Assembly (NCBI RefSeq): GCF_026151205.1
Contig: NC_087081.1
Coordinates: 14,725,840 to 14,789,839, forward strand
Origin: Bolinopsis microptera
Lineage: Eukaryota > Ctenophora > Tentaculata > Lobata > Bolinopsidae
Reading direction: 5' to 3'
DNA: 64,000 nucleotides
The position numbers and the translations under genes were made by a program. Below, piece after piece: positions 1 to 64,000 of this stretch; the first letter of the stretch is position 1, and the number at the start of each line of letters is the position of its first letter. Under the pieces are notes generated by a model that worked only from the letters and a program-made list of their open reading frames with translations, searched no databases and was not told the DNA's origin.

Positions 1-1258
1 ACAGGTAACCATGGTAACATAGCACTACTAGTAGTACCCACTACAGGTCTGCAGTGCATTACAGGTAGTTTGTACCTGAGCAGAGAGTGGGGTAAGTGGT
101 TACTTTCTGCTTCAGCGGGTAAGATAACTGGTTACTTATATCCGCACTAGTAGTACCCGCTACTCTGCACTAGTAGTTCTCGCTACTGGAGGTAAACATT
201 GCAATAGAGAGTAATAGATAGTAATAGAGAGGAAGTAGACCCCAGTTAGAGGACCTGAGTACTGGAACTATAGGTGTACTAGAGGTGTACTAAGAGTACT
301 GGAGCTGACTACTACTATTATTAGTTTTATTATACGAGGAACTGGTCAGATTACCAACGTTAATGAGAGTTAGCTAATGATATATATAATATAATGAGAG
401 TTAGCGTCCACATAAATATGGTTCAATAGAGGCAGCGTGCCCCAAATTGTAAATAACGATAGACCAAAATTCTCGGGTAAAATGGATATTCGGCGGATTT
501 AACCAAAGCCAGGCTGCATCATCAAGGACACGTAAAACTGCAACCGAGCCTAACTGCTCTTTGTAACAAGTCGGCCTACTTGGATACTGCCCTAAAATTG
601 AAAAGGACCATCATGTGATAGTCCCGAACTGCAGAGTAGATAATAATAGATAGTAGGAGGCGAAGAAGATACTACCATGGAGACGAGCAGTTACCATGGA
701 TACGAGACCTGCAGTTACTTATCCGAAGATGAAGAAGTACAGAAATAAGCATACAAACTAGAAACGTAAGTATTGAAGTGAGCTTTATAATTTTAAGGAC
801 AATTTGCAACAATGATAACATTAATCGGTATTTAAGATGAGATAACGGATATAACCTTATATGGTAATGTTACCATAGTAACAACACCATATAAGGAGAT
901 GTAGATTGTAGAGGACCACGTGAGTATAGCGCAGAGTAGTGAAGTATAATTACAGAGTTACAGTGGTTACGATGTGGTTACCACTCTGGGATTATGTTAT
1001 AAGCACGTGAGATAATGTCTTCAACAAGCTCGCTAGCTCAGTAAACAAAGAGTTTCACGGTTAAAATTAAACAGTTCCCCTTTCAAAGTACACTTGTTAC
1101 CATAGTTACACTACTAGTTACCATAGTTACACTGGTAGGGTATGGGATAAACACAGTTCTAAACTCAGTCCTAAACTCAGGTAGTTTAACTTTACTATCT
1201 AGCTAGTATAGTACTTCACTCATTCACCGTAGATATCTCCTCACTCGTTTATAGTATA
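1..1258. other. Intergenic or intronic, no gene seen
   Basis: No supported coding region. The stretch is rich in short TAGTAG-type runs and in GGTAACC/GTTACC words, including GGTAACCATGGTAAC at about 4-18. It may be intron if the minus-strand start proposed at 4734-4736 is real. Confidence 0.4.
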
Positions 1259-1727
1259 CTCACCAGTCACTACACTCACTACTTCACTCACTCACTCGTT
1301 TTTTTGTGTAACCACTACTGCACTCACTCACTCGTTTATAGTGTAACCACTACTGCACTCAATCACTCGTTTATAGTGTAACCACTGCTGCACTCACTCA
1401 CTCGTTTATAGTGTAACCACTACTGCACTCACTCACTCGTTTTTTTGTGTAACCACTACTGCACTCACTCACTAGTTTATAGTGTAACCACTACTGCACT
1501 CACTCACTCGTTTTTTTGTGTAACCACTACTGCAATCACTCACTAGTTTATAGTGTAACCACTACTGCACTCACTCACTCGTTTATAGTGTAACCACTGC
1601 TGCACTCACTCACTCGTTTATAGTGTAACCACTGCTGCACTCACTCACTCGTTTAAGGTGTAGCCACTGCTGCACTCACTCACTCGTTTATAGTGTAACC
1701 ACTACTGCACTCACTCACTTGTTTATA
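1259..1727. repeat. 35-bp minisatellite, left part
   Basis: About 12 copies of a 35-bp unit built from CACTCACTCACTCG followed by TTTATAGTGTAACC and ACTACTG. The same array resumes at 3574, so the two parts were one array before a LINE inserted. Variants with a T-run in place of TTTATAG alternate with the main type. Confidence 0.95.
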
Positions 1728-3573
1728 GCAGTTTTTGGATTGGAGTAGGAAAATGAAGGCCAAGCCTAGCAAGTGCGTCTCCCTGGGAATGAAGGTGATA
1801 GATGGTACGTACCAGGCTTATGACCCAGAGATATTGATTGACGGCCAGATAATCAGCTATGTAGGAAACAACCCGATTAAGTTCCTGGGCCACTGGATCT
1901 ATGTCGATCTAGGGTTAAATGACACTAAACAACGGATTGAAGACAAACTAAAAACTCTGTTTCAGACAGTGGATGAGTGTGGTCTCAACGGTGTCATGAA
2001 GTGTTGGATCTACAATGCAATAACATGCTGACTAGCAAGATGTCCTGGGATCTGATGATTTACAACCTTCCTGTAAGTTTTGTGTACGAACTGGATGCTA
2101 TCTGCACCAGATTCTTGAAGAAGTGGTTGGGTGTTACTAGATCAATTACTGTGACAGTCCTGTACAGGAGCAAGGATTACTTCGGGCTAAACTTGAAGAA
2201 GCTGAGTGACTTATACAAGTCTCTTCAGGTATCAAAGGGACACGCCCTGAAGAACAGTGATGACACCAAAGTTGTAGAAGCCTATAATAACAAGAGAGAG
2301 AAACAGGAGAACAGCCCGAGATGGTCTTATACAACGGAGCTGACGGCAAGAGAGCGAGATCTTTACTTCCAGGAGTTGGTTGGAGTAGTGACTAAAGACC
2401 GAATAGGACTCGGATGCAAACCAAAGTTGACTGAGAGGCAGAAGCTAAGACAACTGGTAGAATCGGTGTCAGAGAACGACATGCTAGTCACCCTGGTAAA
2501 CAAGGGAGTACAGGGCAAGTTCTTGACATGGGAGAACACGATGCAGTTAGACTTAGGATGGAACAGCCTTATCTACAACTACAAGATGAGCCCGGCTCTC
2601 CTTAAATTCCACCTAAACTCGACACACGACGTGGCTAATACCCCTGCAAACATGAAATTGTGGAACTACTCGAGTACAGGAAATTGTGCACTTTGTGGAT
2701 GGAAGACGTGCAACATCAAGCACATCCTAGCCGTCTGGAGTGTAGCAAGAAACTCCAAAAGGTACAACTGGAGACATGACAACGTCCTACGTGTTATAGC
2801 CGGAGCCTTGCTTGACCAACTCAAGATGTACAATTCCTCAGGTTCCACGACCTCCGACAAAGAATGGATACGGTTCAAGTCGAAGGATGGGAAGTATGAA
2901 CACCCAAAGCCAAAGTTGAGGAAGGAGAGGCCCTTTGAGAGAGCGAAAGACTGGAAGCTGATATGGGACGAGGATACACTACCTGCCCAGTTTCCACAGC
3001 ACATCTACAACACAGCGGAGAGACCCGACATTGTAGTATGGTCGGATAGTTTGAGAGAAGTAGTTCTGATTGAACTGACTTGTGGTGACGAGAGTAACTT
3101 CAGTGACCAAGTAACACGTAAAGAAGCACGCTACAACAGAGAGCTGATTCCTGGCATCGACGGGTGCGGTTGGAAAGCTCTGCTCTTTACGGTAGAGATT
3201 GGGTGTAGGGGCTTCTGGCACCATACTGTACCAGCTCTATTTAACTACTTTGGATTGGCGAAGAGAACGAAGAATAAAGCCCTGAATGAGGCTGCTTTGG
3301 TCGCTCTTCGATGTTCCTATACAATCTGGTTAGCCCGCGACAACAAGAAATGGTCTACCTGCTACGACATCGCAAGGAGGCCAGAAGTCATAAACTGTGA
3401 AAGCTGAGTGTTGGGCCCATAAAACATGTTGAAAGCTGCAACCATGCCAAGATCACAAGTACTGGTGGAATACAGAATGACTTGCTAATCAGATTGATAG
3501 ATGGAGTTGCTATCAAAAGATATAGAACTCAGGTAAACATCTAACCTGTAATAGTTTATTGTTGATTTTTCTC
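1728..3573 (+). mobile_element. 5'-truncated LINE with restriction-like endonuclease
   Basis: A non-LTR retrotransposon fragment sits inside a 35-bp minisatellite. Its coding part starts in mid reverse transcriptase, so the 5' end is missing, as is usual for LINEs. After the stop at 3407 there are about 165 bp of 3' untranslated sequence before the array resumes. The array is in step on both sides apart from about 2 bp (TG) missing at the junction. No target-site duplication is visible. RLE-type LINEs (R2, NeSL and CRE-like clades) carry a zinc knuckle and a PD-(D/E)XK nuclease at the C-terminus, and this order is seen here. The exact clade is not assigned. Confidence 0.85.
1729..3407 (+). 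pseudogene. LINE ORF remnant: RT end, zinc knuckle, RLE nuclease
   Basis: The first frame (1729 to about 2025) reads QFLDWSRKMKAKPSKC and then KFLGHWI, typical of the end of a LINE reverse transcriptase. Near 2020-2030 the reading continues in another frame (MSWDLMIYNLP onward) to the stop at 3407, so there is one frameshift. A knuckle CALCG...KHILAVW lies at about 2683-2738; the usual fourth ligand Cys is Trp. The nuclease core ERPDIVVW (about 3019-3045), then VVLIELT, then the RKEARYN lysine block fits the PD-(D/E)XK fold. The 5' truncation and frameshift make it non-functional. The frame after the shift is otherwise open for about 460 codons, so the copy is probably fairly young. Confidence 0.85.
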
Positions 3574-4724
3574 TAACCACTGCTGCACTCACTCACTCGT
3601 TTATAGTGTAACCACTACTGCACTCACTCACTAGTTTATAGTGTAACCGCTGCTGCACTCACTCACTTGTTCATAGTGTAACCACTGCTGCACTCATTCA
3701 CTCGGTTATAGTGTAACCACTACTGCACTCACTCACTTGTTTATAGTGTAACCACTACTGCACTAACTCACTAGTTTATAGTGTAACCACTACTGCACTC
3801 ACTCACTTGTTTATAGTGTAACCACTGCTGCACTCACTCACTCGTTTATAGTGTAACCATTACTGCACTCACTCACTCGTTTATAGTGTAACCACTACTG
3901 CACTCACTCACTAGTTTATAGTGTAACCACTGCTGCACTCACTCACTTGTTCATAGTGCAACCACTGCTGCACTCACTCACTCGTTTATAGTGTAACCAC
4001 TACTGCACTCACTCACTAGTTTATAGTGTAACCACTGCTGCACTCACTCACTTGTTCATAGTGTAACCACTGCTGCACTCACTCACTCGTTTATAGTGTA
4101 ACCACTGCTGCACTCACTCACTCGTTTATAGTGTAACCACTACTGCACTCACTCACTTGTTTATAGTGTAACCACTGCTGCACTCACTCACTCGTTTATA
4201 GTGTAACCACTACTGCACTCACTCACTCGTTTATAGTGTAACCACTACTGCACTCACTCACTCGTTTAACGTGTAGCCACTACTGCACTCACTCACTAGT
4301 TTATAGTGTAACCACTACTGCACTCACTCACTTGTTTATAGTGTAACCACTGCTGCACTCACTCACTCGTTTAAGGTGTAACCACTACTGCACTCACTCA
4401 CTCGTTTATAGTGTAACCACTGCTGCACTCACTCACTAGTTTATAGTGTAACCACTGCTGCACTCACTCACTCGTTTATAGTGTAACCACTACTGCACTC
4501 ACTCACTCGTTTATAGTGTAACCACTACTGCACTCAGTCACTCGTCTATAGTGTAACCACTGCTGCTCTCACTCACTCGTTTATAGTGTAACCACTGCTG
4601 CACTCACTCACTCGTTTATAGTGTAACCACTACTGCACTCACTCACTCGTTTATAGTGTAACCACTACTGCACTCACTCACTCGTTTATAGTGTAACCAC
4701 TGCTGCACTCACTCACTCGTTTAC
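3574..4724. repeat. 35-bp minisatellite, right part
   Basis: About 33 copies of the same 35-bp unit as 1259-1727. Variant sites (CTACTG/CTGCTG, CTCG/CTAG/CTTG) are shared between the two parts. The right edge stops 1-2 bp short of TTACTTACCGAGA, which on the minus strand is a GTAAGT donor. Confidence 0.95.
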
Positions 4725-4728
4725 TTAC

Positions 4729-4736
4729 CGAGACAT
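4729..4736 (-). CDS. Possible tiny first coding exon (Met-Ser)
   Basis: On the minus strand ATG TCT CG is followed at once by GTAAGT, a consensus donor, and then by the 35-bp array. A palindromic X-box-like site lies about 100 bp upstream (4831-4844). Together these look like a start codon, a first donor and a promoter element. No second exon was found and 8 nt of coding is little evidence, so this is a lead rather than a gene call. Confidence 0.2.
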
Positions 4737-4830
4737 GTCGAGATCATCTAGAGAGTTTCAAACGCAAAAACACGACGTACACAATATTAACGTACGTAAA
4801 AAATGTTGGCTAAAACGCGGATCAGCAGAT

Positions 4831-4844
4831 GTTGCCATAGCAAC
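4831..4844. promoter_or_regulatory. RFX X-box-like palindrome
   Basis: GTTGCCATAGCAAC fits the RFX half-site pattern GTNRCC-N(0-3)-RGYAAC exactly. Such sites often lie about 100 bp before ciliary genes in animals. It is about 95-108 bp upstream of the possible minus-strand ATG at 4736. Binding is an inference. Confidence 0.35.
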
Positions 4845-5279
4845 AAGACGGCGACTTGTTGCCGGAGTAGTCTGGGAGCTGTTTAATGCGAGCTAGTAGT
4901 AATAGCAGGCTTTCTGTTTGAGTGTTTCTGTTTCTCACTTACTGACCGAACGTGCATTAACATTTTCAGGCAACTCAGACTGATATAGGAGAGAAGGGAT
5001 ACGATTTTGTTTCTCCATGATATCTTCAGTTTGAAAGGTTCACTTTAATTTGCTGATGCACCTATATGGTTTCAAGACGTTGGTAAATGTAGCTCAAACG
5101 TATCAGCCAATTAGCTGCAAAATGTAAGCCATTTAAATGCATGCAGCATAATGAAAAGTTTTGCCAGCAAGCTAAAGGGATAACTTTTAACTTATATAAA
5201 TTTTATAACAGCATGACGAGGTCATTTAAGATTTAGATCCGAAGAGCTTGATTAATATAAAGCTTGCAGCTAAAGTAGC
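4845..5279. other. No gene seen
   Basis: AT-rich sequence without a convincing ORF, splice pair or repeat. Confidence 0.4.
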
Positions 5280-5625
5280 AGTGAGCAGTGGCGTAACCAG
5301 TAACGAGCAGTGAGATTGCTAAACTCGGGCAGTGAGCAGTGGCGTAACGAGCAGTGAGATTGCTAAACTCGGGCAGTGAGCAGTGGCGTAACGAGCAGTG
5401 AGATTGCTAAACTCGGGCAGTGAGCAGTGGCGTAACGAGCAGTGAGATTGCTAAACTCGGGCAGTGAGCAGTGGCGTAACGAGCAGTGAGATTGCTAAAC
5501 TCGGGCAGTGAGCAGTGGAGATGAGATTGCTAAACTCGGGCAGTGAGCAGTGGCGTAACGAGCAGTGAGATTGCTAAAGGAGTGAGATTGTAAAGGAGCA
5601 GTGAGCAGTGATATTGCTAAATGAG
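5280..5625. repeat. ~44-bp minisatellite (GCAGTGAGCAGTGGCGTAAC)
   Basis: About seven copies of a unit made of GCAGTGAGCAGTGGCGTAAC, GAGCAGTGAGATTGC and TAAACTCGG, with decayed copies at the right end. Confidence 0.9.
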
Positions 5626-6557
5626 TTGGTCACACTGCTTCCACTGACTTGACGACTTTCTTTCCTCTCTTAGATTTTCTGGGCTCCTCTTCTTCTTCTA
5701 CTCTAGGTCTGGCTGGTTCTTCACCCCCTGCTCCTTCCCCTGCTCCGGGAGGAGGTGTTCAGCATGAGACGAGTATTATAGTATCGGTTTTAGTGATAAG
5801 TACATGCTCATTGCTCGCGCTATGCATGACTAACAAACAGATAGCCTTTTCTTAAGCGATAAGTACATGTTCGTGACGATTCCTCGCGCTGTTGATCGCA
5901 TTGAGGTTTGAAGATTTTACAACTACAGTAGTATTTGGGCGTTAAGGAGGTTACTTCAGATTACTGTAGTAGTAATAGTAGTAGTAATATTGAAGATGAA
6001 ACCTGGTTGATGAGGTGCGTGGTGTTCGTTCTTATCAGACCTCTCACTCTTGTCTTGACTGGTCTGCTCTGATGGTGTCTCCTCACTGGTTCCTGTAGAG
6101 CACTGGTTCTAACAGCAGTCACTAGTCAGCACTAACTGCAATACTTGCGCAGCACTTCACAGGATAAATAAACCTGATCACAACTTTAAGAGCTATCAAT
6201 AAGAACAAATAAATACGTTGTCAATATTATTATTATTAATATTAACTACTAATAATAACTGTTAATATTGACTACATTGTAGATACGTAGATAAGAATGC
6301 GAGTAAAAATACCGGAGGATAAGTCAGTTGATGATGTAGTGGTGACCTGGCTCTCAGATAAACTGTTCCCACTTGATAGCTGACTACTCACCGATCTGCT
6401 AGCCTCGTACTGCCCTGTCCAGATAGCAGCCTGTAATTATCTCCTACTATATACTCACTTTATACTACTATCCTATACTCTATATACGCTACAGTGTCAA
6501 ACCTTAGGTATCTCCTTGCAGGTGGAGTGTACGAGCTCTGCGTCGTAGGATGGGCGC
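5626..6557. other. No supported gene
   Basis: A 68-codon open frame at 5649-5855 (Ser/Pro-rich start, hydrophobic end) has no start context or splice support. A short open stretch after CTCCTTGCAG near 6520 runs into the next array. Neither is called as a gene. Confidence 0.4.
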
Positions 6558-7270
6558 CTAGCGTTCACTATTCGGACTTAACCTTCCTAGCGTTCACTAT
6601 TCGGACTTAACCTTCCTAGCGTTCACTATTCGGACTTAACCTTCCTAGTGTTCACTATTCGGACTTAACCTTCCTAGCGTTCACTATTCGGACTTAACCT
6701 TCCTAGCGTTCACTATTCGGACTTAACCTTCCTAGCGTTCACTATTCGGACTTAACCTTCCTAGCGTTCACTATTCGGACTTAACCTTCCTAGCGTTCAC
6801 TATTCGGACTTAACCTTCCTAGCGTTCACTATTCGGACTTAACCTTCCTAGCGTTCACTATTCGGACTTAACCTTCCTAGTGTTCACTAATCGGACTTAA
6901 CCTTCCTAGCGTTCACTATTCGGACTAATACTTCCTGGCGTTCACTATTCGGACTTAACCTTCCTAGCGTTCACTATTCGGACTTAACCTTCCTAGTGTT
7001 CACTAATCGGACTTAACCTTCCTAGTGTTCACTATTCGGTTTTAACCTTCCTAGCGTTCACTATTCGGACTTAACCTTCCTAGCGTTCACTATTCGGACT
7101 TAACCTTCCTAGTGTTCACTATTCGGTCTTAACCTTCCTAGCGTTCACTATTCGGACTTAACCTTCCTAGCGTTCACTATTCGGACTTAACCTTCCTAGT
7201 GTTCACTATTCGGTCTTAACCTTCCTAGCGTTCACTATTCGGACTTAACCTTCCTAGTGTTCACTATTCA
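6558..7270. repeat. 29-bp minisatellite
   Basis: About 24 copies of a 29-bp unit (GCGTTCACTATTC, GGACTTAACC, TTCCTA). Several copies have TGTTCAC in place of CGTTCAC, in clusters that suggest block duplication. On the minus strand every unit reads AAGGTTAAGT, a donor-like string. Confidence 0.95.
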
Positions 7271-7831
7271 CATTTAGCCTCCCTCTGATGTTATGTTGTA
7301 TCGTATTATCAAGTTGTTAAGCTACGTTCTATTGGCGAATCTCGTCTAAATCCGTGAGGTATGCTTGTCTAACAAGATTATACTAATTCAGTGGGCAGTG
7401 AGAAGTACACTGATAGTATAGAGTATACTTCTCACTACTATAGTATCTACTGAGCTAGATCACCTGATTAGGTACCACTGTGCTGATATCACAATACACT
7501 AGTGATACATATCATAAACTGGGCATTGTCCAACAACGAGTTCTTTTTATTACCCTTTATAACTCAAACAAAGACAGGGCGAAGAGTCTTTATTTTGGTT
7601 AGTTTAGTTTAGAAATATAAGCCTCTGATAGAGCAGGATGGAAGAAATTGTGTATTTATCTTATTCTACTACCACTAGTTCACTAACAAAAGGAAAGCTA
7701 TATAAGGTGTATTTATCTTATTCTGGCTACTTATCTGATCTTTATTCTTGATTCGAATAAAGTTATATAATATATAGTTACTATCGAATTCCTGCAAAAA
7801 ACAAGAGGTTTCACAAATGAAATGTTCTCAC
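7271..7831. other. No gene seen
   Basis: AT-rich unique sequence without a supported coding region, apart from the possible exon that begins at 7832. Confidence 0.4.
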
Positions 7832-7919
7832 CTTTTTGAAAGAAACTGTCAGAATAGTCAGAATAATCCGAGTAATGACAAGCAGCTAAAAAATCATCGT
7901 AATCGTCGTCATATTCCAT
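7832..7919 (-). CDS. Possible first exon, Asp/Tyr-rich peptide
   Basis: Minus-strand open frame starting MEYDDDYDDFLAACHYSDY and ending before GGTGAGAA, a good donor context (29 codons plus 1 nt). The frame also extends upstream to an ATG at 8051. The skewed acidic and tyrosine composition looks non-random but matches no family I know. No downstream exon was found. Confidence 0.2.
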
Positions 7920-8051
7920 AAGCAACAAACGGAGCGAACAACATCTTTTAATTGCGATAACTCTAATTCCGAGGAGAGAAAGGCTAGCAAGTGAAGGGGA
8001 AGTATTTATAAGTCCTTTGTTGGAGCACTGCTGTAGGACACATCGTGGCAA

Positions 8052-9018
8052 TGTCCGTATCTCCCGACTTTCCGCTCAGATTCTTTAACAATTCACCGCT
8101 CCTCCTGTTATTTCCTCAAGTTTGTAGCGGTGCTGCTATACTACTGCTGCAACGTTTCAACGAACAAAAGAAATGAAAGTAATTATCGGAACACCTTCTT
8201 ATATAATTGTATACAGTCTACGAATATAGTTGGTAACAATAAAGTATAGTAACAGTAATTATACGTTATGGTAAGGTAACTATGGTAAAGTTATATAATT
8301 TACCAAATTTGGTTGTCATTTTGACGTGGGACGGAATCAATAAATTTTAAAAATACGCAACAAAAATACTTTGAAACTTTCAAGTTTTCATGTCTAATAA
8401 CCCCCTACGTAGCTAAGTAGTAGTAGTAATAGTATTAGTAGTAGTAGTAACTAAGCTACTGTAGTTAATACCTAAGTAGGAGGTTACTACTGTAGGAATA
8501 CTGACCTATTCATCGCTCCCCTCCCCCAGTCCACTCATGATAAAGCCGGTTCTGCAATTCCACAACACTCAGACGCAGCAACACTACTAGTGACACTACT
8601 AGTGACACTACTACACACTGATTAAGAGAAGTACGTGCTGGTAAAAGCAATGGATAATATCGCTACAGATCCACCATCACAAGTACTTACCAGACAAAAG
8701 TAACCTTACACTATTAACACACTACTTGACAGGTGTGTTGCTGGTGTGTTGTCATTGGGTGAGGGTGATAAGGATGTTTGCTAATAGTTGCCATAGTTAC
8801 ACTACTATTTGCTAATAGCCTCATTATACAGCAATCATTACATTTGTTATTAATATTATACAGATTATCAGTACATGATGTATTTCAGTCAATCAACGTG
8901 TAATACCGCGTTATAGCGAGGTACTACTGTAACAGTAATCTTCTGCTACTCTTGCTACTATATGCTTTATAAGACAGTTCAGTTAAGACGTTTTAAGTGC
9001 CGACGCTAGGCGCCGCTA
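8052..9018. other. No gene seen
   Basis: Unique AT-rich DNA with short AGTAGTAGT runs near 8415-8450 and no supported gene. Confidence 0.4.
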
Positions 9019-9475
9019 ATCTTCCTGTCTCTGTGACCTATGTTGAGTTAATCTTCCTGTCTCTGTGACCTATGTTGAGTTAATACTCCTGTCTCTGTGA
9101 CCTATGTTGAGTTAATCTTCCTGCCTCTGTGACCTATGTTGAGTTAATCTTCCTGTCTCTGTGACCTATGTTGAGTTAATCTTCCTGTCTCTGTGACCTA
9201 TGTTGAGTTAATCTTCCTGTCTCTGTGACCTATGTTGAGTTAATCTTCCTGTCTCTGTGACCTATGTTGAGTTAATCTTCCTGTCTCTGTGACCTATGTT
9301 GAGTTAATCTTCCTGTCTCTGTGACCTATGTTGAGTTAATCTTCCTGTCTCTGCGACCTATGTTGAGTTAATCTTCCTGTCTCTGTGACCTATGTTGAGT
9401 TAATCTTCCTGTCTCTGTGACCTATGTTGCGCTAATCTTCCTGCCTCTGTGACCTATGTTGAGTTAATCTTCCGA
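9019..9475. repeat. 32-bp minisatellite
   Basis: About 14 nearly identical copies of a 32-bp unit (TTAATCTTCCTGTCTCTGTG then ACCTATGTTGAG). Low divergence suggests recent spread. Confidence 0.95.
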
Positions 9476-10557
9476 GCTAATGATTCTAACAATCCCGCAC
9501 AGGAGTATAGCGCTATAGTTAGCTATAGTAGATATAGCTTCTACTCTACTTCTAGTAGGGTGTGAATATTTGGCATATCTCTAAATACAACCCAACACAA
9601 TGTAGCATGTATAAAAGTATAAAAGTCCAAAGTTTTTACCAGTTGCAGTAAATTCTAGTAAATTACTCCTACTAGTACTACTGGAGTAGAACACCCTCCC
9701 CCCTAGTAAACTACTCCACTAAAATTAGACAGCTCCTAGTTTACTGCTCCCTCAGACTCTTCATTAAATACTACTACTACTACTACTACTAGTAGTAGTA
9801 GTAGTAGTAGTAGTATTAATGAACTACTACTACTAGTACTAGTAGTAGTAGTATTAATGAACTACTAGTATTAGTTCATTATAATTACACGTTCAATTTA
9901 GAGCGGCCCAAAAAGCCTCCTTCATGTGGAACGTCGCAGTTCTAGCTGATGATTTTAATGCTGCTATATACTACTACTACTGCTGCTGTTGCATTACACA
10001 TTAATATTATTAATATTATTAAATAATATTACAGATAGTGAATAATTAGTGCTTACGTTGCCTGAGTGTGTCATATTTTACAAAAGTTACAGCCCTGAAT
10101 CCTGACTCAGTGACTCGTGACCTGACAGTCAGTGTGATATTCTGAGAAAAGTATGTGTTACAAATGATTTAACAGGGGTTTTAGCAAGATATTTGCACTT
10201 AGTTACTGTAACTACATGGTAACACTTAGTTACTGACTGATGACTACTTTATCACTTAACCACTGAAGATAGGAGAAAGTAATTAAAATACACTGAACAC
10301 TCAGACTCTTATTACTGAGTTACTGGTCTCCCTAGTTACTGGTCTCCCTAGTTACTAGTCTCCCTTATTTCCAGGCTTTTGAGTCTTCTCGTGTCTTCAA
10401 GTAGACATATATATATAGACACATATATGGGAACATTTTCAATAGCAACTAGACTGAGAATAGCTCGTAACAAATAATACAGCACTGATACTTATTCGTT
10501 AAGGCTGGCCTATTCACGACCCAGTCTAATTCTAATTCACGAGCCCCTCGGGAGGAG
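9476..10557. other. No gene; TAC/GTA trinucleotide hairpins
   Basis: No coding region is supported. At about 9768-9880 runs of ACT and AGT triplets face each other as inverted repeats, with TAATGAACTACTA duplicated. Short GTTACTGGTCTCCCTA repeats lie at 10318-10360. Confidence 0.5.
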
Positions 10558-10690
10558 ACCGGCCCTTTACTCCTTCATAATGCAGACCAGCCCTTTACTC
10601 CTTCATAATGTAGACCGGCCCTTTACTCCTTCATAATGTAGACCAGCCCTTTACTCCTTCATAATGTAGACCGGCCCTTTACTCCTTCCT
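10558..10690. repeat. 28-bp tandem repeat
   Basis: Five copies of a 28-bp unit (GGCCCTTTACTCC, TTCATAATG, TAGACC). Confidence 0.9.
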
Positions 10691-11185
10691 GATGTAGCCA
10701 GTATACTGACTACTCCTTAAACCACGTTAGAAGGTCAGAAGGCTGCGATGATGAATATTTGCTTTATAATTTTAAAGTTCACTTCGGACTTCTATGAATT
10801 AAAATTGTGATCATGAATGGCAGGGGCTATTATTTTATGGATGCAGCATGAATGTTTAAATAAGTTCAATCGAGTATTCTTGGAACATTTTAAAATTTTT
10901 CTTAGCGGAATATTTCATCACGAAAACGAAGATTTGTTAAGGAAGATTTGGTGAACGAAGACATGCTATTCATATTCATTTGGTCATCCATATTGCTATA
11001 TTGTCGTTAAACATTGATTCTAAACAAAATATTGTCAATAAGCCAACCAAAAGCTATTCGAGATGGAACACCAACAGGGAGAGGTAACATCAATTTCTTT
11101 TAACCGAATTGCTAAAGAACTACTAAAAAATCGGGTAAGAAATTGATGAGTGTCATTTTACTAATTTAGCCATCCAAAGAACGAC
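10691..11185. other. No gene seen
   Basis: AT-rich unique DNA; no supported feature. Confidence 0.4.
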
Positions 11186-11522
11186 TAAAAGGGCTAACTG
11201 GATAACGTTGGTTATAACCAAGGTAACCATGGTAACGTCATTCTGAAGGGGCTAACCTTATAACGTTGGTTATAACCAAGGTAACCATGGTAATATAACG
11301 TCATACTGAAGGGGCTAACTGGATAAGGTTGGTTATAACCAAGGTAACCATGGTAACGTTATACTGAAGGGGCTAACCTTATAACGTTGGTTATAACCAA
11401 GGTAACCATGGTAACGTCATACTGAAAGGACTAACCTTATAACGTTGGTTATAACCAAGGTAACCAAGGTAACCATGGTAACGTCATATTGAAGGCTTGA
11501 AGGGGCTAACCTTATAACGTTG
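11186..11522. repeat. ~58-bp tandem repeat with GGTAACCATGGTAAC
   Basis: About six copies of a unit containing GGGGCTAACC, ATAACGTTGGTTATAACC and AAGGTAACCATGGTAACGTC. It combines two palindromes, GGTTATAACC and GTTACCATGGTAAC. Confidence 0.9.
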
Positions 11523-11974
11523 GAGACAACAGTTCTGCTCATATCAGCTGTAGCACTGAAACATTACAGTCCGCCCCATCAACCACTCCACAAAAATGAG
11601 TTGTATAACGAGAAGTTCACAAGGTAATGCAAGTTGTAGAGGGCCTGGACAGAGACCCAGATTACCCTGTTACCCTGGTAACGTGATCACTGGTAGCCAT
11701 AGTCACGTGGCTCACTGGATTACCGACAGGTAAGCTAATAGCAGGAGAAGAGAAGGCTCCCGTGACCCCCCACTATGATACCATTGAGTAAATTAAAGTG
11801 CTAGTACCATACCAAGCTTTCAGGGCATATTTATTAATCAGATGCGCCCAGATCGGACAGGATTATGACACACAGCTCGAGTAGCGGGAGTAGCAGCTCG
11901 TGAGGGGTGACAGGGTACCTACTAATATCCATCTTACAGGACGAGTACTACGTCCTTTTAATCAGATCATTGCA
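11523..11974. other. No gene seen
   Basis: Unique DNA with no supported coding frame. Confidence 0.4.
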
Positions 11975-12140
11975 CGAGTTCCTCATTACCCTGGTAACGA
12001 GTTCCTGATTACCCTGGTAACGAGTTCCTGATTACCCTGGTAACGAGTTCCTGATTACCCTGGTAACGAGTTCCTGATTACCCTGGTAACGAGTTCCTTA
12101 TTACCCTGGTAACGAGTTCCTCATTACCCTGGTAACGAGT
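11975..12140. repeat. 23-bp tandem repeat
   Basis: Seven copies of CGAGTTCCTGATTACCCTGG plus TAA. Confidence 0.95.
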
Positions 12141-12163
12141 TTGGAAACTCAGGGTTTGGAACC

Positions 12164-12532
12164 TTTTTTTTTTTTTTTTTTTATCTAGACACTTATTTTA
12201 CTTCGGTGTATTCCAACAGCCACAATGTTACACAAGTGCAACCAGCCAATTAAAGGAAGCCGAAGGATCTTTTTGGCCAGTGACGGTTAAGGTAGTGTGT
12301 ACCATACTTTCTTCGTCCGAGACTTTGCTGCAATGTGCAGCTCCTCATTTAACCCTCACACCCGATTTCTCGAGTATTCGGCTGAGTAGACCGGGGGGCT
12401 GCATAGACCACTCATGATCCTTAGCTGAACGTCGACGACGCTCACCCCACGACCAGGCAGTCAGTGGGTTTCGAACTCGCAACCTAACGATTGTAAGACA
12501 GGCGTTCTAACCAACTGCGCTACCTGGCCTAT
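12164..12532 (-). mobile_element. tRNA-derived SINE
   Basis: Read on the minus strand, the element starts with a tRNA-like head: A box TAGCGCAGTTGG (12511-12522) and B box GAGTTCGAAAC (12468-12478), the two internal pol III promoter elements. About 290 bp of unrelated body follow, then a 19-nt A tail (12164-12182 as T on the plus strand). The total is about 370 bp. The anticodon stem does not pair cleanly, so this is not a working tRNA gene. No clear target duplication was found. The body family is not assigned. Confidence 0.85.
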
Positions 12533-12751
12533 TGGCTTGAAAATCGTATCATTGTTTCTTTTAATTATGCTGCTTATTAAAACAGTTGTGATTGTTTTGT
12601 GTGTAAAAACAGACAAATGTGATATTTCGCATGTTTTTAGACGAGCAGAATAGAGAAGTAGTGACAGATACCACAATAGATTCAGGAGGTTTTGAAGATT
12701 TCTCCAAATCTATCGACACATAAAATGACTTAGGAAATGTCTAAAAATAAC

Positions 12752-13246
12752 TCACAATTCAAAATTTTCTTCGTCTGAGTAAAACATTTCCTCGTTAATG
12801 ATGGAGTGTTCGAGCATGTCAGGTAGAATGCAGGGTCCCCAGTTTCCGCCGCCACCTCGAGGTACCATAAACTCATCCGCCAGTTCAGTGATAGCCAGCA
12901 ACCGTTTAGTTTGGACACCCAACCCAAACCTCCCTCTCCCATTAGTGAAACAGGAGTTTATCATCTGAGCTCTGCGTTGGTAGGACCAGAAGGAGTGCCC
13001 ATCATGGAAACTAGTCCCGTCCTCGAACCGCCGGTAGTAGGTGCCGAGGATAACCAGCGTCTCCTGGTTCGTGGTGCTGGTGCTGTTCAGCACCATCCTC
13101 CGCAGGGCTGAGGAACTGATGTTCGCGCGGCTCCTCTTCGCACGTGTGTGCCTCTTATCCACACCATGGTGGTGGTGATGATCAAACCCGTGATTATCTA
13201 TATTCTTGTTTCGGTACCGAGACCTACCTCCTCTCTGTCGAGGCAT
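12752..13246 (-). CDS. Hypothetical protein, 164 aa, single exon
   Basis: An intact minus-strand frame of 164 codons starts MPRQRGGRSRYRNKN, has a His run (HHHHHG), a basic patch (KRHTRAKRSR), a mixed middle with YYRRFEDG and FWSYQRRAQM, and an acidic end (FYSDEENFEL) before TGA. A TATA-like CATATAAGG lies about 55 bp upstream of the ATG. The mixed composition is unlike the repeat-derived frames elsewhere in the window. No family is recognised and no membrane segment or signal peptide is seen. The basic N-terminus could bind nucleic acid, but that is a guess. A SINE lies about 220 bp downstream. Confidence 0.55.
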   Translation of the reverse strand: MPRQRGGRSRYRNKNIDNHGFDHHHHHGVDKRHTRAKRSRANISSSALRRMVLNSTSTTNQETLVILGTYYRRFEDGTSFHDGHSFWSYQRRAQMINSCFTNGRGRFGLGVQTKRLLAITELADEFMVPRGGGGNWGPCILPDMLEHSIINEEMFYSDEENFEL

Positions 13247-13297
13247 TTCTCAGATTAGAAGACACAGAATAGGACAATAAAGTTGAAAGTTATTATA

Positions 13298-13306
13298 CCT
13301 TATATG
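13298..13306 (-). promoter_or_regulatory. TATA-like box for 12752-13246
   Basis: CATATAAGG on the minus strand, about 55 bp before the ATG. Confidence 0.35.
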
Positions 13307-13329
13307 CATCAATACTGACGTGGCTAAGA

Positions 13330-13740
13330 AAAAGTGACAGAAAATGAGTCACTGACCGTAAGATACGGAAGATTCATCAAAATCCCATTAAATCTCATAG
13401 ACCTTATTAATTTGCAGATTCGTAATGATGAACCATGTTACTGGTCAAAGCACCAATTAGCGGCGGAAGGTAGTAGGAGTGGTGATCTTTATTACCGAGT
13501 AAGTATGTTACGGAGCACGAGCTACCTGTGTAGCTGTGTGACATGCTCAATTTGTAATTACGAGAACTACCTGTCAGTCTAGACCTACATTATTGACGAT
13601 GAAAACAGATTTTTGATGACAAGATAAAAATGTGTCGAGGTCTTATGTATATATACTGAAGATATACTGAAGAAGGCTAACAGCTTCAAAAAATTACATC
13701 CCTAGATCACCAGAAATATATTGGTAATACTGAAATTGTC
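13330..13740. other. No supported gene
   Basis: An 82-codon plus-strand frame (13334-13582) has no family resemblance or promoter support. Confidence 0.4.
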
Positions 13741-13774
13741 ACTTTCCTACATAAGTTCCATACCTATCCACCTA

Positions 13775-14455
13775 GTCACCATACCGTCACCTAGTAACCA
13801 CACCGTCACCTAGTAACCACACTGTCATCTAGTAATCATACCGTCACCTAGTAACCACACCGTCACCTAGTAACCACACCGTCACCTGCCACCTAGTAAC
13901 CATACCGTCACCTAGTAACCATACTGTCACCTAGTAACCACACCGTCACCTAGTAACCATACCGTCACCGGTCACCTAGTAATCATACCGTCACCTAGTA
14001 ACCATACCGTCACCTAGTAACTACACCGTCACCTAGTAACTACACCGTCACCTAGTAACCACACTGGGTTACTAGGTGTCATCTAGTAACCGTACCGTCA
14101 CCTAGTAACCACACTGTCACCTAGTAACCATACCGTCACCTAGTAACCGTACCGTCACCTAGTAACCATACCGTCACCAAGTAACCACACTGTCACCTAG
14201 TAACCACACCCTCACCTAGTAACCATACCGTCACCTAGTAACCATACCGTCACCTAGTAACTACACCGTCACCTAGTAACCACACTGGGTTACTAGGTGT
14301 CATCTAGTAACCGTACCGTCACCTAGTAACCGTACCGTCACCTAGTAACCATACCGTCACCTAGTAACCACACTGTCACCTAGTAACCATACCGTCACCT
14401 AGTAACCACACCGTCACCTAGTAACCACACTGTCACCTAGTAACCACACTGCCAC
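13775..14455. repeat. 19-bp minisatellite with inverted segments
   Basis: About 35 copies of a 19-bp unit (CCGTCACCTAGTAACCATA). At 14065-14078 and 14287-14299 the inverted string GGGTTACTAGGTG interrupts the array, about 222 bp apart and in the same surroundings. This shows a higher-order block duplication. Confidence 0.95.
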
Positions 14456-15845
14456 GCAGTTCTACTGGCGACAGTTGTCAGAACTTCATAGCTTATCCGG
14501 TCAAAGCTTCTTTGCTCATTAAGATGATGTCAAAACAAATAAAAGTGTACAAATAGCTACTATAATACTTATAGTATTATATTTTACTACTATAAACTTC
14601 TACTAAAACTATACATACCCATCACCAGTAGCTGCAAGATGTTAGGACAGGTTGAAATGTTCCTCAAGTGGTTTTAGGTACTAATAGTCAGTTCTACAAG
14701 CGGCGAACATTGAGTTGTACAAATACAAACACGTAAAGAGGCGGTTGAATGTTTCTGATTATGCAAATTGATGGCAAGCATGATATAAAGACTGTACTGA
14801 GCCTACATTTAAAATTTTCAATTTTGCTCTTTTTAACTGGTCGAACAGGTGTTTGTCGTGCGATGCTTGTAAAGCTTGCAGTATTTCAGCGTTTTAGTAG
14901 ACGATTCCGTGAGATGACCTTGTAACTGTGTAATTGTACACTGTACTACTGTATGTGTGAAATTGTGGGAGTTTCAAGTAAGAATTAGAGAATTAGCTAC
15001 AAAGGAGTTAACTGTGAGTTTGAGATACTACCATCACACTGCAGTTAACTGTGAGTCTGAGCATGTCTCCCTTCTACACTACCATATCACTATCTACCAG
15101 ACTACTAGTTATACTGCCATAACACTCTCTACTAGACTACAAGTAGAGTAACAGTACCTCAGGAATATTCTCTGAAAACTTCCTGCATTATGCTGTAAAG
15201 AAGCACAATAATAATTTCCGCAAATCATGATGCAAAGCTTAACGTTTCTGAAGCGGGGTTTTAGGAATTCCTATCACCATGGTGATATAACAAGGAATTC
15301 CTTAAGTCACCACGCCTTGTGCGGAAGCAGCATAACAATGGCATAACCACCATGTAGTCAACTAATTGCCATTAACAAGCTGTAGAATGTCTTGTTAATA
15401 TACGTAACAAGAAAATAATAAACATGTTTTCAGACGCGGCGATTGGTATAACAGTTTAGTGAATGGACGTAATGCCCAACATAGAAATAAGAAACATCAA
15501 ACTTGGTACCTGCTTGAGGCGCGCACTGAGTTTAAGTTTAAGCTAACGGGGAAAAACTTGACCTGGAACCAAATTAAATTAAATTAGAAAGTAAAGACTA
15601 CCTGATGTAGTATTCACTTTCTGATGTAAGCATCTGAGTTGACAGGAGGATGACAAAGATAATAAATTCCTCCTGAATTTCCCGTTTAACTAAAAACGTT
15701 ATACCGTACCCCGCAGATATGTGTGTTACAATATTCAGCGGTTGGTGGGCACCCAATTCATTGCTGACAAGTAACAAGTTATCACCCTCCAGATATGAAT
15801 GGGCATTTGTTCCCAGGACAGCCGAGTAGCTGGTAGTCTCATAGC
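14456..15845. other. No gene seen
   Basis: Unique AT-rich DNA. A 64-codon frame at 14957-15151 is not supported. Confidence 0.4.
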
Positions 15846-16490
15846 TTCATAGGGTGGATTAACCTCCTAGGATATAACTTACACTTCTGATACATTAACC
15901 TCATAGGATATAACTTACACTTCTGCTACATTAACCTCCCAGGATATAACTTACACTTCTGCTACATTAACCTCCCAGGATATAACTTACACTTCTGCTA
16001 CATTAACCTCCCAGGATATAACTTACACTTCTGCTACATTAACCTCCCAGAATATAACTTACACTTCTGCTACATTAACCGCCCAGGATATAACTTACAC
16101 TTCTGCTACATTAACCTCCCAGGATATAACTTACAATTCTGCTACATTAACCTCCCAGGATATAACTTACACTTCTGCTACATTAACCTCCCAGGATATA
16201 ACTTACAATTCTGCTACATTAACCTCCCAGGATATAACTTACACTTCTGCTACATTAACCTCCCAGGATATAACTTACACTTCTGCTACATTAACCTCCC
16301 AGGATATAACTTACACTTCTGCTACATTAACCTCCCAGGATATAACTTACACTTCTGCTACATAAACCTCCCAGGATATAACTTACACTTCTGCTACATT
16401 AACCTCCCAGGATATAACTTACACTTCTGCTACATTAACCTCCCAGGATATAACTTACACTTCTGATACATTAACCTCCCAGGATATAAC
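15846..16490. repeat. 36-bp minisatellite
   Basis: About 18 copies of a 36-bp unit (CTCCCAGGATATAACTTACA, CTTCTGCTAC, ATTAAC). On the minus strand each unit reads GTGTAAGTTATA, a strong donor-like string. Confidence 0.95.
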
Positions 16491-16690
16491 TCACACTTCG
16501 GCTACATTTTGTAATATAATTTACACTTCGGCTACATTTTGTAATATAACTTACACTTCGGCTACATTTTGTAATATAACTTACACTTCGGCTACATTTT
16601 GTAATATAACTTACACTTCGGCTACATTTTGAAATATAACTTACACTTCGGCTACATTTTGAAATATAACTTACACTTCGGCTACATTTT
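16491..16690. repeat. 30-bp minisatellite derived from the 36-bp array
   Basis: About seven copies of a 30-bp unit (ATAACTTACACTTCGGCTAC then ATTTTGTAAT). It shares ATAACTTACACTTC and GCTACATT with the adjoining 36-bp array, so one unit mutated and then spread. Confidence 0.95.
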
Positions 16691-18209
16691 GGTTATGCAT
16701 TTCTGTTCCTGCAATCCATGAACGCGACAACAACCAAACGAATTTCCTGAAGCGTAAAATTCTGCTCCCAAGTGTAGATACGCATCAATCAAATGGTAAA
16801 TAAGGGGGTGCTATAGAGGCCATTGTAATCATAACAAACACGGTTTGTAACTTTGTAATATAGCTTTAAAATACTCACCTATTGTAACCATAGTAACTAA
16901 CTCACCTATTCGAAAATGGAGCTCATCAAGCGCACTGGATCAACCAAAAATAAAGTTATAGAACTCGGATCTCTCAGTATTCTAATAAAATGCATTTGTG
17001 TGACGGACCTTCTGCTAATTTGGCCTTATATGGATAAAGAGGCTTCAGTCCGGCCCACGTTGCTCTCTGATCTGCCTTCCTATTGGATGGTCACCCTGTC
17101 ACGTGACTCACAGAAGTTATCACGTGCACCATTCAAAGTTATATTGGTTCCAAATATAAAGGCATCCTCGTGATCCCGGCTAGTGGTTACAATCTTTTGC
17201 GAATATAACTCATAATCACAAAGCTGGTCGCCTCTAGTACGGGAGTCCTGGCGGGTTAACTCACAGTTAACCGCCTCAAGGCGACACATTAAGTAATCCA
17301 TCCCAGGATCACCGTCTAATTCATTAATTCTTATCTTCCTCTAACTATTACTACAGGTTTAAATCCTATGTTTCGTGGCTCCTGCCATCAAAATCAATAA
17401 AGACAGCTCAGTCCATCTGTCAGTGCGCTCTACTTACTTCATCTTACTGTCACTCCCCGCCAGTTCTCTGCTCTCATTGGATAGATTACTTTATTTTATG
17501 CGTTTTAAATCGCCGGAGATATAAGAAAGTAAAAATTCGCCTGCCGTTACAGAAGCAAAGTGGTCGCGTATTTCAGATATTATAATGGGTTAAGATAATT
17601 AACTAAATATAAGGATCCTAAAGTCAAGTATAAACGTGTCTGAGTTCTGAAATAACTTAACAATGGTTTTGTTAAATATCCTGACTATTACTACTTAAAT
17701 TAATTTAAGGAATATCAAATGATGGAGTAGTTCGCTGTTTATTAGTCTCATGATTGAAATACTGATAGTTTGATAATATCCGGTTGGAAGAGATAAGGAC
17801 AAACATTAATTTAAGGTTCAAATAATATCACCAGATTCTTATCTTCTTGAATTCTTTGTTAGCATTGTAAGTTCAATAAGTTCACTTCAGCAGAAGCATC
17901 AAGCAATTATAAATTTGATTTGTGTAATAGGGACATCCCATTTGTTAATACAGACGATTTGTATAGTTTAAGAATATTAGTCTTGGATAGAGCAGGATAA
18001 AAGAATATTGTTTCAGTTTATGTGTATATAATATGTATCCGTATTCATTTTATTCATGCTACTTATCAGATCTTTAAGATGTTCATTTACATAGTTATAT
18101 AATAAGCAACAATACACAAACAGTATTACTCTCATTAACCTACCCTCCTTACTCACTTCAACCACTAAAGCTCGCACCCTCCTGCGCCTCAGTAGTCCGT
18201 CTAGTTACC
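16691..18209. other. No supported gene
   Basis: Unique DNA. Short frames at 16916-17173 and 17080-17301 overlap on opposite strands and lack support. Confidence 0.4.
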
Positions 18210-18428
18210 ATGACAACTAGACCACCTCACTTGAGGAAACCAGCTAGAGCTCGCAATTCGCGACGAAATAATCACCGTTGTAATCCACAAAGAAGTTTTA
18301 AAAACTCTCCTAAACTAAAAATCAAGGTGATTTTAAGACTTACGTTAGTACGTTGTATAGAAAAGCGTCAAATGTCACCAGGTAGTCCCCGTCCTAAACC
18401 ATTGAAACAAAACAAAACCGACTCCTAA
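18210..18428 (+). CDS. Possible small Arg-rich protein, 72 aa
   Basis: Open frame starting MTTRPPHLRKPARARNSRRN, rich in Arg, Lys, Asn and Pro. A TATA-like TTATATAATAAG lies at about 18085-18097 and a pyrimidine-rich leader precedes the ATG. The frame is short and matches no family I know, so it may be chance. Confidence 0.22.
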   Translation: MTTRPPHLRKPARARNSRRNNHRCNPQRSFKNSPKLKIKVILRLTLVRCIEKRQMSPGSPRPKPLKQNKTDS

Positions 18429-20646
18429 AATCGAATATTGGGTCAAACTAAAATCAATACAAGGTTTACAACCAATTGTAACACCGGAAATTCAAGAAAC
18501 GATTAGAAACGACGTTTAAATCTATAATTAACTAAAAATAAGTTGAACAAGCGGCAACAGCAGTTATAATGTCCGGCATTTTCCTGCCAGCATTCGCTCT
18601 ATTTTTGATTTTTAGCTACTGCACAACGCAAAACCTTGACAAGTAATTTACAAGGAAATATAATTACGCTAATCAAACTTAATTCTTTGATAAATAATTT
18701 ACAATGAATATCAGCGAAACAGTTCGATCATGCGTGACAGTATTGCAAAACACGCCCTGTTACGTGTAGCTGTATAGTAACATGACGTTAGTAACGATGA
18801 TGTGATAAGGAAGGTGGATATGGGGAGTTACAAATGTTGTGGCTGTACAATTTCTACATACGACTTGAGTAACGCTACTGTAATTATCTCGCATAGATTA
18901 ACTCCGAGCTGCTTTCCTAATTAGCACTAAATTGGCGATATTTCCACGGGTCTTACCACCGGATTATTTTTCACACGTGCCCTATTTTAGGCACAAGTGG
19001 TCAAGTTGTGCACAAACTTGAAGTTGGACTTATTGCCAAGGAAGAGAGTGAAAACTAGAAGAAATTAGGAGAATTATTGGATACAGTACTGACTGTGTAT
19101 TAGACTACTAGAGCTTGCATTTGACTGGGAATTACAGCTGCACAATTACTAGTCGGGAAATATAGCTTAACAAAACGTAATTAGACTCATGTGAAACATA
19201 CCGACAACATGTTAACTCAAGGCAAGGAAGTCCTACTCAAAGGTCGCTTCCTTAAGTTTCAAAACGAGAATGAGAAACTTTCTCTCCCACAGATGGAATT
19301 GCTAGGTTACAGTTGCTAGGTTACAGTAGCTTTGTGAGCTAGCGGACAGCACTAAAGCTTTGATCGGTAGAGAAGTGATTGGAAAATGCACATCTACGGG
19401 CTCGCATCATATATCAGCTGTCTTGTACTCACTACAGTTAACTTTTTCCCGTTAAAATATATAAATATTTTCAGACAAGGAACGAGCTGACGACTTATCA
19501 CGGGATTGTGAGCAAAGAAGGAGGAGATTTAAAGCAGCTAATTTGGTGTCATAATAGAGTAGTAGAGTAAGAGTAAGATGGCGTAAAGTTTTAAGTCATG
19601 CGCGGGCCGTGTCCGCCAATACGCGCCAGGGTACGCTATATGATCGTGTACTTCAGGAGTGCGCTCAGTAAATCTCGCTTACATCCGCCGGACAGACAGA
19701 CGATAAATCCGTGACGTCAGGAAGATTTTAACCGACTCAAAAGTGATCATTCTCTTCCCTGCAGCAAATCATTTCTTAATAAAGGCAGACTCGGGGTAGT
19801 TTGCATGTCTGGGTCTAAAAATGGCACATGGTTTTCGGCAATAGATTTGTAGATATGTGAAAACATCCCAGTTTTCGGAAACATGTGACTTTGTACAGAG
19901 AAAACTGTGTAGTAGAGAGGATCAAGAAATATGCCGAGTAATATTGGAAATGTTTTTAAAATGCAATGTCATCAATGCATTAAGTTCGTTTCTTTGGGGT
20001 TTTGTGTTTCTGTATAAGCCGAATAAATTGACCATGTTAAGATCATAAAGAAAATATATTTTGATCTTGTTGATCGAAATTGGGATACTAAAGGTAAACT
20101 GTGTGATATAAGGGAATATAACTGTATCAATACAAGTAACACGTTGCTATGGGAACAGGAGCGGTTGGAGAGGTGTTACCGTGGTAACGAATAGTGCAAA
20201 CTACGTGGTTGTCTGCACGTTTTTAAAGTTTTAATAAGTTTTAATAAGTTATATTCTAATGTTGCTTGTTTAACTTTATCGGAGATAATGGAATCCCAGT
20301 AGCACTGGAATATCCGAAGTTAGTGAAGCCGAACCAACAAAGTAAATAATAAAGTACACGAGTACTCCGCAGTTCTGAAGTTGTTTGCACTGAATACGCG
20401 GATCTCTACAATATGCCATATATCAAGCTAATCCAGAACAAAATTTCGCATAATGGCTTAATTGTCGTTCCTAAATTTGCAGCCGTAATTCATTACAAGT
20501 ATTTGTGAAGGAGCAAGTATTACAAGTACTAAAGAAGCAGTGAATAAATTAATCATTATATTGCTGTCAGTAAAGAAAACCAATTAGCTTGCCTGGCTAA
20601 ACTCACTGTCAATAAAGAAAGCCAATTAGCTGGCTATTAATATTAT
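18429..20646. other. No gene seen
   Basis: AT-rich unique DNA; a 63-codon frame at 19857-20048 is unsupported. It could be intron of the minus-strand gene proposed at 20653-20711. Confidence 0.4.
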
Positions 20647-20652
20647 ACTTAC

Positions 20653-20711
20653 TCGTCGTTAAGGCTGTCGATGAACTGATCCAGCATGTTCAAGTGGCTT
20701 GCACCCGGCAT
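20653..20711 (-). CDS. Probable first coding exon of unknown gene
   Basis: Minus-strand ATG opens MPGASHLNMLDQFIDSLND and ends 19 codons plus 2 nt later at GTAAGTATAA, a near-perfect donor. Upstream are a CTACTACAC-type repeat leader and a TATA-like GATATAAGAT (about 20750). The peptide looks like an ordinary amphipathic protein start. No later exon was identified, and reading through the donor would hit a stop at once. Confidence 0.4.
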
Positions 20712-22566
20712 CTTGTAGTGTAGTAGTGTAGTAGTGTAGTAGTGTAGTAGTATCTTATATCATATGGTTTCGGTGACACGTCACTTTTTTACAGCAGATG
20801 TAGTACAGTGTTACTTTTCAGGGTAGAACCAGCTCAACTACAAATTGTCAAGAATTCCGCAAATATTTTGAGTGGTTGTCAATAAAATCGTTCTAAATGA
20901 TAACAGAGGATCATGTATACAGATTTAAAGCCGAACTAAGTTAATACTATAAGTAGAAGAAAGTGCGATTACCTTGTATTGCATGTTTCTTCAGTTGCTT
21001 GCTTGTTTTTCCTATCACGAGTTATAACACACATTCATTTTTCTGATGCATACGATTTAGTCGCATAGCTGATCAAGGAATTAATTATTACACAGTGATG
21101 TATAAAAATGGGCACATAAATACAGAAGAATACGGAAATATAGCCCACTGGTGGATACAGAAGAATACGGAGTATACAAAAAGGAAAAGACAGGGACTAG
21201 AAGAAGAATTTGTACAGAAAAAGTGTTGTTTTTAAAATATTTTCCAGCGTCACAATTATAGAGGTCATTCACAAAAGTAAGTTTTTTATTGTAAACCGAG
21301 ACGGTGCCCGGGTGGTTCTAATGACCAATTTAAATCTTAAAAAATATATTATACAAATGTTAATAATCCCTAACAAGGGCACCTTACTCTAAATAGGAAA
21401 ATAACAGCGGTACTATTATACACACTACTGAAATTGCCACACTGTGTAGAACAGCAACTTTACGATGGAATTTAAACCTCGTCTGACAAATATCGCACAA
21501 AACTTAAAGTTTTGTGTGCTCCAACGGCCAGAATGAATGACTCAATCAAACAACAAATGTAAACCTACTCAAGTGTACACTCATAAGCTGAGACTCCCTT
21601 CGAGTCAGTCAAAAATTAGGTGTCCATAAACGCAACCCAGACTCATCGGATTACTGGCATTTTGGCTTAATTTCTGTAAGTTTCGACTCACCAGCTAACT
21701 TTTTTGAATTATTTTAACTGAAGCTTCAGATCTGAGTCTCGGATCATTGGATTAGGGTCAAGACTCATGCTCATATTTTCGGCTTGGATTAAATGATCGG
21801 CTCGCCAAGAAAATCCTGCAGCTCAAGGCAAAAGCATAAACATGATTAAGTATAATATAATAATGGAAGAGAAAAAAAAGAGAAAAAACACTAAAAGTAA
21901 GGATACTGGAGCCGGCAGTTTTTCTGATTTTGTGTAAACAGAAGGGAGGGATGAAATACACGATTTTTACACGATTTTTTACACGATTAGAAAATTTATT
22001 TGTTATACTGGAATAATAACAATTTTAAAATATAAAATAAATCACTTCCCTCTGAAGTAGAACAGATGATGGGAGAGCTTCAAACATGGCGATGGAGGGA
22101 AGCGGTGTCTCACCGCTGGGAGGTAAATTAATACCCGTATCGCGATGGTAAAATTTTATGATATGAGATCTCAAGTAAAAAATAACACAAAAAATAAAAA
22201 GTGAATGTTGTCAGTGTAGTGAAATCGGAGGCAACATTAATAAAGACGTATACACTTAAACCGTTACAATTATAGTCCCCATCTTGTTTTAAATACTCAC
22301 AATAAAATACACACAAAAAACACACAAACGTCCCCAAAACATTAACTTCAATTTATATTTCCCTAGTTGAAGTTAACTTATTTTATGAAATTGATACATT
22401 CGAGAAGATATCGTGATTACATGGTAGCCATCCATGATCCCCATTTAGCCCTAGGTTTTGTATATGTTAAATAGGTTAAACACAGACGATGAAAAGCAAC
22501 AGAAAGCAAGCTCCCATAGTCGAGGGATAAAAACAGAAATGAGACAGGGCGATTAAACAAACGTTT
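20712..22566. other. No gene seen
   Basis: AT-rich DNA with only short unsupported frames on both strands. Confidence 0.4.
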
Positions 22567-22924
22567 CGGAGAAAATGGGCGATTAGGTTTGGCCTCTATA
22601 CGGCCACTTTATGGCCCCTACACGGCCACTATACGGCCTCTATTATACGGCCTCTATACGGCCTTTATACAGCCTTTATACGGCCTTTATACGGCCACTT
22701 AAAAGATATATTACATGGCCTTTATACGACCTCTAAACGGCCACACAAAACATCTAATCTATGGCCTTTATACAGCCTTTGTATGGCCTCTATACGGCCT
22801 TTATACGGCCTTTATACGGTTAGGGTTAGGGTTATGCCGTATAGAGGCCGTATAGAGGCCGTAATCCGTATAGAGGCCGTATAGTGTTCGTATAGAGGCC
22901 AAACCTAATCGTCCAATTTCCCTA
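22567..22924. mobile_element. GGCCGTATA foldback element, copy 1
   Basis: The left end reads GGGCGATTAGGTTTGGCC followed by CTATACGGCC subrepeats. The right end is the inverse, GGCCGTATAGAGG then CCAAACCTAATCG. The two halves can pair over most of their length. A short GGTTAGGGTTAGGGTTA run lies at about 22817-22834. No coding capacity: a non-autonomous foldback or MITE-like repeat. Confidence 0.8.
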
Positions 22925-23738
22925 TTACTATTCGTAACTATCCCTGTTTATAAATATTTATACTTATTTCAAAATGAAAAAAATTTGTTTTCTTCGCAAA
23001 GTGTACTCCGTTCTTGGGTCCTTCGTTTTAACAGAGAGATTTTTCAGTTGAAACTCGCATTTCCTAAATTCAATAAGGCTCCATGAATGACTGACTAAAA
23101 CGCCGGAATTGAACCAGTGTGGTTCCACTTCAGATGGGGGGGGGGGGGGGGGCGGGGGGTTCTACTTCAGTTGGAGTGGGGGGGGGGGGCGGGCGGGGGT
23201 TTCTACTTCAGTTGGAGTGGGGGGGTTCTACGAGTCCCCTTTACTTTTAGCGCCTTTTACTTAACTTCTCATGTAAGTCAGATTTGGTTCATTTTATATT
23301 ACTTACTATTATATTAATTTGACCAAAACTCATAATCATGGGTAGAGTGGACCGCTCCCAGTGTCTCTCTTTTCCAAACAAAAGGAAATGATATTAATTT
23401 GAAGAACCGTCCGCAAATGCAAATTGATACCGAGAACGGAGAATGAAATCGGTCGCTCGAGCTTTTCCCATTCAATAAAAATTCAATAATCTTTATTACA
23501 ATTCGTAAGCCGTGAATGAACGGGAAATATCTAAACAATATTAAAATGCAGTAATCTGCAGTATGCATTTAATCTGTATTATAATATGGGCTACCGGGAT
23601 TCGGCTCTGAAATTTACTTAAACTTATTACCTTATTGACGATCGAATGACTCACATTTTAACTTGACAAGACAACAGATTATCAGAATAAAAGTAGAGAA
23701 GTAGTTAAGTTATCTAAACTACTTCTCATACTACTACG
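22925..23738. other. No gene; poly-G tracts
   Basis: At about 23136-23226 three G tracts alternate with TTCTACTTCAGTTGGAGTG, a decayed tandem repeat. Nothing coding is supported. A 48-bp direct repeat copy (ACAAGACAACAGATTATCA...) lies at about 23665-23712; its partner is at 24213-24260. Confidence 0.5.
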
Positions 23739-24538
23739 GACTTAGTAGTATGCATTATAACTCCACTTTTGACCTATTTGACGGCCACTTATAATTTTCA
23801 TAATTGCACCGGTTTTTCCAGGGAGTGCGATTACAAAACTAGTTGCACTGATTTTCTGAGGTGATTTTATAACGGGTGATACTAACGGGTGATTTAACGG
23901 GTGATACTTGGGTGGTTTGAAAATCCACAGCAGGCAAGCAAACGTTCAAACAATCATCACAACTGCAGAAAATAGGGACGGGCCTAATCTTGGTCCATCC
24001 CATCCAAGCAGCCAATAACAATCGATGAGTTATGTCACGTGACTCAGATCCGACCAATCACATAACAGGAGCAATGAGCATTAGACGGTTATCCTAATAT
24101 GTTTACTTTTCTTATCTGTATTTGACCCTATGTTGAGATGGTTATCAGACTTTTTTGTGGTGCTACTAGATTGTACAAATCAACCGAGAGAGAGTCGGCG
24201 GATGACTTGATATGACAAGACAACAGATTATCAAAATAAAAGTAGAGAAGTAGTTAAGTCTTTAAGTGTTTGTAATAACATAAACCCGCCACGCAAAGGG
24301 TTTATATAACAGATCATCCCGCGCTAGCGGGATGATCTGATAAACACATACGAGTGCGCGCAGCGCACGAGTTTTGTGTTAATATGTAATCCCGAAGCGC
24401 CAGCTGAGGGATTACATTTATTTAGCCCTGAGCGTGAAGTGTTTATGGATTATAATTATCTCCGGCGATTTCGACAAGGGATTTATACTTTAGAAGAGAG
24501 TGATAAAATAGTTTTTATTTCGGAATACGGGTCTGATT

Positions 24539-24766
24539 TTAGTAATAAATTTTAGTAGTAAATCCAACAGAAACAAGAAAGCACTCTAAAATGTAGTTGA
24601 GTCGTTGAACAGGAATTTGGTCAAAGTCATTGAAGTCACGAGCAAATCTGGATGACTGAAGCCAAGAATTAAATTTGTTTAGAGCCCAGTTGTTGACTCT
24701 AACTGTACTGTCCGGAACACGATTGGAAAGCAGTTCATCAATCTGAATGTCAAACCGATCTGTCAT
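24539..24766 (-). pseudogene. Recombinase N-terminal fragment, left arm
   Basis: 75 codons starting MTDRFDIQIDELLSNRVPDS, then NNWALNKFNSWLQSS. This pattern (PxST, then WALxxFxxWL) resembles the N-terminal SAM-like domain of Crypton-type tyrosine recombinases and their domesticated KIAA1958/DUF3504-like relatives. The catalytic domain is absent because the frame stops soon after. It is identical to the right-arm copy. The family call is inference from pattern. Confidence 0.5.
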
Positions 24767-25279
24767 AGTGGAGCAATAGCTTGAACGTTAGCAGGAACAA
24801 GAGCTGGAAGGAGAGCAAGCAAAACAATACTATTTTTAGGGCACGGACAAGGGTAGCTGGCTAGTCGCCAACTTCTCACGCCACGCGTTGGAGAAATTCC
24901 AAGAATTAGCTGCTTTGGCAACGTTCCCAGGAATTTGCGTGTAAAAGAAGTGGACGGTTACGATGTTTCATATCACGTGGTGCGCTTTCGTGTCACGTGG
25001 TATAGACTCGGCGTATGCTATTGGTGGCACGTGGTACGCACGTGACGCGCCCACGTGATCGCGCGTCTAACTGTTCTACTATTATCGAGTTCTAATCAGC
25101 AGTATCATTGATTATTGTAAGTCGGAGAATTGAATGATAAACATCAGTTACGACTAAAAAGCGGGCCGGGTTTATACAAATTTCCGGGGCGGGATGATAT
25201 CACCTTGAGATGTTTATCTAACAGCGGGCCGGGCTGAGTGATAATATGATCCCGCGTCGAAATCCCGGAGATATTTATA

Positions 25280-25394
25280 TCAAGAGAAAAGCTGCAACTT
25301 GCAAAATGATTGGAATACAGTGAAATTTGACTTGTACTCCTCCGCAATACTGCTGAAGGACGGAATAGAAAATAAGGGGCGGAGTTATGTGTGT
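25280..25394. other. 115-bp spacer at palindrome centre
   Basis: Unique sequence between the arms; nothing recognised. Confidence 0.7.
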
Positions 25395-25616
25395 TATAAA
25401 TATCTCCGGGATTTCGACGCGGGATCATATTATCACTCAGCCCGGCCCGCTGTTAGATAAACATCTCAAGGTGATATCATCCCGCCCCGGAAATTTGTAT
25501 AAACCCGGCCCGCTTTTTAGTCGTAACTGATGTTTATCATTCAATTCTCCGACTTACAATAATCAATGATACTGCTGATTAGAACTCGATAATAGTAGAA
25601 CAGTTAGACGCGCGAT

Positions 25617-25700
25617 CACGTGGGCGCGTCACGTGCGTACCACGTGCCACCAATAGCATACGCCGAGTCTATACCACGTGACACGAAAGCGCACCACGTG
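25617..25700. promoter_or_regulatory. Cluster of five CACGTG E-boxes (right arm)
   Basis: CACGTG occurs at 25617, 25630, 25641, 25675 and 25695, about 210-290 bp before the recombinase-like frame. The left arm has the mirror cluster near 24974-25057. CACGTG is the core site of bHLH-Zip factors; regulation of the element is inferred. Confidence 0.5.
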
Positions 25701-25907
25701 ATATGAAACATCGTAACCGTCCACTTCTTTTACACGCAAATTCCTGGGAACGTTGCCAAAGCAGCTAATTCTTGGAATTTCTCCAACGCGTGGCGTGAGA
25801 AGTTGGCGACTAGCCAGCTACCCTTGTCCGTGCCCTAAAAATAGTATTGTTTTGCTTGCTCTCCTTCCAGCTCTTGTTCCTGCTAACGTTCAAGCTATTG
25901 CTCCACT

Positions 25908-26135
25908 ATGACAGATCGGTTTGACATTCAGATTGATGAACTGCTTTCCAATCGTGTTCCGGACAGTACAGTTAGAGTCAACAACTGGGCTCTAAACAAA
26001 TTTAATTCTTGGCTTCAGTCATCCAGATTTGCTCGTGACTTCAATGACTTTGACCAAATTCCTGTTCAACGACTCAACTACATTTTAGAGTGCTTTCTTG
26101 TTTCTGTTGGATTTACTACTAAAATTTATTACTAA
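25908..26135 (+). pseudogene. Recombinase N-terminal fragment, right arm
   Basis: Inverted identical copy of the 24539-24766 frame, 75 codons ending VGFTTKIYY and a stop. It may be expressed as a short DNA-binding fragment, but no catalytic residues are present. Confidence 0.5.
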
Positions 26136-26784
26136 AATCAGACCCGTATTCCGAAATAAAAACTATTTTATCACTCTCTTCTAAAGTATAAATCCCTTGT
26201 CGAAATCGCCGGAGATAATTATAATCCATAAACACTTCACGCTCAGGGCTAAATAAATGTAATCCCTCAGCTGGCGCTTCGGGATTACATATTAACACAA
26301 AACTCGTGCGCTGCGCGCACTCGTATGTGTTTATCAGATCATCCCGCTAGCGCGGGATGATCTGTTATATAAACCCTTTGCGTGGCGGGTTTATGTTATT
26401 ATAATTAAGTAATTAGCATCACTGACGCAGATATAAGAAACAGCTTTATCGACACACGCACATTCCGCGTACACATTTCACAGTGTTATTACAAGTCAGT
26501 TTGAATCCGTGCACACTCGCCGGTATAGTGCGCCATCTTATGGGCCACCAAACAACACGTGAGAACTGAGAAGCTCTGCTATTGGCTGGATCGACAACTG
26601 CTCAGGTCTCAGGATTACCATGGTTACCGTGTCATGGTCTACTATAGAGCACGCGCGTGTGCCGTGTATGTGATATTTAGGTATCTTTTTACCGTTCTGC
26701 TGACTTTATTAAAGTGGACTTTTTGCTCGCTTATCCCGTTCTGCAACAAAACTTCCTTTATATTTCGTTATTTTACCTCTTTAA

Positions 26785-27358
26785 CAGCCCAGTTCCACAG
26801 CCCAGTTCCACAGCTCAGTTCCACGGCTCAGTTCGCACAGCTCAGTTCCACGGCTCAGTTCCACGGCTCAGTTCCACAGCCCAGTTCCACAGCCCAGTTC
26901 CACGGCTCAGTTCCACTGCTCAGTTCCACAGCCCAGTTCCACGGCTCAGTTCCACTGCTCAGTTCCACGGCTCAGTCCCACGGCTCAGTTCCACAGCCCA
27001 GTTCCACGGCTCAGTTCCACGACTCAGTTCCACGGCTCAGTTCCACAGCCCAGTTCCACAGCCCAGTTCCACGGCTCAGTTCCACAGCCCAGTTCCACGG
27101 CTCAGTTCCACAGCCCAGTTCCACGGCTCAGTTCCACGGCTCAGTTCCACAGCCCAGTTCCACAGCTCAGTTCCACAGCCCAGTTTCACAGCTCAGTTCC
27201 ACGGCTCAGTTCCACGGCTCAGTTCCACAGCCCAGTTCCACGGCTCAGTTCCACGGCTCAGTTCCACGGCTCAGTTCCACAGCCAAGTTCCACGGCTCAG
27301 TTCCACAGCCCAGTTCCACAGCCCAGTTCCACAGCCCAGTTCCACGGCTGAGTTCCAC
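26785..27358. repeat. 13-bp minisatellite (CAGTTCCACGGCT)
   Basis: About 44 copies of CAGTTCCACGGCT or CAGTTCCACAGCC. Since 13 is not a multiple of 3 the array is open in several frames and makes long false ORFs. Confidence 0.95.
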
Positions 27359-27643
27359 CAAAGTATCGCCCGTTAAATCACCTCTGAAAGCTATTTAACG
27401 GGTGATACTCGTAAAATATCTGTTCCATATATACACTTACAGGACCGTCGACGAGTCCAACTCGGCGCGCGTCCTGGTAGGTTGTAAACCTACAAAAAGC
27501 TATTAATATATCACAGTATCTTTCAGAAAATCAGTGCAACTAGTTTTGTAATCGCACTCCCTGGAAAAAACCGGTGCAATTATGAAAATAATAAGTGGCC
27601 GTCAAATAGGTCAAAAGTGGAGTTATAATACATACTACTGAGT

Positions 27644-28025
27644 ATTTTGAAGAGTCCGTTATAGTTATGAATAATTTAAGTGCTGTTAAAATATTGTTAG
27701 ACTTAGTAACCAAGTATGCTTTGTCGTGTTTATTAAGTTTATAAAGTCGAAATCAATTAATTGTTAACGGGGTAGCCGGTACCTAGTTTTATTGAAAAAT
27801 CCCTTAATTTCCAACCTCCTTATTATTTCTCCCAAGCTATACTTGATAGTACTAATTATAAAACATGAACCCCGACACTAGACTGGACCCTCAGGGTCGG
27901 ACGCTATACGCGACGGAGTTCCCGGATATAATCATGAGCACATTTATGAGTACAGTTAGTGTTCTCTGGGGTGGGTTGGGGTGGGTTGGGGTGTAAACTG
28001 GGAATGTAGGTCGTAGGAATACTTA
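27644..28025. other. No gene seen
   Basis: Unique AT-rich DNA; a short GGGGTGGGTTGGGGTGGGTT run lies near 27970. Confidence 0.4.
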
Positions 28026-29165
<1,140 letters not shown>

Positions 29166-29335
29166 GATATTGAAGTTCGGTTTATTTAGAATAGTAATAA
29201 TAAATCCCAGTCAATACACAATTACAATAAGATGAATAATTAAATACACATTTCTAGCTCCATAGCCTTGTGCGTGATCCAAGCTCACACAGTGTGTCAC
29301 GTCACCAGGTCACCAGTGGTGGTATCACGTGATTT
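29166..29335. other. Spacer between foldback copies
   Basis: No coding or repeat signal seen. Confidence 0.4.
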
Positions 29336-29440
29336 GCAAAGGGCCATATAGAGGCCGTATAGAGGCCATATAGAGGCCGTATAGAGGCCGTATAGTGGCC
29401 GTATAGAGGCCAAACCTAATCGCCCATTTCCCCTTTGCAT
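29336..29440. mobile_element. GGCCGTATA foldback element, copy 3 (half)
   Basis: About seven GGCC(A/G)TATAGA subrepeats ending GGCCAAACCTAATCGCCC. Only one arm is present. Confidence 0.75.
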
Positions 29441-30625
29441 GAACTTGAGCTAAAAATGGGTGCCCAATCATGCTTCTAAGGAATTTGGATTTGAAGAACG
29501 GTCTATGAAATGGCACAAGGCTTATTGTTAGGCATATGGGTGATAGGTGCATAGCAGCGGAAATAATATCCGGATATGAGGCTTCAATAGGACGTCAAGT
29601 ATTGATACCCCGCGTGAAACTGATCACGTCTGATATAAAAATACCGTTCAGTCCGCCTGGCGTACTGCATGACCATCAATAAGAGCCAAGGCCAAACATT
29701 CAACAAAGTAGGACTGTATTTACCTCAACCCGTGATCTCGCATGGCCAACTGTATGTAGGCTTTTCGAGGGGGAAATGTTTTGAAGACATTTATCTGCCT
29801 GCAATTAAAAAATACTTTACAGTTAACGTTGTATTTGAGGTTAAATAGCTTCTCTCTTTATCACTTTTAGCTTATGAAATGAGAGCTGACAGTTGCTTTT
29901 TGCCAGTTACTCTCATTAATTTTATAACACAGTAGCAATAAACAGTTGAGATTTAACGTCCCAAAACATATTTTGTACCATTTTACTGTACCGCATAACT
30001 GAGCTATAAGTTGGAACTGGTGTAGATCCTTGGCTTTCAGAAATAAAATTTGATAAATGGGGAATTGCAATTCCTGCAGGATCCTGCTTCATTTCTGTTT
30101 TGAAAGCCTATGGTAACTATTGGGCTAAGTATCATAAATAGATTTATATATATCACCGAACCAAAAATGCATGGATGAGATTTACATTTTATTTTTATGT
30201 TTGAGACTATTTAAGTTTGCACCAGTACAGAGTTTGCGCCAGAGTTAGCACCAGCGTCAGACTTTGATACGAATTTAATAAACATTTAGTTTGGGGGGGG
30301 GGGGGGGGGGGGGAGGAAGTTGACTGGACGATCAGGCCACTGCAGCTCGAGGAGCACATTCCTTTTAGTGCCATTCAAATTTCGACGAGGCCAGTACGAC
30401 ATTAATTTGAGATCTACAAAATTATGTTTCCTGATTATTGCCATCAAAAATTCGACGATAATTTTTCAAACAGGCAGGCTAAAAGGAGTGTAAACGACGG
30501 CTCAGAATCCCAACGGCTGAGACCAATAGCTCAATAGTACGTATTTATCTTTCACATAAACCTATATTCGTTGATTTAAGTTAAATACTATTGGATACGT
30601 GAGGGCACTCCGAATAGAATTGCTC
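29441..30625. other. No gene; poly-G tract
   Basis: Unique DNA with no supported frame. A run of about 22 G at 30293-30314 is interrupted only near its end. Confidence 0.4.
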
Positions 30626-30828
30626 ACCTATAAAGGCCGTATAGAGGCCGTATAGAGGCCGTATAAAGGCCGTATAGTGGCCGTGTAGTGGCCGTATAGA
30701 GGCCGTATAAAGGCCATATAGAGGCCGTATAAAGGCCATATAGAGGCCGTATAAAGGCCATATAGAGGCCGTATAAAGGCCATATACTGCCCTATAGAGG
30801 CCAAACCTTATCGCCCAATTTCCCACGT
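30626..30828. mobile_element. GGCCGTATA foldback element, copy 4 (half)
   Basis: About 14 GGCCGTATAGA or GGCCGTATAAA subrepeats ending GGCCAAACCTTATCGCCC. It has the same terminal string as copies 1 and 3. Confidence 0.75.
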
Positions 30829-32365
30829 TTCGATCACCATGGTAACGTGATGAGCTGACCAATGTACTACGGTACCATGGTGATTGTAAGACTACAGTCG
30901 CACAGTCTGTCTATGACTGTAGTCTTACAATTTGGAATGATCGTTTCGGGAGCATGGCTCTAGCATTACATGGTCCACACATGGTCCACACAATTCAAAT
31001 TTAACCTCAATTTCCGAGCGTGCTAAATCACTCTACAGTCGATATTCGAGATTGTTCTAAAAAGGCCCCCGACAGTTGAAAACAACTTCAATCGATGTAT
31101 TTTCGGACGCTGATTCCGAATCAGCCCCCTTGATATAGAGTTAAAATGCTCCCCTGACGAGATATTGGCGAAACACTGTCTCGATCACGTGATATGATTG
31201 TAAAGGAAGTTAGTCTAATTTATCGTCAGGTTTAGAGTTTCAGCATATGCTTTTGTTAAGGATTAGGTTAGGGTTAGGGTTGGGATCAGATTAGAGGGGT
31301 AGGGTTTTGAATAGTCGTTCGGGACCAGCTAGAGAACGGGTTGAAAAAGTCACGTGACAGTCGAGTGTAGAGTGATTAATCATCATCCCTCAATTTCAAT
31401 GATGACGCAATTTCACTTTTACCAATTTCCCCATTATTTTCTGATTTTACTTTTTACCATTTCGGCAATTTGTTAAATTCACATAATTACCCCCACACAA
31501 TTACAATCATCGCCGTCAGTACTTACTTAATACGTCAGTAATACAAACTCGATTTATTTATTTTTCTAAAACTAGCATTATATAACATTTCTAAATTATC
31601 CCTACACACTTGTAAATAATTAGAATTGTGTAACTTAAATTATTTCAGAATTACAACTATTGTGTACTCAATAAAGTAATTATCACTTTTGTATCCTTGT
31701 ATCCTTGTATCCTTGTATCTTACTTACTTAGATTTATAAATTAACGTCACAGATTACATACGATTGTAGGGCTCATTGTTAAGAAAACTCCCTTTTCAAT
31801 CGTCACACGTTGCATGACTTTGACGCATGTTGTGACAAAACGAAATGACCTGTTTTCTTCGTTAAGCATTGCCTGGCTCAACTCTGCTTAATGATCGTGC
31901 ATCATGCAGATGTTTTAGCAGATGCCGGTTTTAATTTCTGATCAATCAATCAAAATGGCTTACTCACCGATCTGCTTGTCAACAGATTACGTTACTCCGC
32001 AAATTGCGCACTTCGGGGACTCTCAAAATGAGCCTAAATTCTTCAAATAATGAACAACTTTCATTTCCTTGGGAATCTCTTTCACACGACTTAAGCTGAA
32101 CATCCTGAAAGTTCAATTCATTGAAAGCTCTTTATGTGTACTGTGTGTGCTGGCTCACTATATATTTATGTGTACTGAAAACCACGTGACTAGTTGTGTC
32201 ACTAGTTGTGTTCGTGTTGCTTGTTGAGCTGTGTTAGTGCTAAGCTGTGCGCTAACTCGCGCTCTTTAACTAGACTTTTAGCTGTTGTTGTGTTGTGTTG
32301 GGGACTATGTCACTAGTTCACGTGAACGAAAGTACTTTTGGTTTCCAGTTTTTGTTTCAATCCCA
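30829..32365. other. No supported gene
   Basis: Mostly AT-rich unique DNA. A perfect hairpin at about 30886-30928 (TGTAAGACTACAGTC and its inverse around CGCACAGTCTGTCTA) and a GGTTAGGGTTAGGGTTGGG run near 31267 are the only structures noticed. Confidence 0.4.
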
Positions 32366-32512
32366 TAAATAGGGACATCTCATAGCTGAGTAATCTAAAG
32401 TAGTTTTCTCATAGTTTCTTCTTACTTTTAGCTGAGTAATCTAAAGTAGTTTTCTCATAGTTTCTTCTTACTCATAGCTGAGTAATCTAAAGTAGTTTTC
32501 TCATAGTTTCTG
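32366..32512. repeat. 48-bp minisatellite, left part
   Basis: Three copies of the TAGCTGAGTAATCTAAAGTA unit that continues at 33350. Confidence 0.9.
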
Positions 32513-32538
32513 TTGTATCCCTTACATTTCCTCACAGT

Positions 32539-32781
32539 AACATCCCAACCGAGGTTGGCTACAACGTTTTTTCAAGTCAAGTTCTTAGATATGGTAATGT
32601 TTGCACTAGATTGGATATCTTTACCTCCCATCTTCACAAAATATTCAAAATTCTAATTGATAGAGGATATAGCCGTGATAGACTGATTAAAGGCATTAAA
32701 CGTTGTCGGAGGAAATATGATAACGTTTTCAGGAAGTTCGGTATTCTAGATGACCGTAACATTATTAAAGAACTCCCCTGA
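32539..32781 (+). pseudogene. Probable C-terminal fragment of a reverse transcriptase
   Basis: An open frame of 80 codons without an ATG reads IPTEVGYNVFSSQVLRYGN, then ILIDRGYSRDRLIKGIKRC, then YDNVFRKFGI and a stop. The pattern SSQ-LRY, RGY and a basic helix followed by KFG is typical of the tail of reverse transcriptases from some invertebrate retroelements; the family is not fixed. It follows TTACATTTCCTCACAG, which looks like a splice acceptor. With its downstream sequence it interrupts the 48-bp array. The rest of the enzyme is missing. Confidence 0.4.
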
Positions 32782-33349
32782 TATCTTTTGATTTATTGAA
32801 ACACGGGTACTAACTCTGCTAAACTGAACAAATTCTGAAACTTAGGTGAATAAGTGTACAACGTGCTAAACCGAAGTTCAGACTGACCAGTGAAAATGGG
32901 CGAGGGTACCAAGTGTCATTTTAATTAGAAGTTTTAGTCAGTGATTTATTATTGAAGCTTGTAATTACAATTTCTAATGCTCCTATGAATACTTTAATTA
33001 ATTGTTTGTCCCGTTATTCTTTTTCCTTCCTCTTTTCCTTGTCATCCCCTTTAGTTTTAAGATTCTTGCTATAAATGGCTACAGCTAACACTATTAATGC
33101 TAAGTACCAAACAACAAGTGGGAGGTGGATCGTTGGTACCATTAAATCGATTTAACACCGCAATTCCAGTCGCAAGCCTGGGACCACTACTAGCATAGTC
33201 ACAACATCTACAAAGCTGCCATATAGCCTGACTGACAATTTTCTCGACTGACTGACAATGTTTCTTCTTTTTCCCCATTTAGAATACAAAGATTAGTACA
33301 TTTTAGCTTATGATTAATATTATATTTTTACCTATAGTTTACCTAGATT
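32782..33349. other. Unique insert between array halves
   Basis: This sequence follows the reverse transcriptase tail and is probably the 3' part of the same insert. No other coding is supported. Confidence 0.4.
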
Positions 33350-34605
33350 CTTACTTTTAGCTGAGTAATCTAAAGTAGTTTTCTCATAGTTTCTTCTTAC
33401 TTGTAGCTGAGTAATCTAAAGTAGTTTTATCTCATAGTTTCTTCTTACTTTTAGCTGAGTAATCTAAAGTAGTTTTATCATAGTTTCTTCTTACTTGTAG
33501 CTGAGTAATCTAAAGTAGTTGTATCTCATAGTTTCTTCTTACTTTTAGCTGAGTAATCTAAAGTAGTTTTATCTCATAGTTTCTTCTTACTTTTAGCTGA
33601 GTAATCTAAAGTAGTTTTATCTCATAGTTTCTTCTTACTTTTAGCTGAGTAATCTAAAGTAGTTTTATCTCATAGTTTCTTCTTACTTTTAGCTGAGTAA
33701 TCTAAAGTAGTTTTATCATAGTTTCTTCTTACTTTTAGCTGAGTAATCTAAAGTAGTTTTATTTCATAGTTTCTTCTTACTTTTAACTGAGTAATCTAAA
33801 GTAGTTTTATCTCATAGTTTCTTCTTACTTTTAGCTGAGTAATCTAAAGTAGTTTTATCTCATAGTTTCTTCTTACTTTTAGCTGAGTAATCTAAAGTAG
33901 TTTTATCCCATAGTTTCTTCTTACTTTTAGCTGAGTAATCTAAAGTTGTTTTATCTCATAGTTTCTTCTTACTTTTAGCTGAGTAATCTAAAGTTGTTTT
34001 ATCTCATAGTTTCTTCTTACTTTTAGCTGAGTAATCTAAAGTAGTTTTATCATAGTTTCTTCTTACTTTTAGCTGAGTAATCTAAAGTAGTTTTATCTCA
34101 TAGTTTCTTCTTACTTTTAGCTGAGTAATCTAAAGTAGTTTTATCTCATAGTTTCTTCTTACTTTTAGCTGAGTAATCTAAAGTAGTTTTATCTCATAGT
34201 TTCTTCTTACTTTTAGCTGAGTAATCTAAAGTAGTTTTATCTCATAGTTTCTTCTTACTTTTAACTGAGTAATCTAAAGTAGTTTTATCTCATAGTTTCT
34301 TCTTACTTTTAGCTGAGTAATCTAAAGTAGTTTTATCTCATAGTTTCTTCTTACTTTTAGCTGAGTAATCTAAAGTAGTTTTCTCATAGTTTCTTCTTAC
34401 TTGTAGCTGAGTAATCTAAAGTAGTTTTCTCATAGTTTCTTCTTACTTGTAGCTGAGTAATCTAAAGTAGTTTTCTCATAGTTTCTTCTTACTTGTAGCT
34501 GAGTAATCTAAAGTAGTTTTCTCATAGTTTCTTCTTACTTGTAGCTGAGTAATCTAAAGTAGTTTTCTCATAGTTTCTTCTTACTTTTAGCTGAATAATC
34601 TAAAA
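33350..34605. repeat. 48-bp minisatellite, right part
   Basis: About 26 copies of a unit containing TTAGCTGAGTAATCTAAAGT, AGTTTTATCTCATAG and TTTCTTCTTACTT. Left-end and right-end copies carry the shorter TTTTCTCATAG form; central copies carry TTTTATCTCATAG. Confidence 0.95.
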
Positions 34606-34844
34606 GTCTGAACGATGTCACTGCAGTGTAATTAAACAGCTACTTTTTATCGCTACTTGCACTACTCAATCATTAATTTCGTGTTTTTAACTAAAGCTTT
34701 CTTTATATCTCGCTTGATATCTAGTTTTATATTTGTTTTTTCTTCACTATTTAAGTATTTAGAGCTCAATACACTTGTTCATTTGTTATTGGTCATGACT
34801 AAACAATTCGCTGTATTTAGAGACCTGACTTGACACAAAAGGAA
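34606..34844 (+). promoter_or_regulatory. Upstream region of gene A
   Basis: AT-rich leader region with an inverted CCAAT-type ATTGGTCATGAC at about 34788 and a weak TATA-like TATTTAAGTATT near 34749. It lies between the 48-bp array and the start codon of gene A. Promoter function is inferred from position. Confidence 0.3.
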
Positions 34845-34953
34845 ATGTTGTTGCGTCTTTCCCTTCTGGTGCTATGTATCGGGGGAGTTATAGCGAAACC
34901 TCACAGATCAGTCGGAATGAAAAACCTTATACTTCCCTCTGGGGAGAAGGATA
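34845..34953 (+). CDS. Gene A exon 1: signal peptide
   Basis: MLLRLSLLVLCIGGVIAKPH has a short basic start, a hydrophobic core and a likely cleavage after IA. The exon ends in phase 1 at GTAAGT. Confidence 0.85.
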
Positions 34954-37900
34954 GTAAGTACTTATCTGTTACATACATGTTACCATGACTGTTACATAGT
35001 ACATACATGTTACATTTTATCTTACGACTTTATATATAAGCATACTTCTCCATGTACTCATGATATAACGAATTAACCCTCAGAACCGAACATGTTGTTC
35101 ACGAAAGAACCCCGTCCCTCAACAATGACAACACTCGGTAGTTCAGTGACTCTCTCCTGTGCTGGAACTAGTAGTTTACCAACTGGGGAGCCAAGTGTTT
35201 CCTGGCTCTTTACTCCTAAAATAACTCCCGACATCAAGTTAGTACTCGATACTTTACTCCTAAAATAACTCCCGACATCAAGTTAGTACTCAATACTTCA
35301 CTCCTAAAATAACTCCCGACATCAAGTTAGTACTCGATACTTCACTCCTAAAATAACTCCCGACATCAAGTTAGTACTCGATACTTCACTCCTAAAATAA
35401 CTCCCGACATCAAGTTAGTACTCAATACTTCACTCCTAAAATAACTCCCGACATCAAGTTAGTACTCAATACTTCACTCCTAAAATAACTCCCGACATCA
35501 AGTTAGTACTCAATACTTCACTCCTAAAATAACTCCCGACATCAAGTTAGTACTCAATACTTCACTCCTAAAATAACTCCCGACATCAAGTTAGTACTCA
35601 ATACTTCACTCCTAAAATAACTCCCGACATCAAGTTAGTACTCAATACTTCACTCCTATAATAACTCCCGACATCAAGTTAGTACTCAATACTTCACTCC
35701 TAAAATAACTCCCGACATCAAGTTAGTACTCATTACTTCACTCCTAAAATAACTCCCGACATCAAGTTAGTACTTAATACTTCACTCCTAAAATAACTCC
35801 CGACATCAAGTTAGTACTCAATACTTCACTCCTAAAATAACTCCCGACATCAAGTTAGCACTCAATACTTCACTCCTAAAATAACTCCCGACATCAAGTT
35901 AGTACTCAATACTTCACTCCTAAAATAACTCCCGACATCAAGTTAGTACTCAATACTTCACTCCTAAAATAACTCCCGACATCAAGTTAGTACTCAATAC
36001 TTCACTCCTAAAATAACTCCCGACATCAAGTTAGTACTCAATACTTCACTCCTAAAATAACTCCCGACATCAAGTTAGTACTCAATACTTCACTCCTAAA
36101 ATAACTCCCGACATCAAGTTAGTACTCAATACTTCACTCCTAAAATAACTCCCGACATCAAGTTAGTACTCAATACTTCACTCCTAAAATAACTCCCGAC
36201 ATCAAGTTAGTACTCAATACTTCACTCCTAAAATAACTCCCGACATCAAGTTAGTACTCAATACTTCACTCCTAAAATAACTCCCGACATCAAGTTAGTA
36301 CTCAATACTTCACTCCTAAAATAACTCCCGACATCAAGTTAGTACTCAATACTTCACTCCTAAAATAACTCCCGACATCAAGTTAGTACTCAATACTTCA
36401 CTCCTAAAATAACTCCCGACATCAAGTTAGTACTCAATACTTCACTCCTAAAATAACTCCCGACATCAAGTTAGTACTCAATACTTCACTCCTAAAATAA
36501 CTCCCGACATCAAGTTAGTACTCAATACTTCACTCCTAAAATAACTCCCGACATCAAGTTAGTACTCAATACTTCACTCCTAAAATAACTCCCGACATCA
36601 AGTTAGTACTCAATACTTCACTCCTAAAATAACTCCCGACATCAAGTTAGTACTCAATACTTCACTCCTAAAATAACTCCCGACATCAAGTTAGTACTCA
36701 ATACTTCACTCCTAAAATAACTCCCGACATCAAGTTAGTACTCAATACTTCACTCCTAAAATAACTCCCGACATCAAGTTAGTACTCAATACTTCACTCC
36801 TAAAATAACTCCCGACATCAAGTTAGTACTCAATACTTCACTCCTAAAATAACTCCCGACATCAAGTTAGTACTCAATACTTCACTCCTAAAATAACTCC
36901 CGACATCAAGTTAGTACTCAATACTTCACTCCTAAAATAACTCCCGACATCAAGTTAGTACTCAATACTTCACTCCTAAAATAACTCCCGACATCAAGTT
37001 AGTACTCAATACTTCACTCCTAAAATAACTCCCGACATCAAGTTAGTACTCAATACTTCACTCCTAAAATAACTCCCGACATCAAGTTAGTACTCAATAC
37101 TTCACTCCTAAAATAACTCCCGACATCAAGTTAGTACTCAATACTTCACTCCTAAAATAACTCCCGACATCAAGTTAGTACTCAATACTTCACTCCTAAA
37201 ATAACTCCCGACATCAAGTTAGTACTCAATACTTCACTCCTAAAATAACTCCCGACATCAAGTTAGTACTCAATACTTCACTCCTAAAATAACTCCCGAC
37301 ATCAAGTTAGTACTCAATACTTCACTCCTAAAATAACTCCCGACATCAAGTTAGTACTCAATACTTCACTCCTAAAATAACTCCCGACATCAAGTTAGTA
37401 CTCAATACTTCACTCCTAAAATAACTCCCGACATCAAGTTAGTACTCAATACTTCACTCCTAAAATAACTCCCGACATCAAGTTAGTACTCAATACTTCA
37501 CTCCTAAAATAACTCCCGACATCAAGTTAGTACTCAATACTTCACTCCTAAAATAACTCCCGACATCAAGTTAGTACTCAATACTTCACTCCTAAAATAA
37601 CTCCCGACATCAAGTTAGTACTCAATACTTCACTCCTAAAATAACTCCCGACATCAAGTTAGTACTCAATACTTCACTCCTAAAATAACTCCCGACATCA
37701 AGTTAGTACTCAATACTTCACTCCTAAAATAACTCCCGACATCAAGTTAGTACTCAATACTTCACTCCTAAAATAACTCCCGACATCAAGTTAGTACTCA
37801 ATACTTCACTCCTAAAATAACTCCCGACATCAAGTTAGTACTCAATACTTCACTCCTAAAATAACTCCCGACATCAAGTTAGTACTCAATACTTCACTCC

Positions 37901-40900
37901 TAAAATAACTCCCGACATCAAGTTAGTACTCAATACTTCACTCCTAAAATAACTCCCGACATCAAGTTAGTACTCAATACTTCACTCCTAAAATAACTCC
38001 CGACATCAAGTTAGTACTCAATACTTCACTCCTAAAATAACTCCCGACATCAAGTTAGTACTCAATACTTCACTCCTAAAATAACTCCCGACATCAAGTT
38101 AGTACTCAATACTTCACTCCTAAAATAACTCCCGACATCAAGTTAGTACTCAATACTTCACTCCTAAAATAACTCCCGACATCAAGTTAGTACTCAATAC
38201 TTCACTCCTAAAATAACTCCCGACATCAAGTTAGTACTCAATACTTCACTCCTAAAATAACTCCCGACATCAAGTTAGTACTCAATACTTCACTCCTAAA
38301 ATAACTCCCGACATCAAGTTAGTACTCAATACTTCACTCCTAAAATAACTCCCGACATCAAGTTAGTACTCAATACTTCACTCCTAAAATAACTCCCGAC
38401 ATCAAGTTAGTACTCAATACTTCACTCCTAAAATAACTCCCGACATCAAGTTAGTACTCAATACTTCACTCCTAAAATACCTCCCGACATCAAGTTAGTA
38501 CTCAATACTTCACTCCTAAAATAACTCCCGACATCAAGTTAGTACTCAATACTTCACTCCTAAAATAACTCCCGACATCAAGTTAGCACTCAATACTTCA
38601 CTCCTATAATAACTCCCGACATCAAGTTAGCACTCAATACTTCACTCCTAAAATAACTCCCGACATCAAGTTAGCACTCAATACTTCACTCCTAAAATAA
38701 CTCCCGAAATCAAGTTAGTACTCAATAGTCAATACCTCATGAGATTTGAACTATGACAAGAAAATGCGCCCTGGATTGAGTCTGCTGATACCTGGTTACC
38801 TGGTTACCTGGTTACCTGGTTACCTGGTTACCTGGTTACCTGGTTACCTGGTTACCTGGTTACCTGGTTACCTGGTTACCTGGTTACCTGGTTACCTGGT
38901 TACCTGGTTACCTGGTTACCTGGTTACCTGGTTACCTGGTTACCTGGTTACCTGGTTACCTGGTTACCTGGTTACCTGGTTACCTGGTTACCTGGTTACC
39001 TGGTTACCTGGTTACCTGGTTACCTGGTTACCTGGTTACCTGGTTACCTGGTTACCTGGTTACCTGGTTACCTGGTTACCTGGTTACCTGGTTACCTGGT
39101 TACCTGGTTACCTGGTTACCTGGTTACCTGGTTACCTGGTTACCTGGTTACCTGGTTACCTGGTTACCTGGTTACCTGGTTACCTGGTTACCTGGTTACA
39201 AGGTTACCTGGTTACCTGGTTACCTGGTTACCTGGATACAAGGTTACCTGGTTACCTGGTTACCTGGTTACCTGGTTACCTGGTTACCTGGTTACCTGGT
39301 TACCTGGTTACCTGGTTACCTGGTTACCTGGTTACCTGGTTACCTGGTTACCTGGTTACCTGGTTACCTGGTTACCTGGTTACCAGGTTACCAGGTTACC
39401 AGGTTACCAGGTTACCAGGTTACCTGGTTACATGGTTACCTGGTTACCTGGTTACCTGGTTACCAGGTTACCTGGTTACCTGGTTACCTGGTTACCAGGT
39501 TACCTGGTTACCAGGTTACCTGGTTACCTGGTTACCTGGTTACCTGCTTACCTGGTTACCTGCTTACCTGGTTACCTGGTTACCTGGTTACCTGGTTACC
39601 AGGTTACCAGGTTACCTGGTTACCTGGTTACCTGGTTACCAGGTTACCTGGTTACCTGGTTACCTGGTTACCTGGTTACCTGGTTACCTGGTTACCTGGT
39701 TACCTGGTTACCTGGTTACCTGGTTACCAGGTTACCAGGTTACCAGGTTACCAGGTTACCTGGTTACATGGTTACCTGGTTACCTGGTTACCAGGTTACC
39801 TGGTTACCTGGTTACCAGGTTACCTGGTTACCTGGTTACCTGGTTACCAGGTTACCTGGTTACCAGGTTACCTGGTTACCTGGTTACCTGGTTACCAGGT
39901 TACCTGGTTACCAGGTTACCTGGTTACCTGGTTACCTGGTTACCTGGTTACCTGGTTACCTGGTTACCTGGTTACCAGGTTACCAGGTTACCTGGTTACC
40001 TGGTTACCTGGTTACCTGGTTACCAGGTTACCTGGTTACCAGGTTACCTGGTTACCTGGTTACCTGGTTACCAGGTTACCTGGTTACCTGGTTACCTGGT
40101 TACCTGGTTACCTGGTTACCTGGTTACCTGGTTACCTGGTTACCTGGTTACCCGGTTACCCGGTTACCTGGTTACCTGGTTACCTGGTAACCAGGTATTC
40201 TGTAGCCATCAGAGGAATATTTGTAAACTTCCTCTCAGATTGTGGGAGGGACTAGTAGGAGGGACTAGTGGGACACTGATTCTTGTAGTGTAACTATGGT
40301 AACTAGTTGTGTAATATTTATAAACTTCCCCTCAGATTGTGGGAGGGACTAGTAGGAGGGACCAGTGGGACACTGATTCTTGGTAACTTGCAGAAGAGCG
40401 AGGGAGGATATTACTTCTGTCAGATAACTGACGGTTACGGTTACAGCTTGATCAGCCGCGGAGCTCTTGTTATTGTCACTTGTTAGTGCTTATATATTTA
40501 TAATATAACAACGTATGGTATATAAATTATGTTGTTAGTGCTTTTCTGGATGACTTTTTAAACAAATATAATTATTGATGAAAGGATATGTCATTTATTT
40601 TACACTATTCCTTTCTCGAGTCAATATTAGAAAAACAGCTCGCAACAATTTATCATTATCTATCATCACATCATTAACAGCTATATTTGAGATTTCGTAA
40701 CTGCAGATTTGGATCCTGATTTTGGTGCGTATCCAGAAGAAAAGACCATCACAGAATCAAAAGCTTACATCAAGGTTCCGTGTCAGCCGCCAGCAAGTAA
40801 TCCGCCTGCAAAGATAAATTGGTATAAAGACGGAAAACTTATTGAGGTTAGTAACCAATAGTAACCAATAGTAACCAATAGTAACCAATAGTAACCAATA

Positions 40901-43900
40901 GTAACCAAGAGTAATCAATAGTAACCAATAGTAACCAATAGTAACGAATAATAACCAATAGTAACCAATAGTAACCAATAGTAACATATAGTAACCAATA
41001 GTAACCAATAGAAACCAATAGTAACCAATAGTAACCAATCGTAACCAAAAGTAACAAATAGTAACCAATAGTAACCAATAGTAACCAAATACTTTGAAGA
41101 GTTATAATTTGATTATAAATCGGGGATAATGGGTTTTAGATAGGTTTTGATGTCATAAATAAACACCCTTCAAAAAGTTGACAACATATTACCCCTCATT
41201 CAGAAAGTTGACACCTTATTACCCCTCATTCCAGAAAGTTGACACCTTATTACCCCTCATTTCAGAAAGTTTACACCTTTTTAGTTTTTACCCCTCATTC
41301 AGAAAGTTGACACCCTATTTACCCCTCATTTCAGAAAGTTGACACCTTATTACCCCTCATTCCAGAAAGTTGAGAATATGATACAAGAGTACGTGAGTCC
41401 CAACAAGTACGGTTCCCTGATAATCTTCAACCCGAGAACTAGTGACAGTGGTATGTACGCTTGTGAGGCCAGCAACATTAACGCTAACCCTGAAAAGAGG
41501 AAAACTAGCGAAGTTCTCATCGATATTAAAGGTAAAGCTCAAATTTTAATATGAGTTAAGTGATCATCAACATTGACGTTATTTAAGTCACTATTAGTAT
41601 TAACAACTCAGTTCTCTCACACGTAATCCTCTCAGTTCTCTCACACGTATTCCTTTCAGTTCTCTCACACGTATTCTCTCAGTTCTCTCACACGTATTCC
41701 TCTCAGTTCTCTCACACGTATTCCTTTCAGTTCTCTCACACGTATTCCCCTCAGTTCTATCACACGTATTCGCCTCAGTTCTATCACACATATTCCTCTC
41801 AGTTCTCTCACACGTATTCCTCTCAGTTCTCTCACACGTATTCCTTTCAGTTCTCTCACACGTATTCCTTTCAGTTCTCTCACACGTATTCTCTCAGTTC
41901 TCTCACACGTATTCCTTTCAGTTCTCTCACACGTATTCCTTTCAGTTCTCTCACACGTATTCCTTTCAGTTCTCTCACACGTATTCCTCTCAGTTCTCTC
42001 ACACATATTCCTCTCAGTTCTCTCACACGTATTCCTCTCAGTTCTCTCACACGTATTCCCCTCAGTTCTATCACACGTATTCGCCTCAGTTCTCTCACAC
42101 GTATTCCTCTCAGTTCTCTCACACGTATTCCTCCCAGTTCTCTCACACGTATTCCTTTCAGTTCTCTCACACGTATTCCTCTCAGTTCTCTCACACGTAT
42201 TCTCTCAGTTCTCTCACACGTATTCCTCTCAGTTCTCTCACACGTATTCCTTTCAGTTCTCTCACACGTATTCTCTCAGTTCTCTCACACGTATTCTCTC
42301 AGTTCTCTCACACGCATTCCTCTCAGTTCTCTCACACGTATTCCTCTCAGTTCTCTCACACGAATTCCCCTCAGTTCTCTCACATGTATTCCTCTCAGTT
42401 CTCTCACACGTATTCCTCTCAGTTCTCTCACACGTATTCCTCTCAGTTCACTCACACGTATTCCTCTCAGTTCTCTCACACGTATTCTCTCAGTTCTCTC
42501 ACACGTATTCCTCTCAGTTCTAATACACGTATTCCTCTCAGTTCTATCACACGTATTACTCTCATTTCTCTCACACGTATTCCTCCCAGTTCTCTCACAC
42601 GTATTCCTCTCAGTTCTCTCACACGTATTCCTCTCAGGTCTCTCACACGTATTCCTCTCAGTTCTCTCACATGTATTCCTCTCGGTTCTCTCACACATAT
42701 TCTTTCAGTTCTCTCACACGTATTCCTCTCAGTTCTCTCACATGTATTCCTCTCAGTTCTCTCACACGTATTCGCTCCGTTCTCTCACACGTATTCTCTC
42801 AGTTCTCTCACACGTATTCCTCTCAGTTCTCTCACACGTATTCCTCTCAGTTCTCTCACACGTATTCTCTCAGTTCTCTCACACGTATTCCTCTCAGTTC
42901 TCTCACACGTATTCCTCTCAGTTCTCTCACACGTATTCCTCTCAGTTCTCCCACACGTATTCCTCTCATTTCTCTCACACGTATTCTCTCAGTTCTCTTA
43001 CACGTATTCTCTCAGTTCTCTTACACGTATTCTCTCAGTTCTCTTACACGTATTCTCTCAGTTCTCTCACACGTATTCCTCTCAGGTCTCTCACACGTAT
43101 TCCTCTCAGTTCTCTCACACGTATTCTCTCAGTTCTCTCACACGTATTCCTCTCAGTTCTCTCACACGTATTCCTCTCAGTTATCTCACACGTATTCTCT
43201 CAGTTCTCTCACACGTATTCCTCTCAGTTCTCTCACACGTATTCCTCTCAGTTCTCTCACACGTATTCTCTCAGTTCTATCACACGTATTCCTCTCAGTT
43301 CTCTCACATGTATTCCTCTCGGTTCTCTCACACATATTCTTTCAGTTCTCTCACACGTATTCCTCTCAGTTCTCTCACATGTATTCCTCTCAGTTCTCTC
43401 ACACGTATTCCTCTCAGTTCTCTCACACGTATTCTCTCAGTTCTCTCACACGTATTCCTCTCAGTTCTCTCACACGTATTCCTCTCAGTTCTCTCACACG
43501 TATTCCTCTCAGGTCTCTCACACGTATTCCTCTCAGTTCTCTCACATGTATTCCTCTCGGTTCTCTCACACATATTCTTTCAGTTCTCTCACACGTATTC
43601 CTCTCAGTTCTCTCACATGTATTCCTCTCAGTTCTCTCACACGTATTCCTCTCAGTTCTCTCACACGTATTCTCTCAGTGCTCTCACACGTATTCCTCTC
43701 AGTTCTCTCACACGTATTCCTCTCAGTTCTCTCACACGTATTCCTCTCAGTTCTCCCACACGTATTCCTCTCATTTCTCTCACACGTATTCTCTCAGTTC
43801 TCTTACACGTATTCTCTCAGTTCTCTTACACGTATTCTCTCAGTTCTCTTACACGTATTCTCTCAGTTCTCTCACACGTATTCCTCTCAGTTCTCTCACA

Positions 43901-46900
43901 CGTATTCGCTCCGTTCTCTCACACGTATTCTCTCAGTTCTCTCACATGTATTCCTCTCAGTTCTCTCACACGTATTCCTCTCAGTTTTCTCACACGTATT
44001 CTCTCAGTTCTCTCACACGTATTCCTCTCAGTTTTCTCACACGTGTTCTCTCAGTTGAAGGCTCGGGAACGTACGCTCAGAAGTTTGTACAGGATCACGA
44101 TGTACTCGTTAACAAAGGAGAAGACGCGGTACTCCACGCCGGAGCTATTGGTTTCCCAGTGCCTAGCTACCGCTGGACTCTCGGCGTGTCTGTAGAAATA
44201 GATGTCAATCCTGGTAGCCGCTTTTCTACTGCTGACTTCGGGAGAGATCTTAGAATATCGTAAGTGTAGTTCTTAGTAAGTGTGGAAATAGTATTTGAAA
44301 CGCTCTAATTAGTGCTATTCTAGTGCTACATTAGAATTTGACAAAATTTTATTTCTGTTAAATTTGAGGGGCCTCCAAAGTCCAGGAATGTCTGAAGCTA
44401 GTATAAGGAATGTTTGAGGTAGAAGTACTGTTGTAGCACTATCACCTACTATTAGATGGCTGACTAACTATAATTACCACCCAGGGGTGTTCGCACTGAG
44501 GACCGGGGCACGTACTGGTGTCAGTACAAGAACGTGTACACGGACAGTGTCGCTGTAGTCAGACTCTACGTCAAGGGTTAGAAACTACTTTATTTATAAT
44601 CTACGTCAAGGGTTAGGAACTGCATTATTTATAAGTTACGTCAAGGGTTAGAAACTGTATTATTTATAATCTACGTCAAGGGTTAGAAACTGTATTAATT
44701 ATAAGTTACGTCAAGGGTTAGAAACTGTATTATTTATAATCTACGTCAAGGGTTAGAAACTGTATTAATTATAATCTACGTCAAGGGTTAGAAACTGTAT
44801 TATTTATAAGTTACGTCAAGGGTTAGAAACTGTATTATTTATAATCTACGTCAAGGGTTAGAAACTGCATTATTTATAAGTTACGTCAAGGGTTAGAAAC
44901 TGTATTATTTATAATCTACGTCAAGGGTTAGAAACTGTATTATTTATAATCTACGTCAAGGGTTAGAAACTGCATTATTTATAAGTTACGTCAAGGGTTA
45001 GGAACTGCATTATTTATAAGTTACGTCAAGGGTTAGAAACTGTATTATTTATAATCTACGTCAAGGGTTAGAAACTGCATTATTTATAAGTTACGTCAAG
45101 GGTTAGAAACTGTATTATTTATAATCTACGTCAAGGGTTAGAAACTGTATTATTTATAATCTACGTCAAGGGTTAGAAACTGCATTATTTATAAGTTACG
45201 TCAAGGGTTAGAAACTGTATTATTTATAAGCTACGTCAAGGGTTAGAAACTGCATTATTTATAAGTTACGTCAAGGGTTAGAAACTGTATTATTTATAAG
45301 TTACGTCAAGGGTTAGAAACTGTATTATTTATAATCTACGTCAAGGGTTAGAAACTGTATTATTTATAAGTTACGTCAAGGGTTAGAAACTGCATTATTT
45401 CTAAGTTACCGGTTACGTCAAGGGTTAGAAACTGCATTATTTTTAAGTTACGTCAAGGGTTAGAAACTGCATTATTTCTAAGTTACAAACCAAACAAATA
45501 TCACCAGGCTTTCTTGCATGACTGCAGGCCGCAGGGCGCAAAACAGAGTGATATATTTCACCTAATACACCCCCACTCTCAGAGGACATTTCGTTCAACA
45601 CAGTGTTGACAGAGCAGACAGTGGAGCACCTTACTCCGCTGACATTCGACTGTCAGTGTTCAGGGACCCCCTACACCAGCGGGGACCCTACTGCCCCTCC
45701 TTCTGTACTCTGGCTCAGAGACGGGCAACCTATTGTAGATGGCAAGAGGTTCAAGGTTCGTGTGCTTTTTGTAAAACTTTTGTTAGTAAGAATGTATGAT
45801 CTGTTGTAACTTTTGTTAAGTTTCATGTGGTGGTCTCTGTGTTACAGTTTGTAAAATAGTACATTAAAGTTTAATGTTAAGTAAGATAAACAACACAAGA
45901 AAGTGCAGAACCTGGTCACCTGGTCACCTGGTTACCTGGTTACCTGGTTACCTGGTCACCTGGTTACCTGGTCACCTGGTTACCTGGTCACCTGGTTACC
46001 TGGTCACCTGGTTACCTGGTCACCTGGTTACCTGGTCACCTGGTTACCTGGTCACCTGGTTACCTATTTACCTGGTTATCTGGTTACCTGGTCACCTTGT
46101 TACCTGGTCACCTTGTTACCTGGTCACCTGGTCACCTTGTCACCTGGTTACCTGGTTACCAGGTTACCTGGTTACCCCGTTACCTGGTTACCTGGTTACC
46201 TGGTTACCTGGTTACCCGGTTACCTGGTTACCTGGTTACCTGGTTACCTGGTTATCTGGTTACTTAGTTACGTTAACCTCAGGAGGAGGACGGTAGTCTG
46301 GTTATGTCCGGACTGGAAATGTCGGAGGCTGGGATGTACCAGTGTTTCTGCTACAACACCATGCAGATATCACAAACTTACATGCCTGTTTCTGTTAAAA
46401 GTAAGTTTCTAAGGTTCATTACTCAACATTCAACAGTTGCTGTAAGAGTAAGACCTTTTTTACTTTCATTTTCCGATGAATAAGAGAATAAGGGTAGGAA
46501 AAATATAAGTTTAAACTTTTCATGTTCAGCTCACGAAGTAAATTTAGCCTAACCCTCCCTGTAATATGACCCACACTTTCGTCCAGATATGACGATCCCA
46601 GTAAGTATTACCTGGTTACCTGGTTACCTGGTTACCTGGTTACCTGGTTACCTGGTTACCTGGTTACCTAACTCATGACCCACACTCTCGTCCAGATATG
46701 ACGATCCCAGTAAGTATTGACGGTAACGACAGAGCAGAGGGAGTGTACAACGAGAATATTCAGATATTGTGTCGGGCTAACGGATACCCGCTTCCTGTGG
46801 TCACGTGGTACAAAGATAACGAGGAGATCACTGCTGTATTTGATCCTAGGTGAGTCAGCTGAGTATTCTATCCTAGGTCAGTCAGCTGAGTATTCTATCC

Positions 46901-49900
46901 TAGGTGAGTCAGCTGAGTATTCTATCCTAGGTCAGTCAGCTGAGTATTCTATCCTAGGTCAGTCAGCTGAGTATTCTATCCTAGGTCAGTCAGCTGAGTA
47001 TTCTATCCTAGGTCAGTCAGCTGAGTATTCTATCCTAGGTCAGTGAACTAGCTGAGTATTCTATCCTAGGTCAGTCAGCTGAGTATTCTATCCTAGGTCA
47101 GTCAGCTGAGTATTCTATCCTAGGTCAGTGAACTAACTGAGTATTCTATCCTAGGTCAGTCAGCTGAGTATTCTATCCTAGGTCAGTGAAATAGCTGAGT
47201 ATTCGATCCTAGGTCAGTGAAATAGCTGAGTATTCTATCCTAGGTCAGTGAAATAGCTGAGTATTCTATCCTAGGTCAGTGAAATAGCTGAGTATTCGAT
47301 CCTAGGTCAGTCAGCTGAGTATTCTATCCTAGGTAAGTCAACTGAGTATTCTATCCTAGGTAAGTCAGCTGAGTATTCTATCCTAGGTCAGTGAACTAGC
47401 TGAGTATTCTATCCTAGGTCAGTCAGCTGAGTATTCTATCCTAGGTCAGTGAAATAGCTGAGTATTCTATCCTAGGTCAGTGAAATAGCTGAGTATTCGA
47501 TCCTAGGTCAGTCAGCTGAGTATTCTATCCTAGGTCAGTCAGCTGAGTATTCTATCCTAGGTCAGTCAGCTGAGTATTCTATCCTAGGTAAGTCAGCTGA
47601 GTATTCTATCCTAGGTCAGTGAAATAGCTGAGTATTCTATCCTAGGTCAGTCAGCTGAGTATTCTATCCTAGGTCAGTCAGCTGAGTATTCTATCCTAGG
47701 TCAGTGAAATAGCTTAGTATTCTATCCTAGGTCAGTGAAATAGCTGAGTATTCTATCTTAGGTCAGTGAAATAGCTGATTATTCTATCCTAGGTCAGTGA
47801 AATAGCTGTCTAAGTATTCATTAGACGTACACTTCTAGATTTATATCATAATAATCTAAAGACTGTGATTTATATTTCCCCTCGGTTATAAGACTCCAAA
47901 ACAGACGTTTTAAAGTTTTAATAGTAACAATGCTGTTAGTTACCATGGTTACCATAGTTATCCAACAATGCTTCTACAGGTACTCGATAACGCAAGAGAA
48001 CTTCAAAGATCACGTTCTCTCTAATCTGAGAGTGCTGTCTGTAAAGGATGCTGATGCTGGAATATTAACTTGTAGAGCAGTTAACCAGAAAGTTTCTACT
48101 TTTGCTGCTGAACTTAAGATTGATTTTCTTGTTGGTAAGATCCACTTTTCTCACAAATATAGCAAAGTTATTTGTTTTATAATGTCTGTATTGGTTGTAA
48201 GAGTGATGCTATTGACTCTACCCCCTCAGGTCACGAGATATCTCCCAGTATCTCCCTCTCTGATATCAGTATACAGGTTACCAGGTTACCAGGTAACCAG
48301 GTTACCAGGTTACCAGGTTACCAGGTGATGCTATTGATTCTGTTAACAGCTCTGTCCCCCCTCAGGTCACGAGATATCTCCCAGCATCTCCCTCTCTGAT
48401 ATTAGTATACAGGTTACCAGGTTGCCAGGTAACCAGGTTACCAGGTAACCAGGTTACCAGGTTACCAGGTTACCAGGTGATGCTATTGATTCTGTTAACA
48501 GCTCTGTCCCCCCTCAGGTCACGAGATATCTCCCAGCATCTCCCTCTCTGATATTAGTATACAGGTTACCAGGTTACCAGGTAACCAGGTTACCAGGTAA
48601 CCAGGTTACTAGGTAACCAGGTTACCAGGTTACCAGGTTACCAGGTGATGCTATTGATTCTGTTAACAGCTCTGTCCCCCCTCAGGTCACGAGATATCTC
48701 CCAGCATCTCCCTCTCTGATATCAGTATACAGGTTACCAGGTTACCAGGTAACCAGGTTACCAGGTAACCAGGTTACCAGGTAACCAGGTTACCAGGTGA
48801 TGCTATTGATTCTGTTAACAGCTCTGTCCCCCCTCAGGTCACGAGATATCTCCCAGCATCTCCCTCTCTGATATTAGTATCCAGGTGGACTCGTCCATCG
48901 TGTTTGAAGCGGTTGCCTATGGTTACCCAACACCAGCTGTCACGTGGTACAAGGGAGCAGACAGAGTTCCTCTATTAACTGGAGGGAGGTACACTGTAGC
49001 TGAGTCCTCTCTCCTCATAGACGGGGCTCAGAGCTCCGACACTGGTCTATACGTGGTAAAGGCTAACAACGGGGTCGGGGCACCCGCCTACGCCAACGCT
49101 ACCATATCTCTAGGTTTGTTTTCAGTGCTGTTATCCACCATCTTTTAGTACGTTAGTAACTTTAGTAACTTTAGTAACTTCAGCAACTTTAGTAACTTCA
49201 GTAACTTTAGTAACTTCAGTAACTTCAGTAATTTTAGTAACTTTAGTAACTTTAGTAATTTTAGTAACTTTAGTAACTTTAGTAACTTTAGTAAATTTAG
49301 TAACTTTAGTAACTTTAGTAACTTTAGTAACTTTAGTAACTTTAGTAACTTTAGTAACTTTAGTAACTTAAGTAACTTTAGTAACTTAAGTTACTTTAAT
49401 AACTTCATTAACTTCAGTAACTTTATTAACTTAAGTAACTTTAGTGCTCATCAATTGTTGTAAAGTGAAGCAAATTGTTGTGACGTATTGTGATCGTGGT
49501 GTGATCATCTGAGAGTGTGTTAGTTAGTGTTAGTTACGTTGTGAGGTGTAATATGTTTAACACTGTGTTTGAAGTGAAGTGTTAGTTACGTTTTGAGGTG
49601 TAACATGTTTAACGCTGTGTTTGAAGTGAAGTGTTAGTTACGTTGTGAAATGTAACATGTGTAACACTTGTTTGCAGTGAAGTGTTAGTTACGTTGTGAG
49701 GTGTAACACGTTTAACACTGTGTTTGAGGTGAAGTGTTAGTTACGTTGAAAAGTGTAATATGTTTAACACTTGTTTGCAGCATTCCCAACAGACGAGGAA
49801 CCAGTTATCAGTTACGATGACACCACTGATTACTATGACCCAGCTGATTACTTTACTATTACCGCCAGTAGTAACTCCAGTTAGTAACCATAGTAACCGT

Positions 49901-52900
49901 ACCTTCATGTTACTTTACTATTACCGCCAGTAGTAACTCCAGTTAGTAACCATAGTAACCGTACCTTCATGTTAAGGAGCTACTCTTATCTTCTCATGTT
50001 AAGGAGTTGTTTCTACAGCGACTAATTAAGGGTCTAACTAACTGCCCACTTATTTCTTATCTTCAAATGTTACTTGATAGCTGGTGATCACTAAATGTTA
50101 CTTTAACTTATTGAATGTATTTGATAACTGGTGATCTTTATGCAATAACTGATCACTCAGTGGCGTAACGTTACGCCACTGTGATCACTAAATAGTAAAA
50201 TACTTACATAAGATCCCAACTCCCACTTTCGCTTCATTTTACCATCTCCTATTTTTCAATGTATTTTAATGGCACCACTTAGTAAAGTTCTACAATCTGA
50301 TAAAACTAAAATCTGGTGGTGCCGTTAGGTAAATTGTTGAGAATGTAACCATACATGTAACCATAGTAACCCTACATTTATTTGTACGTTAAATGGAGTC
50401 TTGCTCCGTGAAAATGGTTTCAATGTTACTGGTCGATGTGACCTACCTATGTGGTATCTTTCTGTTCACGTCTGAATAGTCTACTAAATGTTTATGTCAT
50501 GAAATGTTGATAAATATCGTGATTTTAAAATATGAAATTTCTCGTCGATTTATTAACCGTTGATCATTAAGTTGCAATTTATAAAATTAAAATGGGTATT
50601 GCCAGGTTTGTAACCATAGCACCCATATTCCCAGGTTTGTAACCATAGCAACCATATTGCCAGGTTTGTAACCATAGCACCCATATTGCCAGGTGTGAAC
50701 AACGCCATGATATACGGTTCAGCGAGCGGGGGAGTCGCTCTGATCCTGATAATAGCTATTTTGGTTCTCCTGTACGTTCTAATAAAGCAGAAAGAGAAGA
50801 AAAACTACGTCCCTCCCAAGGGTTAGCTTTAAGACATTTTGTTTCAGTTTTCTCAGATTTGATCACTTAGGACTGTTCATTTGAGCGGCCAGTGTGTTAG
50901 CTTGGTTTTCAATCAATGTAAATACTTAAATAATCTAAATTTATTTCGTGTTCGAAAAAGCATGTGAGTGAAGCGTTCATTTTGCATCACAATGTTAGCA
51001 TGTGTCACGATGACCAGGCGTGTCAACACGTATAACATGTTCATTTGCTAGTGCATGACACATATCACTGCTGTGAGACGTGTGTTCCGTTTAAATGTTT
51101 AAATTAGCGTCATTATTGAATAAACGCGTTCAGTAACCGTGTTAGCATGTGTTAGCATGTGTTAGCATGTGTTAGCACGTGTTAGCATGTGTTAGCATGT
51201 GTTAGCATGTGTTAGCATGTGTTAGCATGTGTTAGCATGTGTTAGAATGTGTTAGCATGTGTTAGCATGTGTTAGCATGTGTTAGCATGTGTTAGCAGCT
51301 GTGAGCATGACCTCACAAGCCCCTTCTAGCAGGACTCCTGAAGGTACCTGTATACAGGACAAGGTCCGGACGTTGGACTCACAACCTAGCTACGTGAAAC
51401 CATCCCGGTCTGAACCCTGGAGACGGCTGAGTCGTCTTAATCCCCGGTCAGCTATTGTAGCTTTCTATAACGGCTGGAAGAAGAAACAGGAAAAAGTTCC
51501 AGAAACTTCGGACGAGATTTTAAATGATCTGAATTTAACTCTAGCTGTAAATTCCTGTGAAGTTGTCGATACGTTGCCAGGAAACACGTTGCTAAGCAAC
51601 ACGTTGCCTGCTTTGAATTGTGAATATGACCAGACGATGAACAGTTTCATGAGATTCCAGCATTCCACACAGAGTGGTAGGACACAGAACACTTCAACAA
51701 GAGGAACTAATTGTAATCAGTCTATAAACAGGAACTCGTATCACAAAGGCTTCATCGCTGATCCTTCCAGACATAACAAGAAAGAGAAATCATCTCAGAC
51801 TGAACCAGTCCTTATCAAACCTATTCGACCTATTCCTTTCAAGTGTGATAAAAGCAGGGGTGTAGGAAGCGGGGGGGCACCCCTGGATAAAAGCACCTCT
51901 ACACGAAGAAACAACTTTCCAATAGATAGCCAAACGTTGCTAAGCAACACGTTTCCAATAAATAGCAACTCCTCCTCCCCGGCCTCCTGTCGCATGTATA
52001 AAATGTTAACCCGTAAAAAACACAGATCATTTTCCCACAAGTTTGTTCCGAGCACTAATAGTGAAATATTGCATGGTTATTTATTTTGTGGGTCGTACAA
52101 GCCTAGAAAGTTTGAAAGCTTGGGTAATTTAAGCTTTATTGACAATGTTACTGTTCCAGCCGCCCCAACGCCAACCGAGAAGGAAATCGAACGAAGGTAG
52201 GAAAATATATTCTTATATTTGAGACACAGGTTTGGTTTATATTTTAAAGCATTCATACTACTACTTCTACTACTACTACTTCATTCATACTACTACTACA
52301 TTCATACTACTACTACTACATTCATACTACTACATTCATACTACTGCTAATTCATTTGTACTACTACTACTACATTAATATTACTACTACATTCATACAG
52401 CTACTACTTCTTCATTCATACTACTACTACTACATTTATACTACTATTACTACTTCATTTATACTACAGATTTCAGAGAAAGATGCCCGAATACCATGCT
52501 TGCTTGTTGCCTATCATCTGAATTAAGCTTGACAGTCTATGATAGGCGTGGTATTTCATCATCATAAGAGCATAAGTTACCAGCGGGTCACTTTATCAGT
52601 AACCTCATTCCAGAATCCGTATGGCCAGCGAAACACCGCCTATTGGTTTCAACCCTAAACCAGATCTAGACGACAAAACCAAGAACTCCCTTTACTTGAG
52701 AGACAATCCCGCTCTGTTCGATGTGAACGTTACTTCAAAGAACTTGCCCCCACTACTCAGAGCTCCTATGGGTAAATCATCTTAACAAGTAGTTACCTGG
52801 TTACCTGGTTACCTGGTTACCTGGTTACCTGGTTACCTGGTTACCTGGTTACCTGGTTACCTGGTTACCTGGTTACCTGGTCAACTACAACAAGTAGTTA

Positions 52901-54165
52901 CCTGCTTTTATTTGACGTTGGAGAATTTTCAGAGACAGTCGGCCAAGTAGCGCGAAAAGCAAGACATCAGGCGCAGATAAGAAACCTAAGACAGTAGAAA
53001 ATGATGTGACTATGATCATTAATGATGTCAGTGACGGAGGTACAAATAGCTCACAAATTCTTGTTCTATAGCATTACCATAGTAGCCACATTACACTAAA
53101 ACTCTTGCAGTCAGTCTTAGTGTTTGTCTGAAATTACCTTTACTTGCATGTACACAGTGAAACATCTTCTGTAGCTAATCTAATAGCTCTCTAATTAATC
53201 TAATAGTTTTTCCTGAACCCAGGATCCTATAATAAAGGAAAAAAAGCTGTGGGTAACTGGTCTTACCGGTAAAACCTTTGTAAATAATCTAACATTTCTT
53301 GGGCAACTTTCTTATGATCCTCTTACTTTTGCTCACAAAACTAAATGATCTAAAGCTAAGCAAGCAGCTCCACTAGAGTTCGATAATGATATGCCCAACG
53401 GTAACCATGGTAACAATGACATGGTGATGCAAGGACCGGGGATGGTAATGGAGCAACCTGTGCCGGCCACATTTCTCTCTGATTTACCAAGTAGGCCCAC
53501 GGAAAATAGCGCGGACATGCCCGGAGTAGTAGTTGAGCAACCTGTTCCCGTCACTTTGTTCCCTAACATGCCACGTAAGTAGTTTAACTCACCAACCTAG
53601 GACTCGTACATCTCAGTATTAAATTACTAAGTTATTAGACTTGTCCTCAAACTAATATCTGCTAAAATCTGAAACAGAGCTATTTGTACCTCCCAGTACA
53701 GTACCATGGTAACTATACCTGGTTACCGTGGTAACTGTACCTGGTTACCGTGGTAACTGTACCTGGTTACCGTGGTAACTGTACGTTAAAGACATGTTCT
53801 AAAACTCCGTTTTAAAACTGGATCCTCGCAGGTGAACCAGACAGTTCTCCTAGTTCCACCTCCCCTTCAGAAGACGACAGTGACTCCACCAGCTACGGAT
53901 CTAGCACCAAAATAGTAAGGAGATTACTTGCAGCGGTTACTAAGCAGTTACTAATACTAAGCAGATATTAAGCAGCAATTAAGCAAATATTAGTGGAGCA
54001 GTTATTAGTGGAGCAGATATTAAGCAGTTATTCAGTGCGGCAGAACTAAAATAATAGAATAATTAATTTAGCGGAGCAGTTGTGGATCGGTGTGCTGTTT
54101 TTAGTTTAATCATTCTAATTCTTCAGGTGAAGAAGGTGAAAAAGTCGAAAGTGGGGCCGTCCTAA
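34845..54165 (+). CDS. Gene A: Ig-superfamily type I receptor, 20 exons, 1201 aa
   Basis: Exons, all with GT/AG ends and matching phase: 34845-34953, 35084-35237, 40336-40481, 40707-40846, 41366-41531, 44055-44259, 44485-44576, 45583-45755, 46283-46400, 46696-46849, 47980-48134, 48838-49113, 49781-49879, 50693-50821, 51299-52196, 52614-52771, 52935-53039, 53368-53574, 53832-53914, 54127-54165. The total is 3606 nt with no internal stop. The product has a signal peptide (1-17), six Ig-like domains (38-629), an acidic stalk (630-662), one membrane helix (about 671-693) and a 508-residue tail. Ig boundaries fall in phase 1, as usual for extracellular modules; Ig1-5 are each split by an internal intron. 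A role in cell adhesion or recognition is inferred from architecture; no orthologue is named. Most introns carry arrays copied from their own splice sites. Confidence 0.88.
35084..40481 (+). CDS. Gene A Ig domain 1 (exons 2-3)
   Basis: Residues about 38-136. Strand-B Cys62 (SSVTLSCAG), Trp77 (VSWLF) and strand-F Cys116 (SEGGYYFC) give a canonical Ig core. The two exons are split in phase 2 by a 5.1 kb intron filled with a 44-bp and an 8-bp array. A broken copy of the head of exon 3, with its acceptor, lies at 40217-40275. Confidence 0.85.
35182..38730 (+). repeat. 44-bp array carrying the exon-2 donor, ~80 copies
   Basis: The unit is the last coding part of exon 2 (ACTCCTAAAATAACTCCCGA, CATCAA), its donor GTTAGT and a short intron piece (ACTCAATACTTC). 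Copy 1 is the real exon end. Copies after the first few are almost identical over more than 3 kb, which suggests recent expansion or homogenisation. 44 is not a multiple of 3, so use of any later donor would shift the frame. Confidence 0.95.
38786..40196. repeat. 8-bp array (GGTTACCT)n, ~176 copies
   Basis: Octamer array, pure GGTTACCT on the left and mixed with GGTTACCA on the right. It produces long false ORFs. The same octamer or its inverse AGGTAACC forms arrays in at least six other introns of genes A and B. Confidence 0.97.
40217..40279 (+). pseudogene. Partial copy of exon 3 head
   Basis: An acceptor and the first ~55 bp of exon 3 (CTCTCAGATTGTGGGAGGG to CACTGATTCTTG) precede the real exon by about 115 bp. 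The copy breaks off into intron sequence, so it cannot replace the exon. Confidence 0.85.
40707..41531 (+). CDS. Gene A Ig domain 2 (exons 4-5)
   Basis: Residues 137-238. Cys162, Trp (INWYKDGK) and Cys216 (SDSGMYACEAS) form a standard I-set-like core. The exons are split in phase 0 by a 519-bp intron. Confidence 0.87.
40849..41090 (+). repeat. 10-bp array (GTAACCAATA)n at the exon-4 donor
   Basis: About 24 decamers start 2 bp into the intron, directly after GAG|GTTAGTAACCAATA. Each unit is donor-like. Confidence 0.95.
41176..41365 (+). repeat. ~31-bp array carrying the exon-5 acceptor
   Basis: Six copies of TTACCCCTCATTCCAG plus AAAGTTGACACC. The last copy is the real acceptor and the start of exon 5 (AAAGTTGAG). 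Confidence 0.93.
41610..44057 (+). repeat. 24-bp array carrying the exon-6 acceptor, ~100 copies
   Basis: The unit CTCTCACACGTATTCCTCTC plus AGTT (23 or 24 bp) ends in a pyrimidine-rich acceptor, CTCTCAG|TT. The last copy is the true acceptor of exon 6 (CTCTCAG|TTGAAGG). Larger blocks are repeated within it. Long frames on both strands are artefacts. Confidence 0.95.
44055..44576 (+). CDS. Gene A Ig domain 3 (exons 6-7), one core Cys missing
   Basis: Residues 239-337. The B-strand motif reads AVLHAGAIGFPVPSYRW with Ala267 where Cys is usual, while Cys319 (RGTYWCQYKN) is present. The domain therefore cannot form the normal disulfide and has a free Cys unless it pairs elsewhere. Confidence 0.82.
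44563..45487 (+). repeat. 35-bp array carrying the exon-7 donor, ~26 copies
   Basis: The unit holds the end of exon 7 (CTACGTCAAGG), its donor GTTAGA and AACTGTATTATTTATAA. The first copy is the real junction. Confidence 0.95.
45583..46400 (+). CDS. Gene A Ig domain 4 (exons 8-9)
   Basis: Residues 338-434. Core Cys361 and Cys416 are each followed two residues later by another Cys (FDCQCSG and YQCFCYN). The matching spacing suggests a second bond between Cys363 and Cys418. Confidence 0.85.
45910..46268. repeat. 8/16-bp array (CTGGTTAC/CTGGTCAC)
   Basis: Octamer array in intron 8, related to GGTTACCT, with regular alternation of TTAC and TCAC in the left half. Confidence 0.95.
46568..46685 (+). 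repeat. Duplicated acceptor and head of exon 10 around an octamer array
   Basis: CCACACTTTCGTCCAG|ATATGACGATCCCAGTAAGT at 46570-46605 is a near copy of the real exon-10 start (46680-46715). About seven GGTTACCT octamers lie between. Confidence 0.92.
46696..48134 (+). CDS. Gene A Ig domain 5 (exons 10-11)
   Basis: Residues 435-537. Cys460 (IQILCRANGYPLP), Trp (VTWYKDNEE) and Cys517 (DADAGILTCRA). The exons are split in phase 2 by a 1.1 kb intron made mostly of a 27-bp array carrying the exon-10 donor. Confidence 0.85.
46842..47815 (+). repeat. 27-bp array carrying the exon-10 donor, ~35 copies
   Basis: The unit CAGCTGAGTATTCTATCCTA plus GGTCAGT copies the exon end and donor (GATCCTAG|GTGAGT). 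Most copies have GTCAGT in place of GTGAGT, which weakens the donor. A 30-bp variant with GTGAAATAG is mixed in. Confidence 0.95.
48224..48837 (+). repeat. Acceptor and head of exon 12, four extra copies
   Basis: Each block of 130-166 bp has CCCCCTCAG|GTCACGAGATA, about 50 nt of exon 12 (TCTCCCAGCATCTCCCTCTC...), a short AGGTTACC array and TGATGCTATTGATTCTG. The fifth copy is the true exon 12 start. Confidence 0.95.
48838..49113 (+). CDS. Gene A Ig domain 6 (exon 12), Cys-less
   Basis: Residues 538-629, the only Ig domain here coded by a single exon. The fold pattern is clear (FEAVAYGYPTPAVTWYKG, then SSDTGLYVVKANNGVG), but both core Cys positions are replaced, by Ala562 and Val611. Loss of both partners together is common in some Ig domains of titin or NCAM type. 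Confidence 0.85.
49145..49440. repeat. 9-bp array (AGTAACTTT)n
   Basis: About 33 nonamers in the 5' half of intron 12. Confidence 0.95.
49500..49780 (+). repeat. ~55-bp array carrying the exon-13 acceptor
   Basis: About five copies of GTGTTAGTTACGTTGTGAGG, TGTAATATGTTTAACAC and TGTTTGAAGTGAA. The real acceptor TTGTTTGCAG is the last; another copy near 49670 also reads TTGTTTGCAG. Confidence 0.9.
49781..49879 (+). CDS. Gene A exon 13: acidic Tyr-rich stalk
   Basis: TDEEPVISYDDTTDYYDPAD, a juxtamembrane linker rich in Asp and Tyr and a candidate for tyrosine sulfation. It ends in phase 1 at GTTAGT; reading through would give a stop at once. The exon tail and donor are duplicated at about 49909-49946. 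Confidence 0.82.
50600..50692 (+). repeat. 29-bp array carrying the exon-14 acceptor
   Basis: Three copies of CCAGGTTTGTAACCATAGC plus ACCCATATTG; the last ATTGCCAG is the real acceptor. Confidence 0.9.
50693..50821 (+). CDS. Gene A exon 14: transmembrane helix
   Basis: Helix SGGVALILIIAILVLLYVLI at about 674-693, followed by the stop-transfer KQKEKKNY. This sets a type I topology with the Ig domains outside. Confidence 0.9.
51138..51298 (+). repeat. 10-bp array (GTGTTAGCAT)n at the exon-15 acceptor
   Basis: About 16 decamers; the last is GTTAGCAG, which gives the acceptor of exon 15. Confidence 0.95.
51299..54165 (+). CDS. Gene A cytoplasmic tail (exons 15-20)
   Basis: About 496 residues, mostly disordered: Ser/Thr/Pro-rich with basic clusters. 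Exon 15 (898 nt) has two TLLSNT strings and a 31-bp hAT-like insertion. Exon 17 starts after TTTTCAGAG, where only the second AG keeps the frame. Exon 18 has an internal duplication (PGMVMEQPVPATF and PGVVVEQPVPVTLF). Exons 19-20 end EDDSDSTSYGSS and VKKVKKSKVGPS. No SH2, ITIM or PDZ-binding motif is evident. Confidence 0.85.
51847..51893 (+). mobile_element. 31-bp hAT-like miniature insertion in coding exon 15
   Basis: GATAAAAG (51847-51854) is repeated at 51886-51893. Between them lie 31 bp that start CAGGGGTG and end CACCCCTG, perfect 8-bp inverted ends. An 8-bp target duplication and CAGGG-type termini are features of hAT transposons. Insert plus duplication is 39 bp, 13 codons, and the frame is kept (about residues 891-904, including RGVGSGGAPL). 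A related terminus, CAGGGGTGTAGGAAG, occurs at 55218. Confidence 0.75.
52255..52470. repeat. CTACTACTACATTCATA-type array
   Basis: Imperfect repeats of (CTA)n with CATTCATA in intron 15, not touching a splice site. Confidence 0.85.
52791..52885. repeat. 8-bp array (CTGGTTAC)n
   Basis: About 11 octamers in intron 16, flanked by a direct repeat ACAAGTAGTTACCTG. Confidence 0.92.
53700..53785. repeat. 24-bp repeat (CTGGTTACCGTGGTAACTGT)
   Basis: Three copies in intron 18, built on the GGTTACC/GGTAAC words. Confidence 0.9.
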
Positions 54166-54201
54166 GTGCTTTAAGTGAAGATATTCAATTCAGATCTTCA
54201 G

Positions 54202-54272
54202 AATAAAACGACAAAGCGAAGCCGCAGCACAGATGAAAACGCGTCGTCAACAATCCATCTTCATTGAATAAA
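54202..54272 (+). terminator. Polyadenylation signals of gene A
   Basis: AATAAA at 54202-54207 and 54267-54272, 37 and 102 bp after the stop; another AATAAA follows near 54320. Confidence 0.6.
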
Positions 54273-54329
54273 CAAATAATCAATTATAAGGGTAATTGCG
54301 GATTTGTTTTTATAAATAGAATAAAATAC

Positions 54330-54787
54330 ACTCATTATCAACTTGAAAAATGGAACATAATTTGCAAACTGATTTATCTCCTGAATAATTTGAAATTATT
54401 CGCATTATTTCAAATAATTTGCAAGTAATTTGACCAAACACACCAAAATTTGTTAATAATAATGATCATTTTGTTACAATAATATTAAAAATATATTTTG
54501 ACTGACATCAAAAAGGTGAAGGGAAACATTTTCAGTTTGAAACTAAGTGATAATAGTTTTTATCCTAGATATTTACAATTTTATAAAAGCTTTTGTTTAT
54601 GATGATTACTCAAAACTGTATCGATTTTTTACATTGATCTTGTTTTATCATACAACGCAGCTTTTCTCGAATCTACGGCAGCAATTTATCACAATGTTTA
54701 TTTCTTTGGACGTTTGTAATTTTCAAAAAAGTGGCAAAAAAAGTCATCCACATGACACATCTCGGAATTAGTGACTTCTGCACACAG

Positions 54788-54823
<36 letters not shown>

Positions 54824-56465
54824 CCCCCCTGTGTGCAGTAATTCAATGTTCCTTGGAAGCTTAAAGGACTTCGACGCTCGAACTATCATTCTTGCTTCGC
54901 ATCGAATTAGGAGATCGTTGCTCGATCTGGAAGGGTTGACATCGTCAATCAAAATGTTCCATTTTCATGGTACTTACAACGTTGAATCATTGTAACCATG
55001 GTAACTGTACCTGATTACCATCCTAATACACAATAATTATAACTTACGTCTATTAGTATTATAATAAGCATCTGCATATTCAGAAATCATAATATAAAAA
55101 GAGATGTTGGAAGATTTTTGAAGAGGAGCTTTTCTGCCGTCCCCTTGACCGAAAATTCGCGGTTTCGACCGAAATTTTGACCAGTGACCATTCAGTGAAG
55201 TCGGTAGGGTAAAAATCAGGGGTGTAGGAAGAGGTCCCCCCCCCCCCCCCCCCCCCCCCCCCCATAAATCTGGAAAAGGGGCCTTATTTGGCATATCCTG
55301 TCTAACTGCAGTCTAACTGCACGATAGTTGCCGATTTATAAAATTCAGATAACATTGCTAGTTACTCTTCTGTGCCGTGTTCAGTATTTTCAAGTAAATT
55401 AGCAGGACACCATCCAGCAGGCATGAACCAGAAATCTGTTAATTTATATTACATATTCTGATATTAAACGGGTATAAAATGACATCGTGATCCGGCGTGA
55501 TCAATTATTTTAACTGAAATACAACGGCTGCATCCCTGACTTAATAACTAAAGATAAGAGGCGTATATATATTAGGACATTTGTAATTTGATCAAATTTA
55601 AAATTTTGGTGTGAGCTGTGAGCTGGCATGAACCAGAAATCTGATAGTTTATATTACATGTTCCAATATTACATGTCAGCAGCAGAATTGTCAGTTGCCC
55701 GGAGACGTAGTATCCAGCCCGTTTAATTAATTTAAACAAATTTATCTTTACAATATCTATTTGGGAGTAGAATGCTTGTACACATTGTGCCGTGTTTGTT
55801 CATTTGAAATTTATACAAAATGGTAATAATTTTGCATTAAAAGATAATCATGCCAATGCAATGAAAAATGAATTTTTTCTTTGTTTTTTCTTATGATAAA
55901 TACAAGTACTTACTCAATACTACTACTATAATACTATAATACTCATAGCACATTGGTTACAAAGTAAACAAAGACTCAATGTGATGTTTACAATTCATAT
56001 CTTTTAGTAAAATAAACAATCTCCCACTCATCTCACCCTTACTACGGGTTTACTTACTTTCCACTCAGTCGTAAGAGGCTGCTTGTTTTGTGCGTAGTGA
56101 GGTAATTGTTGCGATTTACCTTACTTTCTACCTTGATAGTATAATTATACGTAAACCTTTTAAAGTTTTAAGGCCCCACAAACAAACAAACAAACGTCAC
56201 AAAGTGTTAACAACTTCTGTGACGCATATTTTACTGATTTAGAAATTATTATTTATATTATACGTCACTCAGTCCATTACAGTTATAAATACCTCAAAAT
56301 CGATTAGGGAATGCCATAAGCCTCATAAGCTCCATATGAAAAACGAACGAAATTGTTATTAAATCATCGTATCTCTTATATGTTTCTAACCCAACTCCAC
56401 TCAGAAATTGTTATTATTAAAGTTTTATTTTAAGCTGATTTTGAAACAATTTCTCTTCGCAAGTC
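54330..56465. other. Intergenic, two poly-C tracts
   Basis: No supported gene. A C run of nearly 40 at about 54788-54828 is flanked by inverted CTGCACACAG and CTGTGTGCAG. A second C run at about 55237-55263 follows CAGGGGTGTAGGAAG, a hAT-like end. CATGAACCAGAAATCTG occurs twice (about 55424 and 55627). The frames here are artefacts of the homopolymers. Confidence 0.5.
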
Positions 56466-56467
56466 AA

Positions 56468-56482
56468 ATGCAAAGTGGGTGA
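56468..56482 (+). promoter_or_regulatory. Four-codon upstream ORF overlapping gene B start
   Basis: ATGCAAAGTGGGTGATG: the short uORF stops at TGA whose A is the first base of the gene B ATG. Such UGAUG overlaps can couple termination to restart. A trans-splice or leader intron could remove it. Confidence 0.4.
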
Positions 56483-59400
56483 TGCTGAAACAGTTGACTC
56501 TGCTAGCCCTGCTTCTCGGAGCGCAGTGCTTAACCCGAGAGGAGCTTGAAGCGTTTACACCTAGACACCCTGACTACACAGATTTTAATACTAATCTCAA
56601 GTCTGAGGTATGTTTACCTCAGGTAACCAGGTAACCAGGTAACCAGGTAACCAGGTAACCAGGTAACCAGGTAACCAGGTTTACACCTAGACACCCTGAC
56701 TACACAGATTTTAATACTAATCTCAAGTCTGAGGTTTGTGCATATTTCCGATATTCTCGAAAATTCAGAGCAATTGTATTTAAGTGTATTTCAGTGCACT
56801 CAATGTTTCCTCTATTCTCGAAAATTCAGAGCAATTGTATTTAAGTGTATTTCAGTGCACTCAATATTTCCGATATTCTCGATAATTCAGAGCAATGTTT
56901 ATTGTTTGAGTGTATTTCAGTCATGACAACATTTCCTAACGATTGTGGTGATTTTATATAGCTAAGGATCTAATTTTTATATCCTGAATTCAACGATATG
57001 ATTTTGTTCTTAACATAATAAAATAAATATAGGAAACGGCTTGTACTTCATGCTCTGAAAAGCAAGATCAACTCAGCATGAACACACCGTTACCATGTCA
57101 ACACACCGTTACCATGTCAACTAATCCATCTCCCGCAGGTTTACGGTCGAGATAATGCAGATGGATCACAAACAATCTACACTAACGGGATTCCGTCTCA
57201 TCCTACGTGGGAGTTCCCCCAGGCCTCTGGAAATCCCAACGAATTGAAAGTATATTGTTGCTTTAATCCGAGCAGCTATTTCACTATCCGAAGGGTCATG
57301 TAAACGACGGTCATCATTTTTGTGCTTGTTATTCTGGCAGCTATTTCATTGAAAATGTCTTGAACTGTATAAATTGTATACAGAATATCACGATTTGCAA
57401 TATTTGCTTGTAAATATTGGTAAGTTGGAATCTTAGCTTATACAAACCTTTAGTTTTATTCGTCTAATGTAGTTGTGAATGTATTGCTATTGTTAAATAG
57501 TAACTAGAGTATATTGCAGGAGATCAGAACAACGTTAAACATATACTCTGAACCTCGTATGAGAGCTGAGCCTTTGAGATGTATACCAATGGGTTTCATA
57601 GGAATCGCAACTTCTGGTAGGTACTGGGTAATCTATGGTGTAATTTGGTTAAGCAACGTTTAGATTTAAATCGCATATACCGAATAGCAAATTTCAGTGC
57701 AATTCTGATCAAAGTACTGAATTTATAATACCAAACAAATCTCCCCAGGAGTAGCAATAGATGGATGGTTCCCGGCAGAACGTGGATGTCCGGAAGTAGC
57801 CGAGTTTGAGGAACTGGATATTTGCGAGGGACACCCGTCACCAAACGGGCAATATCACTACCACCACTACTCTCCCTGTGTGCAGATGCCAACTTGTGGA
57901 GTACCCTCAAGTGAGACAAGTAACCAGGTAACCAGGTAACCAGGTAACCAGGTAACCAGGTAATATCACTACCACCACTACTCTCCCTGTGTGCAGATGC
58001 CAACTTGTGGAGTACCCTCAAGTGAGACAAGTAACCAGGTAACCAGGTAACCAGGTAACCAGGTAACCAGGTAACCAGGTAACCAGGTAATATCACTACC
58101 ACCACTACTCTCCCTGTGTGCAGATGCCAACTTGTGGAGTACCCTCAAGTGAGACAAGTAACCAGGTAACCAGGTAACCAGGTAACCAGGTAACCAGGTA
58201 ACCAGGTAATATCACTACCACCACTACTCTCCCTGTGTGCAGATGCCAACTTGTGGAGTACCCTCAAGTGAGACAAGTAACCAGGTAACCAGGTAACCAG
58301 GTAACCAGGTAACCAGGTAATATCACTACCACCACTACTCTCCCTGTGTGCAGATGCCAACTTGTGGAGTACCCTCAAGTGAGACAAGTAACCAGGTAAC
58401 CAGGTAACCAGGTAACCAGGTAACCAGGTAATATCACTACCACCACTACTCTCCCTGTGTGCAGATGCCAACTTGTGGAGTACCCTCAAGTGAGACAAGT
58501 AACCAGGTAACCAGGTAACCAGGTAATCAGGTAACCAGGTAACCAGGTAACCAGGTAACCAGGTAACCAGGTAACCAGGTAACCAGGTAACCAGGTAACC
58601 AGGTAACCAGGTTACCAGGTAACCAGGTAACCAGGTAACCAGGTAACCAGGTAACCAGGTAGCCAGGTAACTAGGTAACCAGGTAACCAGGTAACCAGGT
58701 AACCAGGTGACCAGGTAACAAGGTAACCTATAGAGTAATTTCATTAATTCACCAGATATTGTATAAAACCCCTTCATCAGTTCATCGGTTTGTTCAACTT
58801 TAGTCGGGATACTTTCAGCGATATGGGGCGTTGCAATAGACGGTATTCCAATATACGGACCATTTGATGAGGACGGAAGACAGCTAACTAAAGAGGACCT
58901 GGACGAGTGCGGAGGAAAGTACGACAGTACTGGGAGGTACAAGTATCACATGACTGTGGATCCTCCTTACTCCCTCGCTTGTCTCCGTGGTGAGGTGAGA
59001 GACTTTTGTTTAGCTCAATCGAGGATTAACAGTAATTACTGCTGGAATAAACGTGTCAACAAACAGGGTTGTTTGTGAACTAATTTATTTGTGATAGGAT
59101 TTTAATCTAGTTATCTTCAGATTAGGAGTGATCTAGGAAAATCGGCCGGAACTTTCTTCTGTGCTTGTCCTTTTGATGATACTATGTTTGTGGACAGTAA
59201 GTCTTACATTTTCATATACTTCTCATATCGTAAATTAATCAATTAAACGAATAAGTATTATATTCTATGCAACATAACTTATGAATAAGATACCATTATT
59301 ACTATGATAATATGATAATATGATACCATTATTACTATGATAATATGATAATATGATACCATTATTACTATGATAATATGATAATATGATACCATTATTA

Positions 59401-62400
59401 CTATGATAATAAGATACCATTATTACTATGATAATATGATAATATGATACCATTATTACTATGATAATATGATAATATGATAATATGATAATATTCTGAG
59501 TAAGTACACATTTCTACAGGATCTGGAGATAAGAGTCACGGGTACGATAACAGAGGAAGTAGACCGTCTAGTATATGTCAGTTCAATACTGACGGGGACC
59601 AGCCTGCCCAGTAAGTAGACCGTCTAGTATATGTCAGTTCAGTACTGACGGGGACCAGCCTGCCCAGTAAGTAGACCGTCTAGTATATGTCAGTTCAGTA
59701 CTGACGGGGACCAGCCTGCCCAGTAAGTAGACCGTCTAGTATATGTCAGTTCAGTACTGACGGGGACCAGCCTGCCCAGTAAGTAGACCGTCTAGTATAT
59801 GTCAGTTCAGTACTGACGGGGACCAGCCTGCCCAGTAAGTAGACCGTCTAGTATATGTCAGTTCAGTACTGACGGGGACCAGCCTGCCCAGTAAGTAGAC
59901 CGTCTAGTATATGTCAGTTCAGTACTGACGGGGACCAGCCTGCCCAGTAAGTAGACCGTCTAGTACATGTCAGTTCAGTACTGACGGGGACCAGCCTGCC
60001 CAGTAAGTAGACCGTCTAGTATATGTCAGTTCAGTACTGACGGGGACCAGCCTGCCCAGTAAGTAGACCGTCTAGTATATGTCAGTTCAGTACTGACGGG
60101 GACCAGCCTGCCCAGTAAGTAGACCGTCTAGTATATGTCAGTTCAGTACTGACGGGGACCAGCCTGCCCAGTAAGTAGACCGTCTAGTATATGTCAGTTC
60201 AGTACTGACGGGGACCAGCCTGCCCAGTAAGTTTAAAGTACGGATAAGTTTCCAATTCAGACAAAATTATAACATTCTTTTCGAACGTCTGTCTTCCAAG
60301 AAAATTATTTGCTGAGAATCCTCATTTGGCAGATGCAATGAATCGTATGATAAGAACTACGACATTGGATACGAATGGGTTAAACAAGACAGGACCATCA
60401 AACTAGCTCCGTGTTGTCCAGCTGGGAACGCTTGCGGAGACAGCTGTAAAACTGTAAATAAACAGGCAACTTGGTCGTTTAGCTCCGGACAGTCTATGCA
60501 ACGTCTATGCAACGTCCATGCAACAACAAAAGAACCGTCTATGCAACGTCTATGCAACGTCCCTGCACAATGAACACTCTATGCACACTCCCTGCACGGT
60601 CAGTCTATGCAACGTCTATGCAACGTCTATGCAACGTCTATGCAACGTCCCTGCACAGTACCATATGAACACCGGCTACTAGCCGGCTACTAGCCGGCTA
60701 CTAGCCGGCTAGTAGCCACTTTTGTAATAACAGCTCCTCAACTTCACATTACCAACCGGCTACTAACCGGCACTTGAAAAGTGGTCACTAGCCGGCTACT
60801 AACCGGCTACTAGCCGGCTAGTGACCACAAAGTGGCTACTAACCGGCTACTAAGCGGTCACTAGCCGGCTATTAGCCGAGCTCTAAAGCAGACCTACTAG
60901 TAGCCGGTTCCAAACCGGCTACTAGCCGGCACTTAGAAAGCGGTCACTAGCCTTAGCGGTCACTTGCATAAGAATCCCTGCAGGGACGTGATCAGTGAAA
61001 ACGATGTGATCCCCAATTGAGTTCTAACGGATCACCGCAATCGTTAGGATTTGACGTGATACCATGCATGATAGATCAGATCAAATAACCATGGGTATAA
61101 CGAGCCCTGACGGACCTGCAGGCCTTTCCAAAAACTATATAAGTAGCATTAGCCACCAACTTATTTATCCCTCGTTCTTTACATCGTTCTTTACTATACA
61201 TCATTCTTTACTCTTAATCAACATGCGGACCAGAAGAAACAGATATACCGCTCCTACACCTGCTCCTAAATGCGATCACTGTGGGTCTACCGGTCACATC
61301 TCCTCAATCTGCTCCAGAAGGACTTACAGTCCCGACCTTCCCTCCCTCAGATGTACTGCCTGCATTCGGACTGTTAGAAGCGCTTACAGAGAGGACCCAG
61401 ATTATCTACAGATTATAGTACACATCGATCCGTGCTCCCTGCACTCTACACCCACAAAGACCCAAAAAAAAGGCTAGCGACCGCTTTTCGAGTGCCGGCT
61501 AGTAGGTCCGCTTAAGAGCCGGCTAGTGACCGGTTAGTAGCCGGTTAGTAGCCACTTGGTGGTTACTAGCCGGTTAGTAGCCGGTTAGTAGCCGGCTAGT
61601 GACCGCTTTCTAAGTGCCGGCTAGTAGCCGGTTTGGAACCGGCTACTAGTAGGTCCGCTTAAGAGCCGGCTAGTGACCGGTTAGTAGCCACTTGGTGGTT
61701 ACTAGCCGGTTAGTAGCCGGCTAGTGACCGCTTTCTAAGTGCCGGCTAGTAGCTGGTTTGGAACCGGTTTGGAACCGGCTACTAGTAGGTCTGCTTTAGA
61801 GCTCGGCTAATAGCCGGCTAGTGACCGGTTAGTAGCCGGTTAGTAGCCACTTGGTGGTTACTAGCCGGTTAGTAGCCGGTTAGTAGCCGGCTAGTGACCG
61901 CTTTTCAAGTGCCGGCTAGTAGCCGGTTTAGAACCGGCTACTAATAGGTCTGCTTTAGAGCCGGCTAGTGACCGGCTAGTGACCGCTTAGTAGCCGGTTA
62001 GTAGCCACTTTGTGGTCACTAGCCGGCTAGTAGCCGGTTAGTAGCCGGCTAGTGACCACTTTTCAAGTGCCGGTTAGTAGCCGGTTGTTAATGTGAAGTT
62101 GAGGAGCTGTTATTACAAAAGTGGCTACTAGCCGGTGTTCATATGGTACTGTGCAGGGACGTTGCATAGACGTTGCATAGACGTTGCATAGACTGACCGT
62201 GCAGGGAGTGTGCATAGAGTGTTCATTGTGCAGGGACGTTGCATAGACGTTGCATAGACGGTTCTTTTGTTGTTGCACGGACGTTGCATAGACGTTGCAT
62301 AGACTGTCCGGAGCTAAACGACCAACTTCCCAATAAACACTTGAAATAACATGCCCACTAAGTTTCATTTCGTGCTTCGTAAACTTTACAATATTCATAG

Positions 62401-63274
62401 TTGAACCTGAAATTTTTGCTCAAGCTTGTCACGTTCTTATCAACGAATGAACGAAGACTGAATCTCACTTGTTATGTTTCAGAGTGAAGGGCTCCAGGAG
62501 AACTGCACCCAAGAAGTAAGAGAAGTGAAATACCTAACAAGGATTGCTAAAGAGGGATCTAACCAAGACAACAGTAACCAAGACAACAGTAACCAAGACG
62601 ACGACAGAAGACCTGACGACGATAAAAGACCGGATAACGGTGGTAAGCCTGATCGTAGCTGTATGGAACCATGTATACAAGAATGTGAGGGTTCCAACAG
62701 CGGCGGGCAAGGTGGGCGCGGAGGAAGAGGAAATGAGTGTCGGGACAAATGTCATAAGAAGTGTACATCCCAGGGAAGTGATGATGAAAGAAGACCCGAT
62801 GGTGATAGAGGAAGGCCTGATGGTGGCAAAGGAAGGCCTGGTGAAGATAGAGGAAGGCCTGGGGATGATAGAGGAAGGCCTGGTCAAGATAGAGGAAGGC
62901 CTGGTGAAGATAGAGGAAGGCCTGGTGAAGATAGAGGAAGGCCTGGTGAAGATAGAGGAAGGCCTGGTGAAGATAGAGGAAGGCCTGGTGAAGATAGAGG
63001 AAGACCAGAAGGTGGCAGAGGACCAGAAGGTGGCAGAGGACCAGAAGGAAGACCTGACAGGAGTTGTATGGAGCCCTGTATGAGCGACTGTGACAGTGGC
63101 TCACGTGACTGCAGGGACAAATGTCACTCGCAGTGTACTTCTGGACGATCTAGATACTTTGCTGATGATGTGGAACTCGAGGAGGGTGGAAAACAGAAAA
63201 AGGGAAAAGCGAAGGGAAAGGGAAAAAAGAAGAAGGGCAAAGGAAAAAAGAAAAATGTCAAGAGAGGAAGTTAA
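56482..63274 (+). CDS. Gene B: secreted YHYH-domain protein, 9 exons, 588 aa
   Basis: Exons with GT/AG ends and matching phase: 56482-56607, 57139-57249, 57520-57616, 57749-57910, 58804-58994, 59121-59196, 59520-59610, 60333-60453, 62483-63274. The total is 1767 nt with no internal stop. A signal peptide (MLKQLTLLALLLGAQC) is followed by a YHYH domain: NGIPSHPTW (exon 2), GHPSPNGQYHYHHYSPC (about 139-155), GVAIDGIPIYGP (174-185), then YKYHMT and DPPYSLACLRG. YHYH proteins occur in bacteria, algae and marine invertebrates; their biochemical role is not established to my knowledge. The last exon adds two Cys-rich modules, a GRPGEDR repeat and a Lys/Gly tail. No membrane segment follows the signal peptide, so secretion is likely. 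An extracellular matrix or mineral-linked role is only a guess. Confidence 0.88.
56624..56737 (+). repeat. Octamer array plus duplicated tail of gene B exon 1
   Basis: After the real donor (GAG|GTATGT) come seven AGGTAACC octamers and then a second copy of the exon-1 tail (TTTACACCTAGACACCCTGA ... AAGTCTGAG) ending in GTTTGT. Reading from copy 1 into copy 2 meets a stop, so the first donor is the functional one. Confidence 0.92.
56745..56930. repeat. ~62-bp tandem repeat
   Basis: Three copies of CGATATTCTCGAAAATTCAG, AGCAATTGTATTTAAG and TGTATTTCAGTGCACTCAAT in intron 1 of gene B. Each contains the acceptor-like TATTTCAG. Confidence 0.9.
57749..58994 (+). CDS. Gene B YHYH core (exons 4-5)
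   Basis: Exon 4 carries the name motif Y147-H-Y-H150 in a His-rich stretch, with Cys at 125 and 137 and after YSPC. Exon 5 carries the second half, with DGIPIYGP and the YKYH repeat of the motif. The donor of exon 4 is GTGAGA at 57911; its tail was amplified into the intron. Confidence 0.88.
57863..58735 (+). repeat. Amplified YHYH exon tail with AGGTAACC spacers, 6 copies
   Basis: The last ~48 coding bp of exon 4 after the CAA codon (TATCACTACCACCACTACTC to CCCTCAA), with the donor GTGAGA, are followed by AGGTAACC octamers. The block recurs at about 57962, 58090, 58208, 58319 and 58430. A long octamer array (to 58735) closes the intron part. The copies are not in a usable phase as cassette exons. 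Confidence 0.95.
59280..59500. repeat. ~30-bp AT-rich repeat
   Basis: About seven copies of GATACCATTATTACTATGAT plus AATATGATAATAT in intron 6 of gene B. Confidence 0.9.
59555..60230 (+). repeat. 56-bp array: exon-7 tail plus donor, 12 copies
   Basis: The unit is GTAAGTAGACCGTCTAGTAT, ATGTCAGTTCAGTACTGACG and GGGACCAGCCTGCCCA. It reproduces the last 56 bp of exon 7 up to its donor; the exon itself is copy 1 (with AATACTG in place of AGTACTG). The copies are nearly identical. Use of any later donor adds 56-bp steps and shifts the frame. Confidence 0.96.
61136..61143 (+). promoter_or_regulatory. TATA box of the foldback element gene
   Basis: TATATAAG, 80 bp before the ATG of the zinc-knuckle ORF. 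Confidence 0.55.
61223..61477 (+). CDS. Small CCHC zinc-knuckle protein, 84 aa, inside foldback element
   Basis: Starts MRTRRNRYTAPTPAPK and has the knuckle CDHCGSTGHISSIC (C-x2-C-x4-H-x4-C), then a second Cys pair, RCTACIRTVR, and a Lys-ending tail. The same frame is open upstream to 61064, but a TATA box at 61136 and a pyrimidine-rich leader favour the inner ATG. It lies between the inverted arms, so it belongs to the element. CCHC knuckles bind nucleic acid. It has no nuclease or transposase domain and could be an accessory or a captured protein. Confidence 0.6.
   Translation: MRTRRNRYTAPTPAPKCDHCGSTGHISSICSRRTYSPDLPSLRCTACIRTVRSAYREDPDYLQIIVHIDPCSLHSTPTKTQKKG
62483..63274 (+). CDS. Gene B last exon: Cys modules, GRPGEDR repeat, Lys tail
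   Basis: 263 codons and a stop. Module 1 is RSCMEPCIQEC ... CRDKCHKKC and module 2 is RSCMEPCMSDC ... CRDKCHSQC; each has two C-x3-C-x3-C blocks. Between them lie about eight GRPGEDR heptads (21-bp DNA repeat, 62811-63002) followed by GRGPEGG. The end is KGKAKGKGKKKKGKGKK. The repeat is open in all frames, which explains the overlapping false frames. Confidence 0.88.
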   Translation, partial: SEGLQENCTQEVREVKYLTRIAKEGSNQDNSNQDNSNQDDDRRPDDDKRPDNGGKPDRSCMEPCIQECEGSNSGGQGGRGGRGNECRDKCHKKCTSQGSDDERRPDGDRGRPDGGKGRPGEDRGRPGDDRGRPGQDRGRPGEDRGRPGEDRGRPGEDRGRPGEDRGRPGEDRGRPEGGRGPEGGRGPEGRPDRSCMEPCMSDCDSGSRDCRDKCHSQCTSGRSRYFADDVELEEGGKQKKGKAKGKGKKKKGKGKKKNVKRGS

Positions 63275-63530
63275 AATGATAGAATAACGGGAATTTTATG
63301 GACAGCAAAAGTCTTTAATTAGTTTAAATCTGGAGTCTACTTAAGAATTCTATGAACGTTTCAAATCATAATATTTCAGAATGAGTATTGTATCAATATA
63401 ATATAATCAATAGACACTTGGAGGATTAACGCATTGGGTTAAGTTGTAGTTGTTCATGTTAGACAGTTACGAATTATAAATTACCTTGTTTTATTTCATA
63501 TCCGTTGTAATAAACTTATAAAATAGACTT
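63275..63530 (+). terminator. Gene B 3' end with polyadenylation signal
   Basis: AATAAA at 63509-63514, about 235 bp after the stop, in AT-rich sequence. Confidence 0.55.
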
Positions 63531-64000
63531 ACTTGACTTGACTTGACTTAAGGCGGCTTCAGCGTCCGAGTATTAATGCGCTGTCTCCATATAACTCTAT
63601 TCGCCATAAGTCCGCCCATTTCTCCAGTGTCGTTGAGACCCGTGTCAGCGTGTAGGCTATCAACATAAGTCATGGCTGGTCTCCCCCTATTCCGCACCCC
63701 ATGAGTTGGTTCCCAGAGTAGCAAGCGGTTTGCGACTAGTTCTGGGTGCCGGTGGATATGGCCTGCTAGTTGCATCCTGCGCTCTTGGATCTTCATGGTT
63801 GCTCTCGGTAGGTTGCCATAGACTTCTTTGTTGGTTTTGCGCTGCTTCCAATCCACATTTAGTGCCATCCTTAGCATTCTAGTGTAGCAGCCATCAATGC
63901 GTTTCTTCAATTGCTCTGTCAACGTCCACGTTTCAGAACCATAAAGAAGTATTAGGGTAAAATGCTTCCCTGGAGAGTTATGGGCAAACAACTGTTTTTG
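63531..64000 (-). mobile_element. LINE 3' end, runs off the window
   Basis: Minus-strand non-LTR element whose 5' part lies beyond the window edge. It ends at 63549-63551 with the ORF stop, followed directly by a (TCAAG)n tail (CTTAAGTCAAGTCAAGTCAA), a simple-repeat 3' end seen in several LINE clades. Confidence 0.75.
63548..64000 (-). CDS. LINE reverse transcriptase C-terminal part (partial)
   Basis: The visible part is open for about 147 codons and continues past the edge. It reads LILLYGSETWTLTEQLKKRI, then CYTRMLRMALNVDWKQRKTN, QERRMQLAGHIHRHPE, NRGRPAMTYVDSLHAD and a Trp-Arg end. The order YGSETW, W-x2-R, GH-x2-R, GRP-x2-T is the usual C-terminal region of LINE reverse transcriptases of the CR1/RTE/Jockey type. 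No frameshift is seen in this part. Confidence 0.8.
   Translation of the reverse strand, partial: QKQLFAHNSPGKHFTLILLYGSETWTLTEQLKKRIDGCYTRMLRMALNVDWKQRKTNKEVYGNLPRATMKIQERRMQLAGHIHRHPELVANRLLLWEPTHGVRNRGRPAMTYVDSLHADTGLNDTGEMGGLMANRVIWRQRINTRTLKPP

Follow-up and report, generated by a model that had tools for sequence, protein, structure and literature searches.

Two neighbouring genes of the comb jelly Bolinopsis microptera carry tandem repeats at the splice sites of 13 of their 27 introns. Does duplication begin preferentially at exon–intron junctions, are extra copies of a splice site kept by selection, or do duplications start almost anywhere and persist where the mRNA is left intact? 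The window (the whole stretch of DNA analysed) is 64 kb long. We believe that these repeats are probably mirage-type minisatellites in a ctenophore, produced by random duplication and mRNA-preserving selection and built in part from a satellite.

Gene models and repeat content

Gene A (34845..54165, plus strand) has 20 exons and an open frame of 1198 aa with Ig domains (Ig_3/I-set; Ig_3 profile match, E = 1e-60) and a long tail. A signal-peptide-like start and a transmembrane segment, both read by eye, point to an Ig-domain membrane protein. Gene B (56482..63274, plus strand) has 9 exons and an open frame of 591 aa and encodes a YHYH-domain protein (PF14240, E = 1.9e-12). The exon–intron junctions are predicted junctions, placed by frame, phase and domain homology. 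The count of 27 introns in the first-pass annotation was exact; both frames stay open across them, and all 27 introns have GT-AG ends. Arrays make up 75% of the intron bases of the two genes. When collapsed to one repeat unit, 19 introns measured 81–713 bp (median 173). Rfam and tRNA scans of the 64-kb window gave no matches.

Repeats at the exon–intron junctions

Eight donor and eight acceptor cases in 13 introns had been listed at first pass. Repeats touch or hold the splice site in all 16, the A4 donor and the A14 acceptor being weak cases. The eight donors are split over genes A and B, and all eight acceptors lie in gene A. Both kinds of boundary are affected, in two unrelated genes. TRF arrays were counted as touching when they lay no more than 2 bp from a splice site. 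Such arrays touch the donors of A2, A4, A7, A10, A13, B4 and B7 and the acceptors of A4, A5, A11, A12, A13 and A14, and 11 of them contain 2–69 bp of exon. The junction repeat units are mostly 24–152 bp. A search for direct duplications of at least 20 bp covered the 26 introns other than B8. Three duplications had neither copy in a TRF array, and all three were at junctions (A2 acceptor, A9 acceptor and B1 donor). The junction features below are on the plus strand, and their content was read directly from the assembly.

At the donor of A intron 2 (35208..38727), a 44-mer with 30 bp of exon 2 is repeated 80 times, and the exact donor 9-mer occurs in 75 further copies. The A intron 7 donor array (44566..45486; 35-mer, 26 copies, 11 bp of exon 7) holds 23 additional exact donor 9-mers. 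Eleven exact extra donors were found in the B intron 7 donor array (59557..60232), where a 56-mer with 54 bp of exon 7 is repeated 12 times. Most copies of the A intron 10 donor array (46836..47798; 27-mer, 34 copies, 14 bp of exon 10) read GTCAGT, versus GTGAGT at the true donor. The A intron 13 donor (49848..49974) lies in a 62-mer present twice, with 23 bp of exon 13. The decamer TAGTAACCAA, repeated 24 times (40849..41088), begins 2 bp into A intron 4; it adjoins the donor, and splice-site scoring found in it no donor copy equal to the true one.

On the acceptor side of A intron 2 (40216..40382), a 70-bp segment that spans the acceptor and extends 47 bp into exon 3 occurs twice (40216–40285 and 40313–40382). 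The A intron 4 acceptor array (41169..41373) is a 31-mer of 6.4 copies with 8 bp of exon 5. That of A intron 5 (41607..44056) is a pyrimidine-rich 24-mer of 103 copies with 2 bp of exon 6, and YAG is present in most units. In A intron 12 (49526..49780), a 52-mer of 5 copies ends at the splice site with 0 bp of exon, and in A intron 13 (50597..50694) a 29-mer of 3.4 copies takes in 2 bp of exon 14. The decamer GTGTTAGCAT, repeated 17 times, abuts the A intron 14 acceptor (51139..51309) and includes 11 bp of exon. This acceptor is ambiguous: the site is weak, and a second in-frame AG is seen by eye 16 bp downstream.

Coincidence with junctions and random placement

In the null model, units were placed at random in introns collapsed to one unit; intron B8, which has a mobile-element-like block inside, was left out. 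TRF arrays touched junctions in 12–13 of 28 cases against 7.0–9.2 expected from random placement, and with TRF best periods and tolerances of 0–5 bp (8.0–9.2 expected) the P values for the excess were 0.026–0.058. When base units and the three duplications were taken together, 15–16 of 29 touched (8.2–9.6 expected, P = 0.0018–0.0061). For units of at least 20 bp, the figure was 14 of 18 (6.9–7.6 expected, P = 0.0003–0.0012). The excess over geometry is 1.7- to 2-fold in a window hand-picked for this feature. About half of the junction coincidence is explained by geometry, that is, by unit length relative to collapsed intron length. Because the collapsed introns are short and the units mostly of the size given above, many repeats would reach junctions without targeting.

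How much of a unit is exon varies in a way compatible with a uniform spread (14 cases, KS P = 0.72), and the sharp peak of array edges at 0 bp that had been proposed as a mark of targeting does not occur in the window. Acceptor arrays lean to low exon content (7 cases, KS P = 0.18).

Homology-defined introns of myosin loci and of only seven kinesin gene loci served as the control. From 66 adjacent exon pairs, 48 introns were obtained and 43 passed; 15 further pairs gave 12 that passed. Kinase PF00069 was set aside as an intron source on account of many single-block matches, and PF00118 (TCP1) matches stand outside the control. The 43 introns held 29 arrays, of which 1 touched a junction at no more than 2 bp (1.69 expected) and 2 at a tolerance of 3 bp. 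Among control arrays with units of at least 20 bp (n = 9), 1 touched against 0.87 expected. The 12 further introns held 1 array, which touched no junction. No direct duplications of at least 20 bp were found in the 43 introns. Arrays fill 9% of control intron bases and are far fewer and shorter than in genes A and B, which makes the control a weak test of targeting. Junction repeats occur in 13 of 27 introns of A and B versus 1 of 55 control introns (P = 5e-7).

The junction excess and the location of all three non-array duplications at junctions are not fully explained by random placement. They speak for duplication that begins preferentially at exon–intron junctions, for example through more breaks, R-loops or replication stalls there, as does the difference in frequency from the control introns. 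However, the window was selected for the feature, the control introns are without excess in what is a weak test, and the edges form no peak at 0 bp. We consider a preferential start rather unlikely. Of this part of the first-pass annotation, the coincidence with junctions stands, about half of it being geometry; a preferential start as its cause is not established.

The CAGGTAAC satellite

The repeats had been described as a repeated local process and not the spread of one element. A local process fits most arrays, but one dispersed satellite also contributes: the 8-mer CAGGTAAC was found in seven introns of A and B (A2, A8, A9, A11, A16, B1 and B4), mixed with CAGGTTAC in A11. Junction copies lie on both sides of the satellite in four of them. 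At the A intron 9 acceptor (46566..46718), 44-bp target copies (46566–46609 and 46675–46718) surround a GTTACCTG array (46608–46669). At the B intron 1 donor (56553..56739), 61-bp target copies (56553–56613 and 56679–56739) surround a CAGGTAAC array (56620–56680). The A intron 11 acceptor (48221..48886) shows a repeated junction segment that takes in 49 bp of exon 12, with CAGGTTAC/CAGGTAAC arrays between its copies. The B intron 4 donor (57851..58728) has a 111-bp composite unit of 5.4 copies, made of 69 bp of YHYH exon and a GTAACCAG array, followed by a longer 8-mer array. No flank duplication was found at the minus-strand satellites of A intron 2 (38789..40196), which lies apart from junctions, and A intron 8 (45910..46271), which ends 11 bp upstream of the acceptor. 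At that of A intron 16 (52792..52881, minus strand), visual inspection alone shows a flank repeat of 9 bp, which is not significant.

Across the window and elsewhere in the genome, direct target duplications flank 19 of 37 CAGGTAAC array loci (0.4 expected); a duplication was counted when it exceeded the 99% level reached in 1296 comparisons of swapped flanks. A TRF-based version gave flank duplications at 13 of 36 8-mer arrays versus 4 of 129 other arrays. The flank copies, some of which cover splice junctions, vary from 13 to 85 bp, unlike the constant length of transposon insertion with a fixed target-site duplication. This insertion-like behaviour is the newest point of the study. It is possible, and we suggest it tentatively, that (CAGGTAAC)n spreads through the genome by insertion, with tens of bp of its target being duplicated; splice-junction targets would be hidden by splicing, and unequal exchange would multiply junction and satellite into composite arrays.

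Introners are dispersed intron sequences with splice-like ends and target duplications. The satellite resembles them in its dispersal in introns, its splice-like ends and its target duplications. It differs in that its arrays lie inside or beside introns, with variable target length and in both orientations to the host gene (6 sense and 9 antisense, assigned by hand), whereas sense orientation would be expected of introners. Sense orientation was seen in 6 of 10 junction-associated satellites versus 0 of 5 others (P = 0.044), a hand-assigned comparison that is not relied on.

It has also to be asked whether junction arrays, CAGGTAAC above all, create new introns by Rogers-type tandem duplication or introner-like insertion. 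CAG|GTAAC can be read as an acceptor plus a donor, an intronless paralog of gene B exists at C3:19290217-19291176 (48% identity), and intron positions vary across the YHYH relatives of gene B (L064-L066), which share some of them and are without others. Against this, no whole-intron satellite was seen among the 37 loci, whose gene models are rough outside the window, and the occurrence of both orientations means that the splice-like look is not required. By eye, B intron 5 seems to be shared by L066, and L065 contains a counterpart of B intron 4 in the same phase but slightly shifted; these two introns thus look older than their arrays. Intron gain is improbable here.

Pfam was run on seven putative coding stretches that adjoin satellite arrays outside the window. 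The match was firm only for spectrin (L031), and TMEM175 (L030) fell just below the cut-off. The NHE label of L034 is tentative (weak match, E = 0.012); L042 gave a chance-level match only, and L032, L045 and L008, which were called from coding potential or by eye, none. A possible telomeric nature of the 8-mer was looked at in six contig ends (L036-L041, the 1500 bases of each): CAGGTAAC is absent from all of them, and TTAGGG occurs no more than once in any. Telomeres are not evident at these ends of the assembly.

Extra splice-site copies and the reading frame

The effect of each alternative site on the frame was read directly. Among alternative donors in arrays, 163 of 164 break the reading frame and 1 keeps it; among alternative acceptors, 33 of 38 break it and 5 keep it. 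The splice-site score exceeds that of the true site in 46 of the 164 donors and 32 of the 38 acceptors. The intact predicted frames of A and B would require the exon-proximal (outermost) splice copies. Inner sites often score higher, so site strength alone would not account for use of the outermost copy. With 196 of 202 sites frame-breaking, they are hardly productive spares. That selection keeps the extra copies as spare sites or for stronger exon definition, as the first-pass annotation had offered, is not established and very improbable: the exact donor 9-mer is kept often in A2, A7 and B7, but recent expansion alone predicts identical copies, use breaks the frame, and most A10 copies are unlike the true donor. 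The opposite filter is visible. Arrays within exons are limited to periods divisible by 3 (7 of 7, five of them in exon B9), with a chance of 0.0005 if independent.

Proposed explanation

In the favoured reading of random duplication with mRNA-preserving selection, short tandem duplications would start at more or less any gene position, in host introns that were mostly 100–300 bp originally, and grow to tens of copies. Selection would retain a duplication only if the mRNA stays intact. One spanning a donor or acceptor could be tolerated when the outermost copy, adjoining the true exon, works and the rest leaves with the intron; we infer the copy used from the frame. Exon-internal duplications would persist only in multiples of 3. 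Four of the 13 introns may differ in that their duplicated junctions are target copies enclosing a CAGGTAAC array (X-array-X); in A11 and B4, unequal exchange would later have multiplied this structure. The order of these events is likewise conjectural, and the repair mechanism would be fill-in of staggered breaks.

Comparison with known systems

Two reports describe amphioxus mirages as minisatellite-like tandem duplications of 5' and 3' exon–intron boundaries in Adh3, the globins BflGb6/9 and TnC, with similar repeats in PGBD5 (PMC3087553, PMC3902484). The units are ~10 to 160 bp with splice signals in many copies; regular splicing and length instability are reported. The units in A and B likewise contain exon–intron boundaries (11 TRF arrays and three duplications), and in both systems 5' and 3' boundaries of several unrelated genes are involved. 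Relative to the mirages described there, the Bolinopsis repeats differ in host, in reaching ~100 copies, in affecting 13 of 27 introns of two neighbouring genes, and in four cases that are assembled around a dispersed 8-bp satellite. The Bolinopsis arrays are known from the sequence of one assembly. A literature search found no ctenophore report of mirage-type repeats.

In human genes within segmental duplications, boundary minisatellites are described as altering gene structure, sometimes with new introns (PMC2812944). Those are recent paralogs with few copies, in contrast to the long intronic arrays of Bolinopsis. Small tandem duplications are described as arising by fill-in at break ends (PMC8355091). 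Such events would produce tandem copies, or X-filler-X structures where filler DNA is added. In Bolinopsis the filler is one satellite, and a mechanism of this kind is only a possibility.

Significance

The finding adds a comb jelly to the lancelets as a host of splice-junction minisatellites. Ctenophores have been proposed as the sister group of the other animals. The arrays are dense enough, with up to 75 exact spare donors per intron, to serve as a natural experiment on how splice sites are chosen. Claims of targeting across a genome can be measured against the geometric null, unit length versus collapsed intron length, which they have to exceed. The X-satellite-X structure suggests how a satellite might disperse among genes with no need of a transposase. 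If the insertion of (CAGGTAAC)n proves true, it would be a mobile satellite colonising genes via their splice sites.

Splice-junction repeats in genes A and B

Gene A (34845-54165) was rebuilt from the sequence as 20 exons with a 1198-aa open frame matching Ig domains in Pfam. Gene B (56482-63274), rebuilt in the same way, has 9 exons and a 591-aa open frame matching the YHYH domain. In these predicted models, 27/27 introns have GT-AG ends. The window is 40% tandem repeats, and in the introns of genes A and B, with intron 8 of gene B (B8) left out, they occupy 75% of the bases. Arrays detected by Tandem Repeats Finder (TRF) lay within 2 bp of the splice site at seven donors (introns A2, A4, A7, A10, A13, B4, and B7) and six acceptors (A4, A5, A11, A12, A13, and A14). 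Direct duplications of at least 20 bp with neither copy in an array were searched in 26 introns; three were found, at the A2 acceptor, the A9 acceptor, and the B1 donor, and none inside the introns away from junctions. The arrays and the three duplications recover all 16 junctions, in 13 introns, named in the first-pass annotation; the A4 donor and A14 acceptor are weak cases whose arrays abut the junction. Just 5' of the gene A start codon lies a 48-mer array of 26 copies (33348-34604) with several YAG sites per unit, and a 5' or trans-splice acceptor for gene A may lie inside it.

Placement of repeats relative to junctions

The collapsed introns, in which each array is replaced by one unit, measured 81-713 bp (median 173) for the 19 array-bearing introns. 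Each unit was dropped at random, with overlap of its own collapsed intron required, and junction contacts were counted. With TRF best periods, 12-13 of 28 arrays touch a junction against 8.0-9.2 expected (P 0.026-0.058 at tolerances of 0-5 bp), although these and the following placement P values are optimistic because the window was picked for its junction repeats. Among the 22 arrays of at least 80 bp, 13 touch against 7.8 expected (P 0.006). When base units replaced best periods, the contacts were 12-13 against 7.0-8.4 (P 0.012-0.033); adding the three duplications gave 15-16 of 29 against 8.2-9.6 (P 0.0018-0.0061). For units of at least 20 bp, 14/18 touched against 6.9-7.6 expected (P 0.0003-0.0012). 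A sharp peak of array edges at 0 bp, proposed earlier as the mark of a junction-directed process, was absent: the exon share of the unit was compatible with an even spread in the few cases of this window (KS P 0.72, 14 cases).

Myosin and kinesin genes elsewhere in the genome, located by Pfam matches, supplied the control introns, 43 initially and then 12 more. They held 29 arrays and 1 array, respectively. Array coverage was 9% of intron bases, and no direct duplication of at least 20 bp was found in the 43 introns searched. At a tolerance of 2 bp one array touched a junction, where random placement of the 29 predicts 1.69, and at 3 bp two did; for the nine arrays with units of at least 20 bp, one touched against 0.87 expected. 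Junction repeats occurred in 1/55 control introns and 13/27 introns of genes A and B (P 5e-7), which indicates that the repeat density of this window is exceptional. The suggestion that duplication starts preferentially at junctions is not established: an excess is present in this hand-picked window, and no such preference is visible in the control introns, where long units are few.

Extra splice-site copies

Inner copies about as good as the true site were counted as alternative sites. The reading frame would be kept with 1/164 inner donor copies and 5/38 inner acceptor copies, all five in A5. Use of inner copies would therefore nearly always break the frame, which makes them decoys rather than spares and speaks against the earlier proposal that extra copies are kept by selection. 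The inner copy scored above the true site for 46 of the 164 donors and 32 of the 38 acceptors. If the frames are right, the outermost copy must be favoured by more than site strength, such as by exon definition. In the A10 donor array (46836-47798), the first copy carries GTGAGT and most others GTCAGT, possibly reflecting selection against decoys in that single array. The seven wholly exonic arrays, five of them in exon B9, have periods of 18, 15, 15, 18, 21, 18, and 21, all multiples of 3. This fits removal of frame-breaking repeats and tolerance of junction-spanning ones whose extra copies are spliced out.

The dispersed satellite

The genome (264,652,675 bases, 232 contigs) contains 2083 + 2438 copies of the 24-mer of the 8-mer satellite CAGGTAAC and none of its reversed control. 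We compared 37 array loci: nine from the first listed places (L008, L029-L035), 22 in twenty further loci, and six in the window. The twenty were taken in listing order from earlier contigs, skipping five clustered places on contigs C3 and C4. At 19/37 loci, against 0.4 expected, the two flanks had a direct duplication in common that exceeded the 99% level set by 1296 comparisons of swapped flanks; L059, the weakest, lies under the null maximum. In 10/19 neither flank copy was more than 2 bp from the array, and in 15/19 neither was more than 10 bp away. In the reverse-complement comparison, 1/37 exceeded the 99% level, narrowly. The TRF-based test gave 13/36 for 8-mer arrays and 4/129 for other arrays (P 4e-7); with the level raised to 99.9%, the counts were 11 and 1, respectively. 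The duplicated target X lies over a probable splice junction in 5/16 positive loci outside the window, called from coding potential and splice-site scores at L032, L034 (1466-1514), and L045, and read by eye at L008 and L053, neither of which that scan listed. By our own estimate, chance would yield a similar number if all 16 were genic and the introns about 300 bp long, so this is no proof of satellite targeting. At L054 (235-323) and L055 (475-612), GTAACC-type arrays of another unit sequence are bordered left and right by one shared 13-bp repeat, CAGCTGCGTACAG; they look like duplicated loci.

Intron age and other features

Among gene B relatives, one on C3 is intronless and those on C10 (the contig of the window) and C11 are split. 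The intronless paralog (C3:19290217-19291176) is near full-length (48% identity, 396-aa open frame) and represents either a retrocopy or complete intron loss. Read by eye, B intron 5 is apparently common to L066, and L065 has an intron close to the B intron 4 position. These intron positions make it more likely that repeats expanded in introns already present than that introns were gained, but do not decide the matter.

In this genome, numerous genes for glutamate receptors and protein kinases appear as one long open matching block, as if single-exon. Among solved structures, the glutamate receptor gene at L063 matches ML032222a iGluR, from the ctenophore Mnemiopsis leidyi, best (212 bits, against 189 for the top kainate receptor); a second receptor gene, L062, matches kainate receptors best, and the 60 top matches include no ctenophore chain. 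B8 holds a palindromic block of about 1.87 kb (60465-62331), whose inverted arms are nested (187 nt, 96%, and 174 nt, 98% complementary), enclosing a small, presumably zinc-knuckle-like ORF at 61.2-61.5 kb; the block looks like a mobile element within the intron. We take the minus-strand ORF at 63551-64000 to resemble part of a LINE-type retrotransposon protein. The inverted repeat at 24270-26404, with mirrored ORF pieces, has 1013-bp arms (24270-25282 and 25392-26404) that are 100% complementary around a 109-nt spacer; either the inverted duplication happened very recently or the assembly is at fault here.

Known parallels and proposed mechanism

The junction repeats are the same in kind as the amphioxus "mirages", described in passages of PMC3087553 and PMC3902484 as tandem duplications of exon-intron boundaries. 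These have units of about 10 to 160 bp at both 5' and 3' boundaries, reportedly leave regular splicing undisturbed, show somatic instability at Adh3, and were proposed as a source of introns. No ctenophore mirages were found in the literature searched, which covered part of the matching papers. The Bolinopsis microptera genome paper (PMC11797021) has a single tandem-repeat passage, with introns unmentioned; the Hormiphora genome has 13% tandem repeats, and the passages found describe no junction repeats (PMC8527503).

For the satellite, we propose that a staggered break took it up by insertion or as filler, and that fill-in would leave the array between two copies of a variable X; the whole unit may then have multiplied in A11, B4, and L008. 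Break-end fill-in is reported to produce small tandem duplications (PMC8355091). The best fit overall is that duplications would arise locally at random gene positions, their copy number would grow by unequal exchange, and selection acting on the mRNA would sort which of them persist.
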